Below are positions 1 through 64,000 of a stretch of 64,000 nt of DNA, piece after piece. The notes beneath the pieces were generated by a model. The model saw nothing but the letters and a program-made list of their open reading frames with translations. It was not told the DNA's origin and did no database searches. The translations under genes and the position numbers were made by a program. Source of the stretch: Cafeteria roenbergensis (lineage: Eukaryota; Sar; Bigyra; Bicosoecida; Cafeteriaceae); NCBI GenBank assembly GCA_008330645.1, contig VLTN01000062.1, positions 1-64,000 on the forward strand. The letters run 5' to 3'. How positions within the stretch are numbered: the stretch's first letter is position 1; every line of letters starts with the position of its first letter.

Positions 1-1389
1 GCTCTTGACGCAGAAACGGCCTACAGGAGAATGGCGCTGGGAGGAGCGGCGCGGGAGAAGCCACGTGCGTGGTGTGGAAAGGCACGCGCTACGCGGTGAC
101 CAGAGCGAGCATGGGAGCGTTTGGTCGGCAAGCGCCTTGAATCTCATCCATGGTGGCGGTGGTAACGTCACTGCGCAGTGAGCGAGGCAGTGGTCTGGCG
201 TACTGTGACGACTCCATCTGGGCGCTGCGAGGGACTCGGCAGCAAGCCGAGGCCTTTCGCGAGAGAGCGATCGCTACTCTGCAAGCGATCGGGCTTCCGG
301 TAGCGCGAGAGAAGCTGCTCCCCGTGCGCGCACTTTGTGGACTGGATCGGGCTGCGGGTGAGCGCGGTGGCACACCCACCCACCGTCGCGTTCACTCCGA
401 GCATGGCAGATGCGCTGGAGACAGACCTTGCCAAGATCCGGGAGGGCGCTTCTATGGCGGTGGACAAACTGCGTTCCGTGCTGGGTCGGCTGGCATGGCT
501 GGCGGCGGTTATGAGCCCCGCGCGCCTGTGGCTTAGGCGGCTGTGGCAGGGGGCGCGGGAGAGCTCGGCGGGGTTCCGCGCGGTTCTCGGCGGCGCACGA
601 GCGGGCGGCTGGGGCCTTGCGGAAGTGGGTTTGTGCGCCCCGTGTGGCGGGTGGATGACATCGGGCGCCGGCAGAGCCTGGACGATCACCCGCGGTTCGT
701 GGTGGTCTCGGACGCCTCCGGGCGACAGGGAGGCGCAGTGATTCTCGATCTCGCTACGACGGTGAACGGGCGGCTAGCGGACGGGCGCGTGGGCAGAGGG
801 GTGCGAGCCACGGCGTTGCGCGTCAGGTATTCGGCGCCGATCCCGCAGTCGGCCAGGTCGGAGCTGGTGACCGCGGTGTCTGCGGTGCAGTGGGTCGCGT
901 CTGCGGCGTGTAACGAGACGGTGCTGTTCCTCAGCGATTCGACAGCGGCAGGCGCGGCGCTGCGAGGCAGGGCCGCGGCGAAGGCGAGGCACGCCGACCA
1001 GGCAGGCGAGGCCTTGGCGGAGGTACTGTTGCGCAAACGCATTTTTGTGCACAGCAGGTTCATCCCGGGGGCGGACAACAAGGCCGCGGACTGGCTTTCG
1101 AGAGAAGCGCTGGCCAAGCAACGGGCCGCGTGGCAGAGCTCTGCCGAGTGGGCGGCAGGCTTGCAGCACATCTGGCGGCTTGCGGGGCCGCTAAGGGCGC
1201 GGGCCGGCGGAGGGCATCCTCCTCGAACCAGTTTGGCGAACGGTGGACGCAGATGCGCAGTGGTTCGGCACGGAAACCGGAGGCGGGGACGCGGACCGGG
1301 CGTGCGGGGAGCAGCGCACGTGCGGGTCGCGCGAGCCGGCCGGCCGCGGCGGCAGCCGCGGCTCCGGACGAACCAACCAACCTCTTTGA
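1..1389 (+). pseudogene. Ngaro reverse transcriptase-RNase H, partial and frameshifted
   Basis: This matches the C-terminal half of the 817-codon RT-RNase H gene at 7,105-9,558. The RT active-site motif YCDD (within LAYCDDSIWAL) is readable near 197-210, and the RNase H stretch VVVSDASGRQGGAV near 700-740. The frame changes several times. Compared with the intact copy there is an extra C near 151, an extra C near 320, an extra G near 574, an extra G near 1,193, and a changed GCGGGAGAAG run near 50-60. All are in short homopolymers. The equivalent of the intact stop codon is at 1,387-1,389. The protein would copy element RNA into cDNA, but no full-length product can be read here. Confidence 0.82.
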
Positions 1390-2455
1390 CGTGGTTGGGG
1401 CGGACCGGACTTGGGCGGGCTAGAGGCGTTTTGCGACGCCCTAGCCTGGGCGATGGCGTACCACCTGGGGTCGGCAAGAGCGTCCCGCCCCGGCTTTGGC
1501 GCGAGCTCCCCGAGACGCACGGGGCAGCTTGGGGGCGGGCCCTCGCGCTGGCCAACCCCTCGACGAAGCGCGTGGGCGCGTTGTCGGCGGTGCGATGGTA
1601 TTGCCGTGTTTCACGGGCGGGGAGACGGCGTTCCCCCTCGGCACGGGATGGCAGATGACTGTGCGGGCCTCATCGCGGGCATGGCCTGCCGGGGGGTGTG
1701 CGAGCTGGCGCCCAGCACCAGGGCGACCTACATTGCGTCGGTGCGGGCGGTGGCAGTGCGGTGTCTGGGCGAGGTGGAGGATCGCGCTACGAGGTGCTGG
1801 CCCCTCCTCAGTGCCAGGGCCATAGCGTGGGCGGGCCCCGCGGGTGGACACGCGGCCAGCAGTGGCAGCCGAGGCGTTTGAGGCAGCGGTGCGGGACAGG
1901 ACCGCACCAAGGGCGGTGCGGATGGCGCTGGGGTTCGCGTGGGACACGGGTGTCCCGGTGCTCCGATATCGTGGACGAGGCCCGGGGTCATGGGACGTCA
2001 GCCCGGGGACCGGTGCTGCTGAGGCAGATGCAGGTCCGGCCGGACCCCGGAGGCGGCTTCGCCGTGGAGCTGGTCACGAGGACCAAGACGTCCAGAGGCC
2101 GGCGGTGCGGATTGTGGCGCACACGAGGCGCGGATCCCCGGCGACGCACCCGAGGAGGATGGGGTCGGCCCGGGTGTTGGCGAAGTGGCTGGGCGATCGC
2201 CGGGCGGCGGGGGCGGACGAGGAGGAGCCACTGTGGCGCAAGTCGAGCGGGGAGGCGGTTGTGACGGAGGATATCGTGGCCCTGCTGCAACGGCACACGC
2301 ACGAACGAGTGTCGAGGCATTCCATCCGGATCGGGTCAGCGTCGGCAGCGGTGGCGGCAGGGCTGTCGGTGGCCGCGCTGGCCACCTTGGGCGGTTGGCA
2401 GAGCCAGGAGGTGTGCAGGCAGTACGTGCGGCAGGCGCTGGGGGGGCACGTGTGA
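1253..2455 (+). pseudogene. Ngaro tyrosine recombinase, frameshifted copy
   Basis: This is the counterpart of the intact 401-codon recombinase at 6,036-7,241. The start ATG is conserved at 1,253, and the last part is readable to the stop at 2,453-2,455. The catalytic HSIR box lies near 2,318-2,330, followed by LGGWQSQ and the CRQY tyrosine near 2,425. An extra G in GACACGGGTG near 1,947 and a shorter G run near 1,470 move the frame. Intact, such enzymes cut and join DNA through a 3'-phosphotyrosine link and integrate the circular cDNA. This copy would need correction or is inactive. Confidence 0.8.
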
Positions 2456-2557
2456 GCCCCGCGGGCGGCCTGCGCGCGCGGCGAAAGGGGATGAGGAGAG
2501 CAACAGGCAGCTCTGCTGCGCCCCGGTTGGTATCGTATGGCGAATGGGACAGGCGGA

Positions 2558-2712
2558 GGGCAGACGCGGCTCTGCCCGCCGGGTGGAGGGCTCTACCAAG
2601 CAGAGCCCACTTGCCATACTCGGGGACCTACCCCCAGTCACGATCCCGGGTGAGAGGGGGCGACGACGAGCTCGGACACTCGCACACCCGCAATAGAAAA
2701 CGATACGAGCTC
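2558..2712 (+). repeat. Ngaro copy 1 repeat B1
   Basis: This 155-bp unit, from GGGCAGACGC to GAGCTC, is repeated exactly 486 bp downstream as B2. It sits directly before A2, as expected for Ngaro split direct repeats, where B1-A2 is the template used to rebuild the ends through a circular intermediate. Confidence 0.85.
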
Positions 2713-3043
2713 AGACAACAAGCCTGAAGAGGCTGAACACTGAGCTGAACGAATGACAACACATCCAGTCAAAGGGATTCCATATCCCGCGACAAGACCA
2801 GGCGGCGAAGAGGCGAACCGGAGGAGGGTGTCCTTCTCGCTGCAGAGCGGGGGAAAGCTCTGCCCAACGGGCGCGCGCGCAATCAGCACACCGGACGCAG
2901 GAACTCTCCCGTCCGTAACGGGAAACTCAGCGGCACGGCACTCGCCTGCCCTGATCAGTTATCCCACAGGGAATCAGCGACTCCGCATTCCCGCCGCGTT
3001 TGTGTGACGCGCGCTTAAGCTTTTCCCAGCCCACCCGCCCCGC
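2713..3043 (+). repeat. Ngaro copy 1 repeat A2 with short spacer
   Basis: The A unit begins GACAACAAGCCTGAAGAGG and ends at AAGCTTTT (about 3,023). About 20 bp of spacer (CCCAGCCCACCCG...) separates it from B2. The same A sequence opens the complete copy at 11,677 and recurs at 5,467-5,777. All three copies contain the same 84-codon open frame, which indicates very low divergence. Confidence 0.83.
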
Positions 3044-3198
3044 GGGCAGACGCGGCTCTGCCCGCCGGGTGGAGGGCTCTACCAAGCAGAGCCCACTTGC
3101 CATACTCGGGGACCTACCCCCAGTCACGATCCCGGGTGAGAGGGGGCGACGACGAGCTCGGACACTCGCACACCCGCAATAGAAAACGATACGAGCTC
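3044..3198 (+). repeat. Ngaro copy 1 repeat B2 (3' terminus)
   Basis: This is the second copy of the 155-bp B unit and ends the element at GAGCTC. The next bases (AAAAAATAAATTAG) are AT-rich insert DNA, so the element boundary is visible as an abrupt composition change. Confidence 0.85.
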
Positions 3199-5292
3199 AA
3201 AAAATAAATTAGTAAATTTAATTATATTGTTTTGAATATAATTAAAGTTAGTTAATAATTAAAATGAAATACCTATTTTTGCGGTTTTGGCTTTTATTGT
3301 TGTGGGTTTTTTGGTTTCTTTGGTTTCTTTGGTTTCTTTGGTTTTTTCTTTTTTGGCTCTTGGATTTCTTGTTTTCTTTTCTTTTAATTCAGGATTGATT
3401 ATTTTAGAAGCTTGAACAGTGGTTGATGTTATGTTTTTATTTTCTTTCTCTTCTTTGACAGGTACAGCTGCGGCTCTCATTGATATTTTTTTAGTTTTTA
3501 CTGGTTTAATTTTTGGTACTTGTTTGACTTTTGGCGGTTCTTCTTCATCATCACTGTCGCTTTCAATTTCTTCGGGTTCTACTGGTGCTTTTTGTTCTAC
3601 TTCCTTTTTAATTTCTTGAGTTATGGATAATTTATTTAATTGATGTTGTTCAAGTAGTTTTTTAAGCTTTTCAAATTTCTTCGGCTTGTTGTTTGATTAT
3701 CTTTTCGCAGTCGGCTATGCTTCTTTTATGGTCGTCTGGGTCATCATCAATAAAGTCGGGTTCGTCTCCTTCAATTTTTTCTCTTGGTTTGTAATCTATA
3801 AAGCATCCATAACCATTATATCCTGGGCACTTAAGCTTTCTATTATAATTAAAGCCTTTGTCTTTTAGTTCGCTTTAAAACTTGAGACCGTCCGATGTTC
3901 TTTTTTGTAGGATATTCCAAACGTACATTTTCTATAATATACTCAATATGTACCTTAGCCCCTTTTTCTTCTATTAAATATCTTTCTATGAAATGGGCCC
4001 ATTCATCATTTGCATCTACAATATCATCCGTCACACTTGTAAAGCATTCTGGAATGGTTGGTACATTTTCTTTTACAAGTTGAGAAGAAAGAATATAAAA
4101 CATAGCATTTTTTTGTTCATCTGTAAAAATTTTCTTCGGCATTAAAAAAGTTTCTCATCTTTTTAAATATACCGTATCATTATTTACTCGTGTTTTATCA
4201 TCTGTAAACTCGTTTTTATATTCATAGCCTTTTAATCTTCTTTCTATTCCTGAATCGGTTTTAAAGTTTATCATATGATTTGAAACAAAAATTAAGGTAC
4301 CTTGAGTTCTAGTTTTAAAGGTACCCATCTTGATAAAGTTTATTAGTTTGTATTTTTCCATCTACTACACTTTTAATTAAATCGGTATTTAATGATCGGG
4401 TGTCTATCTCATTTAAAAAATAATATCTTGTGTAGTTGTTAAAGCTGTTTAGTGATTTATCTTTATTGTTGTTGTGGTTTGAGAAAGTATCATTTTTTAA
4501 GCATTGAAAATAAACATCACTGACAGCAGCATTTATGAAATTATAAAGGGTTGATTTCCCGCGGGCTCCTTGACCGTAATTTACTAAAAACTCTTGCTTA
4601 GCACATACTCGCCCAGAAAGCATACCCCCTAGCATATGGAGACAATATTCGCGGGCCTCTTTTTCCCTGAAGAGTTGGTCAATTTTGGAGTTCAACCAGT
4701 TGATAGTCTCTTCTTTTGGGTTAATAAAATCCCTCTTTATATATTGATTAATAAAGCATGGTTTAGTTCGCTCTTCAAGTGTATTTATTTAGTAAATTAA
4801 ATCTTCCGTTTTGGAAATGGATTCCGTCTGGGTCATCGTTAAATGTTATATCATATGTTAAGTTGCTTCTTATGCTTGAAATGTTCCGTTTTATAAAAGT
4901 ATTATTTAAAATCATTTTGAAGGCTTTTAATAATTGGTCAGGTGTTTTATTTGGGTTTCCTTCTATAAGCTTTAGTTTTAAGGTTTGTAGTTCCGTATTT
5001 GTTAATTTTCCAAAGCTTTGAGATAAATATTTAGTAATAGCCCCTGTTAAAGTATCATCAGATGATTTAGTTAGCGGATCATAAACATTTGTCTCGTTGA
5101 GCTTGTATAATTTACCCTCTACAATAATTAATTCCATTTTTAAAGCGTTTGAGATGATGGTACCTATTCTATCAGAGTCGGCGGCATCTTCGTGTATGGT
5201 GAGCATATCTTTTAAAGACATTAAATTTTTAAAGTTCATTATATAATACTATAGTTTTTTTTTCTTTAACCCATTTTTTAATTTTGTCCTAT
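3199..5292. mobile_element. AT-rich virophage-like (EMALE) fragment between two Ngaro copies
   Basis: This strongly AT-rich island lies between two GC-rich Ngaro elements that point their 3' ends at it. Its only recognisable gene is a decayed SF3/D5-type primase-helicase on the - strand. If the complete Ngaro is removed, it becomes contiguous with the AT-rich block at 11,678-12,241, which ends at host DNA. AT-rich mavirus-like insertions carrying Ngaro elements are known from Cafeteria burkhardae genomes. Capsid, packaging ATPase, protease, integrase and DNA polymerase genes, which would settle the assignment, are not in the window and would lie to the left of copy 1. Flanks 3,199-3,258 and 5,240-5,292 are non-coding. 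Confidence 0.72.
3259..5239 (-). pseudogene. Virophage-type D5/SF3 primase-helicase, decayed
   Basis: The product would be an ATP-driven replicative helicase with a D5-type layout. The N-terminal piece (5,239-4,775) ends in FQNGRFNL, a typical D5_N motif. The next piece (readable to 4,315) has a Walker A box GQGARGKST (about 4,575-4,550) and Walker B YYFLNEID. The piece ending at 4,155 has sensor motif TLIFVSNHM and arginine finger SGIERRL. Next come a D5 C-terminal region (SQVLK, then GFNYNRKLKCPG near 3,900-3,820) and a Lys/Glu/Pro-rich tail to 3,259. These pieces need frame changes near 4,780, 4,340, 3,870 and 3,660, plus an in-frame TGA at 4,155-4,157, so it reads as one gene of about 660 codons with five lesions. 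The Lys-rich tail (3,660-3,259) could be a separate small gene. The start ATG is 53 bp from the Ngaro end, so its original promoter has been displaced. Some lesions may be sequencing errors. Confidence 0.8.
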
Positions 5293-5447
5293 GAGCTCGT
5301 ATCGTTTTCTATTGCGGGTGTGCGAGTGTCCGAGCTCGTCGTCGCCCCCTCTCACCCGGGATCGTGACTGGGGGTAGGTCCCCGAGTATGGCAAGTGGGC
5401 TCTGCTTGGTAGAGCCCTCCACCCGGCGGGCAGAGCCGCGTCTGCCC
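5293..5447 (-). repeat. Ngaro copy 2 repeat B2 (3' terminus)
   Basis: This 155-bp unit matches B1 at 5,779-5,933 at an offset of 486 bp. Its outer end GAGCTC meets AT-rich DNA (..TTTTGTCCTAT) at 5,292/5,293, marking the element end. Confidence 0.87.
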
Positions 5448-5466
5448 GCGGGGCGGGTGGGCTGGG

Positions 5467-5777
5467 AAAAGCTTAAGCGCGCGTCACACAAACGCGGCGG
5501 GAATGCGGAGTCGCTGATTCCCTGTGGGATAACTGATCAGGGCAGGCGAGTGCCGTGCCGCTGAGTTTCCCGTTACGGACGGGAGAGTTCCTGCGTCCGG
5601 TGTGCTGATTGCGCGCGCGCCCGTTGGGCAGAGCTTTCCCCCGCTCTGCAGCGAGAAGGACACCCTCCTCCGGTTCGCCTCTTCGCCGCCTGGTCTTGTC
5701 GCGGGATATGGAATCCCTTTGACTGGATGTGTTGTCATTCGTTCAGCTCAGTGTTCAGCCTCTTCAGGCTTGTTGTC
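5467..5777 (-). repeat. Ngaro copy 2 repeat A2
   Basis: This 311-bp copy of A1 (11,367-11,677) sits at an offset of exactly 5,900 bp. It lies between B1 and B2, separated from B2 by a 19-bp GC-rich spacer and from B1 by a single base. No difference from A1 was seen on reading. Confidence 0.87.
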
Positions 5778-5778
5778 T

Positions 5779-5933
5779 GAGCTCGTATCGTTTTCTATTG
5801 CGGGTGTGCGAGTGTCCGAGCTCGTCGTCGCCCCCTCTCACCCGGGATCGTGACTGGGGGTAGGTCCCCGAGTATGGCAAGTGGGCTCTGCTTGGTAGAG
5901 CCCTCCACCCGGCGGGCAGAGCCGCGTCTGCCC
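5779..5933 (-). repeat. Ngaro copy 2 repeat B1
   Basis: This internal copy of the B unit lies about 100 bp downstream of the recombinase stop codon. B1 joined to A2 reproduces the junction expected in a circularised element, in line with the Ngaro replication model. Confidence 0.86.
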
Positions 5934-6035
5934 TCCGCCTGTCCCATTCGCCATACGATACCAACCGGGGCGCAGCAGAGCTGCCTGTTGCTCTCCTCAT
6001 CCCCTTTCGCCGCGCGCGCAGGCCGCCCGCGGGGC

Positions 6036-7241
6036 TCACACGTGCCCCCCCAGCGCCTGCCGCACGTACTGCCTGCACACCTCCTGGCTCTGCCAACCGC
6101 CCAAGGTGGCCAGCGCGGCCACCGACAGCCCTGCCGCCACCGCTGCCGACGCTGACCCGATCCGGATGGAATGCCTCGACACTCGTTCGTGCGTGTGCCG
6201 TTGCAGCAGGGCCACGATATCCTCCGTCACAACCGCCTCCCCGCTCGACTTGCGCCACAGTGGCTCCTCCTCGTCCGCCCCCGCCGCCCGGCGATCGCCC
6301 AGCCACTTCGCCAACACCCGGGCCGACCCCATCCTCCTCGGGTGCGTCGCCGGGGATCCGCGCCTCGTGTGCGCCACAATCCGCACCGCCCGGCCTCTGG
6401 ACGTCTTGGTCCTCGTGACCAGCTCCACGGCGAAGCCGCCTCCGGGGTCCGGCCGGACCTGCATCTGCCTCAGCAGCACCGGTCCCCGGGCTGACGTCCC
6501 ATGACCCCGGGCCTCGTCCACGATATCGGAGCACCGGGACACCGTGTCCCACGCGAACCCCAGCGCCATCCGCACCGCCCTTGGTGCGGTCCTGTCCCGC
6601 ACCGCTGCCTCAAACGCCTCGGCTGCCACTGCTGGCCGCGTGTCCACCCGCGGGGCCGCCCACGCCATGGCCCTGGCACTGAGGAGGGGCCAGCACCTCG
6701 TAGCGCGATCCTCCACCTCGCCCAGACACCGCACTGCCACCGCCCGCACCGACGCAATGTAGGTCGCCCTGGTGCTGGGCGCCAGCTCGCACACCCCTCG
6801 GCAAGCCATGCCGGCGATAAGGCCCGCACAGTCATCCGCCATCCCGTGCCGAGGGGGGAACGCCCGTCTCCCCGCCCGTGAAACACGGCAATACCATCGC
6901 ACCGCCGACAACGCGCCCACGCGCTTCGTCGAGGGGTTGGCCAGCGCGAGGGCCCGCCCCCAAGCTGCCCCGTGCGTCTCGGGGAGCTCGCGCCAAAGCC
7001 GGGGCGGGACGCTCTTGCCGACCCCCAGGTGGTACGCCATCGCCCAGGCTAGGGCGTCGCAAAACGCCTCTAGCCCGGCCCAAGTCCGGTCCGCCCCAAC
7101 CACGTCAAAGAGGTTGGTTGGTCCGTCCGGAGCCGCGGCTGCCGCCGCGGCCGGCCGGCTCGCGCGACCCGCACGTGCGCTGCTCCCCGCACGCCCGGTC
7201 CGCGTCCCCGCCTCCGGTTTCCGTGCCGAACCACTGCGCAT
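6036..7241 (-). CDS. Ngaro tyrosine recombinase (ORF3)
   Basis: This is a 401-aa site-specific recombinase that would integrate the circular cDNA. The catalytic set is readable: Arg236 in DTVSRCSDIVDEA, His357 and Arg360 in SRHSIRIG, Trp383 in LGGWQSQ (the His/Trp position), and nucleophile Tyr392 in VCRQYVR, close to the C-terminus as usual. The N-terminal 40 residues are low-complexity Arg/Ala/Gly and are followed by a probable core-binding helical region. The ATG at 7,241-7,239 lies inside the end of the RT-RNase H gene in another frame (137-bp overlap), so translation probably depends on reinitiation or on read-through coupling with ORF2. B1 follows the stop. Fully open, unlike the copy at 1,253-2,455. 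Confidence 0.92.
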   Translation of the reverse strand: MRSGSARKPEAGTRTGRAGSSARAGRASRPAAAAAAAPDGPTNLFDVVGADRTWAGLEAFCDALAWAMAYHLGVGKSVPPRLWRELPETHGAAWGRALALANPSTKRVGALSAVRWYCRVSRAGRRAFPPRHGMADDCAGLIAGMACRGVCELAPSTRATYIASVRAVAVRCLGEVEDRATRCWPLLSARAMAWAAPRVDTRPAVAAEAFEAAVRDRTAPRAVRMALGFAWDTVSRCSDIVDEARGHGTSARGPVLLRQMQVRPDPGGGFAVELVTRTKTSRGRAVRIVAHTRRGSPATHPRRMGSARVLAKWLGDRRAAGADEEEPLWRKSSGEAVVTEDIVALLQRHTHERVSRHSIRIGSASAAVAAGLSVAALATLGGWQSQEVCRQYVRQALGGHV

Positions 7242-9558
7242 CTGCGTCCACCGTTCGCCAAACTGGTTCGAGGAGGATGCCCTCCGCCGGCCCGCGCCTT
7301 AGCGGCCCCGCAAGCCGCCAGATGTGCTGCAAGCCTGCCGCCCACTCGGCAGAGCTCTGCCACGCGGCCCGTTGCTTGGCCAGCGCTTCTCTCGAAAGCC
7401 AGTCCGCGGCCTTGTTGTCCGCCCCCGGGATGAACCTGCTGTGCACAAAAATGCGTTTGCGCAACAGTACCTCCGCCAAGGCCTCGCCTGCCTGGTCGGC
7501 GTGCCTCGCCTTCGCCGCGGCCCTGCCTCGCAGCGCCGCGCCTGCCGCTGTCGAATCGCTGAGGAACAGCACCGTCTCGTTACACGCCGCAGACGCGACC
7601 CACTGCACCGCAGACACCGCGGTCACCAGCTCCGACCTGGCCGACTGCGGGATCGGCGCCGAATACCTGACGCGCAACGCCGTGGCTCGCACCCCTCTGC
7701 CCACGCGCCCGTCCGCTAGCCGCCCGTTCACCGTCGTAGCGAGATCGAGAATCACTGCGCCTCCCTGTCGCCCGGAGGCGTCCGAGACCACCACGAACCG
7801 CGGGTGATCGTCCAGGCTCTGCCGGCGCCCGATGTCATCCACCCGCCACACGGGGCGCACAAACCACTTCCGCAAGGCCCCAGCCGCCCGCTCGTGCGCC
7901 GCCGAGAACCGCGCGGAACCCGCCGAGCTCTCCCGCGCCACCTGCCACAGCCGCCTAAGCCACAGGCGCGCGGGGCTCATAACCGCCGCCAGCCATGCCA
8001 GCCGACCCAGCACGGAGCGCAGTTTGTCCACCGCCATAGAAGCGCCCTCCCGGATCTTGGCAAGGTCTGTCTCCAGCGCATCTGCCATGCTCGGAGTGAA
8101 CGCGACGGTGGGTGGGTGTGCCACCGCGCTCACCCGCAGCCCGATCCAGTCCACAAAGTGCGCGCACGGGAGCAGCTTCTCTCGCGCTACCGGAAGCCCG
8201 ATCGCTTGCAGAGTAGCGATCGCTCTCTCGCGAAAGGCCTCGGCTTGCTGCCGAGTCCCTCGCAGCGCCCAGATGGAGTCGTCACAGTACGCCAGACCAC
8301 TGCCTCGCTCACTGCGCAGTGACGTTACCACCGCCACCATGATGAGATTCAAGGCGCTTGCCGACCAAACGCTTCCCATGCTCGCTCTGGTCACCGCGTA
8401 GCGCGTGCCTTTCCACACCACGCACGTGGCTCCCCGCGCCGCTCCTCCCAGCGCCATTCTCCTGTAGGCCGTTTCTGCGTCAAGAGCCCACAGGAAGACC
8501 GGCCGGCCCTCCTGACCCGCCGACACACGACGCAGCCATGCCGCCACTCGCAACGCATCCGTAGTGACTGGAAACGGCATCACCTGTGTCCGGGCCAGCC
8601 CGTTCGGGCCCCGGAGACGACCGCCCTTGTCTCTAGAACTGTCGTCACAGATCAGGCGAAACCGCCCATTCGACTTGGGGACGCATGATAGGGGGCTGTG
8701 TGGGGGCGGCGCCACCCCCTTCGGCCAGGGGGAGAGCCACCCCCGTTCTATGTCCCGGCGCACGAGGGCCTCCATGGCCTCCGCCGCGCCTTCTACATCC
8801 GGCGCCTTGTTCGGCCGCGCTTCGAAGGACGTTACCGGAGCGGAGAGTTCCGCACTAACTCCTAGTAAACCCACTGCAAACGCGTGCCGCCATCCCACCG
8901 AAGAAGTGCCCCGCAACCTGCGAAGAACCTCCACGGGATTTATGCACGGGCCGCCTGCCGGCTCCATGCCCGCCACAACGGGAAAAGCCCCGAGTGTATG
9001 CATAAATCCGCCTTCCGCGAACGCCGCAGGACAGTTCGCCTGCGCCATTGCCTGCTCCACCGGACCCTTCAGTGCGCCCTGGGCAGCTAGAGTGCCCAGC
9101 CACTTTTCCAACACATCCGGGTCCACCACTTCCGCGTCCATCCCGCACGCCGCGAGCAGGGCCTGCGCCCGGGCGTACAGAAGAGACGGCTCGGTGACTT
9201 TCGCCCAGCTCGTTCCACTTCGCGACACTCGCTGGGCGAGGGAGTCCGGGCCAGGGGCTGGCCTTCGAAGCGCCGCCCGGTATCGGGCCGCCACGGCCGC
9301 ATCCTCATCCGGCCGCTTCCGCCTTCCCGACTGACCCGGACGCTGTGAGGCGTGTGCCCGGTCGCGTGAGGTTGGAGGCAACGACACGGGAAGACCCCCC
9401 TCCTCCGGGGGTGCCTTCCGCCGCTGATCGCCTTTGTGCGCGCGTTGCCCACTCACAAAGGCCCTCCAAAACTCTGCCTCCGCTGCTTCGGCAGCCCGTT
9501 CAGAACCTCGTCCAACGAGGATGCGGTACAGGCCCCTTCGTCCCGAAGGCGAGCCCAC
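7105..9558 (-). CDS. Ngaro reverse transcriptase-RNase H (ORF2)
   Basis: This 817-codon polyprotein copies element RNA into DNA. The RT fingers/palm include VPKSNGRFRLICDDSSRDKG (around residue 310) and the active site YCDD at residues 424-427 (8,289-8,278) in LAYCDDSIWAL. The RNase H domain has Asp593 in VVVSDASG, a later LFLSDSTAAG Asp, and PGADNKAADWLSR, the D..N..AD.LSR signature typical of DIRS/Ngaro elements. There is no aspartic protease and no integrase. The open frame begins at a GTG and has no ATG for over 100 codons. It overlaps ORF1 by 106 bp in the -1 frame relative to ORF1, so expression through a -1 frameshift is plausible, but I saw no classical slippery heptamer. Confidence 0.92.
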   Translation of the reverse strand: MGSPSGRRGLYRILVGRGSERAAEAAEAEFWRAFVSGQRAHKGDQRRKAPPEEGGLPVSLPPTSRDRAHASQRPGQSGRRKRPDEDAAVAARYRAALRRPAPGPDSLAQRVSRSGTSWAKVTEPSLLYARAQALLAACGMDAEVVDPDVLEKWLGTLAAQGALKGPVEQAMAQANCPAAFAEGGFMHTLGAFPVVAGMEPAGGPCINPVEVLRRLRGTSSVGWRHAFAVGLLGVSAELSAPVTSFEARPNKAPDVEGAAEAMEALVRRDIERGWLSPWPKGVAPPPHSPLSCVPKSNGRFRLICDDSSRDKGGRLRGPNGLARTQVMPFPVTTDALRVAAWLRRVSAGQEGRPVFLWALDAETAYRRMALGGAARGATCVVWKGTRYAVTRASMGSVWSASALNLIMVAVVTSLRSERGSGLAYCDDSIWALRGTRQQAEAFRERAIATLQAIGLPVAREKLLPCAHFVDWIGLRVSAVAHPPTVAFTPSMADALETDLAKIREGASMAVDKLRSVLGRLAWLAAVMSPARLWLRRLWQVARESSAGSARFSAAHERAAGALRKWFVRPVWRVDDIGRRQSLDDHPRFVVVSDASGRQGGAVILDLATTVNGRLADGRVGRGVRATALRVRYSAPIPQSARSELVTAVSAVQWVASAACNETVLFLSDSTAAGAALRGRAAAKARHADQAGEALAEVLLRKRIFVHSRFIPGADNKAADWLSREALAKQRAAWQSSAEWAAGLQHIWRLAGPLRRGPAEGILLEPVWRTVDADAQWFGTETGGGDADRACGEQRTCGSREPAGRGGSRGSGRTNQPL

Positions 9559-11360
9559 ATCGCGGCGGGACGCGAGTCCCCGCCAGCGTCCCGGACACAG
9601 CGCTGCAACACACCCAGGCGCCGCTTAGGAGCTGCCTTGGCCACCACCATCCAGAACACCGCTTCTGGATCGCCGGTAAGCGCTGCCGACGCCTCCATCG
9701 GGCTCAGACCGACACTCCGCTTCATGGCAGCCGTGATGTTGGGGCCCCGGGTCCCGTCCCCGGGGGACCGCGCCCTTCTTTCCCGGGGCCTCGTCTCCGC
9801 CTCGCCCGTCCATCCGTGCTGCGAGGGGTGTGCGGGGGGCGCCCGCCCCGGCCCGCGGCTAACGCCCGCCGGGCGGGCCGCGCCGGCCAGCCTCGACGGC
9901 ATCCTCGCCAGGAGCGCCTCTAGCCGCGCAGACCTTGCCAGGCTGATCCCCTCCCTCGAATAAGAGCCAAGCGGTCCCCAGGGAAGGGATAGCGACACGG
10001 AGAGGCCGAGCCCCTCGAGGGCCCCCCGCACTGCCGGGTCCCGACACTCGACGGCCCCGCCCCACACGAGAATCGCGCACATCAGCGCCATGTAGCCCAG
10101 CGCGTCCCCCTCGTGGAAGAACGCCGCTGCCACAGCGCGCATGCCCGGCAGTGACTCCTGGAGGACCATAGCGTCGTGCAGATTCATCACCGCCTGGGAG
10201 TCGGCCTCCTCTCCGAGGTGCAACTCCCAACGCATGCGCTCGTCTGCGCACCGCTCTGCCCGCGCCGCGACCGCCTCTGCCACGCTGGACGCCATCGCGA
10301 GCACATGTCCCGGCGCGCGCCTCCCATCCGCGACCACCAGCCGTCGGATGGACGCCGCTGCCGCCCGCAGGAGCACCGACATGTCGCAGGGGGGAGCCCG
10401 AGTTGAAGCCACCGAGGCCCGTATCACCGCCGCCGCCGCGGCTGCTCCCGGCACCCGCGCCGTTGCGGCCCCTTCCGGGACGAACGGGACCATCGTGGCG
10501 ACCAGCAGCGTGTCCGGGTGCACGCCGGCCGCCCCCCACGCCGCTACGCGAGACGACTGCGCACGGAACGACAGATCCACCGCCGCTCCCACCAAGGCCA
10601 TGCGGTCCCGGGGCCGCGCGGACGGCTCCACCCGAGACCCCCCGCTGCCGGCCTTGTCTGGCGAGGGGGGGCGCCCCGCGTGGCGAGGGCCCCCGTCCAG
10701 TGCCAGCACCCCTCGGACGCTGTCCGTGTCCTCCGTGCCGGCGCTCATGCCAGCACCCACCGAGGCTTCTGACCCCCGGGAACTCGGACGCGCACCCGGG
10801 CCGGTCGACGGCGCCATCGCGTCCGCCCCCGCCCGATGCGCGTCAACCGTCCGAGCGTCCACTGCCCCCAGCACCGTTAAGAAGAGCTTGATCCGAGCCC
10901 GCTCCGCGGATAGCCCGGCCGTCTGGCCGCCGCCGGAAGCGAGCGCCGCCAGGAAGTCCTCGTCCGTCCGAATTGCCGCCGCCAAACTCTGCAGCGACTG
11001 GTCGACCTCGGCTCTGCCAATTTGGCGCGCTAAGAGCCAACCGGCGATAAGCAGGCTGCGCGCGTCCGCGTCGGCCGCGGAGTCCAGGGCCGCCGCCCAG
11101 TTCGACAGCCAGGAGCGGACGCTCCGGTTGGTCGCCGACCGCGCGATCGTGGTCAGCCCCGGCGCCCGCCGAAGCCAGACCAACCACGCCCCCAGTCCGA
11201 ACTGCTTTTCGGCCGCAGTGGGTCCTTCCCGCACCTCTTCCTGCGCCGCAAACGCGCCCCAAGAGGCCGGGAGGCCCGGGACCGCGCTTCGGAACGCCGT
11301 CCATGTGTCCGAGTCCACGTCGGGACCCGCCGCAGCACCCACTCGGGCTGCCGCTGCCAT
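9453..11360 (-). CDS. Ngaro ORF1, putative Gag-like protein
   Basis: This 635-aa protein starts at an ATG 7 bp after the end of A1, in the position where Ngaro and other retrotransposons carry a Gag-like gene. It is rich in Ala, Arg and Gly, with helical-looking segments in the first 180 residues, a Pro/Ser/Gly-rich linker and a second helical block around residues 300-450. I see no CCHC zinc knuckle, protease or transmembrane segment. By position it may package element RNA. Sequence alone does not show a function. It overlaps the start of the RT frame at its 3' end. Confidence 0.8.
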   Translation of the reverse strand: MAAAARVGAAAGPDVDSDTWTAFRSAVPGLPASWGAFAAQEEVREGPTAAEKQFGLGAWLVWLRRAPGLTTIARSATNRSVRSWLSNWAAALDSAADADARSLLIAGWLLARQIGRAEVDQSLQSLAAAIRTDEDFLAALASGGGQTAGLSAERARIKLFLTVLGAVDARTVDAHRAGADAMAPSTGPGARPSSRGSEASVGAGMSAGTEDTDSVRGVLALDGGPRHAGRPPSPDKAGSGGSRVEPSARPRDRMALVGAAVDLSFRAQSSRVAAWGAAGVHPDTLLVATMVPFVPEGAATARVPGAAAAAAVIRASVASTRAPPCDMSVLLRAAAASIRRLVVADGRRAPGHVLAMASSVAEAVAARAERCADERMRWELHLGEEADSQAVMNLHDAMVLQESLPGMRAVAAAFFHEGDALGYMALMCAILVWGGAVECRDPAVRGALEGLGLSVSLSLPWGPLGSYSREGISLARSARLEALLARMPSRLAGAARPAGVSRGPGRAPPAHPSQHGWTGEAETRPRERRARSPGDGTRGPNITAAMKRSVGLSPMEASAALTGDPEAVFWMVVAKAAPKRRLGVLQRCVRDAGGDSRPAAMWARLRDEGACTASSLDEVLNGLPKQRRQSFGGPL

Positions 11361-11366
11361 GCGCCT

Positions 11367-11677
11367 AAAAGCTTAAGCGCGCGTCACACAAACGCGGCGG
11401 GAATGCGGAGTCGCTGATTCCCTGTGGGATAACTGATCAGGGCAGGCGAGTGCCGTGCCGCTGAGTTTCCCGTTACGGACGGGAGAGTTCCTGCGTCCGG
11501 TGTGCTGATTGCGCGCGCGCCCGTTGGGCAGAGCTTTCCCCCGCTCTGCAGCGAGAAGGACACCCTCCTCCGGTTCGCCTCTTCGCCGCCTGGTCTTGTC
11601 GCGGGATATGGAATCCCTTTGACTGGATGTGTTGTCATTCGTTCAGCTCAGTGTTCAGCCTCTTCAGGCTTGTTGTC
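11367..11677 (-). repeat. Ngaro copy 2 repeat A1 (5' terminus)
   Basis: This 311-bp unit opens the element. The outer end GACAACAAGCC is preceded, in the sense direction, by AT-rich DNA ending in CTC. It should contain the element promoter, but I see no obvious TATA box. It carries an 84-codon frame identical in all A copies, which I do not call a gene. Confidence 0.86.
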
Positions 11678-12183
11678 GAGATTTAATTAAAATTTGTAAT
11701 TATTGTGGTAAGATTTGTGGAGCCATAACTTTAAGAACCGTACAGTGTTGAAAAAGGATAAATTAAAACTGAAGCTTTAATTTTTATTATCGCTTCGCAC
11801 TCTCACATGATGGAGACCAGGGTGGGGACAGGACGGACAGGACAGGACACCCCTAAAAACTTTTTCTATATTATATATAAATTAAATTATATTATATTTT
11901 TTAGTGTCCCCAGTGTCCTTTTGTCTATAGGGGGTATAAAATATTAGATGGTTTAAAATTTGACGGGGATTTTTAGAAGGAAACCATCACAAAATTAATT
12001 TATTTTTTCAATATATGATTTTATGGGGTGGGGACACCTAAAATTTATGGTGTCTTGGGGTGTCCTCGGTGTCGTCATGGGTCAATATATAAAGGGGAAT
12101 CATAAAAGGGGAGGCTGTGGTGGATAACCCGTTTGATGGATGACCCGTTAGATAAAAGCCCCTAGGTGTGTCCGTAAGGGGAT

Positions 12184-12204
12184 ATAACCGCCGTCGGCGG
12201 TTAT
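12184..12204. repeat. Perfect 10-bp-arm palindrome near the insert terminus
   Basis: The arms ATAACCGCCG and CGGCGGTTAT flank a single central T at 12,194. It lies about 37 bp from the AT/GC boundary and is followed at once by a second palindrome. It may be a terminal hairpin or a protein-binding site of the insert. Confidence 0.8.
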
Positions 12205-12205
12205 T

Positions 12206-12234
12206 GAAGAAATGGAAATTCATTTCCATTCTTC
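12206..12234. repeat. Second, slightly imperfect palindrome at the insert/host boundary
   Basis: The left arm GAAGAAATGGAAAT and right arm ATTTCCATTCTTC pair apart from one extra A, around a TC centre. Seven G residues follow (12,235-12,241), and then GC-rich host-like DNA begins (CTCTGCACG). Confidence 0.78.
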
Positions 12235-12241
12235 GGGGGGG

Positions 12242-13381
12242 CTCTGCACGTTTGCAGTGTCGGCGGCGCAATGCAATACAGCGTCTCTGACGCGCCGCCG
12301 GCCGACGGAGCAGCGCCCACGGCCGCACACCCAATCGGCTGCATTTTTGCAACGCTTTTTGCATCGACCGACCGCTCCTGCGTGGACATCGTCTCAGCGA
12401 CTCTTACTGAGCCCCAGCTCGCGGCAGCGGCTTGGACTGAGGCGGCAGCCTGCGCGGCCCGCGCTCGCACTGCAGCAGTTCGGCCTCGCCCCGCCTGGGC
12501 CTCGCCAGCTCCGGCGCCCGCCTCAGCCCCGTTCTCAGCACAAGCGCGACTCTCAACCGTTTTTGTGAGGTCGGTCGCTTGTTGGTTCATCAGCCTCTCC
12601 GCGTGTTTGCTTGCTTGCTCGATCGATCGAGCCATCGGGCATGTTTTGTTTGTTTGCTTGCTTGTTTGTTTTTCGTGTCAGGCGCCGCTCTGCGTGTGAC
12701 CCACGGCGAGTGACCCACCGTGTCTGCAGCGCTCTCTGCCTGCCTGCTGTTCAGTCTGCCGATTTTTTGTCAGCGCGTTCCTCGGCGAGAGAAGTCGTTT
12801 GCGTGCTTGTCCTTGCGAGGTTTAGCATTTCGCCATAGCCCCTCCCCGCAAGCAGCGCTTTGACGACCCAATCCGAGTATCGGCCAGCGCTCTATCGAGT
12901 GCCCAGCCTCTGCCAGCACCGCCCCGCCAAGCTCACGCCTCCGGCGTCCACAGCGCTCTCAGCCACCACCACCACACGGGCAAGCGGGCGCCCTATGCAA
13001 CGGGCCGCCAGAACGGCTTCCACCCCAGGCGCGTGTCGGCGAGATTGCGGGCGGCGCTTTTGCCACGCAACACCGACCGCGTCCATTTGGTCTTGCTGCA
13101 GACAGAGCCACCATGCACAGCGCGCCTTGCATCACCGAGTGACGTGTGGACAAACACGCGCCATCCAACAATCGGCCAATCCGACAAACGCTCCAATCAA
13201 CACAAACGCTCTAATCGGACACACACGCCCAATCGGACACGCGCACCAGCCAACGCACGGCGCTGCGCGGCACCCCCGGGGCTCTGCCGGCCAGCACCGG
13301 TGGGGGCCCTGGCATCCAGCAACTGCAATGACGACTTGGAGCAAGCAACCACAAGCGGGTCACGAGAACATCACGGGCCGG
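12242..13381. other. Host intergenic region
   Basis: No convincing gene lies here. Short open frames exist on both strands but have no domain, and they conflict with each other. The stretch contains GCTTGCTT-type microsatellite runs (about 12,605-12,670) and, at about 13,165-13,260, a cluster of loosely repeated CAATCGGAC-like units. It should include the 3' flank of the - strand gene ending at 13,382. Confidence 0.6.
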
Positions 13382-15935
13382 CTAGCCAGTGGTCTCCGCG
13401 CCTGCAATGTCTGGCACCGCAGTTTCAACTTCAACTTGCCCCTCCAGCACGAAACCGCGGCCCAGCAACCCCTCCGCGGCGCCTCCGTCGACAAAGTGTC
13501 TGGGCCAGAACCATGCCGGGTCCCTGTCGGCCGGAAGGATTCCCGCTTCCATCCACGCAGCGGCAACCAGCTCTGAGCAGAAGTAGCTCTGCCGGTCTGT
13601 GAGTGGCAGGATCTTCGATAGGTCCGGCGGCGGCGACGGGCAAAGCGACAGGTCCCACTGATGATGAGGACCCACATGATCGGCCAAACGCACCTTACCG
13701 GTTGGGGAATGTTGGTCGCCGGGCGAGGGGCGCTGGCGCTGGGGCGTGGCCCGTTCCGAAGCGGCGGCGCCGCCACCCGTTTCTGCCAACTGGCGTCGCG
13801 CGTCCATCACGTCCGAGTCACGCCCGAGTCCCTCGGAAGCCAGCGGCTGTGACGCGCTGCCGCGGCGGACAGACGATGCAGAGCCAGCAGCCGCCACTTC
13901 AGGCGGAGCGGCGAAACCGCTTCGCTGTCCCGGTACCGGCATTGACGATAGACGAGGCGTTGTGATAACGGGGCCAGTCGTATCTCCCGCAGCGGCGCGG
14001 CGGCGCGGCGGTGAATCCGCTGACGCAAGCTCTCCGGCTAGAGCTGCCTCTGCCGCGGCCGCGGCTGCAGTTGCAGTTGCAGTTGCAGGTTCAGACGAAG
14101 CTGAGGATGATGACGGTCGAGAGAGTTTCGCGAGCTCTGCCTCGGACAGAGCCCCTCTGTGGCGAGTCGCTCCGAATCCGGCGAAGAGTTTCGCCGCGGT
14201 CAGTGCGTAGGCTCTACCGGACACTCTGGCGGCGAAACCGGCGAGTCTGTCGGCCGCGCTGCCGGAGATTCGGCTAGGCACGACGTTGACGGGCCGATCC
14301 GGTTGTCCGTTGAATCGTGATGTTGGTCGAGCCGTTGCCGCCGCAGGTGCTGCTGGTGCGACGGCGATGACGCGACGCGCAACGACTCTTGGAGCCAGCC
14401 CGGACCAGTCGTACGCATCAAGACGGTTCAGAAGTGGATAGCAGCCAGTCGCATCCCCTGTCACTTCCAGGTACCACAGGCACGGCTGCGACGAAACCGC
14501 TGCCGCTGCACGCGTCGGTGCAGGCACGACGATGCCGATGTGATCGAACGGTGACCGGGTGCCGAATCGCTGCAGAGCCGCAGCCGTGGACGTCGTACGG
14601 AACAGCAATATATCACCGGGACCCAAATATTCGCTGAGGAAAAGCCGACCCACTCGGCGGCGAAAGGAATCGCCGCCTAGAGCACGCGGTAGAGCTGGAA
14701 GGATCGGAGAGACGCTGCTCAAGCAACGTGCCATGTAGGGTCGCTCGGCAGAGCTGCGCCCGAAACCGCTGGCACCGACGTCGTCCCTACCAAGACTTCC
14801 TCTGGCTGCTGCTGCGCCGCTGGTGGTGACAACGGCGAGCGAGTAGTCGCTGCCAGACTGCGCCATCACCAGTCCATCGGCACCCAGTCGCGACATTGCT
14901 TCAGCAACTGCCGACCACTCTTCGAACTTTCCTGCAGGCAGCTCGTCGGACACGCGACCGTGGCGGCGGGCGAAACCGCCGCTGTCGCGAGGACCACCAT
15001 CGCGGCCACCGTCGCGGTCAGGGTTGGCGCTTGCAGCAAACATCTGGCCAGAAGCTGCAGTTGCAGTTCTAGTTGCAGTTTCGGTTGGCGATGTTGCTGA
15101 TTCGGCGTCTGTTGGTGGGGAGTTGCCCGGTTGATCGGCGAGTGACAGGGCCCCAAGGGTGGCCAGCACGGCAGGGTGGCTGGCTGCGTCGACGTCTGTG
15201 CAGAGCTGGTCAAGAAACCGCTGCAGAGCGATGCGTTGACGTCCAGCGGCAGTTGCTGCCACCCGGGTCGGGGTCGGTGCCCGGTCCGCTGATCGGGTCT
15301 GGGCGTCCGATGAAACTGCCAGGAGAGACAGAGCAATCGGCTCCACATCAACAGGCGTTGCTGCGCTGATGGACCGAGGACTGGAGTCTGATTCCACGTC
15401 GTCGACACCGTCCAAGCGACTGCCTGCCAGGCCGGTTCGACACTCATCCGAGGTTGTAGTTGCAGTTGCACGTGTAGTTGCAGCTGCAGCAGAGCTGTTC
15501 GCGGCAGGCAGCACGGCGACCGTGCCAGGCGCGGCCGGCCGTGGCTTGGGTTGGGCTATGGGTTGTGGCTGCTGCAGCAGCGGGGTGGTGACGTCGGTTG
15601 CCGCTGGTGGCGCGGCCAAACGAATGTCCGTGCTGACGATGCCAATGCGGAACCGCCCGCGCCTTGCAGGTGAAGACGCGGTGGTGGATCCTGACGACGT
15701 CGGCGCTGGTGCGGCGGCGGTTTCACGGGCCGCCCCTCCCAACCAACGCGGCAAAAAGCCAAACCTACGGGAAACCGCTGGCGAAGACCGAGCGGTTTCG
15801 CGCGAAGTGCGACCATCATCGGTCCCGGCCCCGGTTTCGAGAGCGGAGCTGTGGCTGCCGTTGCCGTTGCCGCCGCTGCCAGACGCAAGACCACCGGCCT
15901 CGCCAGAGGCACCGCCGTCGTCGCCATAGTCGTGA

Positions 15936-15968
<33 letters not shown>

Positions 15969-18900
15969 GCGCTGGCACCGGCACCGCGGCCGCAGGCACC
16001 ATCTGCATCGTCGCTGTTGGCCAACACGCCGTCGGCGTCGGCTAACTCCGTGAAACCGCTCGCAGGCTTGCGCGGAACCACCGTCGCGTCCGACGTCGGC
16101 GTAATCAGCTGGCAGAGCCGAGCGAGCCGTGAGCTCGGGTCACCCGATACAATGGACGATGCCATCACGCCCAGGTCAGCGGGGGGTCTTGCGCACATCC
16201 ATGTGACGTCGCCGTGAGTCACCTTGCAAGTGATGACGGGACGGGTTCCCCCGAGGCCGTTGGGCCTCCATGATGTGCCGGTGATGTCCACTGACAGAGC
16301 TGGCAGAGCCATACACGGAACCAGAACGGCGAAACCGGCGACGCGCGGCAATTTCTCCGAAACCGCCGTATCCTCACAGCGGACATCACGTGAAACCGCT
16401 GTGGAGTGAGTCAGCGCCTGTTCGGTGGGCATGGAGGCGGCATCGGCTCTGCCGGCGGGTGGTGTCGCCACCGCGCCGGCGCTTGACAGACTGCCACCGG
16501 CAGCGGCAGCGGCACCTTCACCGACAGCGGCAGCGGCAGCGGCAGCGGCAGCGGCAGATCTGGCAGGCACCGCCGGCAGCTTCTGGCGCCGCGGCCTCGG
16601 CGGTGCGGTTTCACGGCGGCCGAATGATGGGCTGGACCGTTCCGAGCGGTTTCGTTCGCTGTCAGCCGTGGACGCGGGCGGGAACAGCAAGGAGTCACTG
16701 GGGAGTCGCTTGCCTGTCACACTGGCTGCAGAGCCCGATGACGTCACGAAGAGCTCTACCCTCGATGCGACCGCACTTCCAGCGGTTCCGCCACGTCCAC
16801 CAGTGACGCTGCCGGCAGCGCTCCCAGCGACCCCACCATAGACCCCACCAGTGACCCCACCAGTGACATCACGAGAGCTGTCACTGCTCGGACCCCACCC
16901 GGCTTGGCGCCTGCCACCGGCGCCGATGCTGCTGCCGCTGCCACTGCCGTGAGGACCAACATCGGGTCTGTAAATGATGGTCGAGTCGGGCACGCCAAGG
17001 CGTCTGGCGGCGCTGGCGGAGAGTCGCTCAATTCGGCGTCGCGACGGCGACGCTGCAAGCCCACACTGGCTTCCCGATGCGTTGCTGGCGGGAGTTGCAG
17101 TTGCAGTTGCAGTCGAAGTTCCGTTGAATGTCTTGGGGCGGATGGCATGAGTGCCTGGTGTGCGTCCCCGACCGGCGGACGACAGCGAGTCAAGGGCCAG
17201 TCTAGGGTCAGTCGTCGACCCATCAGCGCTAGTTTTGGCCATCAAAGAATTGGTCACGAAACCGCCCTGTGGTCGATCGACGGCTCTGCTGACAGACGCC
17301 AGTGCTTCTCTGGGCGATACAATGCCAGTCGCAGACCCAGGCGACGTCGGTGAAACCGCTGCTCCTGCAGTGGCGATACCGGTCACCATATCTGCCCGGG
17401 ACGGCCGGCGAAACATTCTTCCGACACGCCGAGCAATGCTTGGGCCGCCGCCGCCGCCGCCGCCGCCGCCACTGCCACTCGATGCGGTTTCGCGTTTCAC
17501 ATCCCCGACCGCCGCAGGGCTTTGGCCTGCCTGCCCACTTGATGGTTCAGCTGCGGTTTCGGCAGTGACCCCAGTCCCAGTTGCATCTTGCCTCGAGGCA
17601 TCGCGAGTAAGACCGTTGCTTCCAGGCTTGGAACCCACGCGAAACCGCTCTGACGATGACGACGTCGATGCCGGTTTCGTAGCATCCCCCACCTCGAACC
17701 CACGCCGGAACGAATGAAGTGAGTCGCTCCTGGCAGAGCCAATGTAAGGACAGTCCACTTCGTCCAACGAAACCGCGTCGTCAGGTTGGCGACATTCGGC
17801 CTTGTCGATCGTTCTGCAGCCGCCAGCACCACCAGCACCAGCACCAGCACCACCAGCACCAGCACCAGCACCAGCACCAGCACCAGCACCGGCACCAGCA
17901 CCAGCACCGGCACCACGGCCACCGCCGCAGTCACCGGCGTCGTCATCACTGTCGTCGGAGACGTCATCAATGTCCAAAAGCCCGTGAAACCGCGCGGCTC
18001 CTTCCAGTGACACAGATCGTCGTCTCCGTCCGGAAGATCCCATCGGCCCGACGCGAGGACCAACACTCCCAGAGAGCGGGGTGCGCGAAACCGCAGGTGG
18101 GGGAAGTGGGGGGGGCGCCAGAGTGATGGGCGGGAGACGCCGTGAAGCCGATGCTGGGCAGTGCTGGTGACCGACTCCTGATGGTGTCTCTGAAGTGAAG
18201 TAGCTCGCTCCCTCGGAAACGCCCGAACCTTCATCGGCGTTTTTGGGGCTTGTTGGAGGTCTGGGCAAGTCACCCGTGATGGGATCAAGATGGACACGAG
18301 ACTGGCGCGTGACGCTGTGGAGACTCTCTCTTTGACCCCTGCTGGTGACGTCGATGCTGGAGTCAGACGACCCCGCGGCGCTGAAACCACCCCTCGGCGA
18401 CGGAACAGCCTGCTGGTGCTGCTGCGGCGAACCACTCTTCCCCTGCTGCCGTTGCCGTTGCTGTTGTGACCGGTGCTCCTGCGGTTGCTGTTGTTGTTGC
18501 TGTTGCTGCTGCTGGTGCGTGAGACGCAACTGCTCCTGGAAGTGAAGTTTCAAATCGGCTGCGAGTGACTCCCTGGCATCGGCACTTCCTGCCGCAGATC
18601 TGGCAGCTTCTGCCAGAGAGCCGGTGCCACGACGTGAGCGACTCTCTGTCAGTCGCCGGCGAGGCGCCGGTCGATCGTCGAGTCGGTGGAACGATTCGCC
18701 GAACTCCTTGGCAAGGTCAGACAGGTCAACGTCACAAAGACCAACATCAGCGTCTGACAACCGCAAGCTGGTCGGCTCGCCGTGACGGCCACATCCAAAG
18801 TGTCCAGACTGCGACGCAGCGATTGATGTCGGGCTGACTGAGCCGTGATGGGGACTCTGATGGAGCGGGCGGTGTCCGTTGCCACCGTCGGCGAGCCCGT

Positions 18901-21526
18901 CGTCACTTCCGGCTTCGCTATCGCTCGCACCCGGCGTGCCGTCAGACTCGCCACCCTTGCTATCCGATGAGTCGAGTTGCAGTTGCAGTTGCAGTTGTTG
19001 CTGTGACGGAAGCGGGTGTCCCTCGAAGGCAAAGCGTGGCGACGCAGCGGGCCCGCCCTGCGACGCCGGCGAGGGTGCCTCACCGGACGATTGTGCGTCG
19101 CTGGGCGACGCGCATGTGACATTGACGCAGCGGTGACTTGCCCGCCCCGCAGTCGTGACGGCAGGCGCAGCCCGCGGTGCTGGGTCCATTCCGAAACGCA
19201 CCGGCGGCCGGGGCGGAACGATCGAAGCTAGCTCCGCTGTTCGGCATCCGGCCGCGTCCAACGCAGATTGCAGAGCCGCCCACAGCGGCGGAGCGGCCTT
19301 GCCGCCGCCCGAATCGTCCCTTTCGTGACTGGCCCGTGAGTGGGGTCCGACCCCCGTGGGAAGTGACCCCGATTCCGTGCCTGCCTTTGCTTGCGCCACT
19401 GTCCCCGAGCGACCTCGGAACGAGACGGGCGGAAGGATCCCTCTCCCTGTGACGAACGCGAGCGACGCCCGCGTGTTGCCTGCGCGCGCTAGCCAACGCA
19501 GACACTCCTGCCTGGCAGAGCTGTCAACGCAAATCCTTCCCGTCACGTGCAGCAACAGCTGAGACATGGCTGCGTGGTCGGATGTCAGCGGATCCGATGT
19601 GACGCCAACAGAACTGTCATCAGCAGGAGGCGGCAGCGGCAGCACGACGGTGGCTCTGCTGCTCGCGATGTGGGTCGTAGGAGTCCCTCGGGGGTTGTCC
19701 CCCTCCGGCCCCGGCGCGGTTGCAGCCAGCGCAAGCTCCACGCATCGGATGGCAACTGCAACTGCAGCATGGCTTGTGACAGGCAAGACAAGCGGCGAAA
19801 CCGCCGAGTCGGCCGACCGCGTGTGTGATCGTTCCAGCCAAAGCGGCACATCGACGAACCCGCAGGATGATGGTCCAACCGCAACTCGCAGCACAAGAGG
19901 GCCCCGCCTCCAGGCTGACTCCGCAGCGGCGCGGCACGGCGGATCCATACGCCGATCGTGATGGGCTGTTGATTGGCCGCGATCCGCAACCCGTCCGACC
20001 GGTCCCCTGTCGCCAGCGGCGGGTCCACTCGCCGGAGCGTGGGCTGAAGCCGCGCTAGGCAAACATGACACAGCTTTGACTCCGCTTTGACCGCCAGCAT
20101 GTTGGCGAGCGACACGTTGGTGACTAGCTGACGATGGAGAGGGGATGGGCGTCACCCGGCTCTGAAGAATCGACACCGGCATCACACGCTGACGATGGCG
20201 ACGAGGTGTCGCCGCAAGGTGACTGGCGTCTGACTCCGACGGGACCCCGCACAGCGCAAGAGCAACCGTCAGCCTGGCCAGGTCTGCGTTGTTCAGCGGA
20301 AACAGCTCAATGACACGACCCGCCGGTGCTGGCCCACCACCTCGTGATTTGTCCAATCCGTCGGCGCCGCTAGTGGTGCGGGGTTGGGCGGCGCTTGCCG
20401 CTGCGTTTGCAAGCTGGCCAGAGTAAGCGAGCGGTGCGGACAAAGGTGGCGCTCGGCGAGTGACTCCACCAGTTGCAACGGACAATAAAACGGCCGGCCG
20501 ATCGACAAGCGATGGGTGTCTGGCCTGCGTCCGGCGCCAAGCAGCGGCTGCGGCTCGGCTTGCGGCAAAAGCAGCTGGCCACCGCGGCGCCGCCCACCGC
20601 TCTTGTCGAACTGCAGGTGGAAGGCCCGACGGGGAGACAGAGGCTTCGTCCTCTCTCGCAAACGTTGCCGCGGCATGCGCGGCAGCCGTATCAGACGACG
20701 CGGCGACGCGAAAAGAGACCGCACCGGCACCGGTTGATACAGCAGGCGTTGTGCCAGCGCCGCCTCCACCAGCCGCTGCGGTGCGCGCCGCCGAGCCATG
20801 AAGCAGCCTCGCGACATCGACCTCGTCAGCAAACGCTGCGTCGGAAGCCCCCGAAGCGGCGACCATGGCTGCGCCAGGGGCCGAGCCTTGAGCCGGCATG
20901 GCTAGAGCGCCCAGCCTTGTACTGAGGCTGGCGGCAAGGCGTCGGGAGACACGCTGACGGCACCGACAGGCGCCGAACGGCGTTGGGGCACCGATTGCTG
21001 CCGCCGCCGCACAGGCAGCGCAAGAGCCTGTGGACGGCCCCAGGGGCCGAGGCAGCGCCCAGTCGAACGCAAGCAGATCCTTCGTGGCAACTGCGCCGAG
21101 AAGGCCACCGGTGGGGTGCTTGTACCAGCGAAGGCACTGCGGCGTGATGCGGAAATAGCGGCACCTGTCGCGGCCGCCGCCACCCCCGCGCTTCAGGAGC
21201 CACCCCTCGAACAGCGGGCCCTTGGGCATGGGCAGGGGGTGCGCCTCGGGCTCGGCCATTCGGCCGGGGCCCGCGCGCGCGCCCGCTGGCTGTGCGCAAG
21301 TGGCCGACGGGCAGGGCGGGCGAAGCATGCGGCCACAAACGAGAGTTTTGAGCAAATCAGCAGCGGGACTGACGCGCATAGTTCCAGACGCATTCAAGGC
21401 GCCGCGACGACCAAACAGCAACTCCCAAGCAAACGGCAGGCCGACCTGCTCCGGCCAGAGCAGCCCATTCAGGCCACGCGCCTGGCCGCGGCCACGCAGC
21501 GCTCCCGGGTAGTCAGTGAGCTCCAT
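13382..21526 (-). CDS. Giant PH-domain protein with C-terminal YiiX/NlpC-P60-like papain-fold domain
   Basis: The frame is open for about 2,714 codons from the outermost ATG (21,526). An ATG at 21,259, just before the PH domain, is an equally good start. The N-terminal PH core reads FEGWLLKRG, then CRYFRITPQCLRWYKHP. Its closing helix (LFPLNNADLARLTVALALCG) comes about 300 residues later, after a low-complexity insertion. The middle is disordered, with Gln, Asp and Gly-Ala runs. The last 400 residues contain GDILLFRT, then FDHIGIVV (His codon 14,542-14,540), and finally SYFCSELVAAAWMEAGI (Cys codon 13,579-13,577). This His-before-Cys order fits the circularly permuted papain superfamily (YiiX/NlpC-P60-like), so a hydrolase or acyltransferase acting at a PH-bound membrane is possible. 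About 23 copies of GAAACCGC/GCGGTTTC lie in this gene. No introns are evident. Confidence 0.78.
15926..15968 (-). repeat. GTC/GAC trinucleotide run encoding poly-Asp
   Basis: A run of (GTC)n on the + strand encodes about eleven consecutive Asp residues in the disordered middle of the PH/papain-like protein. A similar triplet run encodes Ser in the SEL1L-like gene at 46,876-46,920. Confidence 0.85.
17824..17925 (-). repeat. (CACCAG)n microsatellite encoding Gly-Ala repeats
   Basis: About 100 bp of near-perfect CACCAG/GCACCA hexamers encode alternating Gly-Ala in the PH/papain-like gene. A closely similar run lies in the neighbouring coiled-coil gene at about 23,382-23,465, also in the Gly-Ala frame. 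Confidence 0.85.
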
Positions 21527-21872
21527 CCCACCCTTGAGGCCCGATTTGCAGTCGCAGCGGCCGATTCCTGGCGCGGGTGTCGCGGCAGATTTGGCGTAGG
21601 TTTTGTTTTGGCCTTCCAACTATGGGCCTCGATGGACTGAGCACAACTCTGTGGCCAAAACCCTCCGCAAGTTTGCTCGTCGCCCTGCCCGGAGCCCTCG
21701 CCCCCCCGCCCCCATGGCCCCCTCCCCATGTCCGCGCTTGCCCACTCAACCACGCGCAACACAGCTCCGATTCCGCCCAGCCCGCGCCGCTCCCCGGCTG
21801 TCGCTTGCGCCATTGACCGGTCGCCCAGCCAGCAAGGTTGTTGTCCGAATACCCTCCAAATAGGAGGCTCAG
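21527..21872. other. Intergenic region between two - strand genes
   Basis: About 350 bp separate the outermost ATG of the PH/papain-like gene from the stop codon of the coiled-coil gene. Open frame continues for 93 bp upstream of that ATG without another ATG. C-rich tracts occur near 21,690-21,725. I see no clear promoter element. Confidence 0.5.
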
Positions 21873-24770
21873 TTACCGAGTCGGGGTTGCCAGAAACGAC
21901 GCAATCGCACCGAAAATGCCCCCCCCACCACCCCCCTCAGCGGCCGACCCGCCCCCTGCCGCGCCACCGGCTCCGCCCATGCTGCCAGTCTGAACCGCGC
22001 CTGCCGCTGCCGCCGGGGGGGCCGCTTGGTGCGGTGGCGTGGCCGGGGCGCGGACACCGGCCGTTGCAAGGACGTTGCCGGCCGCCGCGGCCACGCGCCG
22101 CGCGCCACCCGAAACCGCTGAAGCAACCGGCCGACGGCCAAGAAGGCCGGCGTTTCGGCGGTTGACCCCGCCACGGCCAATATTTGCGCCGACGATATGG
22201 GCAGAGCCGCCCGCCAGTGACAGCCGCGCTTGCCCAGCAATGGCGGCGACGTCGTCGTCATCAAAGCCCAACACGGCGCTCAGCACCGGCATCAGCATCG
22301 CTGGACCAACACCAACGCCCGATAACGGACCAACACCGGCAGAGCCGCTGGGGAACGCCGTGGAGCCGTTGGATGACGAACCGCTCGAAACCGCTGTGCC
22401 AGCTCCCCCTCCGCCACCATTGCTGGCTCTGCCTGACCCCATCACCCGACCATCACCCGCTGAAGTCGGCACGCGGCCAATGGCGGCAGAGCCGCCCGCC
22501 GCTGCCAACATTCCAAGGTACTGAACCACAACGTTCTTGGCGTAGGCCCGGGCAGACTCTGCCGCGTGTAGCTCCGCACGTGCTGACTCCAGTGACTCCC
22601 GCATGAGCGACTCGGCCTCCTCAGCGCGTCGCACGCGGTGCTCCGCCGCAACGAGGTCTCGGCGAAACTGTTCCCGCGCCTCGGTCAGCGCGGCATCAGT
22701 GCGCGCCACAGCAGGCGCAGCTGTCCCCGGTGCAGCCGCCCTGACCTTGGATGCCGATGGGGCTGCAGCTACGGCTGCAGACGGAGTTGATGTTGCAGCT
22801 ACTACAGGTGAACTGCTAGCTGGTGAATTTCCAGTTGCAGTTGCAGTTGTAGTTGTTGTCGTCGCTTGAGACGCGTCCTCGATTGAACCTGCTTCAAGCA
22901 ACTTGGAAGGATCGGATTGCGTCGCTGCCGCGGGGGCCGCCGATCCCTCCTCCCCAGCGACGTCGCTGGGACCGCCGACTGACCCCACCCGTCTCGATGG
23001 CGAAACTGCTCGGGCCTGCGCCAGCTGCTGGCTAGTCGCCTTGACCGTTGCACGAAGTGACTCCACTTCCGTTTGTAGCTCTGCCGCACGTAGCTCTGCC
23101 GCGTTGGCCCGGACGTTGGCTCGATCAGCTGCCGCTGCGGCCTCGCGCCCCGCTTGCTCCAGCTCTGCCAAGCGCGCTTGCGTTGACTGAAGCACCGACC
23201 TTGCTGCAGACAGCTGATCTGTCAGGTGATCGTGAGCGATCGACAGCTCTGTCACTCGCAGCTGAGCAGCTCTGGCGTCGGTTGCAAGCTCGGAAGCAGC
23301 AGCAACTGCCGCCTCCAACTCCGCACGGTGCGTGCCAGGAGTCGCTGGACCAGTCACTTCGTCATCACCTGCAGCACCGGCATCAGTATCAGCATCAGCA
23401 CCACCAGCACCACCAGCACCAGCACCACCAGCACCACCAGCACCAGCAGCACCATCAGCACCAGCGCTTGCACTCAGTTCAGCTGCTTCCGCTGCTTGTG
23501 GAGGCGCTGCCGACACTAGACTCGGCGCGATGCCGTGGGCAACGCCTCTTGCTGCGCTGTCCGAAGCAGTGCTTGCGTCAGACCCAACTCTGCCAGAGTC
23601 TGCGGCCGCACCGCTGGCGGTCGCGTCACCAGCACTGGCCGGATGAGCATTGGGTGAGTTCGCGGCCGGGACGGCTGCTGCTGCGGCTGCTGCGGCTGCT
23701 GCCACTTCGTCAGAAGATCGGTTCAAGGCGACTTCCATGGCGCGGACGGCGTCGTCTCGTTCGGCCAAGAGTTTTGCCGCCTCCACCTCTGCGGCCTCCT
23801 TCGCTGCCTCGGCGTCTCTGAGCCGCTGCCTTGCGTCCGCCTCGGCCCTCCTGGCTCTGTCAGCCGACGCGTGAACAGCCGCCATCTCGGCCTGCAAAGC
23901 GTCCACCCTTGACTGACCAGCAGAGCTCACAGAGGCGCGCTGCCGCTTCATTGCCCGAGCCAGCGCCACGCTGCTCAATCCGCCGTTGTGGTCAAGCAGC
24001 TCGGTCGCGTGGGAGACACCTGCCGCGGTCTCCAAGGCTGTAGCGAACGCGTCCCGCTCTGCAGTCATGCGCGCGGCCTTGGCCTTGGCCGCGCGGGACC
24101 GATCCTCGAGCTTGCGGTTTCGGGCCTGCAGGCGTAGGGCCGCAGCCTCAAGGTCTGCACGAGACATGGCCTGGATGTGGACGATCTTTCTCTCTGAAGA
24201 GGGGGCTGTGGCGGGCGTAGCCGCAGCACTGCTGCGCGCGCTTGTGCTCTTGGTCGGGCCGGCTCTGCCGGAGACTTGCGCGGAAACCATGGCCGGCGAT
24301 GCTGCTCCTGCTGCGGCAGCAAGCGCTGGACCGGCGGCCCTCGGGGTGGAGTCCGGTCGCAAGGTGGCATGCCGAGATGCTGGCATCGCCTCCGTGGCGC
24401 TGCTCACCGCCAGGGGCTCTCCCGAAGCGTGCGCAGCGCCGCTTGCGATGTCGGCCAAGCTGCCGGCGGCCCTGGCTGGGGGGAGGGCCGGCGCGGCCGA
24501 CTCATCGTGTCCTGGACCGGGCATCGCGACGCTGAAGCGGATGAGGTCCATACCCCGGCCGAGGAACCTGTTCATGTTGTCCATGCCGTCGAGGGCAGCG
24601 ATGGCCGCAGAGCACGGGTTCCGGAAGCCAACCCTGCGGTCCTGGGCGAGCTTGGCGGCAAGGGCTGCTCCTAGGAGGCGAAGAGCTGGGCCAATGAACC
24701 GCACCAAGCACCACGGGGTGCGCGTAGCAGCAGCTGGGACTTGCGCAGCCTTGGCCGCGCTGTGCGCCAC
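21873..24770 (-). CDS. Coiled-coil protein of unknown function
   Basis: The frame is open for 965 codons. The 5' limit given here is a GTG. The first in-frame ATG is at 24,584 (DGMDNMNRFLGRG), so either that is the start or an upstream exon joins the well-behaved 60 residues before it. Long heptad-rich, Ala/Glu/Arg-rich coiled coils cover about residues 195-255, 270-355, 475-590 and 690-760, separated by Ala/Ser/Pro/Gly linkers and a Gly-Ala hexamer run. The C-terminal 150 residues are Gly/Ala-rich with short hydrophobic stretches. No catalytic motif or targeting signal is recognisable. It could be a structural, cytoskeletal or golgin-like protein, but nothing here decides. It runs in the same direction as the PH/papain-like gene. 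Confidence 0.72.
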   Translation of the reverse strand: MAHSAAKAAQVPAAATRTPWCLVRFIGPALRLLGAALAAKLAQDRRVGFRNPCSAAIAALDGMDNMNRFLGRGMDLIRFSVAMPGPGHDESAAPALPPARAAGSLADIASGAAHASGEPLAVSSATEAMPASRHATLRPDSTPRAAGPALAAAAGAASPAMVSAQVSGRAGPTKSTSARSSAAATPATAPSSERKIVHIQAMSRADLEAAALRLQARNRKLEDRSRAAKAKAARMTAERDAFATALETAAGVSHATELLDHNGGLSSVALARAMKRQRASVSSAGQSRVDALQAEMAAVHASADRARRAEADARQRLRDAEAAKEAAEVEAAKLLAERDDAVRAMEVALNRSSDEVAAAAAAAAAAVPAANSPNAHPASAGDATASGAAADSGRVGSDASTASDSAARGVAHGIAPSLVSAAPPQAAEAAELSASAGADGAAGAGGAGGAGAGGAGGADADTDAGAAGDDEVTGPATPGTHRAELEAAVAAASELATDARAAQLRVTELSIAHDHLTDQLSAARSVLQSTQARLAELEQAGREAAAAADRANVRANAAELRAAELQTEVESLRATVKATSQQLAQARAVSPSRRVGSVGGPSDVAGEEGSAAPAAATQSDPSKLLEAGSIEDASQATTTTTTATATGNSPASSSPVVAATSTPSAAVAAAPSASKVRAAAPGTAAPAVARTDAALTEAREQFRRDLVAAEHRVRRAEEAESLMRESLESARAELHAAESARAYAKNVVVQYLGMLAAAGGSAAIGRVPTSAGDGRVMGSGRASNGGGGGAGTAVSSGSSSNGSTAFPSGSAGVGPLSGVGVGPAMLMPVLSAVLGFDDDDVAAIAGQARLSLAGGSAHIVGANIGRGGVNRRNAGLLGRRPVASAVSGGARRVAAAAGNVLATAGVRAPATPPHQAAPPAAAAGAVQTGSMGGAGGAAGGGSAAEGGGGGGIFGAIASFLATPTR

Positions 24771-25568
24771 GGTCGATTCGGCTCAGTTCGGAGGCCTTTG
24801 CGTGCAGAGTCGCACCCAGAGTTGCGCAACTACGAAGCACTGACTCCGTTGGCGCGCCTCACCGCTGTGCCCCCGTCCCTCGCGTTCATGGCTGAGCACC
24901 CCGCCCATCGCCACGCGCCTCTTGCAGAGAGCTCAAAGTCCAAACCGTCCACCCGTTGCATCAGAGGCTCGGAAAACAATTGGCTCCTCGCGCGGCACCG
25001 AATGGACGCTTGCCACGCACAAGCGCGCAAGATTCTGCTGGAACGGTTCTCCGGCGTCTCGACACTGCGCTAGCTGTGGCGATCCAGACGCGCGCTTCGC
25101 TCGCAGCGTAGAGATGGGTCGAAGCCCCAGCCGCAGAGCTTTCCCTAGTTGGCCAGCCGACCAACGCAGGCAAGTGCAGCGCCGCGCGACCGGCAGAGCG
25201 TGGAGGGGTCGCTGCCGCGAAGCCAGCTGCTCGGCCTCAGCTTCGGGTTCTGAGCCCCTCGACCTTGCCCGGGTCCCAGGGCACGGTGGCAGCTCCCGCT
25301 GCCTGCGCTTGCCAGCCCCTGCTGGCAGCGCTCCAAGGGCCAATCCCGCTCTCCAGACAATGGCAGCGCTGCTGTGCGCGCGCATGCGCAGGGCAGAGCC
25401 AGCCTGCTGCTGCCGAAGCAATCCCGACCCGACGTCGCCACTGGGTGTTTCGGCGAGCATTGCGCGATCGACCAGCCGCGTGAGTCGCGGGCTTGCGGGC
25501 ACGCAAAGCACCCTTCGCTGAAGCCTCGTCACCCTCCGATGCCCTGGCTCAAAGCCTCGAGGCCCGGA
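24771..25568. other. Intergenic region between divergent genes
   Basis: About 800 bp lie between the start of the - strand coiled-coil gene and the first RCC1-type gene. Part of it (about 25,380-25,560) resembles the upstream regions of the other RCC1-type copies (for example CGCGATCGACCAGCCGCG), so it is probably shared promoter or leader sequence. No gene was recognised. Confidence 0.5.
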
Positions 25569-27800
25569 ATGCTTGACAAGGACCGCGCCTGCCTGCGCAT
25601 CACGCGCCGCACTCAGCCTTCACCGCGCGGCGGCAAATCGGCACCGCTCGCCTTGTCGGCAGCGCTTCTCGTCGTCCTGGCCCATGCCTCGCCCTGTGCT
25701 GCTGCTGGGCTGCGGAACGCCGGAGCTCCCGGCTCCGAGGCGGCATCGCTGCTGGGTGGCACGAACCTGACGACTTCCCACGGCGTGCACGGCGGCCAGC
25801 CGGGCGTGACCGCAGGGCGAGATGACGCGGCCACGACGCGCATGGGGCAGTTGTCCGATGCGCCCGCACGCCGAGCCTCGAAGGCATTGCCGCCACCAGC
25901 GTTCGATGTCATTTCAGCGGTGGCACACCGTGCGCGAGCAGGCAGGCGGCTGCAGACGTTGGCAACGAGCGTGGCCGGCGGGGGCTTCCACAGTCTCGTT
26001 GTGCTCAGTGATGGCACGCTCCGGGCCTTCGGAATCAATGCTTTCGGCCAGCTCGGGTACGGCACCACCTCAGATGTGGGCGACAAGCAGGCCACGCTGC
26101 CGATCGACCAGGGCGCAGTGCCTCTTGGCTGCCTGGCGGTGGCTGTTGCAGCTGGCCACCATCACAGTGTCGTGCTACTCGTCGACGGCTCTGTGCGGGC
26201 ATTTGGATTTGGTCTCATTGGCAGACTCGGCTACGGGTCTGCCGCAAACGTAGGCGACACGCCCGACACGCTGCCGTCGGTGCAGGGAGGAGTGCAGCTG
26301 GGCGGCAAGGCGGTTGCCGTGGCAGCCGGGTACGCCCACACACTCGTAGCAACGGCAAGCGGCAAGGCCTTCGCATTTTGAGGCGGCGCCTATGGCATGC
26401 TTGGGTACGGCACGAATTCTGATGTGGGAGGCAAGCCAGAAACGCTGCCCTATTCAGTCGGGCCGGTGCCACTGGACGGCAATGCGGTGGCTGTGGCTGC
26501 AGGGCAATACCATAGTTTGGTGCTATTGGACGACGGCTCCCTGTGGGCGTTCGGCAGTGGTGAAGACGGCAAGCTTGGGTACGGCAACTCGTTTGACGTT
26601 GGCGGCACGCCCGAGACGCTGCCGTCAAAGCAGGGACCCGTGCAGCTGGGCGGCAAGGCGGTTGCCGTGGCAGCCGGACGCTCCCACAGCCTGGTGCTTC
26701 TCGAGAACGGCACGGTGTGTGCGTTTGGCCAAGGAAGCCAAGGCCGGCTTGGCAACGGTGCAACTGCCAAAGTGGGCAACAAGCTCGCAACGCTGCCGTC
26801 AACCCAGGCACCACTGTCGCTGGGCGGCAAGGCAGTGGCGGTGGCCGCCGGGGAGGAGCACAGTGTGGTGCTTCTCGAGGACGGCACCGTTCGGGCATTT
26901 GGCTCTGGCCAAAATGGTCGCCTCGGCTACGGCGACACTTCCAACGTGGGCGACAAGCCCGAAACGCTGCCGTCGGAGCAGGGAGCGGTGTCGCGGGGCG
27001 GCAAGGCAGTGGCCGTTGCAGCCGGGAACGCTCACAGCGTGGTGATGCTCGAAGACGGAACGGCACGGACGTTTGGGAATGGAATGTACGGCAAGCTCGG
27101 ATACGGAGAGACGTCTCACGTGGGGGACACGCCCGAGACGCAGCCGTCGGAGAAGGGACCCGTGCCATTGGTAACCCCATCACCAACACCATCGTCATCA
27201 CCTTCACCGTCAGCGACGCCGTCATCTTCAGCCACGGCAAGCGCGTCTCCGTCGGTCACAGCCTCGCCATCGCCGACGGCCTCGTCGTCAGTCACAGCCT
27301 CGCCGACGCCGACGGCCTCGTCGTCAGTCACTGCCTCGCCGACGCCGACGGCCTCGTCGTCGGTCACAGCCTCGCCAACACAAACGGCCTCGTCGTCGGT
27401 CACAGCCTCGCCAACACCAACGGCCTCGTCGTCGGTCTCTGCCTCCGCGACGTCCACCGCCAGCCCCTCCGCTTCGCCAACCGCCTCCGGCGCCGCGACC
27501 GGCAGCATCGGCAACACCGATGATGGCACGCAGCCTGCCGATGACGGTGGCGCGTCCGCCTTGGTCGTCATCGGCGCCGTGGCGGGGGCAGCCCTCCTGC
27601 TCGGGGGCGCGGCGTGGGCCATGAAGCGAGTGGGACTGGCCAGCTGGACAGGTGGAAGTGCGCTCAGCGCTGGTGGACCGGCCCCAGCGGGCGCGGGCGC
27701 TGTCCAGCAGACCGGCAGCGGCGAGGCATCCGCCGTCGGCGGCGCGAGCGGGCTGAGCAGCATCGGGGTGCAGTCGCCCGCAAGCGGCAGCCGAGTGTGA
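25569..27800 (+). CDS. RCC1-type propeller surface protein, copy 1, with in-frame TGA
   Basis: The start is the ATG at 25,569 (MLDKDRACLR), which aligns with the starts of the other three copies. A signal peptide (APLALSAALLVVLAHASPCAAAG) is followed by seven RCC1-type repeats of about 50 residues (pattern G.xHSLVLL.DG.V.AFG.G..G.LGYG), which should close a seven-bladed beta-propeller. A Ser/Thr/Ala/Pro stalk, a transmembrane helix (VVIGAVAGAALLLGGAAWA) and a short tail ending SPASGSRV complete a type I surface protein. A TGA at 26,379-26,381 interrupts repeat 3 exactly where paralogs have a Gly codon, and the frame is unchanged after it. This is a nonsense mutation, a base error or readthrough. 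The stalk is built from a 12-residue unit (36 bp) around TASPTPTASSSV. Ligand unknown. Confidence 0.82.
27260..27450 (+). repeat. 36-bp minisatellite in the stalk of RCC1-type copy 1
   Basis: Tandem units of about 36 bp (core GCCTCGCCGACGCC, then ACGGCCTCGTCGTC) encode repeated TASPTPTASSSV. Other paralogs have different unit counts and unit types in the same position, so the stalk lengthens and shortens independently in each copy. Confidence 0.8.
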
Positions 27801-28256
27801 CTGGCCATGCACGACCCGCAGCATTCGCCGCGCGGCGTGTGGGTTGCTGCAGCGGCTTCGTATCAGTGGCAAAAGGCAGTTGGCGAGTTTTGGTTGTGTG
27901 CCCTGGCGATCGCGCTCGCCTTGCCCCGCCAGACGTGCCGTGAGCGACCCGCCCAGCCGCCGCCTTGCGCAGTGACTGGGCCGCTGCCTGAATCGGCTGC
28001 GGTTTGCGGGCTGCGCACGCACGGCGTTTTGTCCACCCCCTTGAGCTCCGTCCCACGGGACACGCTCCCGCTTCGCGACCCCACACGGGATCCATAGTCG
28101 AGTACAGCTCCGACTCGCACGAGCCACTTTGGGCCGATGGTGCGCGCAATCTCTCGCGTTGCAGCGGCGGAAGCCATGGAGCCAGGCCGTCCCGAATTCG
28201 CTGCCCAACCAATTCCGAAAACTGGGGGCGGCAGAGCGCGGGTCAGTCGCTTCCAC
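27801..28256. repeat. Duplicated 3'-flank segment of the RCC1-type genes (first copy)
   Basis: The sequence from the stop codon to TTCCAC (28,251-28,256) is nearly identical to 31,425-31,879 after copy 2, so gene and flank were duplicated together. No gene is visible in it. Confidence 0.75.
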
Positions 28257-28784
28257 TGTCCGGTAACGCCACCGATTCGTCCTGGTGCGTGTGATCGTAG
28301 GGAATGGCGATCACGCATCTAGCAGTGGCCAAATGGGCACCTGTTAGGTGTCCGGCGCCAGCGGGCTGGGACTGGCGGTGCCTTGCTCGGAGACTGCTCC
28401 CACAGGGGCACTGAAACCTCGCAAGCCACCTCCCAGCCTGCCGCGGGATGGGCGGGCGGATCACGAATGCGGCTTTGCGCTCACAGCGCCTCAAAGCCGA
28501 CTGCAACGGACCCTGGGGTGCTGCGCAAACGTTCGCACGGCACGGCGGGCAAAGCGGGGCGCACGCTGCGCGCGCCTTGCCTGAGAGCTGCCTGTCTTGG
28601 CCGCCGACGCAGGCGGGTAGACTCGAGCTCAGGACCCTCTGGGTCTCGCCGGGGGCACCCCCAACACGCTGTGGGGAAGCCGCGTAGCCTAAGAGAGTGT
28701 TGCGACGATGCCAGATGGCTCGTCTGTTTCGTCGGGGTAGAATCTACGTCTGCGGGCAAATATGAACCCAACTGGTTTCCGAAC
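28257..28784 (-). repeat. Dispersed repeat X, complete copy with a paralogous empty site
   Basis: This 528-bp segment is absent from the equivalent place upstream of copy 3, where TTCCAC joins directly to GAAGCC at 31,879/31,880. Other copies are at 34,981-35,316, 37,931-38,443 and 59,442-59,940. Its ends, GTCCGGTAAC and the complement of GTTCGGAAAC, match at 8 of 10 positions as an imperfect terminal inverted repeat. No target-site duplication or coding frame is apparent. It looks like a small non-autonomous DNA element. Confidence 0.7.
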
Positions 28785-29129
28785 GAAGCCAGCCGCTCAG
28801 CTTCAGCGACTGGCCTGCGCGCCTCGGCCCCGCCCGACAGCCAGGGCACACTCGCAGCTCCCGGTCCCTGCGCTTTGCAGCCATTTGCCAGCGATGCCAG
28901 CTCGCGCGCCCAGCGCGCCGATTCCGCTTCCCAGGAATGCGGCAGCGCTGTGGGCACGCGTTCACAGCGCAGCGTCAGCTGACAGTCCCACAATTTCCGA
29001 CTCGAAACCACCAGCGCGGCGTTTTCGCGATCGACCGGCCGCGCGTGCCGTAGGCTTTCAGGCACGCAGGGCACTCCTCGCCGCTTCTGCGTCGCCTTCA
29101 CAGCCCTGTGCGACGCCTCGTGGCCCAGA

Positions 29130-31424
29130 ATGCCAGGCAAGTACTGCGCCCACCCGCGCATCGCGCACCGCACGCAGCTCTCGCCGCGCGGCGGCAGATC
29201 GGCACCGCTCGTCTTCTTGGCAGCACTTCTCGTCGTCCTGGCCCATGCCTCGCCCTGCGCTGCTGCCGGGCTGCGGAACGCTGCAGCGCGTGGCTCCGTG
29301 GGGGCGACGCTGCTCGGCAGCACGAATGGGACGGCTTCCCACAGCGCACTCGGCGGCCGGCCGGGCGTGACCGCGGGAGGAGATGACCCAGCCGCGACGC
29401 ACTCGGGATGGTCGTCCGATGCGCCCGCGCGCCGAGCCTCGAGCCAATTGCCGCCACCAGCGTTCGATGTCATTGCAGCACTGGCACAACGTGCACAGGC
29501 GGGCAGGCGGCTGCAGACGCTGGCAACGAGCGTGGCGGCTGGCCTGCTCCACAGTCTTGTTGTGGTCGGCGATAGCACGATCCGGGCTTTCGGCTATAAT
29601 ATGTTTGGCCAGCTCGGGTACGGCACCTCCTTGAATGTGGGTGCAGAGCAAGGCAGACTGCCAATGGATCTGGGTGCAGTTCCTCTGGGCGGCCTTGCGG
29701 TGGCTGTTGCCGCTGGTGACTATCACAGCGTGGTGCTGCTCGTCGATGGGTCTGTGAAAGCGTTCGGCTACGGTCGCAACGGCAGGCTCGGGTCCGGCTC
29801 CATCAGCAACGTAGGCAACAAAGCCACCACGTTGCCGTCGGCGCAGGGTGGAGTGGGCCTGGGCGGCGAGGCGGTGGCCGTGGCAGCCGGAGACAGCCAC
29901 ACCGTGGTGGTGATGGCAGACGGCAAAGTCTTCGCGTTCGGGAAAGGTGGCGGCCAGCTCGGGTACGGCGCCAACGACGACATTGGCGACACAACCGACA
30001 CGCTGCCCCTGACGGTCGGCCCGGTGTCGCTGGGCGGCAATGCCGTGGCCGTGGCTGCTGGCGCCGCTCACAGCTTGGTGCTTCTCGACGACGGCTCCGT
30101 GCTGGCCTTCGGCGATGGTGCCAGCGGCAGGCTCGGGTACGGCGACACGCTCACTGTCGGCGACACCTCCCAGACGCTGCCGTCAAAGCAGGGACCCGTG
30201 TCGCTGGGCGGCAATGCGGTGGCTGTGGCCGCCGGGGAGGAGCACAGTGTGGTGCTTCTCGAGGACGGCACGATTCGGGCATTCGGGAACGGTGGCTCTG
30301 GACGGCTCGGCTACGGCGACACTTCCAACGTGGGCGACACGTCCGGGACGGTGCCGTCGGAGCAGGGACTAGTGTCGTTGGGCGGCAATGCGGTGGCTGT
30401 AGCGGCCGGCAAAGAGCACAGCCTGGTGATTCTTGAAGACGGCACCGTACTGGCCTTTGGTAGTGGCATCCATGGCCGTCTTGGCTACGGCGATACCTCC
30501 AACGTGGGCGACACCTCCCAGACGCTGCCGTCAATGCAGGGACCCGTGTCGCTGGGTGGCAAGGCGGTGGCTGTGGCCGCCGGGGAGGAGCACAGCCTGG
30601 TCATGCTGGCGGACGGCACAGCTCGGGCTTTTGGCGGTGGGCCCCAAGGCAGACTCGGCTACGGCGATGACTCCAACGTGGGGGACACGCCGGAAACAGT
30701 ACCCTCGAAAAGGGGACCCGTGCCATTGGTGCCGCCGTCGCCGTCGCCGTCGCCATCGACTTCACCATCGCCATCGCCATCGCCATCGGCGACGCCGTCG
30801 GCATCAGCCACAGCAAGCGCAACTCCCTCAACCTCTGCTTCGATGACGTCCACGGCCTCGCCAACGCCGACGGCCTCCTCGACAGCCACAGCGTCGGTCA
30901 CACCTTCCCCGACGTCCTCGAACTCCCCGACGGCCACAGCCTCCCCGACCTCGACATCATCGCCGACGCCTACGGCCTCCTCGACCATGACGGCCTCGCC
31001 CACCTCCACGGCCTCGCCCACCTCCACGGCCTCGCCAACGTCCACACCCTCACCGTCACCAACGGCCTCCGCGACGTCCACCGCCAGCCCCTCCGCTTCG
31101 CCAACCGCCTCCGGTGCCGCGACCGGCAGCATCGGCAACAACGGTGATGGCACGCAGCCTGCCGATGACGGTGGCGTGTCGGCATTCGTCGTCATCGGCG
31201 CCGTGGCGGGGGCAGCCCTCCTGCTCGGGGGCGCGGCGTGGGCCATGAAGCGAGTGGGACTGGCCAGCTGGACTGGCGGGAGTACGCCCAGCGCTGCCGA
31301 ACCGGCCTCATCGGGCGCGGCCGCTGTCCAGCAGACCGGCAGCGGCGAGGCATCCGCCGTCGGCGGCGCGAGCGGGCTGAGCAGCATCGGGGTGCAGTCG
31401 CCCGCAAGCGGCAGCCGAGTGTGA
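29130..31424 (+). CDS. RCC1-type propeller surface protein, copy 2
   Basis: This is a 764-aa type I membrane protein and the most complete copy of the family. The signal peptide is SAPLVFLAALLVVLAHASPC. A region of about 110 residues leads to seven RCC1-type repeats, beginning at GLLHSLVVVGDSTIRAFGYN and ending with GEEHSLVMLADGTARAFGGG, each followed by NVGDT..TLPS.QGPVSLGGKAVAVAA. A stalk of TASPTSTASPTS-type repeats, a transmembrane helix (VVIGAVAGAALLLGGAAWAM) and a basic juxtamembrane segment (KRVGLASW) follow. RCC1 propellers serve many roles, from nucleotide exchange to lectin-like or protein binding. The secretory signal and stalk argue against nuclear RCC1 and suggest a cell-surface binding protein (inference). 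Confidence 0.88.
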   Translation: MPGKYCAHPRIAHRTQLSPRGGRSAPLVFLAALLVVLAHASPCAAAGLRNAAARGSVGATLLGSTNGTASHSALGGRPGVTAGGDDPAATHSGWSSDAPARRASSQLPPPAFDVIAALAQRAQAGRRLQTLATSVAAGLLHSLVVVGDSTIRAFGYNMFGQLGYGTSLNVGAEQGRLPMDLGAVPLGGLAVAVAAGDYHSVVLLVDGSVKAFGYGRNGRLGSGSISNVGNKATTLPSAQGGVGLGGEAVAVAAGDSHTVVVMADGKVFAFGKGGGQLGYGANDDIGDTTDTLPLTVGPVSLGGNAVAVAAGAAHSLVLLDDGSVLAFGDGASGRLGYGDTLTVGDTSQTLPSKQGPVSLGGNAVAVAAGEEHSVVLLEDGTIRAFGNGGSGRLGYGDTSNVGDTSGTVPSEQGLVSLGGNAVAVAAGKEHSLVILEDGTVLAFGSGIHGRLGYGDTSNVGDTSQTLPSMQGPVSLGGKAVAVAAGEEHSLVMLADGTARAFGGGPQGRLGYGDDSNVGDTPETVPSKRGPVPLVPPSPSPSPSTSPSPSPSPSATPSASATASATPSTSASMTSTASPTPTASSTATASVTPSPTSSNSPTATASPTSTSSPTPTASSTMTASPTSTASPTSTASPTSTPSPSPTASATSTASPSASPTASGAATGSIGNNGDGTQPADDGGVSAFVVIGAVAGAALLLGGAAWAMKRVGLASWTGGSTPSAAEPASSGAAAVQQTGSGEASAVGGASGLSSIGVQSPASGSRV

Positions 31425-32224
31425 CTGGCCATGCACGACCCGCAGCATTCGCCGCGCGGCGTGTGGGTTGCTGCAGCGGCTTCGTATCAGTGGCAAAAGG
31501 CAGTTGGCGAGTTTTGGTTGTGTGCCCTGGCGATCGCGCTCGCCTTGCCCCGCCAGACGTGCCGTGAGCGACCCGCCCAGCCGCCGCCTTGCGCAGTGAC
31601 TGGGCCGCGGCCTGAATCGGCTGCGGTTTGCGGGCTGCGCACGCACGGCGTTTTGTCCACCCCCTTGAGCTCCGTCCCACGGGACACGCACCCGCTTCGC
31701 GACCCCACACGGGATCCATAGTCGAGTACAGCTCCGACTCGCGCAAGCCACTTTGGGCCGATGGTGCGCGCAATCTCTCGCGTTGCAGGGGCGGAAGCCA
31801 TGGAGCCAGGCCGTCCCGAATTCGCTGCCCAACCAATTCCGAAACTTGGGGCGGCAGAGCGCGGGTCAGTCGCTTCCACGAAGCCAGCCGCTCGGCTTCA
31901 GCGACTGGCCTGCGCGCCTCTGCCCCGCCCGACAGCCAGGGCACGCTCGCAGCTCCCGGTCCCTGCGCTTTGCAGCCATTTGCCAGCGATGCCAGCTCGC
32001 GCGCCCAGCGCGCCGATTCCGCTTCCCAGGAATGCGGCAGCGCTGTGGGCGCGCAATCACAGCGCAGCGTCAGCTGACAGTGCCACCATTTCCGACTCGA
32101 AACCACCAGCGCGGCGTTTTCGCGATCGACCAGCCGCGCGTGCCGCAGGCTTTCAGGCACGCAGGGCACTCCTCGCCGCTTCTGCGTCGCCTTCACAGCC
32201 CTGTGCGACGCCTCGTGGCCCAGG
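31425..32224. repeat. Duplicated flank between RCC1-type copies 2 and 3
   Basis: The first part (31,425-31,879) repeats 27,801-28,256. The second part (31,880-32,224) repeats 28,785-29,129. The two join without repeat X, giving the empty site. The second part probably contains the promoter of copy 3. No gene was recognised. Confidence 0.75.
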
Positions 32225-34462
32225 ATGCCTGGCAAGTGCTGCGCCCACCCGCGCATCGCGCACCGCACGCAGCTCTCGCCGCGCGGCGGCAGATCGGCAC
32301 CGCTCGTCTTCTTGGCAGCACTTCTCGTCGTCCTGGCCCATGCCTCGCCCTGCGCTGCTGCCGGGCTGCGGAACGCTGCAGCGCGTGGCTCCGTGGGGGC
32401 GACGCTGCTCGGCAGCACGAATGGGACGGCTTCCCACAGCGCACTCGGCGGCCGGCCGGGCGTGACCGCGGGAGGAGATGACCCAGCCGCGACGCGCCCG
32501 GGACGGTCGCTCGATGCGCCCGCGCGCCGAGCCTCGAGCCAATTGCCGCCACCAGCGTTCGATGTACTTGCCACGGTGGCACACCGCGCGCGAGCGGGCA
32601 GGCGGCTGCAGACGCTGGCAACGAGCGTGGCGGCTGGCGGCTATCACAGTCTCGTTGTGGTTGGCGACGGCACGCTCCGGGCCTTTGGGCAAGGGAGTTC
32701 CGGCCAGCTCGGGTACGGCTCCACCTCGAATGTGGGCGACACGCAGGACATGCTGCCGATGGACCAGGGCCCAGTGCCTCTTGGCGGCCTTGCGAAGGCC
32801 GTTGCGGCCGGGAGCTATCGCAGCGTTGTGCTGCTCGTCGATGGGTCTGTGAAGGCGTTTGGCTCTGGAGACCATGGCAGGCTCGGGAACGGTGACACCG
32901 GCGACATTGGCAACAAGGAGTCCACACTACCGTCGGGACAGGCTGGAGTGAATCTGGGTGGCGAGGCGGTGGCCGTGGCAGCCGGCAGCGATCATACCCT
33001 GGTGGCGATGGCAGACGGCAAACTCTTCGCGTTTGGCTACGGTGCCAGCGGCAGGCTCGGCTCCGGCTCCACGGACAACATTGGCGACACGGCCCAAACG
33101 CTGCCCCATTTGAAGGGGCCTGTGTCACTGGGCGACGACGCGGTGGCTGTGGCCGTGGCTGCTGGAGGCTCTCATAGCTTGGTGCTGCTGGACAACGGCT
33201 CCGTGCTGGCGTTCGGAGCTGGTGGCTACGGCCAGCTCGGGTACGGCGACACTTCCAACGTAGGCGAAACGCCCCGAACGCTGCCGTCAATGAAGGGAGC
33301 AGTGGCACTGGGCGGCGTGGCAGTCGCTGTGGCAGCAGGGGGTTCACACAGCTTGGTGCTTCTCGAGGACGGCACCGTTTGGACTTTTGGTTTGAACAGC
33401 GAAGGTCAGCTCGGCTACGGCGACACTTCCAACGTGGGCGACACGTCCGCGGCGCTGCCATCAAAGCAGGGAGCGGTGTCGCTGGGCGGCAAAGCTGTGG
33501 CCGTGGCAGCCAACAAAGAGCACACTCTGGTGATTCTTGAAGACGGCACGATTCGGGCATTCGGCAGTGGCGGCTACGGCAAGCTCGGCTACGGCGACAC
33601 TTCCAACGTGGGCGACACGCCCCAAACGCTGCCGTCGGAGCAGGGAGCGGTGTCACTGGGTGGCAAAGCGGTGGCTGTGTCAGCAGGTCGTTTGCACAGC
33701 GTGGTGATGCTGGAGGACGGCACCGCTCGGGCCTTTGGTTATGGCGGTATGGGCAACCTTGGCTACGGCGACACTGCCAACGTGGGGGACACGCCCGGAA
33801 ATCTGCCGTCGGACAAAGGAGTCGTGCCATTGGTGGCCCCATCGCCCACACCATCGCCATCACCCTCACCGTCGGCAACACCCTCGTCATCAGCCACAAC
33901 GAGCGCGTCCCCCACGCCCTCGGTCTCGCCCACCTCCACGGCCTCGCCCACCTCCTCGGCCACGCCCACCGCCACGGCCTCGCCCACCTCCACGGCATCG
34001 CCCACCTCCACGGCCACGCCCACCGCCACGGCCTCGCCCACCGCCACGGCATCGCCCACCGCCACGGCCTCGCCCAGCTCCACGGCCTCGCCTTCCTCCA
34101 CAGCCTCGCCGACGTCCACCGCCAGCCCCTCCGCTTCGCCCACCGCCTCCGGCGCCGCGACCGGCAGCATCGGCAACAACGGTGATGGCACGCAGCCTGC
34201 CGATGACAGTGGTGTGTCGGCGTTCGTCGTCATCGGCGCCGTGGCGGGGGCAGCCCTCCTGCTCGGGGGCGCAGCGTGGGCCATGAAGCAGGTGGGACTG
34301 GCCAGCTTGGCAGGCGGGAGTACGCCCAGCGCTGCCGGGCCGGCCTCATCGGGCGCGGCCACTGTCCAGCAGACTGGGAGCGGCGAGGCATCCGCCGTCG
34401 GCGGCGCGAGCGGGCTGAGCAGCATCGGCGTGCAGTCGCCCGCGAGCGGGAGCCGAGTGTGA
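32225..34462 (+). CDS. RCC1-type propeller surface protein, copy 3
   Basis: This 745-aa paralog of copy 2 has nearly the same signal peptide and N-terminal region. Seven RCC1-type repeats run from GGYHSLVVVGDGTLRAFGQG to GRLHSVVMLEDGTARAFGYG. The repeat surfaces differ most from copy 2 in the middle blades. The stalk is its own expansion of TASPTSTATPTATASPTA-type units (about 33,850-34,140), and it is followed by the conserved transmembrane helix and the tail ending SPASGSRV. It is intact throughout. Near-identity of ends and flanks with copy 2, against more diverged propeller blades, suggests recent duplication with either diversifying selection or gene conversion at the ends. Confidence 0.88.
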   Translation: MPGKCCAHPRIAHRTQLSPRGGRSAPLVFLAALLVVLAHASPCAAAGLRNAAARGSVGATLLGSTNGTASHSALGGRPGVTAGGDDPAATRPGRSLDAPARRASSQLPPPAFDVLATVAHRARAGRRLQTLATSVAAGGYHSLVVVGDGTLRAFGQGSSGQLGYGSTSNVGDTQDMLPMDQGPVPLGGLAKAVAAGSYRSVVLLVDGSVKAFGSGDHGRLGNGDTGDIGNKESTLPSGQAGVNLGGEAVAVAAGSDHTLVAMADGKLFAFGYGASGRLGSGSTDNIGDTAQTLPHLKGPVSLGDDAVAVAVAAGGSHSLVLLDNGSVLAFGAGGYGQLGYGDTSNVGETPRTLPSMKGAVALGGVAVAVAAGGSHSLVLLEDGTVWTFGLNSEGQLGYGDTSNVGDTSAALPSKQGAVSLGGKAVAVAANKEHTLVILEDGTIRAFGSGGYGKLGYGDTSNVGDTPQTLPSEQGAVSLGGKAVAVSAGRLHSVVMLEDGTARAFGYGGMGNLGYGDTANVGDTPGNLPSDKGVVPLVAPSPTPSPSPSPSATPSSSATTSASPTPSVSPTSTASPTSSATPTATASPTSTASPTSTATPTATASPTATASPTATASPSSTASPSSTASPTSTASPSASPTASGAATGSIGNNGDGTQPADDSGVSAFVVIGAVAGAALLLGGAAWAMKQVGLASLAGGSTPSAAGPASSGAATVQQTGSGEASAVGGASGLSSIGVQSPASGSRV

Positions 34463-34980
34463 CCGGACAAGCGCGACCCGCGGTATTCGCCACGCGGCTC
34501 AAGCGCTGCTTGGAGGGCCAGCAGCACCCGAGCTTCATCACAACCAAGCGACCAACCAGCTGAGCGAAAGCGGCCGTCCTGCTTGCGGTGTGACCGGCGG
34601 CCTTCTGCCAGTTATGGAAACAGCTCCGCGCCTGATCTGCCGGCAAGCGCGAGTTCTCCGATTTGCCGGCAAGCCCGCCCTCTTGGCGGGAACACCGGCT
34701 AAACTCCACGTGGGGTTCACCGGTCCAATCCCGTCCCCGCCGTTCACACGTGCGCTGAGTGATGTGTTTGCGTATGTGAGCTTGACCGTCTGACATCTCC
34801 CCCTCTTCCTTCGCGCAGCCCCGTCTTGTCCCCCCACCCTGCCGAGCTTTTGCCATGCAATCAACCTCGCACCCCAACTCGCACGTGGCCTCTCACCGGT
34901 CCAAAATATGCCAGCAGGACAGTGACACAGACACGGCATCGCTGCTACGACGAGCGATGCGGCAGTGGAACGGCACTTCT
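34463..34980. other. Intergenic region after RCC1-type copy 3
   Basis: No gene or named repeat was recognised in this stretch of about 520 bp. It includes short direct repeats of TTGCCGGCAAGC (near 34,638-34,675). Copies 3 and 4 converge across this and the next segment. Confidence 0.5.
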
Positions 34981-35316
34981 GTTCGGTCACTGGTTGGGTT
35001 CGTATTTGTCTGCAGACATAGATTGTATCCCAGACAAAACAGACGTGCCATCTGGCATCGTCCCGACACTCTCTTGGGCTTCCCGGCTTCCCCACACCGT
35101 GCTGGGGCTGCCCCCAGCGTGACTCAGAGGGTCCCGAGCTCAAGTCTACCCGCCTGCGTCGGCGGCCAAGACAAGCAGCTCGCCGGCAAGGCGCGCTCAG
35201 CGTGCGCTTCGCTTTGCCTTCTGTGCCGTGCGAACGTTCGCACAGCACTCCAGGGCCCGTTGCGGTCGGCTTTGAGGTTGTGCGAGAGAGCAAAGCCGCA
35301 TGCGTGACCCGCCCGA
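34981..35316 (+). repeat. Dispersed repeat X, 3'-truncated copy
   Basis: It begins GTTCGGTCAC like the complete copy and stops matching after ATGCGTGACCCGCCC. It contains the internal hairpin-like GGGGCTGCCCCCAGC (near 35,105). The last part of X is missing. Confidence 0.68.
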
Positions 35317-35398
35317 GCCATGGGCGTGGCTCCCCTTGACATGTCCTTCGACAAGGCGGCCGCGAAACTTCGTCGAGCGCGGGAATGTCACTTGTTCG

Positions 35399-37592
35399 TC
35401 ACACTCGGCTCCCGCTCGCGGGCGACTGCACGCCGATGCTGCTCAGCCCGCTCGCGCCGCCGACGGCGGATGCCTCGCCGCTGCCGGTCTGCTGGACTGC
35501 GGCCGCGCCCGATGAGGCCGGCCCGGCAGCGCTGGGCGCACTCCCGCCAGTCCAGCTGGCCAGTCCCACTCGCTTCATGGCCCACGCCGCGCCCCCGAGC
35601 AGGAGGGCTGCCCCCGCCACGGCGCCGATGACGACGAATGCCGACACGCCACTGTCATCGGCAGGCTGCGTGCCATCACCGTTGTTGCCGATGCTGCCGG
35701 TCGCGGCACCGGAGGCGGTTGGCGAAGCGGAGGGGCTGGCGGTGGACGTCGCGGAGGCTGTGACTGACGACGAGGCCGTTTGCGTTGGCGAGGGTGTGAC
35801 TGACGACGAGGCCGACGGCGTTGGCGAGGCTGTGACTGACGACGAGGCCGTCGGCGTCGGCGAGGCTGTGACCGACGACGAGGCCGACGGCGTCGGCGAG
35901 GCGTGAGTGTCTGAGGCGGAGGTTCGGAGTTTGTGAGGCTGATGGCGTCGGCGATGCCGATGCCGATGGCGATGGTGTTGGCGATGGGGCCAGCAACGGC
36001 ACGGGTCCCTTCTCCGACGGCACTGTCTCGGGCGTGTCCCCCACGTCGGACGCCTCTCCGTATCCGAGCCTGCCACTTGCACCTTGGCCGAACGTCCGAG
36101 CCGTTCCGTCTTCGAGCATCACCACGCTGTGATAGTCCCCGGCTGCAACGGCAACCGCATTGCCGCCCAATGACACGGGTCCCTGCTTTGACGGCAGCGT
36201 CTGGGAGGTGTCGCCCACGTTGAGCGTATCGCCGTAGCCGAGCCTGCCGCTGCCGCTGTTCCCGAAGGCCCGAATCGTGCCGTCTTCAAGAATCACCAGG
36301 CTGTGCTCCTCCCCGGCGGCCACAGCCACCGCCTTGCCGCCCAGTGACACTGGTCCCTGCTCCGACGGCACCGTCCCGGACGTGTCTCCCACGTTGGAAG
36401 TATCGCCGTAGCCGAGTCGTCCAGAGCCACCGTTCCCGAATGCCCGAATCGTGCCGTCCTCGAGAAGCACCACACTGTGCTCCTCCCCAGCGGCCACAGC
36501 CACCGCATTGCCGCCCAGCGACACGGGTCCCTGCTTTGACGGCAGCGTCTGGGAGGTGTCGCCGACAGTGAGCGTGTCGCCGTACCCGAGCCTGCCATAG
36601 GTCCCATACCCGAAGGCCAGCATGGAGCCGTCGTCGAGAAGCACCAAGCTGTGATAGGTTCCTGCAGCCACAGCCACTGCATTGCCGCCCAGCGACACGG
36701 GGCCGACCGTCAGGGGCAGCGTGTCGGTCGTGTCGCCAATGTCGTCGGTGGAGCCGTACCCAAGCTGGCCGCCGCCAGACCCGAACGCGAAGACTTTGCC
36801 GTCTGCCATCGCCACCACGGTGTGGCTGGTTCCGGCTGCCACGGCCACCGCCTCGCCGCCCAGATTCACTCCCCCCTGCGCCGACGGCAACGTGGTGGCT
36901 TTGTCGCCTACGGCGTCGCTGGAGCCGTACCCGAGCCTGCCATTGCGACCATAGCCGAACGTTCGCACAGAGCCGTCGACGAGCAGCACCACGCTGTGAT
37001 AGGTCCCAGCGGCAACGGCCTTCGCAAGGCCGCCCAGCGGCACTGCGCCCAGGTCCATCGGCAGCGTGTCCTGCGTGTCGCCCACATTTGAGGTGGTGCC
37101 GTACCCGAGCTGGCCAAGGTCGCCCCACCCAAAGGCCCGGATCGTGCTATCGCCGACCACAACGAGACTGTGAGAGCCGCCAGCCGCCACGCTCGTTGCA
37201 AGCGTCTGCAGCCGCCTGCCCGCCCGCGCATGGTGTGCCACTGCTGCGATGAGATCGAACGCTGGTGGCGGCAATGGGCTCGAGGCTCGGCGCGCAGGCG
37301 CATCGGACAACTGCCCCATGCGCGTCGTGGCCGCGTCATCTCCTCCCGCGGTCACGCCCGGCCGGCCGCCGAGTGCGCTGTGGGAAGCCGTCCCATTCGT
37401 GCTGCCGAGCAGCGTCGCCCCCACGGAGCCACGCGCTGCAGCGTTCCGCAGCCCGGCAGCAGCGCAGGGCGAGGCATGGGCCAGGACGACGAGAAGTGCT
37501 GCCAAGAAGACGAGCGGTGCCGATCTGCCGCCGCGCGGCGAGAGCTGCGTGCGGTGCGCGATACGCGGGTGGGCGCAGCACTTGCCAGGCAT
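35399..37592 (-). CDS. RCC1-type propeller surface protein, copy 4 (inverted, frameshifted in the stalk)
   Basis: This - strand paralog faces copy 3 tail to tail. From the ATG at 37,592 it reads a signal peptide, the N-terminal region and seven RCC1-type repeats (GGSHSLVVVGDSTIRAFGWG to GDYHSVVMLEDGTARTFGQG) without a break. In the stalk, near 35,900-35,935, the frame slips by one base: the first frame runs on into LRLRHSRLADAV, while the correct stalk (ASPTPSASSSVTASPTPTAS), transmembrane helix and SPASGSRV tail are read in the next frame to the stop at 35,399. Without the slip the protein would be about 730 aa. It is either a mutation that removes the anchor or an assembly indel. Its upstream flank contains repeat X, like copy 2, so it probably derives from a copy-2-type ancestor. 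Confidence 0.83.
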
Positions 37593-37930
37593 TCTGGGCC
37601 ACGAGGCGTCGCACAGGGCTGTGGAGGCGACGCAGATGCGGCGAGGAGTGCCCTGCGTGCCTGAAAGCCTGCGGCACGCGCGGCTGGTCGATCGCGAAAA
37701 CGCCGTGCTGGTGGTTTCGAGTCGGAAATTGTGGGACTGTCAGCTGACGCTGCGCTGTGAACGCGTGCCCACAGCGCTGCCGTAGCCTGGGAAGCGGAAT
37801 CGGCCCGCTGGGCGCGCGAGCTGGCATCGCTGGCAAATGGCTGCAAAGCGCAGGGACCGGGAGCTGCGACCGTGCCCTGGCTGTCGGGCGGGGCCGAGGC
37901 AAGCAGGCCAGTCGCTGAAGCTGAGCGGCT
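37593..37930. repeat. Duplicated 5'-flank of the RCC1-type genes, inverted
   Basis: This reads as the complement of the region upstream of copies 2 and 3 (28,785-29,129 and 31,880-32,224). It is joined to repeat X at GCGGCTG/GGTTCATATTTG, with about 20 bp missing relative to the copy-2 junction. Confidence 0.72.
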
Positions 37931-38443
37931 GGGTTCATATTTGTCCGCAGACGTAGATTCCACCCCAACAAAACAGACGAGCCATCAGGCATCGTCGCAA
38001 CACTCTCTTAGGCTACGCGGCTTCCCCACAGCGTGTTGGGGCTGCCCCCGGCGTGACCCAGAGGGTCCCGAGCTCAAGTCTACCCGCCTGCGTCGGCGGC
38101 CAAGACAAGCAGCTCGCCGGCAAGGCGCGCGCAGCGTGCGCTCCGCTTTGCCCGCCGTGCCGTGCGAACGTTCGCGCAGCACCCCAGGGTCCGTTGCAGT
38201 CGGCTTTGAGGCGCTGTGAGAGCAAAGCCGCATTCGTGATCCGCCCGCCCATCCCGCGGCAGGCTGGGAGGTGGCTTGCGAGGTTTCAGTGCCCCTGTGG
38301 GAGCAGACTCCGAGCAAGGCACCGCCACTCCCAGCCCGCTGGCGCCGGACACCCAACAGGTGCCCATTTGGCCACTGCTGGATGCGTGATCACCATCCCT
38401 TACGATCACACGCATCAGCTCGAATCGGAGGCGTTACCGGACA
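37931..38443 (+). repeat. Dispersed repeat X, near-complete copy
   Basis: It runs from GGTTCATATTTGTCCGCAGA to GCGTTACCGGACA and closely resembles the complement of 28,257-28,784. The RCC1-type upstream sequence begins again at about 38,444-38,600 (CGGAAATTTTGGGACCGTCA), so the flank is partly duplicated here. Confidence 0.72.
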
Positions 38444-38653
38444 GAGTCGGAAATTTTGGGACCGTCAGCTGACGCTGCGCTGTGAATGCGCGCCCACAGC
38501 GCTGCCGTAGTCTGGGAAGCGAAATCGGCCCGCTGGGCGCGCGAGCTGGCATCGCCGGTACGGGCTGCAAAGCGCATGGACCGGGAGCTGCCAACGTGTC
38601 GGGCGAGGCCGAGGCGCGCATGCCGGATGCTTGCACCTCAAGGCCTTTCCTCT

Positions 38654-39018
38654 GCTGACCTGTGCGGACGTTGAGAGGCCGCTTGTTGGTGAAGGACTGG
38701 TGTTGACCTCCATGGCTAAAGTTCGGCGCGGCGGGGACCACACGGGGTCGCCCGAGGGACGGGAGGGAGGGTCAAACGATCGAATCGAGCGCACACACAC
38801 CACTCGGGTGCGTGTGCGTGCGGCGAGTATGGGTAGCGGCGGGTGAGCCTCACGCGGGCTCGAACCGGTGTGCCCGCCCAGAGGGCGAGCTTGCGAGCGG
38901 GTTGGATGACCCGCGTCTGCCGTGGGGGCAGAGCGGGCCTGGGGTTGTCTCTGTGTCATCGGGCGGCGGCCGCTCAACTCGAGGGGACAGCAGCACAAGA
39001 CTGTCATCACACACATGA
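38654..39018 (-). repeat. Dispersed repeat Y (first copy), possible SINE
   Basis: About 365 bp, also present at 59,077-59,440. On the - strand it carries GGTTCGAGCCC (38,866-38,856), which matches the RNA polymerase III B-box consensus. No good A-box and no tRNA cloverleaf can be drawn. A CA-rich run lies at about 38,790-38,803. Its end lies close to the 3' end of the OS-9-like gene. Confidence 0.55.
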
Positions 39019-39083
39019 TGCAAAAACACACCGGCTCCTTGAGCAAAAACAAAGCCAACGAAGAACGCACGTGGCGTGCCAAA

Positions 39084-42000
39084 TCACGCATCCATCGCTC
39101 TCGCGTTCATGGCCAGAGTTGACAGAGGCGAATGCCACCCGTTCGGCAAGGCGTTCATACCCGTTGGGCCACCTCGCTCGCTGTTGGCAGGACCGCAGCT
39201 ATCACCACAGCCTGCCCTGCCAAAGGTTGCCTGGCTTGCGCGGGTGTTGTCGACGTGGTCGTCGCTCTCCAGCGGCTTGCAAACTGCACGCGCGGCGTGA
39301 GCACCATGCATCACCGGCGCAGTTGTGATAGTGGAGCGACCGGCTTCAATGCTGGCCTGTGGCGAATCGGTCTTGGTTGGGCTTCCTGGTGGTGCCGCCA
39401 CTGACGCCATGGCTTCCGCTCCGCCGAGTTTTGCGTCGGTTTCATGCCGCCTCGCGAAGGCGGGGTGAAAGCAGAGCTCAGGCACTTCAACTGTCAGCTG
39501 GTAGTGGCAGAGCGATACCTCGTCAACGGACACAAGCTGGGTTCGGCGGCGCACTGGCTTGCTGTCAGAAAACGGCAGCATTGCAGTTGATGCAATCCCT
39601 CCGGAATGGCCTTGTTTGCCTGGGAGATCAGGGTCGTCCGCAGCGCCAGCCACCAATGGCGCACCGCTATCGTGCAGCGACACGTCGCCAGCACGACCAC
39701 GCTTGTCCGCAGCTGCAGCAACCGAAACTGGGCTGGACATCGACCCGCTGGGCATTGGGCAAACAAACCGCACCTCGGCGGAACGTCGCGCCGGCTGCCT
39801 GCCAATGCCAAAACCGCTCGAAGCGCGGACGTTCCCTGCAGCATGTCGCGCGAAGCTCGACAAGTCGCCGACCTCGCGTTCGTCCTCGTCGCCATCACTG
39901 GCTGCTGCTTCCACAGCGGTTTTACCCGAAGGAGAGACACGCGATGGAGGCGAGGCTGATGCCTGGCGCCTCTTGTTGGCGTGGGTGCTGGTCGGAGTCC
40001 CCTCCGACGTCAGGTCCTCCATGCTCGCGACAGATTCCGCTGCGCGTTGGTGGGCCTCAGACAGCCACCGGGACAGAGTATCGATTGCTGGCTGACTGGC
40101 ATCCGACGCTGGATGTCTGCCGGAAAGCCCCAGCATCCGGCGAAGAGGCGCGTTCAAGACCCGCGTCGCAAAGTCCCCCATGCGGGCGGCGACTCGCAAC
40201 GTTTCACGCGCAACAAAGATGGATGCGGCCTTGGCGTTGAGATAGGCCCGCTGCGCCGACAGGATGGCCAATTTCGCGGGGTAGTTGCCGGTGGCCAACT
40301 GACTGGCGAAGCTTTCATGAGCTTCCTCGCTGCCTCCTGTGAGCCAGTCAGACTCCAAAGTGCAAGCCGATCCGTTGGCATACATCTGACGCACATAGGA
40401 GCGAATCGGGTCTTGGTGGTTTACGACCACCGTGGTTTCCACCGTGGCAGTGGCTGCGCGCAGCGCCGGCGGCAGAATGGAGGTTTGACCCGGCCCTGAC
40501 AGGGCCCTGACGAGCTGCTGCTCCAAGCCCAGTGTGCCGCGGTGCTGCCCGCCATCTGACTGCCGGCTGTTCCCCGATGGGCTGACTTCCGCAGCTGAAG
40601 TTGAGGCCTCTTCAGAGATTTCACGCGTCCAGCTGTTGACTGGAGTGTAGAGCCCGAGGGAAAAGACGAGAGACTCGGCAGAGGTCGGAGTCACTCGCTG
40701 ACCGTTGCCGTCCGCTGCTGGGGGCAGCGACTGAGCAACGCCGGCGTGAAATTGCCGTGCATGCCTGCCAATGCACACTTCGTAGCTCCACCAAGACTGA
40801 TGCAGCGTGAGGCATACCCCTCGAAGGCTCCATAGAATCGCGTTGACGCTGGACAGCGGCGGCAACGGCTCCGCCCCCCACCTGGCTCGCATGTCATCGT
40901 GGCTCGACGCAGGGATTCCGTCCACCGTTCTGGCAGAGCCACCGCCCCCTGCGTCTGCCGGGTCTGAGTGGGGGCGGGCACCATCGGAGTCGGCTGCGGC
41001 TTGCAGTTGCGCGGGTGTTGCTCCCTCGCAAGCGGCTCTGCTGCAGACGTCAACAATGTAGTGACACGGGGGTGACTCGACCACTCGAGCAATGGTTGGG
41101 ACGTCGATTGGCTCGGCCTGATCTGCGCGTCTGCTGTCCATAATGGCCGTGTCGTGCGGAGACGGGGGCATGATGCAGCAGCGATAGCGGACAGTTGCCG
41201 ACCGACTGATGCTGCTGCTGCTGCTGTCTCCCTTGCTGTCGGTCGAAGAAGCCGCCGACTCCTGTTGATGCGCCGCCGCCTTGGGCCCACTCTTGTCTTG
41301 GGGAACAGTCAGCTGGCGGGACGTTGTGCACATGCTACCACCCTTGTAGGAGTCCGTTCGAGCAATCCGTGTCCGGCCCACCTGGCTCGGAACTGCCAGG
41401 ACGGGGATCTTCGAGCGGCCCGATGCGTCCGCCGACCACCGCGCCTTGGCCAGAGATCTTGGCGCCATGGTTGTGGAAGTCAGGCTCCCGCACGACGAAA
41501 CTGCCGATTCAACAGACACAAGCGAGCTTCCGCTGCGCTGGTGCTCCACATGACCTTGCGTCAGGGCTGTCCCATGGCACAGAGTGTAGGTCCACCATCC
41601 CCCTCTGCGAAAGACCTCGGTCAAAAAGATGCAACGATCGAACAAAGGTATCAAGTTCCGCGCGACAAGGATCTGAAGCAGACAAACAGATTGAGGCGGG
41701 CTCGAGTGCCAGGCGCGAAGGCGAGGCGCAGAGGGCAGCGCGCAGGCCGACGGGGCCCAGCGCTCCTGCAAGCAGTGGTTGCCGCCGGTGCAGCGGCGCG
41801 CATGCACGCACGCCTTGTCCCATGCACTCCGACAAGTGCATCAGCGATGTGCCTCGTGGGCTGGGGCGTCACACGGCCACCGGACAGCCCAGTGCTTTGC
41901 CGGCCGCAAGCGCAACTCTCACCCTGGCGTCGTCCTTTGGCAGTGTCCTTTGAGCCTTTCGAGGTCACGCTCGGCGTTCACTGGGTCGCTTAGCCCTGCC

Positions 42001-42653
42001 TGCGAGGTCACTGCCTTGCCGTCCTGATGCTCGTTCGACTGAGCTGAAGCGCGCGCTTTCGGCGTAGCGGCACTAGCAGCACCAGTTGCAGCAGCAGCCC
42101 CAGCAGCAGCTGCAGATGCGGGGGTCTGCATCATCGCCGTCGTGGGGCGTCCGTCGCGGCCCAATCGTGTGGGCATCACCGGCTGAATCCATTTTCCGAG
42201 AGACAGCTTGGTGCGCGCTGCCTGGGACACTGGGCGAGCTGCAGTTGCCGACGAACCTGCCTCGTTCCCAGGAGGAAGCCTTGCCGACGTGTCGACGTTG
42301 TGGGTTTCGGCACCTGGAGCACCTTGGCCGTTGACCCCCTCAAGAATGTCAGCCAAGCGCTGGAAAGTGCAAAGGAACCGCCTCCCCGTTGCGTCGGCCA
42401 CAACGTGCCCGCTGGACCCGGTGGCAGGCGGCAGGTTTGAGAGCTCCAGCGGGAGCATCGCCGGCAGTCGCATGGCCATCAGCGCCGCATCCGAGGCCTG
42501 CCCGTGTCCCATCCAGCGAGGATCGGTTGCCCCGCTTGGCGAGGCGTCGGTGCTGGGGCCTTGTTTCGACGCTTCAGAGGACGCGCTCGTTTGCGACACC
42601 GAGACCCATAGCCCTACAACTAGCGTGAGGCTTAGTCGTGGACCGAGCTGCAT
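39084..42653 (-). CDS. OS-9/erlectin-like ER lectin with two MRH domains (two exons)
   Basis: Exon 1 (42,653-41,923) starts with a signal peptide (MQLGPRLSLTLVVGLWVSVS) and includes FLCTFQR. The intron (41,922-41,605, GTGAG...CGCAG, 318 bp) joins in frame to exon 2 (41,604-39,084), which opens GGWWTYTLCHG. Two mannose-6-phosphate-receptor-homology domains follow. The first runs from WWTYTLC to SPPCHYIVDVCSRAAC, the second from SWWSYEVCIGRHARQFH to SLCHYQLTVEVPELC with a disordered insertion. Both show the four sugar-binding residues of the family: Gln (TQGH, RQFH), Arg (VRYRCC, VRFVC), Glu (VVES, VDEV) and Tyr (CHY). OS-9 and erlectin recognise trimmed N-glycans on misfolded ER proteins and deliver them to the HRD1-SEL1L ubiquitin ligase. 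The divergent neighbour resembles SEL1L. No C-terminal KDEL is seen. Extra Ser-rich insertions make it longer than usual. Confidence 0.8.
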
Positions 42654-43202
42654 AGTTGGAAGAATCGGTAAACCGCGATTCACTGCTGGCGACTGGGAAA
42701 CACCAGAGGGGCAGGGAAAGGACCGCGGGGACCAGGCGCAGACCTGGAAAAGTTTGCTTTGCACCACGAGGAGCGCGCTGCGGGAGAGGCCCTCTCGACG
42801 GTGGGCGTGGCAAGCGCCTCGGGAGCTTTGCAAGGCGGCCTGACGCCGAGCGCCGCTGCCGCAGCAGCAGCCCTTGGGAGGCCCTGGCAGCGGCCTGGTG
42901 CCTGGCGAGCACGCGGGCCTGTGACGTGCAGGCCGCGGGAGCCGGCGTGCAGCGGGGGGGGCTGGCTGCGGAGGGCTGCTGACCGTGGCTTGAGCCGGCC
43001 GGAGTGACAAGCACGGCCCCGAATAGGGCATGGGCATTCAAACAACTACGGCAAGAACTGATTCCCTCCCTGGCAGAGCCTCAGTCGGGAAATTGGCGAC
43101 AGCTTGCAGAGCCGCCGTTGACCGGCGCAGCCCCCCAGGCCCGCGGGCGCGCCACCCCCACCGCAGCGCTTTGTTGACCTCGCGCGTTCCTGCGCGGGGC
43201 AC
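42654..43202. promoter_or_regulatory. Shared 5' region of divergent ERAD genes
   Basis: 549 bp separate the start codons of the OS-9-like (-) and SEL1L-like (+) genes. No third gene fits here, so it probably works as a bidirectional promoter. I see no TATA box. The region is GC-rich with GGCAGAGCC at about 43,071-43,079. Assignment rests on position only. Confidence 0.5.
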
Positions 43203-46200
43203 ATGTCTTGTGCGTCCGGGGTCAGACCGGCCATGCTTGGGGGGCTCCCATCCGTGCTTCCATTCGCCGCAGTTGCGGCGCTTGTTGCGACAGCGGCGGC
43301 GGCGCAAGCCGCGCAGGGCACGCACGATGCCCCCGCCACGGCCTCAGGGCCCCATTCGATTTCGCTGCGCACATGTCCGGCTCGGCCGGCCGTGGCGGAC
43401 GCGTTCCTGCTGGAGGCGTCGCTGACGGATCGGCACACGTGGGTAGAGCTGTGGGCTGATGGCGGCATTCTCATGGTGATTGGGCACCGGCGGCCACCCG
43501 TTGACGACCCCATTTCGTCTGCGTCGGTCATTCGATGTGCTGGGGGATCCCCTGATGCTTCGTGTGACGTGCAGCTGACTGGCATCACGCTCGTCAACGG
43601 TTCGGCCGTCAAGCTCAATTTTGAGCCGGACACGGACCTCCCAGCGGTTTCGTCGCCTGCCCTTCTCGACAGAGCCATCCAGACCGCGGGTCCCTGGTGG
43701 GGGCAGGCGCTGCAGCGGTCCCGTTTGAGGGCCGAGTGGGCCTCACCCGCGTCGCTCGTCATTGCCAAGCATGCGAGTCAAGGCCCGGTCGTCAGCCAGC
43801 CAGCGAGCTCCGGAGGGGACGAGGCCAAAGGACCTGGCAGCACTGCTGGGGACGCTGGCGCCGACGCAGGCGCAGACTCTGTCGCAGGTCCGTCGGGAAG
43901 CGACTCGGCGTCGGTCGCGCGGGTTCCGAGGCACGTGCTGGCGGCGACAGCATGGGACGAAGAGGCAGGCATGCTGAGTGACCGCACCATCGAGACGGTC
44001 AGGCTGTCTCTTCGCGTCATGTCGGACCTTCACCTGGTCGCAGTCGTGTGCGGGCCGCCATCATGGGCAAATCACCCAAATGCATCTCGCTCTGCGTCTG
44101 GCAGCGAGGACAAGGTGGCAGAGTCATTTCAGCCGTCGCGCCCCTGTGGCCAGAGCTCTGGCCAGCAGCTGGCAAGGCTTGTGCTGCCGGTGTCGCTTGA
44201 CCCGTCGGGGCGGAGCGAAGCTGACGAGGGTCAGGTCGCGACGGCAAGCGAAGGTAGCTGCGGCGAGAAGACTGTGCGGGAGTGGGCAAAGCCAGCAGAC
44301 GACATCGTGGTCACTCCCAAGCTCCTCGACGAAACCGCACATTGGTCGGCCGGAGCGTCGGACGCATCGAGGCAAGCGAACGGTCTTGACTCCCCAGAAG
44401 ACTTTGGGCTCGTAGGGAGTGCAATCACGGAAAGGTCATCGGCCGGTCAGTGGTCTGTCAGCGCGAACCTGCGTCGCGTTCGCGCTGCCTCGCTCGGCTC
44501 TACAGCAATGCTGTCGTCGTCGTCGGCATCTTCGCCTTGTCGGCGAGGCGCGGCCCAACACCCTGCGCGCGGTGATGACCCCGATGGCTCGAACAGTGCT
44601 GGGCCAGCGTCGAGTAGCTCACCGGCCCACCGTGCTGGCGCTATCACCGGCGAGTCAGAGGCCATCGCTGGCGTTTCGGCTGGCCGCCGCCGGCATGCCG
44701 ACGACCACGAAGCCGTCTTGCACAGGGCCCTGCCGTCGGGCCCCATGCTCGTGCGCCGCGGAGTGCTGGCAGCCGGACATCGCCAGGCCATCTCCATCCC
44801 ATCATCGTCTCTTCCGGTGCCCGCGCAGGCTCACGGCGACGCAAGCATCTGCATGTGGGTGTGGCCGGACTTGCATGCAGTGCTGACAACACCGGCAGAG
44901 CCGCTCACTTCGATCTTCTTCAAGGGAACCACCATGGACCAGCAGCGGACGCCCTCGCTGTGGCGCGAAACCGCGACTGGCCGCATGTTCCTCGGGGTGT
45001 CGCTCGCCAGCAACCCTGCCGTGGGTGCGTTCTCCACACTGACCATGCCGGTGCAGACATGGACCCATGTCTGCGTCGTCACGCGAAACCGCACGCAATC
45101 TGCGCTCTACTCTTGGCTGCAGAGCCGTTCAGCCGCGCAAGACGCTGCCAGTGGCGACGACAGTGGTGCCGCTGCGGACGGAACCACCGACGACCTCTCC
45201 GCCGCTGACCGGACTCACCAGCCCAGCAGCAACGCTGCTGTTGACGTCACGAACGTCGAGGCACCTGCTGCTGGCAGCAGTGCTGCTGCCAGCGGAACTG
45301 GCTCTGCCGACGGAGCTGGCTCTGCCGACGGAGCTGGCTCTGCCGACGGAATAGGCTCTGCCACCGCTGGTTCCAGGGGCGACAGCACGGGCAGCGAAGC
45401 CGCTGCAAACAGGCTTGGCAACGCGACCAACACCAGCGGTTTCGCGCCACCAGAAATGACCTTCAAGCTGTCGCTGTTTGTCAACGGACAGCTCGACACA
45501 GAAGTGCAAGCTGAGCGATCCATCGTGACGGCCAATGACGGTCCACTGTGGCTCGGGCACGCACCGTCACTGGCAGGCACGCCGATGATGGTCGCGGGGC
45601 TTCGTGTGTTTGGTCGGGCCATCTCGAGCGAGGAAATTGACTCGCTCGTGACCCACTCGCGACACGTGATTGACTGGGCAACGACAGCCACAGATGCCGC
45701 CCTGGCCGCCAAGCCCCTGCAGAGCCGATGGCAAGGACCAACATCTCCATGGTCCGTGTGGGGCAGCGGCCGTTTCTGGCTGGCTGCCTCTGACAAGTCG
45801 CATCGCTCACCGGTGGAGAGCGACACCGACGACGTCTCGGGTCGCGCCGCCATCGCTCGAACTGAGAGCTCCATCATCGCTGCATCAACGTCAGCTGCCA
45901 TGATTCTTCATGCGGTTTCGCCGCAGTCAGTCGTGCGTGCAGCGGAGTCGCTTGCGCCGACGGGCCTGACACCGGTCGAGGCGGCAGAAATGACGTCGAC
46001 GGCAGAGCAGCTTCTTGACGCCGACCCTTCCGTGTCCGGCGATGACGATGCCGAGGCTGCTTGCGAGCCGGCTCTGCCAGCGATTGACCTGTTGGAGGAG
46101 GCTTGTTCAGGGTCGGCTGGCGACGTCAACGCCTGCCATCGGCTGGCGATGTGGCTGTTGTTCCCCGGCCGAACGAAATGCCGCGGTGAGGTCACTGCAG

Positions 46201-49200
46201 CCGCTGCGGTTTCGCGTGAGCATCGAAGCTTGGGGACGGAAGGTGGCGGTTTCACGGGAACCGATTCGTGGCCGATGCGCCAGCCCGGCTTGCTGGCACC
46301 TGACGACGGCGTGTCGCGCGTTCAAGCAGCGCGGCGTCCGCACGGGTGGCTGACAGCACTCGACGGAACGACGGCGGGCATCGACGGGGACGTTGAGGCG
46401 TACGTTGAGGCGGATATTGACGCGGCTGGCGAGTCACAGCAGCGCCGCCATCAGGACGGTGCCAGGGGCGGGAGTGGCGATGGTGCTGTTCCCCCTTCAA
46501 CGGGAACGACCAGCACGGCGCATGCCGACGTCGCCGGCGGCGGAGCCGGCGGCGGAGCCGGCGGCAGTGACACCGAAGCCGACGGCGCCGCTGTCGCTGG
46601 CTATCGCCCCGAAACCGCGCTGCTCGGCGACGCCGACTCGCGGCTTGCTGTTGGTCAATCGCCTGCAGAGCTTCGAAGAGACGTCGTCCGGGCCCGGTCG
46701 CTGCTGCTGGCGTCTGCGAGGCGGGGTCACTGCCCGTCAATCTACGACACGGCGGTGCTGGTGGGCGCAGGCGTGTGGCACCACGGCCCGGCAACCCCCT
46801 TTGCCAAGGCCGTCCGAGCGGTTTCGTGGGCGTTGCGGGGAGGCAAGAGCGGTACGACCTGGCACCCCGGGGCGTCGTCGTCGTCGTCGTCATCGTCGTC
46901 ATCGTCGTCGTCGTCGTCAGCGTCCGACCGCCCAGGCGCGAGTGGCGTGCGTATGGGCACTTCTGCGTGGCGTCCGTCGGACAATCTTTTCGCCGCAGCG
47001 CTTGGGCCCTCATTGGCGGACGACGACGCTGCTGCAGGGGTGTCGCTGCTGTCAACGGGCCTGATGCATCTCGCGGCCATCTGCGGCGAGTCCCGGGCCC
47101 ATCATGCCTTGGGGGTTCGCTACATGTTCTGGTCGCAGAATGATGTCACTTCGCGAGGATTTGCCGACGGAAGCGAAGGAGACAGCGGTTTCGCGGGCGT
47201 CGCTGCGTCGTACCTTCTGCTTTCCGCTCAAACCTCGGAGTCCGTGTACACGCAGACGGGGTCAAGACCCCACCACGAGATGCACCGGCTCTCTTCAGCA
47301 ACTGCCGAGTCAGTCGTCACGGCAGAGGGGGGGTCAGACGACGCCATGATCGAGATGCAACGGGCGGCTGCCGAGCGCGGAGACGCCGGCGCAATGTTTC
47401 GCCATGCGGATTTGCTGTACTGGGGATCCAGAGGTCTGACCCGTGACCAGGTGACGGCGAGACGACTGTTCCGTGATGCGGCCGCGATGGGCCATCAAGA
47501 CGCAGCGGTTGCTGCAGCGGGCATGATGCTGAAAGGGGAGGGCGGAGACGTCAACGCAGCGGAAGGATTGCGGCTCTACCGGGAGGCCGCCGCGCGAAAC
47601 CACTCTGGGGCCTTGAACGGACTTGGGTTCGCAATGTTCAACGGCTATGACGGAGGCTCGGCGAATCTTTCCGCCGCCAAGGAGCTGTTCTGCAGAGCCA
47701 GGGACGTCGGCGCCGGGGGCGACGCCGCCTTCAACTGCGCTCGGTGCCACGAGCTGGGGGACCCCGCAGCGGGCGTGAAACCGCAGATTGCGTTTGCTCG
47801 GAGGCTGTTTCGGGAGTGCGCCCGGGACTACGGGAACTTTCTTTGCATTTTCCGGACGGCGGTTTCGCTTGCCACAGGGACCCCAGCCGACGAAACAGCC
47901 GATCGACCCCACGAAACCGCTCTGCTTGGCGCAGCCAGGGTGTCCGTTGCCTCGCTGCCAGAGGCCGAGTCCGCTGCCGCGGCTGCGGCTGCGGCTGCGG
48001 CTGCAAGCGACGCCACCCCCGGCGCGGGCGCCGGTCACGCCAATCTCGTCAGCGTCGGCGGGCCAGTGCTGGCGGCTGCAGCCGCCGTGAAATCCGGCGG
48101 CGCTGGGTCCGTCAACGTGTCATTTGCAGACGCGCTGGCTCTGCTCAAGGGCTCTGCCGTCACGGTTCCCGCGGGCCCGGTCGACGTCCATGCAGCGCTG
48201 GAGTATCTTCGAGCGGTTTCGCTCGTGGGACCGTGGGCGTCAGGCATACGCTTCGCATTTGATCGATACCGGTTACGCGACTATGATGGCGCGCTGATAG
48301 CCTACGCCCAAGGGTGGTCGCTGGGATACGACATTGCAGCGAGCAACGCGGCGTACCTGCTGCTGCGAGGTCTGACGGACCATCGCTCCGCCTTGGGGCG
48401 AGCGACGCTCTGCAGCACGACGTCAACACCGACGTCAACACCGACGTTGACCGGTTGTGGTGTCGACGGCGATGCCGATGGCTCTGCCGGAGGCCAGATG
48501 GCTGGTGGCGCGGCGGGGGCGTTCGCGTCGCTGTTGTCGTCGGGCGGCTCTGCCGGACCTTGGTCGATCGCGGCTGCCATGCGCGGCCTAGAGTGGTCGG
48601 CGGCGGTTTCCGGCTCCACGGCGTCTCTCGCGCCGCTCGGGGGCCTGTTGCTTGAAAGTCCTGCCAGCGAGCGCCGCGGTGCAGCTCTGCTCAGCAGAGC
48701 TGCCGCTGCTGGCGATGCGGAGTCCGCGTTCCGGCTTGCGCAGCTCTACGAACGTGGCGGCCGAACGATTCGCCGGAGCGACGCTCGAGCCGTTCGGTAC
48801 TTTCACCGCGTCATCGAGGTAGCAGAGCCAGGCTCGGGCCACGAGGCTCCTGTATATTTGGCACTTGCAAGGATTCACTTGCGCGTGTTCTTGTGCCAGT
48901 CCGGCATCTGGTGCTCCGCCGGCGTGGGGCAGCGGCGGGACTCGTCTGGCGGGGCAAGCCGGTGGGCAGCAGGCGGGGACATCGCTGGCGCGCCGGTGAC
49001 AGGGGAGCGACCCGGCTCCGACCTGTTCCAAGAGTGGATCAGCTGGGCTCTCGACGTCAGGTCTCCAACGGAAACATTGCCGTCGGAGGCAGTCGTGATG
49101 CGTTCCGACGGCGAGGCGGGAGACATCCGGGACTTGGACGCCGGCTCCGCAATCGGGTCTTACCGCGGCCAGGGCGCCAGCGTGGCATGGCTGGTGGGCC

Positions 49201-49340
49201 GTCTGGTCTCGCAGTTGGGGTGGGGCCCGTGGCTTGCCCTGGTTGGCAGCGCAACGGTGGTCTCTGCGGTGCTAGTGTGGTGGGTGGGGACGTGCTTGTT
49301 GGCGGTTCGCTTGCCGTGGCAGCCCGACCCGCGCACGTAG
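43203..49340 (+). CDS. SEL1L/HRD3-like membrane protein with LamG-like domain and Sel1 repeats
   Basis: This 2,045-aa protein has no visible introns. A signal peptide follows the second Met (MLGGLPSVLPFAAVAALVAT). Around residues 545-815 is a concanavalin/LamG-like jelly-roll domain (WTHVCVVTRN, KLSLFVNGQ, GPLWLGHAP, AGLRVFGRAIS). Sel1-type helical repeats are readable at about 1,150-1,195, 1,270-1,315, 1,383-1,520 (ARRLFRDAAAMGHQDAAVAAA, LRLYREAAARNHSGALNGLG, FARRLFRECARD) and 1,830-1,876. A single transmembrane helix sits near the C-terminus (WLALVGSATVVSAVLVWWVG), leaving a tail of about 10 residues. SEL1L/Hrd3 is the ER-luminal scaffold of the HRD1 ubiquitin ligase and binds OS-9, whose homologue is the divergent neighbour. 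Low-complexity Ser, Ala and Gly-rich linkers, 16 GAAACCGC-type motifs and a tandem GGCTCTGCCGACGGAGCT block (45,297-45,360) are unusual. Another secretory Sel1-repeat protein cannot be excluded. Confidence 0.78.
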   Translation: MSCASGVRPAMLGGLPSVLPFAAVAALVATAAAAQAAQGTHDAPATASGPHSISLRTCPARPAVADAFLLEASLTDRHTWVELWADGGILMVIGHRRPPVDDPISSASVIRCAGGSPDASCDVQLTGITLVNGSAVKLNFEPDTDLPAVSSPALLDRAIQTAGPWWGQALQRSRLRAEWASPASLVIAKHASQGPVVSQPASSGGDEAKGPGSTAGDAGADAGADSVAGPSGSDSASVARVPRHVLAATAWDEEAGMLSDRTIETVRLSLRVMSDLHLVAVVCGPPSWANHPNASRSASGSEDKVAESFQPSRPCGQSSGQQLARLVLPVSLDPSGRSEADEGQVATASEGSCGEKTVREWAKPADDIVVTPKLLDETAHWSAGASDASRQANGLDSPEDFGLVGSAITERSSAGQWSVSANLRRVRAASLGSTAMLSSSSASSPCRRGAAQHPARGDDPDGSNSAGPASSSSPAHRAGAITGESEAIAGVSAGRRRHADDHEAVLHRALPSGPMLVRRGVLAAGHRQAISIPSSSLPVPAQAHGDASICMWVWPDLHAVLTTPAEPLTSIFFKGTTMDQQRTPSLWRETATGRMFLGVSLASNPAVGAFSTLTMPVQTWTHVCVVTRNRTQSALYSWLQSRSAAQDAASGDDSGAAADGTTDDLSAADRTHQPSSNAAVDVTNVEAPAAGSSAAASGTGSADGAGSADGAGSADGIGSATAGSRGDSTGSEAAANRLGNATNTSGFAPPEMTFKLSLFVNGQLDTEVQAERSIVTANDGPLWLGHAPSLAGTPMMVAGLRVFGRAISSEEIDSLVTHSRHVIDWATTATDAALAAKPLQSRWQGPTSPWSVWGSGRFWLAASDKSHRSPVESDTDDVSGRAAIARTESSIIAASTSAAMILHAVSPQSVVRAAESLAPTGLTPVEAAEMTSTAEQLLDADPSVSGDDDAEAACEPALPAIDLLEEACSGSAGDVNACHRLAMWLLFPGRTKCRGEVTAAAAVSREHRSLGTEGGGFTGTDSWPMRQPGLLAPDDGVSRVQAARRPHGWLTALDGTTAGIDGDVEAYVEADIDAAGESQQRRHQDGARGGSGDGAVPPSTGTTSTAHADVAGGGAGGGAGGSDTEADGAAVAGYRPETALLGDADSRLAVGQSPAELRRDVVRARSLLLASARRGHCPSIYDTAVLVGAGVWHHGPATPFAKAVRAVSWALRGGKSGTTWHPGASSSSSSSSSSSSSSSASDRPGASGVRMGTSAWRPSDNLFAAALGPSLADDDAAAGVSLLSTGLMHLAAICGESRAHHALGVRYMFWSQNDVTSRGFADGSEGDSGFAGVAASYLLLSAQTSESVYTQTGSRPHHEMHRLSSATAESVVTAEGGSDDAMIEMQRAAAERGDAGAMFRHADLLYWGSRGLTRDQVTARRLFRDAAAMGHQDAAVAAAGMMLKGEGGDVNAAEGLRLYREAAARNHSGALNGLGFAMFNGYDGGSANLSAAKELFCRARDVGAGGDAAFNCARCHELGDPAAGVKPQIAFARRLFRECARDYGNFLCIFRTAVSLATGTPADETADRPHETALLGAARVSVASLPEAESAAAAAAAAAAASDATPGAGAGHANLVSVGGPVLAAAAAVKSGGAGSVNVSFADALALLKGSAVTVPAGPVDVHAALEYLRAVSLVGPWASGIRFAFDRYRLRDYDGALIAYAQGWSLGYDIAASNAAYLLLRGLTDHRSALGRATLCSTTSTPTSTPTLTGCGVDGDADGSAGGQMAGGAAGAFASLLSSGGSAGPWSIAAAMRGLEWSAAVSGSTASLAPLGGLLLESPASERRGAALLSRAAAAGDAESAFRLAQLYERGGRTIRRSDARAVRYFHRVIEVAEPGSGHEAPVYLALARIHLRVFLCQSGIWCSAGVGQRRDSSGGASRWAAGGDIAGAPVTGERPGSDLFQEWISWALDVRSPTETLPSEAVVMRSDGEAGDIRDLDAGSAIGSYRGQGASVAWLVGRLVSQLGWGPWLALVGSATVVSAVLVWWVGTCLLAVRLPWQPDPRT

Positions 49341-49887
49341 CAGCCGGGGCTGCTGACACGCGTTGCCGCTTCTGCGAGGGCGAGTAATCGCCAGCGGCGC
49401 TATGCTCGTGGTGCGGTGGTGGACAGTGGTGCTTGAGTGTGCGTGTGTGTGCGGAGGCACGGGCAGAGGGTCGCAAGCATTGACGCCATTCACGAGAGCA
49501 CCGGCGGGCGGTCCGCCAAGCTTCACAGGGCGCTGCAAGTGTGCGCGGGTGTGCGGGCTTGTGCAGCGCGCACCGTCAATGAGCCGCGCGCTGCACAACC
49601 GGGGACTGTGTCAGGCCTGCCCCGACGGGCCCAGGCAGCCGTTGATGGCAGCATGAGCACCCAGCCAAAAGGTGTGCCAAGACCGGACCGGCCTGTCGTG
49701 GCTTTCGTGGGGGCGTGCGCAACAGAAGCGCTCGGGCTGTTGCAGTTCGGCGCCAGAGTCGTTGAGGCGCGATGCGTGATTGCCACGAATAGGGAACTCT
49801 CGCTTGCCGTGTTTCTCCGCCGGCTCTGCCGGCCCTCGCGGCTGCCTCGGTCGAAGGTCCCACGCCGTCCGCGGGCGAGCGCGGAGC
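49341..49887. other. Intergenic region between SEL1L-like and GGNBP2-like genes
   Basis: About 550 bp between two + strand genes. Several open frames cross it, but none has a recognisable domain. It contains a GTGTGCGTGTGTGTG run (near 49,436-49,450). Nothing else was recognised. Confidence 0.5.
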
Positions 49888-52800
49888 ATGGCAGCCGCTG
49901 CGCGGCCGCCCGCTCCCCCCGGCAACGAGGTCATTTCGGCGCCTTCGTGCCCGCCTGCCCCTGTGGACGTGAAGGCGCGCCTGAGCGCTGACAAGCGGTT
50001 CACCGCGGGGGCCAAGGGCACTCCCCCGCTCTTGGCCCTTGCACCAGCGCCCGGCCACGACGTGACGGCCCCCGCGTGCGTATGCGCCGCGTGCACTGCG
50101 GCCATGGCCGAGAGCGCGTGCGAGCTGGTCCGCTCCGTGGCGAGCATCGGGTACGCCACGCCAGGCCTTCGAGAGACCGAGCTAGCCTTTTCTCCCGACG
50201 AGGCTTACAGGACGCTGTCGCAAGCACCAGTGTGCCCCAGTGAGCTGTTTTTCGCACCGCCCCGTTGCGTGCTCCGTGTCGCGCGAGTCCCCGCCGTCGG
50301 TCGCGGCGCTGCTTCGCGCTGCGTTGGCTGCCCGGAGCGTTTGCACTGCCGCTCTCGCCCACTCCCGGCCGCCGCGCGCAGCGAAGCGCCTTCCCTCGCT
50401 GTCGCCGAGCTGCCCGTCGCCCCCCGGCTTCCCTTGACCCCGCCTTGCTTGCAAAACTGCTTCGCGTGCCCGCGCCCGCTTCGATGCAGCCTGTCTCACC
50501 AACGTGCGCAACGTCATCGCGCGGGCCGTCGCCCCGGCTGGACGCCACCACCGCCTGCCCAAGTGGCCGAGGCCGCTGCTCAGGATCTTTCAAGACGTAT
50601 CGGCCCTGCCGGACGTCGACCATGCAGTGCCTGCCGGAGCAACGCCAGGCGGGGGCGGCTCTGCAGAGCCGGAGGCCCAGCGGCTGGCGGCCTCCGGCGG
50701 CTCGCTCGCATCAGCTGACCCCATTAGCTCTGCACTCGCCGCCGTCGGCAGCAGCGGCCTTGGCGGAGCCAGCTCCGGCGGACCGGGCAACGCTGGCGGC
50801 GGAGGTGGACCATCATCGGGCCGACGATCGAAGAAGGGCAAGAAGGGAAAGCGATCGACGAAGCGCGGCTCAGCCAAGACTGGCGGGCACCATGGCGACG
50901 GGTCGGCCTCGGGAACGAGCGGCGGAGGCGGCGGCGCCGGCGGCGGCAGTGGTGGCGGCAGCGGCGGCCACCAGTCTGTGGAGCAGCAGCTGGAGCAGCT
51001 TCGGCGGTTTCGCCTTGCCATTCGTCCCGAAGTATTTGCCCATTTTCGTAACATTGAATTCGTCTCGGACGTGTTTGACTTCCAAGCTGCAGCAGCGCGC
51101 GGCGGCGGCTTTGCAGGGTACTCGATCCGAGCAACCGCCGCTGCTGCAGAGGCTGGCAGGGAGATCACCGGGGTGCCTGCCAACCGATGTGACCTGCACA
51201 TGCACCCTCTGAGCGACGTCTTTGCGCTGCTGTCCAGCGAAGCCGACGAGGCTTGGATCGAGTGGTGAGTCGTCCGCAGTGGACATTTATTTGGCGGCTG
51301 GGTGTGGGCAAGGTGCGGTGGGCCTTGACAAGCTTGCGGCAGCGGTTGTGAGGTGCTAGCCGCACCAGCCAGCCGTTGCCTGCCGCGCTGGCCCGTCATT
51401 GCTTAGCGCTGTCAGGCCCGCTTGCTAGCTTGCTTGCTTGCTTGCTCGCTCGCTGCAAGGTCTGCAAAACAATCGATTATTGTGTTTGTTTTCGTTGTTT
51501 TTGTGTTTGGCGGATGTTTTTGCGCGACGTGCAGGTGGGACGCTCTTCCGCGCGAGGCCCGCGTTCGGGTGGTCCGCGTGCCAATGGAAGGCATTCGCTC
51601 CGAAACGGACGCACATCTCGACCTGTTTCGGTTCTGCGGCAACTGCCGCAGGCGGGTGAGGCGCGCGCTGCAGGTGCTGCTGGCGACCTCGGACAGGGCG
51701 CGCGATACTGCCATCGCGGAGCTGGGACGGGCTGACGCTGGAAGCGTTCCTGGGAGCGACGGCGGTTTCGTCGCGGAGCACTTCGAGTGCTTGTGCGTCG
51801 GCGAGCCGTCGCGCAGGGTGGTCTCGCGGTGGGCAGCGATGGGACACGAGGTCGATGATGGTCTTTGTCCGGAGGACAGCGATGCGTCGACGTCGGACGA
51901 TGAGGACGACTACCAGGAGTGTGATGGAGCGCTGATGGCCCCGGAGGCGGCGCGGCAGTTTCGCCTTGGCGCGCGCGAGGGTGCGGGAATGGCAGTGGCG
52001 CTGGTGGACCATGCCGGCAGAGCTGGGGCTGATGCGCGCAGCAACGGAAGCGACGACAGCGCCTCTGGCGGAGAGCCGGGGTCTGACTATGACGGTCGCG
52101 ACGAGGGGGGTGCCAAACGTGCCACGCACGCTCGCAGGCTTGACCGTTGGGGGGCCTCTGAGGACGGCTCTGCCCACCAGTCGCCGGGCCTGACCCGGCT
52201 GGCGAGCGCTGCAACAGCCGTGGGGGCCGATGATACGGCCGAGGCAGTGCGCGAAACCGCCATCAGGATCAAGGAGTTTGTTCGGTCCATCGTTGGGCCG
52301 GGCAGTCTTGAGGCCATCACGCCGACGGACGACGCCGCCGCGTCACTCGCGTCCAGCGAACCCACGAGTGACCGCCCGACCAAGCCGACTGCTTGCACGC
52401 ACGGCGCCGGCACCGGCGCTGGCACCGGCGCTGGTGCCGACACTGCCAGCGTGCCTGCCGCCGCCAGGCGGGGCGCGACGTCGACATCGGTCAGCCCACC
52501 ATCGCCTGCAGCTCACCCGCTGTCGCTGCCTCCCAACAGCTACGTGACAGTGAGCCCCACCCACGTACTGAGCCTGGTGCAGTCGAGCGTGCTGAGCTGT
52601 TTCAACGCACACGCACTGTTCAGCCGCGGCGGCATCGTCGAGGAGCGGCACGCGTCCACGGCAGAGCGAGCACAGCTGGAGGTCACGGTGTGCGTTGGCA
52701 AGGCGCTGCTGCGGCGGCTGCGGCACGAGTGGATGGCCGTGCGGTCAGAGACGTCGGCCCACTTTATGCTGGTCGCTGCAGGCATCGACACGTGCAGGGC

Positions 52801-55800
52801 CAAGGCGCGATCCATCGTGACGGCGGCAACGACGCAGCTGAACCGCGACATGGCACTTCGCGTTGCTATGGATATGGAAGCAGAGGCGGAAGCGGCGGCG
52901 GCGGCTGCAGCAGCAGCAGCGGGTCATTCCGGCAGCGGACACCACGTGGCCGGTCGCGGCGGCGGCGGGTCCGGTCGGAACTGCTGCTGCTGCTGCCGCT
53001 GCTGCTGCTGCCGCTGCAGCTGATGGTGGAGACAGCAGCGTCACCGGAGGAGGGGCGTCCTCACGAAACCGCAAGCGAAGCGGACGAAACCGCAAGAAGA
53101 GAGGACCAGCATCAGCTGACCCCGCAGCGTCAGCAGAGCACCAGCCGGCAGCAGCTGCCACCACCAACAGCAACAGCAACAGCAACGACGACGACGACCC
53201 CTTGCAGGCGGCATCCGCAGCGAGTGACTTCATGACGGGTCTCGGCGAAGGCCTGGCGCTCGGCGGTTTCGCGACGGTCGGGTCGCTCGGCGACCCTGTG
53301 ACAGGGGACCAATTGAGCGTTGCTGCGGTTTCGGCAGGCGGAGTTGCCCTGGCAGTTACTGACGTCGGAATCCTGGGTGACGGCAACCCCTCGCTGAGCG
53401 TGTCAGACCCCATCGCCCGTGCCACTGCTGGACTGAGCGCTGGTATCACACCGGCCACCGGTGCGCTGTCGGGGGTGCCGCCGGCCCCTGTGCAGCCTCT
53501 CGCCGACGGCATCCCAACTGCAACTGCAACTGCAACTGCAACGGTATCGACATCTGCCACAGGCCCTGGCGACGCAGGTGCCGCTGCGGCGTCGGGCGGT
53601 GAGAGCGTCTCTGCCCCAGAGGCCGCTGCTGGCGCCGACGACCACACGTGGGATGAAGCGAGTGAGAGACGCCTGTTGGCCTCTATGGGATGGAGCGGCG
53701 CGACTGCAGGCGCAGCTGCAGCCGGCGAAATTGCGGGCGATGATGGTCCTAGCAACAGCAACAGCAACAGCAGCAGCGGAAGCAGCAGAAGCAGCAGCTC
53801 CACCACCGCGCCTGCCGACTGCGGTGGAGACCACAGCCTCCAACGCCAGCCTCCCGCGGATGCCCTCACAGCAACAGCCGCGTCGTCGTCGCTTCCAGTG
53901 ACGAAGACGTCAGCGCCCGGCGCGGAGTCGACGTCTGAGAAGACGTCGACGATGGGCGATACGGTGAACCGGTCCCTCCAGTCGCGCGCCCAGCGGTTTC
54001 GCGCCCAGAGGCAGGCAGAGCTGCGATCCGCTGACGGCAGCAGAGCAACCCGCAAAGCGGGCGCTGGTGCCGATGACTATGGCGACGACTATGGAGATGA
54101 TTGTGATGACGACACTGCCGATAACTATGCCCATGACTATGCCGCCGGCGACGATGTCGAGGCAGCCTCTGGCAGCGCTGGCGAAGCGACCGCTCCGCAA
54201 GAGTGCTCCAACGCAGATTCGAAGTGGGTGCTTGTGGCGGATCCAGCGGTTTCGCGTCGTGATGAGACCAGTGACGCAGCCGGCGGTTTTGTCGGCGGTG
54301 GGTTTGGCCGGCCTGAGGAGGACGAGGGCGATGGCGGTTTCCGTGATGGTACGGTTTCCCAGCGCGACCAAGTTGAAGGTGACGTTGAAGTTGACGTTGA
54401 AGTTGACGTCGACCTTGACGACTTGCTTGCGCGAAGGGGTCGGCCGGCGGACAAATCAGAGGCCGACGTCGCGTCTCTCACGCTGGCCCTGTCAGATGGA
54501 TCGGGCGCCACGCCTGTGAGATGGAGCCCCCGCAGCGACCCATCGGCGATGGATGTGGGGTCAGCTGACATGGCGTCTCGGCTGGGGTCGCTGCTCGGTC
54601 AGTTGCAGCCATCGCTCATCGCGGACGGGCCACGAGACGACGCAACCACAGCACAAGCAGCAACTTCAACGGTGGCTGGCGCTGGCGGCAGATGTGACGC
54701 CAGCGGCGACGACAGCGGCGGCAGCGATAGCGACAGCGTTGACGAGGACAGCGGTGCAGACCGCGCGCGGCGCCCTGTCACTGGCGGGAAGCAGCGCGAA
54801 ACCGCTGGTTACGGTAGAGCGGGCCGCGATCACCAGCGTGCGGAGTGGCGCTCTGGCGAGGACAGCGGTTGCACCGGCGCTGCTGCCGCCGGCGGCCGCG
54901 CTGCCGCTGCCGCCGCCGCATCTGCCGCAGCGGCAGCGGCTCGGAGCGCGGAGTTGGAGAGCGGAGTTCGCAGCGGTTTCGCCGCCCTCGCTGGCAGATT
55001 TGCGATTGACGTGCAGCCGGCGGACTCACAGGCCGGGCCGTCCGGCAGCCGGCGCGGTGGTGTTGGCTCGCGGAGCCGTGCCCTCAAGCGGCGGGGGGCG
55101 GCTGGCTCTGCTGTGGACGCGTTGACGTCGTCGTCGTCGTCGTCGTTGCCGTCGTCCACAGTGCCGTCGACGTCTTTCGAAGCTAGTGCCGGCCGCCTTG
55201 ATACAAGCCGCAGCCAAACCGTCGACGTCGCCACTAAGCTTGCCAATATGCGACGAAACCTCGGACGCTTCGCAAGAGGCTCTGCCGGGACGGACGCGGC
55301 AGCTGGTGACAGCAGTGACGAGTTCAGTGAGAGCGACAGCAGTGACGGTCCAGGGCTGTGTTCCGGCGGTGCCGGCGCCGACGTCGACTGCGGAGAGAAG
55401 GCTTCTGAAGCCGACGTCGACGCTGCCGCCGCCACAGCTCTGCCAGCAGGCGAAGCCGCTGCCTCTGGTGCGCGGAATGAGTCCCCATCAAGAGCCAGTC
55501 AGCAACCTGCCGGCCAGTCGTGTACAACCCCCGGCCGCGGCTCAGCAGAGGCCGAAGACGATGTGCCCGCTGGTGCTGCCGCCGCGCCGTCGCTTGCTCA
55601 GCCAACCACCACCTCCAACGCGGCGCGCCCTGCTGCAGGCACCGCTCCGCGCGACACGCGAGCAGCAGCCGCACAACGTGGGGAGGACGACGCTGGGGCC
55701 GACACTGGTGCTGGTGCCGACGCTGGTGCCGACGCCGGTGCTGGTGCCGACACTGGTGCCGACGCCGGTGCTGGTGCCGACGCTGGGGCCAACGCTGGTG

Positions 55801-58800
55801 CCGACGCTGGTGCCGACGCTGGTGCTGGTGCCGACGCTGGTGCCGACGCTGGTGCTGGTGCCGACGCTGGTGCCGACGCTGGTGGCGACGCTGGTGCTGG
55901 TGCCGACGCTGGTGCCGACGCTGGTGGCGACGCTGGTGCTGGTGCCGACGCTGGTGCTGGTGCCGACGCTGCGGGGTCTTCAAGCTCGCCGGCGGCTGGC
56001 GCGCCGCTGGAACGCACGCTAGCCCAACGCATTATTGATGCGATGATGACGAGACACCCGCCGTACCCGTCAGGGGTAGAGCAGAACCGTCTGTTTGCGA
56101 AGCTTCAACCTGTCTATGTGAAACGGTTCGCGGCCGGCGACATCCCATCGCTGTCTGAAATCAAGGCCAGGTGTGCAACGGACGGCAAAGCCGCTGCCCA
56201 CGCGGCCGTCGCCGCGTCCGTCAGCCACCAAGCATGCCTACAGGCATCGGCAGCGGCGGCCGCGTCGCCGCTCATGCCTGGTGCTGGCGAGAGTCAGCTG
56301 TACACCCTCCCCGTGACTGTAGCAATCGTTTCGCAGACCGCGGCCGCGGAAGTTGCCCCCGTCCTCATGCCCGAAGGCATTGAGGAGGCCCTTCTGGATA
56401 TGGTAGCCAACATGGGCAGCGACAGCCGCATGTGCCAGGAGAGCGGAATTCCCTTTGGAATCCGAGACACGCATCCTGGCTTTTGGTCTCAGATGGCGAA
56501 CCTTCGACAACAGATTGCGCAGCGGGCCCCTGGCGCCGCCCCAGATGACAAAGCCGCAGCTGCAACACCAGGCGACCATCTGCCCGAGCGAGCATCGGCA
56601 TTCGGACCGGGATCAGCTGCTCAGGCGCCGGGTGCCGCCGCATCGACAGCCAAGGCGACGGGCGCCGCCGCTGGCTCACAAGGCGGCTCTGCCGTCAGGC
56701 CCGGCGCGGAGGCAGACGGCGACACCGACGGCGCGACTGCCAAGCGCCAATGGTCGCGCCGCATGTTTGGCCCGGGTGCCGCGGGGCTGTACCGCGGCAC
56801 TCACTCGACGGGCCTGCTCGCCGCCGTCGCTGCGGCCGACTCTGCCGCAGGCGCCCAGGTCATAGGAACGTCGCCGAGGACCTTCATCGTGCGCGAAACC
56901 GCCCCGGAGTACGGGCCGCTGACGTCTGAGCTGTTCGAAGAGGTTCGTAAGGAGCTCTGCGCGGAGGGGATGTATGCGGTCGGAGTGGGCCTCACGCCGT
57001 CGGGCAGAACCCTCTCCCGGGCACTGGCCCACCGCGCGGCCTCACGGGGCGATCGAAACGCCGCGACGTGTCTTCTGTTCCTCGTCGTGGCCGTCGCATC
57101 GGACCCGCGAGCGCTGCGGGTGCCGCACTTTCCCTGGGGGGAAGACGCGTGGGGCCCGCTGCGGCTGAGGCCGCCGCCCCCCCGCCGCCCCGCTGCTGCT
57201 GCTGCTGCTGCGACCACCCAGACAACGGACGCGTCAGCTGCCGCCGCCTCGTCAACCACCACCGCCATGACGCTTCGTTCACCATCGGCTTCAACTTCAA
57301 CTTCAGCGTCAACGTCAACGTCAACGTCAACTTCGGTTGTGACGTCCGCGCCGGCGGCCAGCAGCCTCGAAGACTTCACGCAGATGATCGAGGCAGGCAT
57401 CCCCAGGGATGTGCGGGCGCTCACCAGCCCGGAAACGCGCTGCAGGGCGGAGGACCCGAGGTACAGCGCCACTGCGGCTGTGGCTGCCGAAACCGCTGCC
57501 GAATACGAAGCGTCTGCCACAGCGGTGGTGCTCGCTGGCACGAGCAAGGAGTCCGCTGCCGCTCGAGCGATCGTGTCCGCAGCCGCGGCGGCAGGCATGT
57601 CGACAGACGAATACATGCAGCGCACTGGCGGCGGGTCCAGACGTCGCACACGGAGGCGCCTGACAGGGCATGCGACGCCGTCAGGTGGTCCCCAAGGAGC
57701 CGCTGGAACATCAGCGCCACCGCCGGTAGCACCAGCAACAACAACAACAACAACAACAGCCATCGTCGCTGCTGCAGGGGCCAGCAGGGTCGATGCCAGC
57801 GCAGCGGCACCCTCAGAAGGCGCCACAGCGGCGCCAGCTGGTGCCGGCGAACCCACTCGCGAAGCTGACCCTGACAGGAAGCACTCGGCCGCAAAAGAGC
57901 TGCTGTGGGTTGAGTCGGCAATGCGCTCTGTCGCCTTTGCAGAAGCCTTACCGCAGCTTCGCAGCGAGCTTTGCACCCTAGCAGATGCCGCCAGCCGATG
58001 CGCTCAGGCCGCTCCGACTTCGGCTGCGGCCGAGCCGCCAGAGGAGGAGTCATCGATCGACCAAGAGCAAGCGGATGAACGCGCCCGCGCTCAGTCAAGC
58101 GTGGCAGGGGCCTTGGGCGAGGTTCTTGCGGAGGGCAACTTCAACTTCCATTCCAATGAGTCATTGCATCGCCTATCATTGTATGCGAGCAAGTACTCTC
58201 CTCAAACGATTGATTTTGACAATGAGCTGACCGTGCTTTCCACGGCGCTGCTCGACGCTGGCTTTCGTCGACCAAAGACGACGCCGCCTCTCGCGGCCGC
58301 TGCGCCCGTGACAGCGAACGAGTTGGCGTCGCGCCCGCCTGTGCCCGGCCCGCCCCGGGGGCTGACCATCGTCCCCAATCGAGGCATCGAGGTGTGTCGG
58401 CTTCACGACGCTTTGGAGCCGCAGGCCGTTTCCGCTACAACGAGCGCACCAACCGTGCTGCAAGACAGCCCTCTGCCGCCCGATGCCGATCAAACCGTGG
58501 CGCTGCAGCAAGCGGCGGCAGTGTTCGCTGCAGCGGCTGCAGCCACCGCCGGCGACGCGAACGCTGCGGCGGGAGGGGGGCGGCCGGCGGAGAGCGCAGC
58601 ACCCACACGGGCCAGCAAGCGCCTGTCACGCGGTCATCACCAGCCAGCAATAGGGCCTTCAGGCTGGTTGGCAGGGTCCGAATTCGACCAGCAGTACATG
58701 TCCGTGAAGGCCTCGGCCGAAGACGATGCAGCGGCTTGGGTCGTGCCAAGTGCTGTGGTTTTGTCCTTTCGACAAATGATCACTGGGAGGGCACCTTCGA

Positions 58801-59066
58801 GGAGTGGTGAGAGCGAGCGTCCCGGTGCCGACGGCCATGCCGGGGCTGCGGCGTCGGCGGCCCAGCTCACCAGCGACTACGAGCTGCCGATGATGCTGGG
58901 ATCAGACCCAGCAACAGAGGAGCGAGCCGCAGCCTGGATAAAATCGGTTGGCTTGCACTCCCTTTGCCCGTGGGAGAGCCAGTCAGAGGAGGACTGGACG
59001 CCGCCAAATCAGCGGCCCGTCGCCAGCGTGTCTGACGACTGCCCCTCGTCCAGCCACAGCGCCTGA
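49888..59066 (+). CDS. GGNBP2-like zinc-motif protein with very long C-terminal extension (spliced)
   Basis: Exon 1 (49,888-50,239) starts MAAAARPPAPP and has the Cys pair in CVCAACTAAMAESACELVRS. Intron 50,240-50,489 joins in phase 1 to exon 2 (50,490-51,264, CDLHMHPLSD...EAWIEW). Intron 51,265-51,534 (GTGAGT...GTGCAG) leads to exon 3 (from 51,535): WDALPREARVRVVRVPMEG, RFCGNCRRRVRRALQVLL, then ERHASTAERAQLEVTVCVGK and FMLVAAGIDTCRAKARSIV. This order of Cys-rich and helical blocks matches gametogenetin-binding protein 2, a poorly understood metazoan protein. Between about 52,940 and 53,010 the frame changes by one base in a G/C-rich run, and the rest (basic RNRKRSGRNRKKRG, then about 2,000 low-complexity residues) is open to 59,066. 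The slip is an indel or an unrecognised intron. The C-terminal extension includes a Gly-Ala-Asp tandem block and has no known domain. It could be a second gene fused by the frame. Confidence 0.68.
54376..54420 (+). repeat. GACGTTGAAGTT microsatellite in the GGNBP2-like extension
   Basis: Tandem 12-bp units encode alternating Asp/Val/Glu/Val. A related AACTTCAACTTCAGCGTCAACG run encodes Ser-Thr at about 57,292-57,335 in the same gene. Confidence 0.8.
55697..55970 (+). repeat. GGTGCCGACGCT-type minisatellite encoding Gly-Ala-Asp repeats
   Basis: About 270 bp of 6- and 12-bp units (GGTGCCGACGCT with variants ACTGGT and GGCGAC) encode GADAGADAGAGADAG-type sequence inside the GGNBP2-like extension. 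The frame stays open, and the copy number is probably variable between strains. Confidence 0.88.
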
Positions 59067-59076
59067 ACTGGCCTTA

Positions 59077-59440
59077 CTGACCTGTGTGGGCGTTGAGAGG
59101 CCGCGTGCGAGTGAAAGACCGATGCTGACCTAAATGGCTAAAGTTCGGCGCGGCGGGGACCACACGGGGTCGCCCGAGGGACGGGAGGGAGGGGTCAAAC
59201 GATCGAATCGAGCACACACACACACCACTCGGGGGCGCGTGCGTGCAGCGGGTGCGGGGTACGGCCGGCGAGCCCCCACGTGGGCTCGAACCGGTGTGCC
59301 CGCCCAGAGGGCGGGCTTGCGAGCGGGTCGGATGGCCAGCGCTTGCCGTGGGGCAGAGCGGGCCTGGGGTTGTTGCCCTGTCTTGAGGGCGGCTGCCGCT
59401 CAACTCGAGGGAACAGCAGCACAAGATTGACATCACAAAC
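59077..59440 (-). repeat. Dispersed repeat Y (second copy), possible SINE
   Basis: It starts 10 bp after the GGNBP2-like stop codon and matches 38,654-39,018. The B-box-like GGTTCGAGCCC is conserved on the - strand (59,292-59,282) while nearby bases differ. It is followed directly by repeat X. Confidence 0.55.
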
Positions 59441-59441
59441 A

Positions 59442-59940
59442 GCAGACGTAGACTCTACCCCCGACAAAACAGACGAGCCATCTGGCATCGTCCCGACACT
59501 CGCTTGCGCCGCGCGGCTTCCCCACAGCGTGCTGGGGGTGCCCCCAGCGTGACCCAGAGGGTCCCGAGCTCTAGTCTGCCCGCCTGCGTCGGCGGCCTAG
59601 ACAAGCAGCTCTCGGGCAAGGCGCGCGCAGCGTGCGCTCCGCTCTGCCCGCCGTGCCGTGCGAACGTTCGCGCAGCACTCCAGGGCCCGTTGCGGTCGGC
59701 TTTGAGGTTGTGCGAGAGAGCAAAGCCGCATTCGTGACCCGCCCGCCCATCCCGCGGCAGGCTGGGAGGTGGCTTGCGAGGCTTCTGTGCCCCTGTGGGT
59801 GCAGTCTCCGAGCAAGGCACCGCCACTCCCAGCCCCAGGCGCCGGACACCTACCAGGTGCCCGTTTGGCCACTGCTTGATGCACAGCTGCAACTCCCAGC
59901 GATCACACACACCAGGGCAAATCGGAGGCGTCGTCGGACA
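59442..59940 (+). repeat. Dispersed repeat X, near-complete copy
   Basis: It runs from GCAGACGTAGACTC to GTCGTCGGACA and contains the short hairpin GCTGGGGGTGCCCCCAGC (near 59,531). It is the most diverged of the long copies at its 3' end. The first 25 bp or so of X are missing, where repeat Y abuts. Confidence 0.68.
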
Positions 59941-60183
59941 ATGCAGAAATCAGGCTGCTGCCCCCAGTTTTGCGGTCCAACAGGCTCGAGCGCCCCACTT
60001 CCCGTGCCCATGCGGTGGCTCAACCTGGTTGGGCCATCATTTGTGAGTTGGGAAAGGCTGGCTGCCGTTGGCACTCCGGAATAGCTGCCCAGGTGGCAGT
60101 TCTGTTGCATGCCTCGCAAGCAGAGCCTGCAACGCTCAACACTCGCAAACGCAGCAAGCAGACGCACTTGCGCTGCCCGAAGA
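59941..60183. other. 5' flank of the ankyrin gene
   Basis: About 240 bp between repeat X and the ankyrin start codon. It probably holds the promoter and leader. No element is recognised. Confidence 0.4.
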
Positions 60184-61483
60184 ATGGACGCGCCTCCGGC
60201 TCACCAGGCCAGACTGGGAAACGCGCTTCTTAGAGATGTGCAGCGGGGGGACACGAGGCTGGTCGCAAGGCTGCTCGATGCCGGCGCACCTGTGAACTGG
60301 AGGGGCAGCGACGAGCGAGTAAGTGGGAGGCTTGCGCCCGCTCCACGCCCAGCAGCCCGTGCCAGCAGATGCGGCCCATGCACGCATGAGTGGCAACCAT
60401 GGATGTTTTTTTCGTGTGCTGGGGTGCCGTTCGCGTCCGTCAGCTGGGCTGGACGCCGCTCATGTGCGCAGCTGCAGGCGGGTACCGCGGCATTGGCCGG
60501 CTGCTGCTGAATCGAGGCGCACGCCTTGATGCCAAAGACCACGTAAGCTGCTGGTGCATGGTGGGTGGGTGGATTTGGGGGAGGCGGGAGCTTCCCTTCA
60601 TCAATTGTCGAGAGCAACCCAGGCGCTTCGACTCTTACGCATCAAGTTCGCGAGCGGGGTGGGGCAGAGTGGGCGATCAGTGGCCAGCATGGCGCGGACC
60701 ACCGGCCATCTATGCCTCAGCAGTGTTCGGCTATGGACTCTGTGAAGCGCGTGCGCCGCTCTCCACTGCCGGGCTGCCTCGCCCGCCAAGTGGAACTCCC
60801 GTCCGCTTTTTTTCTGGCGTGTGGCCCTCAGGACGGCAATTCTGCGCTCGTTTGGGCAATTTGGAACGGGAAGATCGAGATGGCTCGAATGCTTCTGGAC
60901 TTTGGAGCGGAGCTGGAGGCAAAACGACATGTAAGTCGCCCCAGCTGGCAGCCATCCAGGCCGCGCCATGTCGTGCTGCAGTTGCCGTTGGCGCGGACAC
61001 GACTGCCTTGAGGGCTTCTCGTCAGGTCGGCCTTTCAGAGAGAACAGGCCACAACCGTGCTTGGCAACAGCCCTGGCTTGCGAATCTTTTGCGTGCAGCC
61101 AAGTATCGACCAATTTCCAGGGTCGTCCTGATTTTCCCCTCGCCAACCTTGGACCATTGCCCGAGGCTTCCCAGGATGGGTGTACCCCTGTCATGGTTGC
61201 AGCTTCTTGCGGGATGGCGGATGCAGTGTCCATGTTGGTCGTTCGTGGCGCTGACCTCGACGCGACGGCATTCGTGAGTCCGCGGTTGCGCGTTTTGCCA
61301 AGTTCCTGCCAGCTGGCCGAAAGTGAGTGAACGCGTTCCAGCAGCAACGCGCTCACTTCGACGCAGGATGGAGAGGACGCGGTGCAGATCTGCACGGATG
61401 AAAGGTGCAAGCAGCTCCTTTGCAGTGCCCGGCGTGGCAGGCGATGGCGTCGGCGCCGCGCGCTGGTGACGTGGAGGCATTGA
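60184..61483 (+). CDS. Small ankyrin-repeat protein, five exons, one repeat per exon
   Basis: The exons are 60,184-60,318, 60,444-60,542, 60,832-60,930, 61,175-61,273 and 61,367-61,483, giving 182 aa. Every intron starts GTAAG or GTGAG, ends CAG and is phase 0 (lengths 125, 289, 244 and 93 bp). Exon 1 encodes MDAPPAHQARLGNALLRDVQ and a degenerate ankyrin unit ending LLDAGAPVNWRG. Exons 2-4 are each exactly 99 bp, one 33-residue ankyrin repeat: LGWTPLMCAAAGG...LLLNRGARLDAKDH, DGNSALVWAIWNGKIEMARM and on, then DGCTPVMVAASCGMADAVSM and on. Exon 5 ends in a short Arg-rich tail (RRGRRWRRRR). Ankyrin repeats bind other proteins. The partner is unknown. The Arg-rich end might be a nuclear or RNA-binding signal. 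Confidence 0.82.
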
Positions 61484-62004
61484 CAAACTGTCTGAGCCCT
61501 GTCGGCCAGGGCAGTCAGAGCGTCAGCAGAGGGCGCCTTGGGCCTTAAGACTGCCGCCGGAAACCAGTACATTGTCGCTTTCACGCCTCGTTCGTGCTGC
61601 GTGCGTGCCCGCGATGGCTCCCTGGTGCGTCCCCTCAAGCTCATCTGCCGCGCGCTGTGCCTTTGAACCAAGCTTCGTCTCTCGAGGAAAGTTCTACCTG
61701 TCCCGCCGCCGCCGCACCACACGTGGCGGGTCTCAGCATGCGGTGGTGCAAGTGCCAAATCGCAATTCAAGTTTTACCCAGCGCTTTGGGCGCCTCATTG
61801 CTGCGCGGTCGCCATACCAAGCGCTGCGCAAGCCGTCAAGCCAAGATGGTGCCACATGGACGCCACGCAAGCTGATGGGCAAAGCAGCATCACACTCGAG
61901 ACGCGAGCGATGGACAGTCGCAGCGCCAGCCACAGGGCCGAGGCGGCCGCGGGCCAGAGCAAGCGGCACGAGCGCTGGGCCGATCGAATCACTCGCCGGA
62001 CCGT
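61484..62004. other. Intergenic region between convergent genes
   Basis: About 520 bp between the ankyrin stop codon (+) and the kinesin stop codon (-). It must hold both 3' ends. No gene or repeat was recognised, although a mildly open + strand frame crosses it. Confidence 0.5.
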
Positions 62005-64000
62005 CTATCGCGCCCCGACCGCGACTGCGACTGGGTCTGGCTCATCAGCTTCGGGCCCAGCTGATCTTGCCGCGCCAGTCTTTGTTGCTACCTTGGCCGG
62101 CACAAGCCTCACGCCCTGGCCACGAAGCCTGATCATCTCTTGCGTCGCAAGGTTGTTCCTGCGCAGCTGCTGGAAGCGGAGCGCGCCCATGCGAAACAGG
62201 TGAAACTGCCGCCTGTACGCGCGGCGGGGCGGCCCACGCTTTGCCCCGGGAGGGATGGCCCCTGGAGTCAGCCCCGCCAAGGCTTCTGTCGACTCCTTCG
62301 CCCAGATCGCGAGGTTGCCGTCGCCGCCACCTTCCTCAGCCCGCAACGCCGCACCGGCTGCGTCACCACCCGCCGCAGCTGCAGCAGCTTCTCCTCCACC
62401 TCCGCCCCCAGCAGCACCAGCAGCAGCAGCAGCGACGGCGGCGGCGGGAGCAGCAGCAGCGGCACCAGCCCCGGCTGGTGCCGGAGCAGCAGCAGCAGCG
62501 CCTCTGCTGCGCGTGGGAGCCTTGACGGTGGGCGGATGATTCTTGTCGTCAGCGAAGTGGGTCTTGGCAGAGCTACGCATTTCCTCCGCGGCCAATCGTT
62601 TCGCCGATTTGATGTCCTCCTCGCCGACTCCGTCCGCCGCAGCGCGGTGGGCGCCCCACCGAATGCCCGCGCTCCACACGGCGGCAGGGTTGGCGGAGAG
62701 GTCAGCGATGCTGAATTCTGGCAGCTCCTCGTGACAGTGGTGGCCCCACAGGCGGTCGTCTGCACAGATGCGTCGCATGCTGGACGACGCACCGGCCATG
62801 CTGGCGGTGGCATCGGCGCCGGCGAAGGTCAGGATCCTGCGGCGGAAGCACGGGTAAGATCAAGCTTGTAGCATAGTTGGTGGTCATGGGCGAGGGCGGA
62901 GGGGTGGTTGAGGAGCATGGGGCAGGGGGTGGTTGAGGAGCAAGTGGCAGGGGGTCGGGAGAGCGGAGCATTTCGAGTGAGGGGGACTGCTTGAAAACGG
63001 TCGAGTGCGTTGGGCTGATGGGAAACAGGTTCCCAAGAGCGGACCTGGCCCGGTCGCGGTGGCAACGCGAGTGCAGGCGGCACTGGCCTGGGATCGGCGG
63101 CGCCAGAAGCGTCAGCGGCAGGGGAGGGGCAGGGACAGCAGCAGAGACCACGGCATCCGCGCAAGCGAATCCAACGGCAGCAGCTGCCGCAACTGCAGCG
63201 CTTCCACTGCCGCACGTGTATTTCGGGCAGGGGGCGCGGAGTCTCACCTGATGATGATGCCCTTGGGCAGATAGCGCGAGAGTACCACCCCTGGCAGCAG
63301 CACGCGCAAGACCGGGAAGCGCTCGTACAGCACCCGCAGCTCTGCCGTGGACTTGACGCGGGAGCTGAGAGCCTGTGCCGACGCGCGCGCCAGCTGCTTC
63401 AGGAGCGCCTTGTGGTGGCCGAGCTGCAGCTCCTGCGCTGCGATGTCCGTCTCGAGCGCGTCGAGGGTGCTGCGCAGCTGCGCATAGTCCACGCGCCGTT
63501 GCACCTTGGGCTTGTTCCTGATCGCAGAGGCCTCGGCGCCAAACCGGAGGGCTCGCAGGGTGTCGCTCGAGTGGTCCAAAAAGGGCGAAACGTTGACCAG
63601 GACGACGGTGCGGCTGTTGCCTCCGAAGCTGTTCTTCAAAAGCATCGTCAGCATCGAGTCGCGGTACGGCACCAAGCCGCGCATCCGACGCGGCAGGGCC
63701 AGCCGCTTGCACACCTCGCTCAGCGTCATCAGTGACCTGCAGCGGAGCACCGAGGGAGGCGGGGAAATCAGCACAAAATCACGTCTCGCTGCTGAGTCAG
63801 CCGGGTGGCAGCCGGCCACGACGGCGGCAGCCGACAGGTCAACCGCACACTTTGAAGGTGGTGGGCTTTGGGGCGGGTACGGTCTGGGGGACGTGAGAGC
63901 TGAGGCAGCGCGCTGCCGGCGGCCGCCGGTGCGCGTCTCACCGGTTGATGTGCTTGGCCTCCTCCAGGCGCGTGCCTGTGGCGCCGGTCTTGGAAACTTG
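62005..64000 (-). CDS. Kinesin-like motor protein, 3' three exons (5' part outside the window)
   Basis: Three exons are visible on the - strand. The first (from beyond 64,000 to 63,942) reads VSKTGATGTRLEEAKHINR, the kinesin switch II/loop 11 region. Intron 63,941-63,737 (GTGAG...GCAG) leads to exon 63,736-63,248: SLMTLSEVCKRLA, then VPYRDSMLTMLLKNSFGGN and LRFGAEASAIRNKPKV, the end of the motor core. Intron 63,247-62,837 leads to the last exon (62,836-62,005), which begins ILTFAGADATASMAG and ends with a poly-Ala/Gly linker and a basic C-terminal segment (RRAYRRQFHLFRMGALRF). A short helical stretch follows the motor (ALETDIAAQELQLGHHKALL). Both junctions keep the frame. The P-loop and the subfamily-defining N-terminus are off the edge, so the class cannot be named. 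An N-terminal or internal motor is implied by the order. Confidence 0.87.

Follow-up and report, generated by a model that had tools for sequence, protein, structure and literature searches.

The window, that is, the whole 64,000-base stretch of DNA that was analysed, carries 57 copies of the 8-mer GAAACCGC/GCGGTTTC, the full form of which is YGAAACCGC (hereafter the main word). A long ORF of 2,745 aa on the reverse strand (13382..21619) holds 23 copies between positions 13451 and 19804, 21 of them as YGAAACCGC, compared to 2.1 expected from synonymous-codon shuffling. This ORF gave no Pfam match at E ≤ 0.01 and no homologue at E ≤ 0.001 among the 7,972 candidates scored; near relatives may be absent from the collections or predicted there as shorter genes. 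On the same strand, an ORF of 965 aa (21873..24770), with a weak GRIP match below the curated cut-off, has three copies (22111, 22387, and 24114) together with 8 copies of a further 8-mer, GGCAGAGC. The Sel1-repeat and LamG ORF (SEL1L-like; 2,045 aa; 43203..49340, forward strand) contains 16 copies from 43644 to 48610, where codon shuffling gives 1.2, as well as 10 copies of GGCAGAGC. The last long ORF (2,067 aa; 52863..59066, forward strand) has no Pfam match at E ≤ 0.01 and holds 11 copies from 53065 to 57496, against a codon-shuffle expectation of 1.0. Three more copies lie upstream of it (51004..52260), at 51004 and 51762 on the reverse strand and at 52253 on the forward strand. Two of these are in ORF 51422-53023, and all three form, with the 11 copies of the last long ORF, a group of 14 between 51004 and 57496. 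A single copy is present in the left part of the window (8658..8665, forward strand); the first-pass annotation had noted only one copy in the Ngaro, an element type described in C. burkhardae (PMC8547959). The numbers given earlier for the four genes (23, 3, 16, and 14) were identical in our recount; with the copy at 8658, the total is 57. The companion word GGCAGAGCC occurs 35 times on both strands (670..63346), and GGCAGAGC 64 times.

No copy of GAAACCGC was found between 24,122 and 43,643, the span that holds the RCC1-type cluster. The absence noted earlier for this cluster is thus real, but the contrast drawn from it is mostly a want of opportunity: in the seven ORFs of the cluster (13.3 kb), the codon null expects 0.1 copies. 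If the cluster were enriched 13.6-fold, like the other ORFs on contig C62, only ~1.5 copies would be expected, and therefore the zero is not significant.

The window is a dense spot of a genome-wide signal. Across 36,303,456 bases in 167 contigs, GAAACCGC occurs 5,003 times, compared to 2,390 times for the reversed word, and YGAAACCGC occurs 4,553 times compared to 1,404. The density of GAAACCGC is 0.89 per kb in the window and 0.138 per kb in the genome, so that the window is ~6.5 times denser; an equal density in the rest of the genome, which the first-pass annotation had named as a possible refutation, was not observed. Under an order-2 Markov model of the window, 3.4 copies of GAAACCGC are expected, and by this measure GAAACCGC ranks 1st among the 8-mers of the window. 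In 86 sampled ORFs, GGCAGAGC ranked 1st and GAAACCGC 2nd by z among 8-mers with at least 10 occurrences. On the 1,533,563-base contig C1, 90 copies of YGAAACCGC were present among the matches listed, a count taken as complete for this contig. A literature search by whole-word matching, which would miss these words inside longer strings, found no earlier report of them, and none was found on motifs or methylation in Cafeteria or on iterated or over-represented words in algae or eukaryotes.

GGCAGAGCC and a third word, GGAAGGATCG, were both absent from the first-pass annotation. GGCAGAGCC outnumbers GAAACCGC genome-wide, with 10,998 copies compared to 994 for its reversed form (~303 per million bases; ~125 for YGAAACCGC), and it forms 636 close pairs compared to 7 for the reversed form. 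GGAAGGATCG was found 421 times (24 reversed), evenly between strands, and is probably a similar kind of word, on few copies and thinner evidence. For GGAAGGAT, 27 copies were seen in the ORF sample where the strict null described below expects 9.3, and 1 where it expects 0.9 in the C2-C20 and C120 pieces. The observed-to-expected ratio (O/E) per ORF of YGAAACCGC correlates with that of GGCAGAGC (rho 0.52, n = 61; 0.39, n = 52 when word-chosen loci are left out). A small noncoding sample likewise shows an excess of GGCAGAGC (7 vs 0.6 in 7.1 kb). Another word of hot regions, AACTGCAAC, is strongly bound to frame (31 of 43 copies in one frame) and was therefore no longer treated as a DNA-level word; it is probably a protein-level repeat.

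To define the codon-aware expectation, we used 25 pieces (the window, L005-L023, and L025-L029) with 86 non-overlapping ORFs of at least 350 codons (240.7 kb), taken from stop to stop, longest first, without gene models. ORF counts omit L001-L004 (inside other loci), L024 (mitochondrial), and L030 and L031 (from a later allelic comparison). After shuffling of synonymous codons within each ORF, 10.9 copies of YGAAACCGC were expected and 150 were seen; for GGCAGAGC, 38.8 were expected and 266 seen. A stricter null, in which the shuffle also preserved the base at each codon junction, raised the expectations to 35.7 and 88.9, respectively. The reversed controls were at expectation under this strict null (8 vs 7.2 for YGAAACCGC and 20 vs 23.4 for GGCAGAGC). 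A codon-aware null reproducing the counts had also been named beforehand as a possible refutation; it did not reproduce them in the three longest ORFs of the window (23 vs 2.1, 16 vs 1.2, and 11 vs 1.0).

The pooled figures overstate the genome average because they include loci L007, L008, and L019-L022, chosen for holding clusters of the word, and the 14-ORF set used below was itself picked for carrying it. We therefore examined 42 ORFs (116.9 kb) from 14 pieces off C62 whose positions were not chosen by the word. Under the strict null, YGAAACCGC was seen 17 times vs 7.5 expected (P = 0.002; reversed 4 vs 2.3) and GGCAGAGC 70 times vs 29.5 (P = 1.7e-10). Three of these 14 pieces sit on contigs already known to hold YGAAACCGC; without them (11 pieces, 35 ORFs), the counts were 8 vs 2.6 (P = 0.005) and 40 vs 18.3 (P = 8e-6), respectively. 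Hot loci thus show a stronger enrichment, but their selection does not account for it.

The form of the word was resolved in 155 copies of the 8-mer. The base at -1 is C in 82% and T in 15% of the copies, G at -2 is present in 66% (43% in shuffles), and C at -3 in 55% (36% in shuffles); beyond about three bases, the flanks are near background. The earlier remark that the flanks are often CG is corrected here in that the base at -1 is part of the word itself. In the 14 word-bearing ORFs (76.0 kb), YGAAACCGC was counted 131 times vs 7.6 expected, CGAAACCGC 110 times vs 6.2, and TGAAACCGC 21 times vs 1.4. The other 26 one-letter neighbours of CGAAACCGC were not enriched in these ORFs (51 in total vs ~58), a class that neutral decay of old copies would fill. 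GGCAGAGCC is looser at its ends, where the forms with A or T as the first base and T or A as the last base are enriched (26 vs 4.1, 20 vs 3.1, 50 vs 4.4, and 12 vs 2.6).

All six frames of the 14 ORFs are enriched, from 8.6- to 16.3-fold, with frame 0 the richest (74 of 135 copies). Orientation tracks opportunity, since 52 sense and 83 antisense copies compare with 4.9 and 7.2 expected. These counts bear out the earlier observation of copies on both strands and in different frames. The view that the signal lies in DNA rather than protein holds as well, on six frames, both strands, and survival of two synonymous-codon nulls.

No spacing peak was seen by eye in histograms with 20-base bins up to 600 bases, except that GCAGAGC pairs were in excess at short range, and nucleosome-like or helical spacing was rejected on this ground. 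A composite of the two words was rejected likewise, as no preferred distance between them was seen. We also considered a hairpin or RNA structure. The arms fold weakly as DNA, yet no covariation was found: Watson-Crick arm swaps in three arm pairs totalled 1 vs 3.3 expected, compared to 84 vs 3.6 for the intact word. Among the loops listed, the same arms with other loops reached at most 1.8-fold (YG-NNNN-CG) and at most 2.4-fold (GGC-NNN-GCC, the arms of GGCAGAGCC). GTGAAACCGC was seen 18 times vs 0.7, and T at -1 would retain a T-G wobble. Because arm swaps are not enriched and other loops barely so, a hairpin is unlikely to be what is read.

The density of the main word varies with the codon bias and length of the ORF. 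O/E of YGAAACCGC is 13 to 18 at GC3 below 0.72, 5 to 11 at 0.72-0.84, and 1.7 at 0.84-0.88; the top GC3 class has an O/E of 21.6, from only four ORFs, two of them from word-chosen loci. The highest densities, 1.1 to 1.7 copies per kb, were found in ORFs with GC3 below 0.72. At GC3 below 0.8, ORFs of at least 5 kb (seven ORFs, three word-chosen) hold 104 copies in 48.3 kb (~2,150 per million bases), and ORFs of 1 to 1.5 kb hold 6 copies in 27.5 kb. The long word-bearing ORFs that can be named are ordinary host genes (Sel1/LamG, BEACH, SNF2, CwfJ, NPL4, FtsX, and CC2D2A-like); the remaining ones had no Pfam match. For a BEACH gene, one protein found, named Cafeteria roenbergensis, covers 17% of the query at only 44% identity. 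Long cold ORFs (TIG/cadherin, LamG) are also present. Within the seven long ORFs, the first 30% holds 15 of the 104 copies. This 5' deficit is mild after correction for opportunity (O/E 6 to 10 within the initial 1.5 kb and 11 to 18 beyond), and an effect of gene position was dropped. In noncoding samples, the 8-mer was absent from 7.1 kb (0.4 expected) and present four times in 36 kb by a looser definition.

The large contigs are sparse, with 8 copies in 86.7 kb, still 5.2-fold over expectation, and a need for the word in every gene is thereby excluded. Of 97 close pairs, 80 are on contigs C29 and beyond. A separate compartment or a set of contaminant contigs was rejected, as C62 carries hot genes interspersed with cold ones and enrichment is seen on C2-C20 too; a foreign contig set is thus not needed. 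Viral origin or spread was considered with stretches of viral contigs, 63 carrying triples of GGCAGAGCY and at least 120 carrying pairs of CGAAACCGC. Among the matches listed, only the short L149 and L178 have more than 0.3 copies of GAAACCGC and more than 0.5 of GGCAGAGC per kb, on 2 and 1, and 2 and 3 copies, respectively; this candidate was rejected as well. Contig C167 (43,160 bases) carries nad4, nad6, and an nad11-like frame, with 29% GC in the 10 kb read.

To see how copies arise, we aligned the SEL1L-like ORF with the best four of 24 homologues, three of which were counted (identity of 42 to 48% in the region searched). Residues under the 16 copies agree at 25.5% of aligned positions, compared to 40.3% overall (P ~0.03, random placement). 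By reading of the alignment, five copies (43644, 44967, 45085, 47859, and 48213) are in ungapped blocks. These five look like substitutions, because the word replaces other residues in blocks aligned without gaps. The other 11 copies are beside gaps or in unaligned parts and may have originated by insertion. Residues under GGCAGAGCC in the same ORF are not lower in identity where aligned (41% vs 40%), and they are less often aligned (43% vs 71%, P ~0.02). Avoidance of constrained sequence rests on this one gene, since O/E is not lower inside Pfam spans in seven genes (4 vs 0.15 inside, 47 vs 2.42 outside), with spans typed by hand from the best stretches and wider than reported for the SEL1L-like ORF. 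In the allelic-looking pair C51/C152 (7.4 kb), the sole such pair compared and one with too few differences to gauge constraint, eight of nine copies of the 8-mer are kept; the ninth differs by a gap of a single base, with more gaps of this kind nearby.

Several processes could fill genes with such a word. Molecular drive, by biased gene conversion or by preferential DNA uptake or recombination, would give it no function in the gene and let it accumulate under weak protein constraint. This agrees with copies that are dispersed, strand- and frame-neutral, and densest at GC3 below 0.72, with the abundance of the word in an ORF without detected homologues, and with substitution at variable residues of the SEL1L-like ORF; the enriched end variants of GGCAGAGCC are what a graded drive would give. 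However, drive as set out in published work acts gradually with similarity to the word, and single-letter variants of the main word show no enrichment (51 vs 58). In addition, two or three unrelated words would need one drive each, and according to PMC6972860, no sexual cycle is known in Cafeteria, should the genome be from that genus. We consider drive unlikely. The residue of a short inserting element, whose 9-base units would keep the frame, is suggested by some tandem copies and by the 11 of 16 SEL1L-like copies beside gaps or in unaligned parts. Near-background flanks, the lack of one-off relics of the main word, and the five copies in ungapped blocks argue against it, so that the earlier proposal of a spreading short repeat is disfavoured, and we think an inserting element highly improbable.

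If the word were recognised by a DNA methyltransferase, as has been suggested for HIP1, its methylation would be the reason for its retention; in cyanobacteria, HIP-like words go with methyltransferases (PMC4390886). In six-frame searches, which can miss intron-broken genes, neither PF00145 (control positive in 10 of 14 genomes) nor PF01555 (control positive in 11 of 14) gave a match here; for PF05063, searched in the same way, no control gave a match. We consider this explanation improbable. A signal in long mRNAs, such as a splicing silencer, a stability element, a small-RNA target, or a hairpin, would fit the location of copies in coding ORFs and the short inverted arms (GCG-AAAC-CGC), with their weak folding as DNA and the wobble kept by T at -1. 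It is very improbable given an orientation that follows opportunity, arm swaps that are absent or nearly so, and other loops that are hardly enriched. That codon or amino-acid usage of long low-complexity proteins makes the word is scarcely credible, even though density peaks in low-GC3 ORFs and frame 0 holds most copies (74 of 135): the two protein-preserving nulls fall short 14-fold and 4-fold, the strict one failing for both YGAAACCGC and GGCAGAGC, and the reversed words are at expectation. AACTGCAAC does look driven by codons or protein, unlike the main word.

What was observed is a DNA-level, strand- and frame-neutral word that is intolerant of change, occurs genome-wide, and is co-enriched with a second word. 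Recognition of double-stranded DNA best explains a word that is fixed, neutral to strand and frame, made partly by substitution, and tolerant only of C or T at one place. The reading we prefer, which we believe and doubt in about equal measure, is that YGAAACCGC is the recognition word of a putative sequence-specific double-stranded-DNA factor in gene bodies, kept by selection, with GGCAGAGCC and probably GGAAGGATCG alike. The earlier suggestion of a binding site is thereby upheld as the best reading of a DNA-level signal in all frames and on both strands that survives two nulls, with the reader still putative. We infer that a protein reads the word, that its retention is due to selection and not to drive, and that the site of action is the gene body. 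The candidate reader would be a DNA-binding or DNA-modifying protein working inside gene bodies, for example, in chromatin organisation or in guarding long transcription units. Copies would form, at least partly, by point substitution in coding sequence, and selection, or a conversion bias with strict recognition, would retain them where the protein tolerates the changed residues. Such retention could make copies pile up in long, weakly codon-biased genes. Against this recognition-word reading, selection would have to maintain thousands of copies, the main word is stricter than GGCAGAGCC, and GGAAGGATCG rests on few copies.

Several known systems use comparable words. DNA uptake sequences of Neisseriaceae and Pasteurellaceae are ~9 to 12 bases long and reach up to about one per kb; in word size, coding placement, and density up to about one per kb, the words described here are similar. 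Graded over-representation of near-misses is expected for uptake sequences, whereas the main word is without it and GGCAGAGCC has enriched end variants. We know of no uptake system for this organism. Bacterial Chi is 8 bases long, non-palindromic, over-represented in coding DNA, read as double-stranded DNA, and oriented with replication. Length, non-palindromic form, and coding bias are similar here, but orientation is neutral relative to genes. The dosage-compensation or pairing-centre words of C. elegans are short, dispersed, chromosome-restricted, and read by chromatin proteins. They share with the present words a eukaryotic genome, shortness, and dispersion; here, however, most sampled copies fall within the coding ORFs of particular long genes, and cold genes lie between these on the same contig.

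HIP1 (GCGATCGC) and related cyanobacterial words have in common with the main word a short fixed sequence in thousands of copies within genes and a place among the top over-represented 8-mers. HIP1 is palindromic, bacterial, and tied to methyltransferases, whereas the genome here is nuclear and eukaryotic, two methylase families gave no match, and the words are not perfect palindromes (YGAAACCGC is no palindrome and GGCAGAGCC has only 3-base arms). HIP1-type words reach ~500 to 2,500 per million bases (PMC4390886). The genome-wide densities here are below this range, only the long low-GC3 ORFs reach ~2,150, and density varies more than tenfold between genes, unlike that of HIP1. By analogy, HIP1 appears nearest in behaviour, although the words here are not HIP1, and bacterial uptake sequences appear nearest in placement (PMC1939737). 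On the features tested, the word belongs to neither the HIP1-type nor the uptake-sequence class.

More speculatively, and on balance we find it unlikely, the long genes may carry a small vocabulary of fixed non-palindromic words, read as double-stranded DNA by putative factors that organise or guard gene bodies, or that mark self in a cell with a steady intake of foreign and viral DNA, with the proteins bending to accommodate the words. Fixed words that override synonymous choice and even residues are known in bacteria (HIP1, uptake sequences), where the reason for their retention is debated. Two or three independent words in a eukaryote would make it possible to ask whether competence or methylation is needed at all. 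Should the words be binding sites, a gene-body factor not described before would be implied. If the organism is, as is probable, Cafeteria burkhardae, a species that hosts giant viruses and virophages, the four published strains with PacBio reads make the question directly testable.

The minus-strand ORF at window 13382-21619 (2,745 codons), which carries 23 copies of the main-word 8-mer, was without a Pfam match at E ≤ 0.01, and no homologue of it was found among 7,972 scored candidates at E ≤ 0.001. The C5 DNA methylase family (PF00145) gave no match in a six-frame search across the whole genome, a search that intron-broken genes can escape.

The RCC1-type cluster at window 25460-38444 is composed of direct and inverted copies with a mutual likeness of ~71 to 94%, and has enriched words of its own, e.g., GCCTCGCC and CCGTAGCC. 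The left end of the window, a low-GC stretch, is occupied by an inverted repeat with 3.2 kb arms (1-3199 and 5292-8487; 99.25% identical) separated by a centre of ~2.1 kb. Copies of the companion word GGCAGAGCC are present in the arms. The density of this word was very high in L030:1-7361, a locus on contig C51 (C51:94001-101361), with 26 copies in 7.4 kb.

Stretches of larger contigs of the genome recur on small contigs (C34:311614 and C131:16840; C51:98378 and C152:10608). Sequence comparison of these allele-like pairs covers C51/C152 only. The small-contig copies are probably retained alleles.
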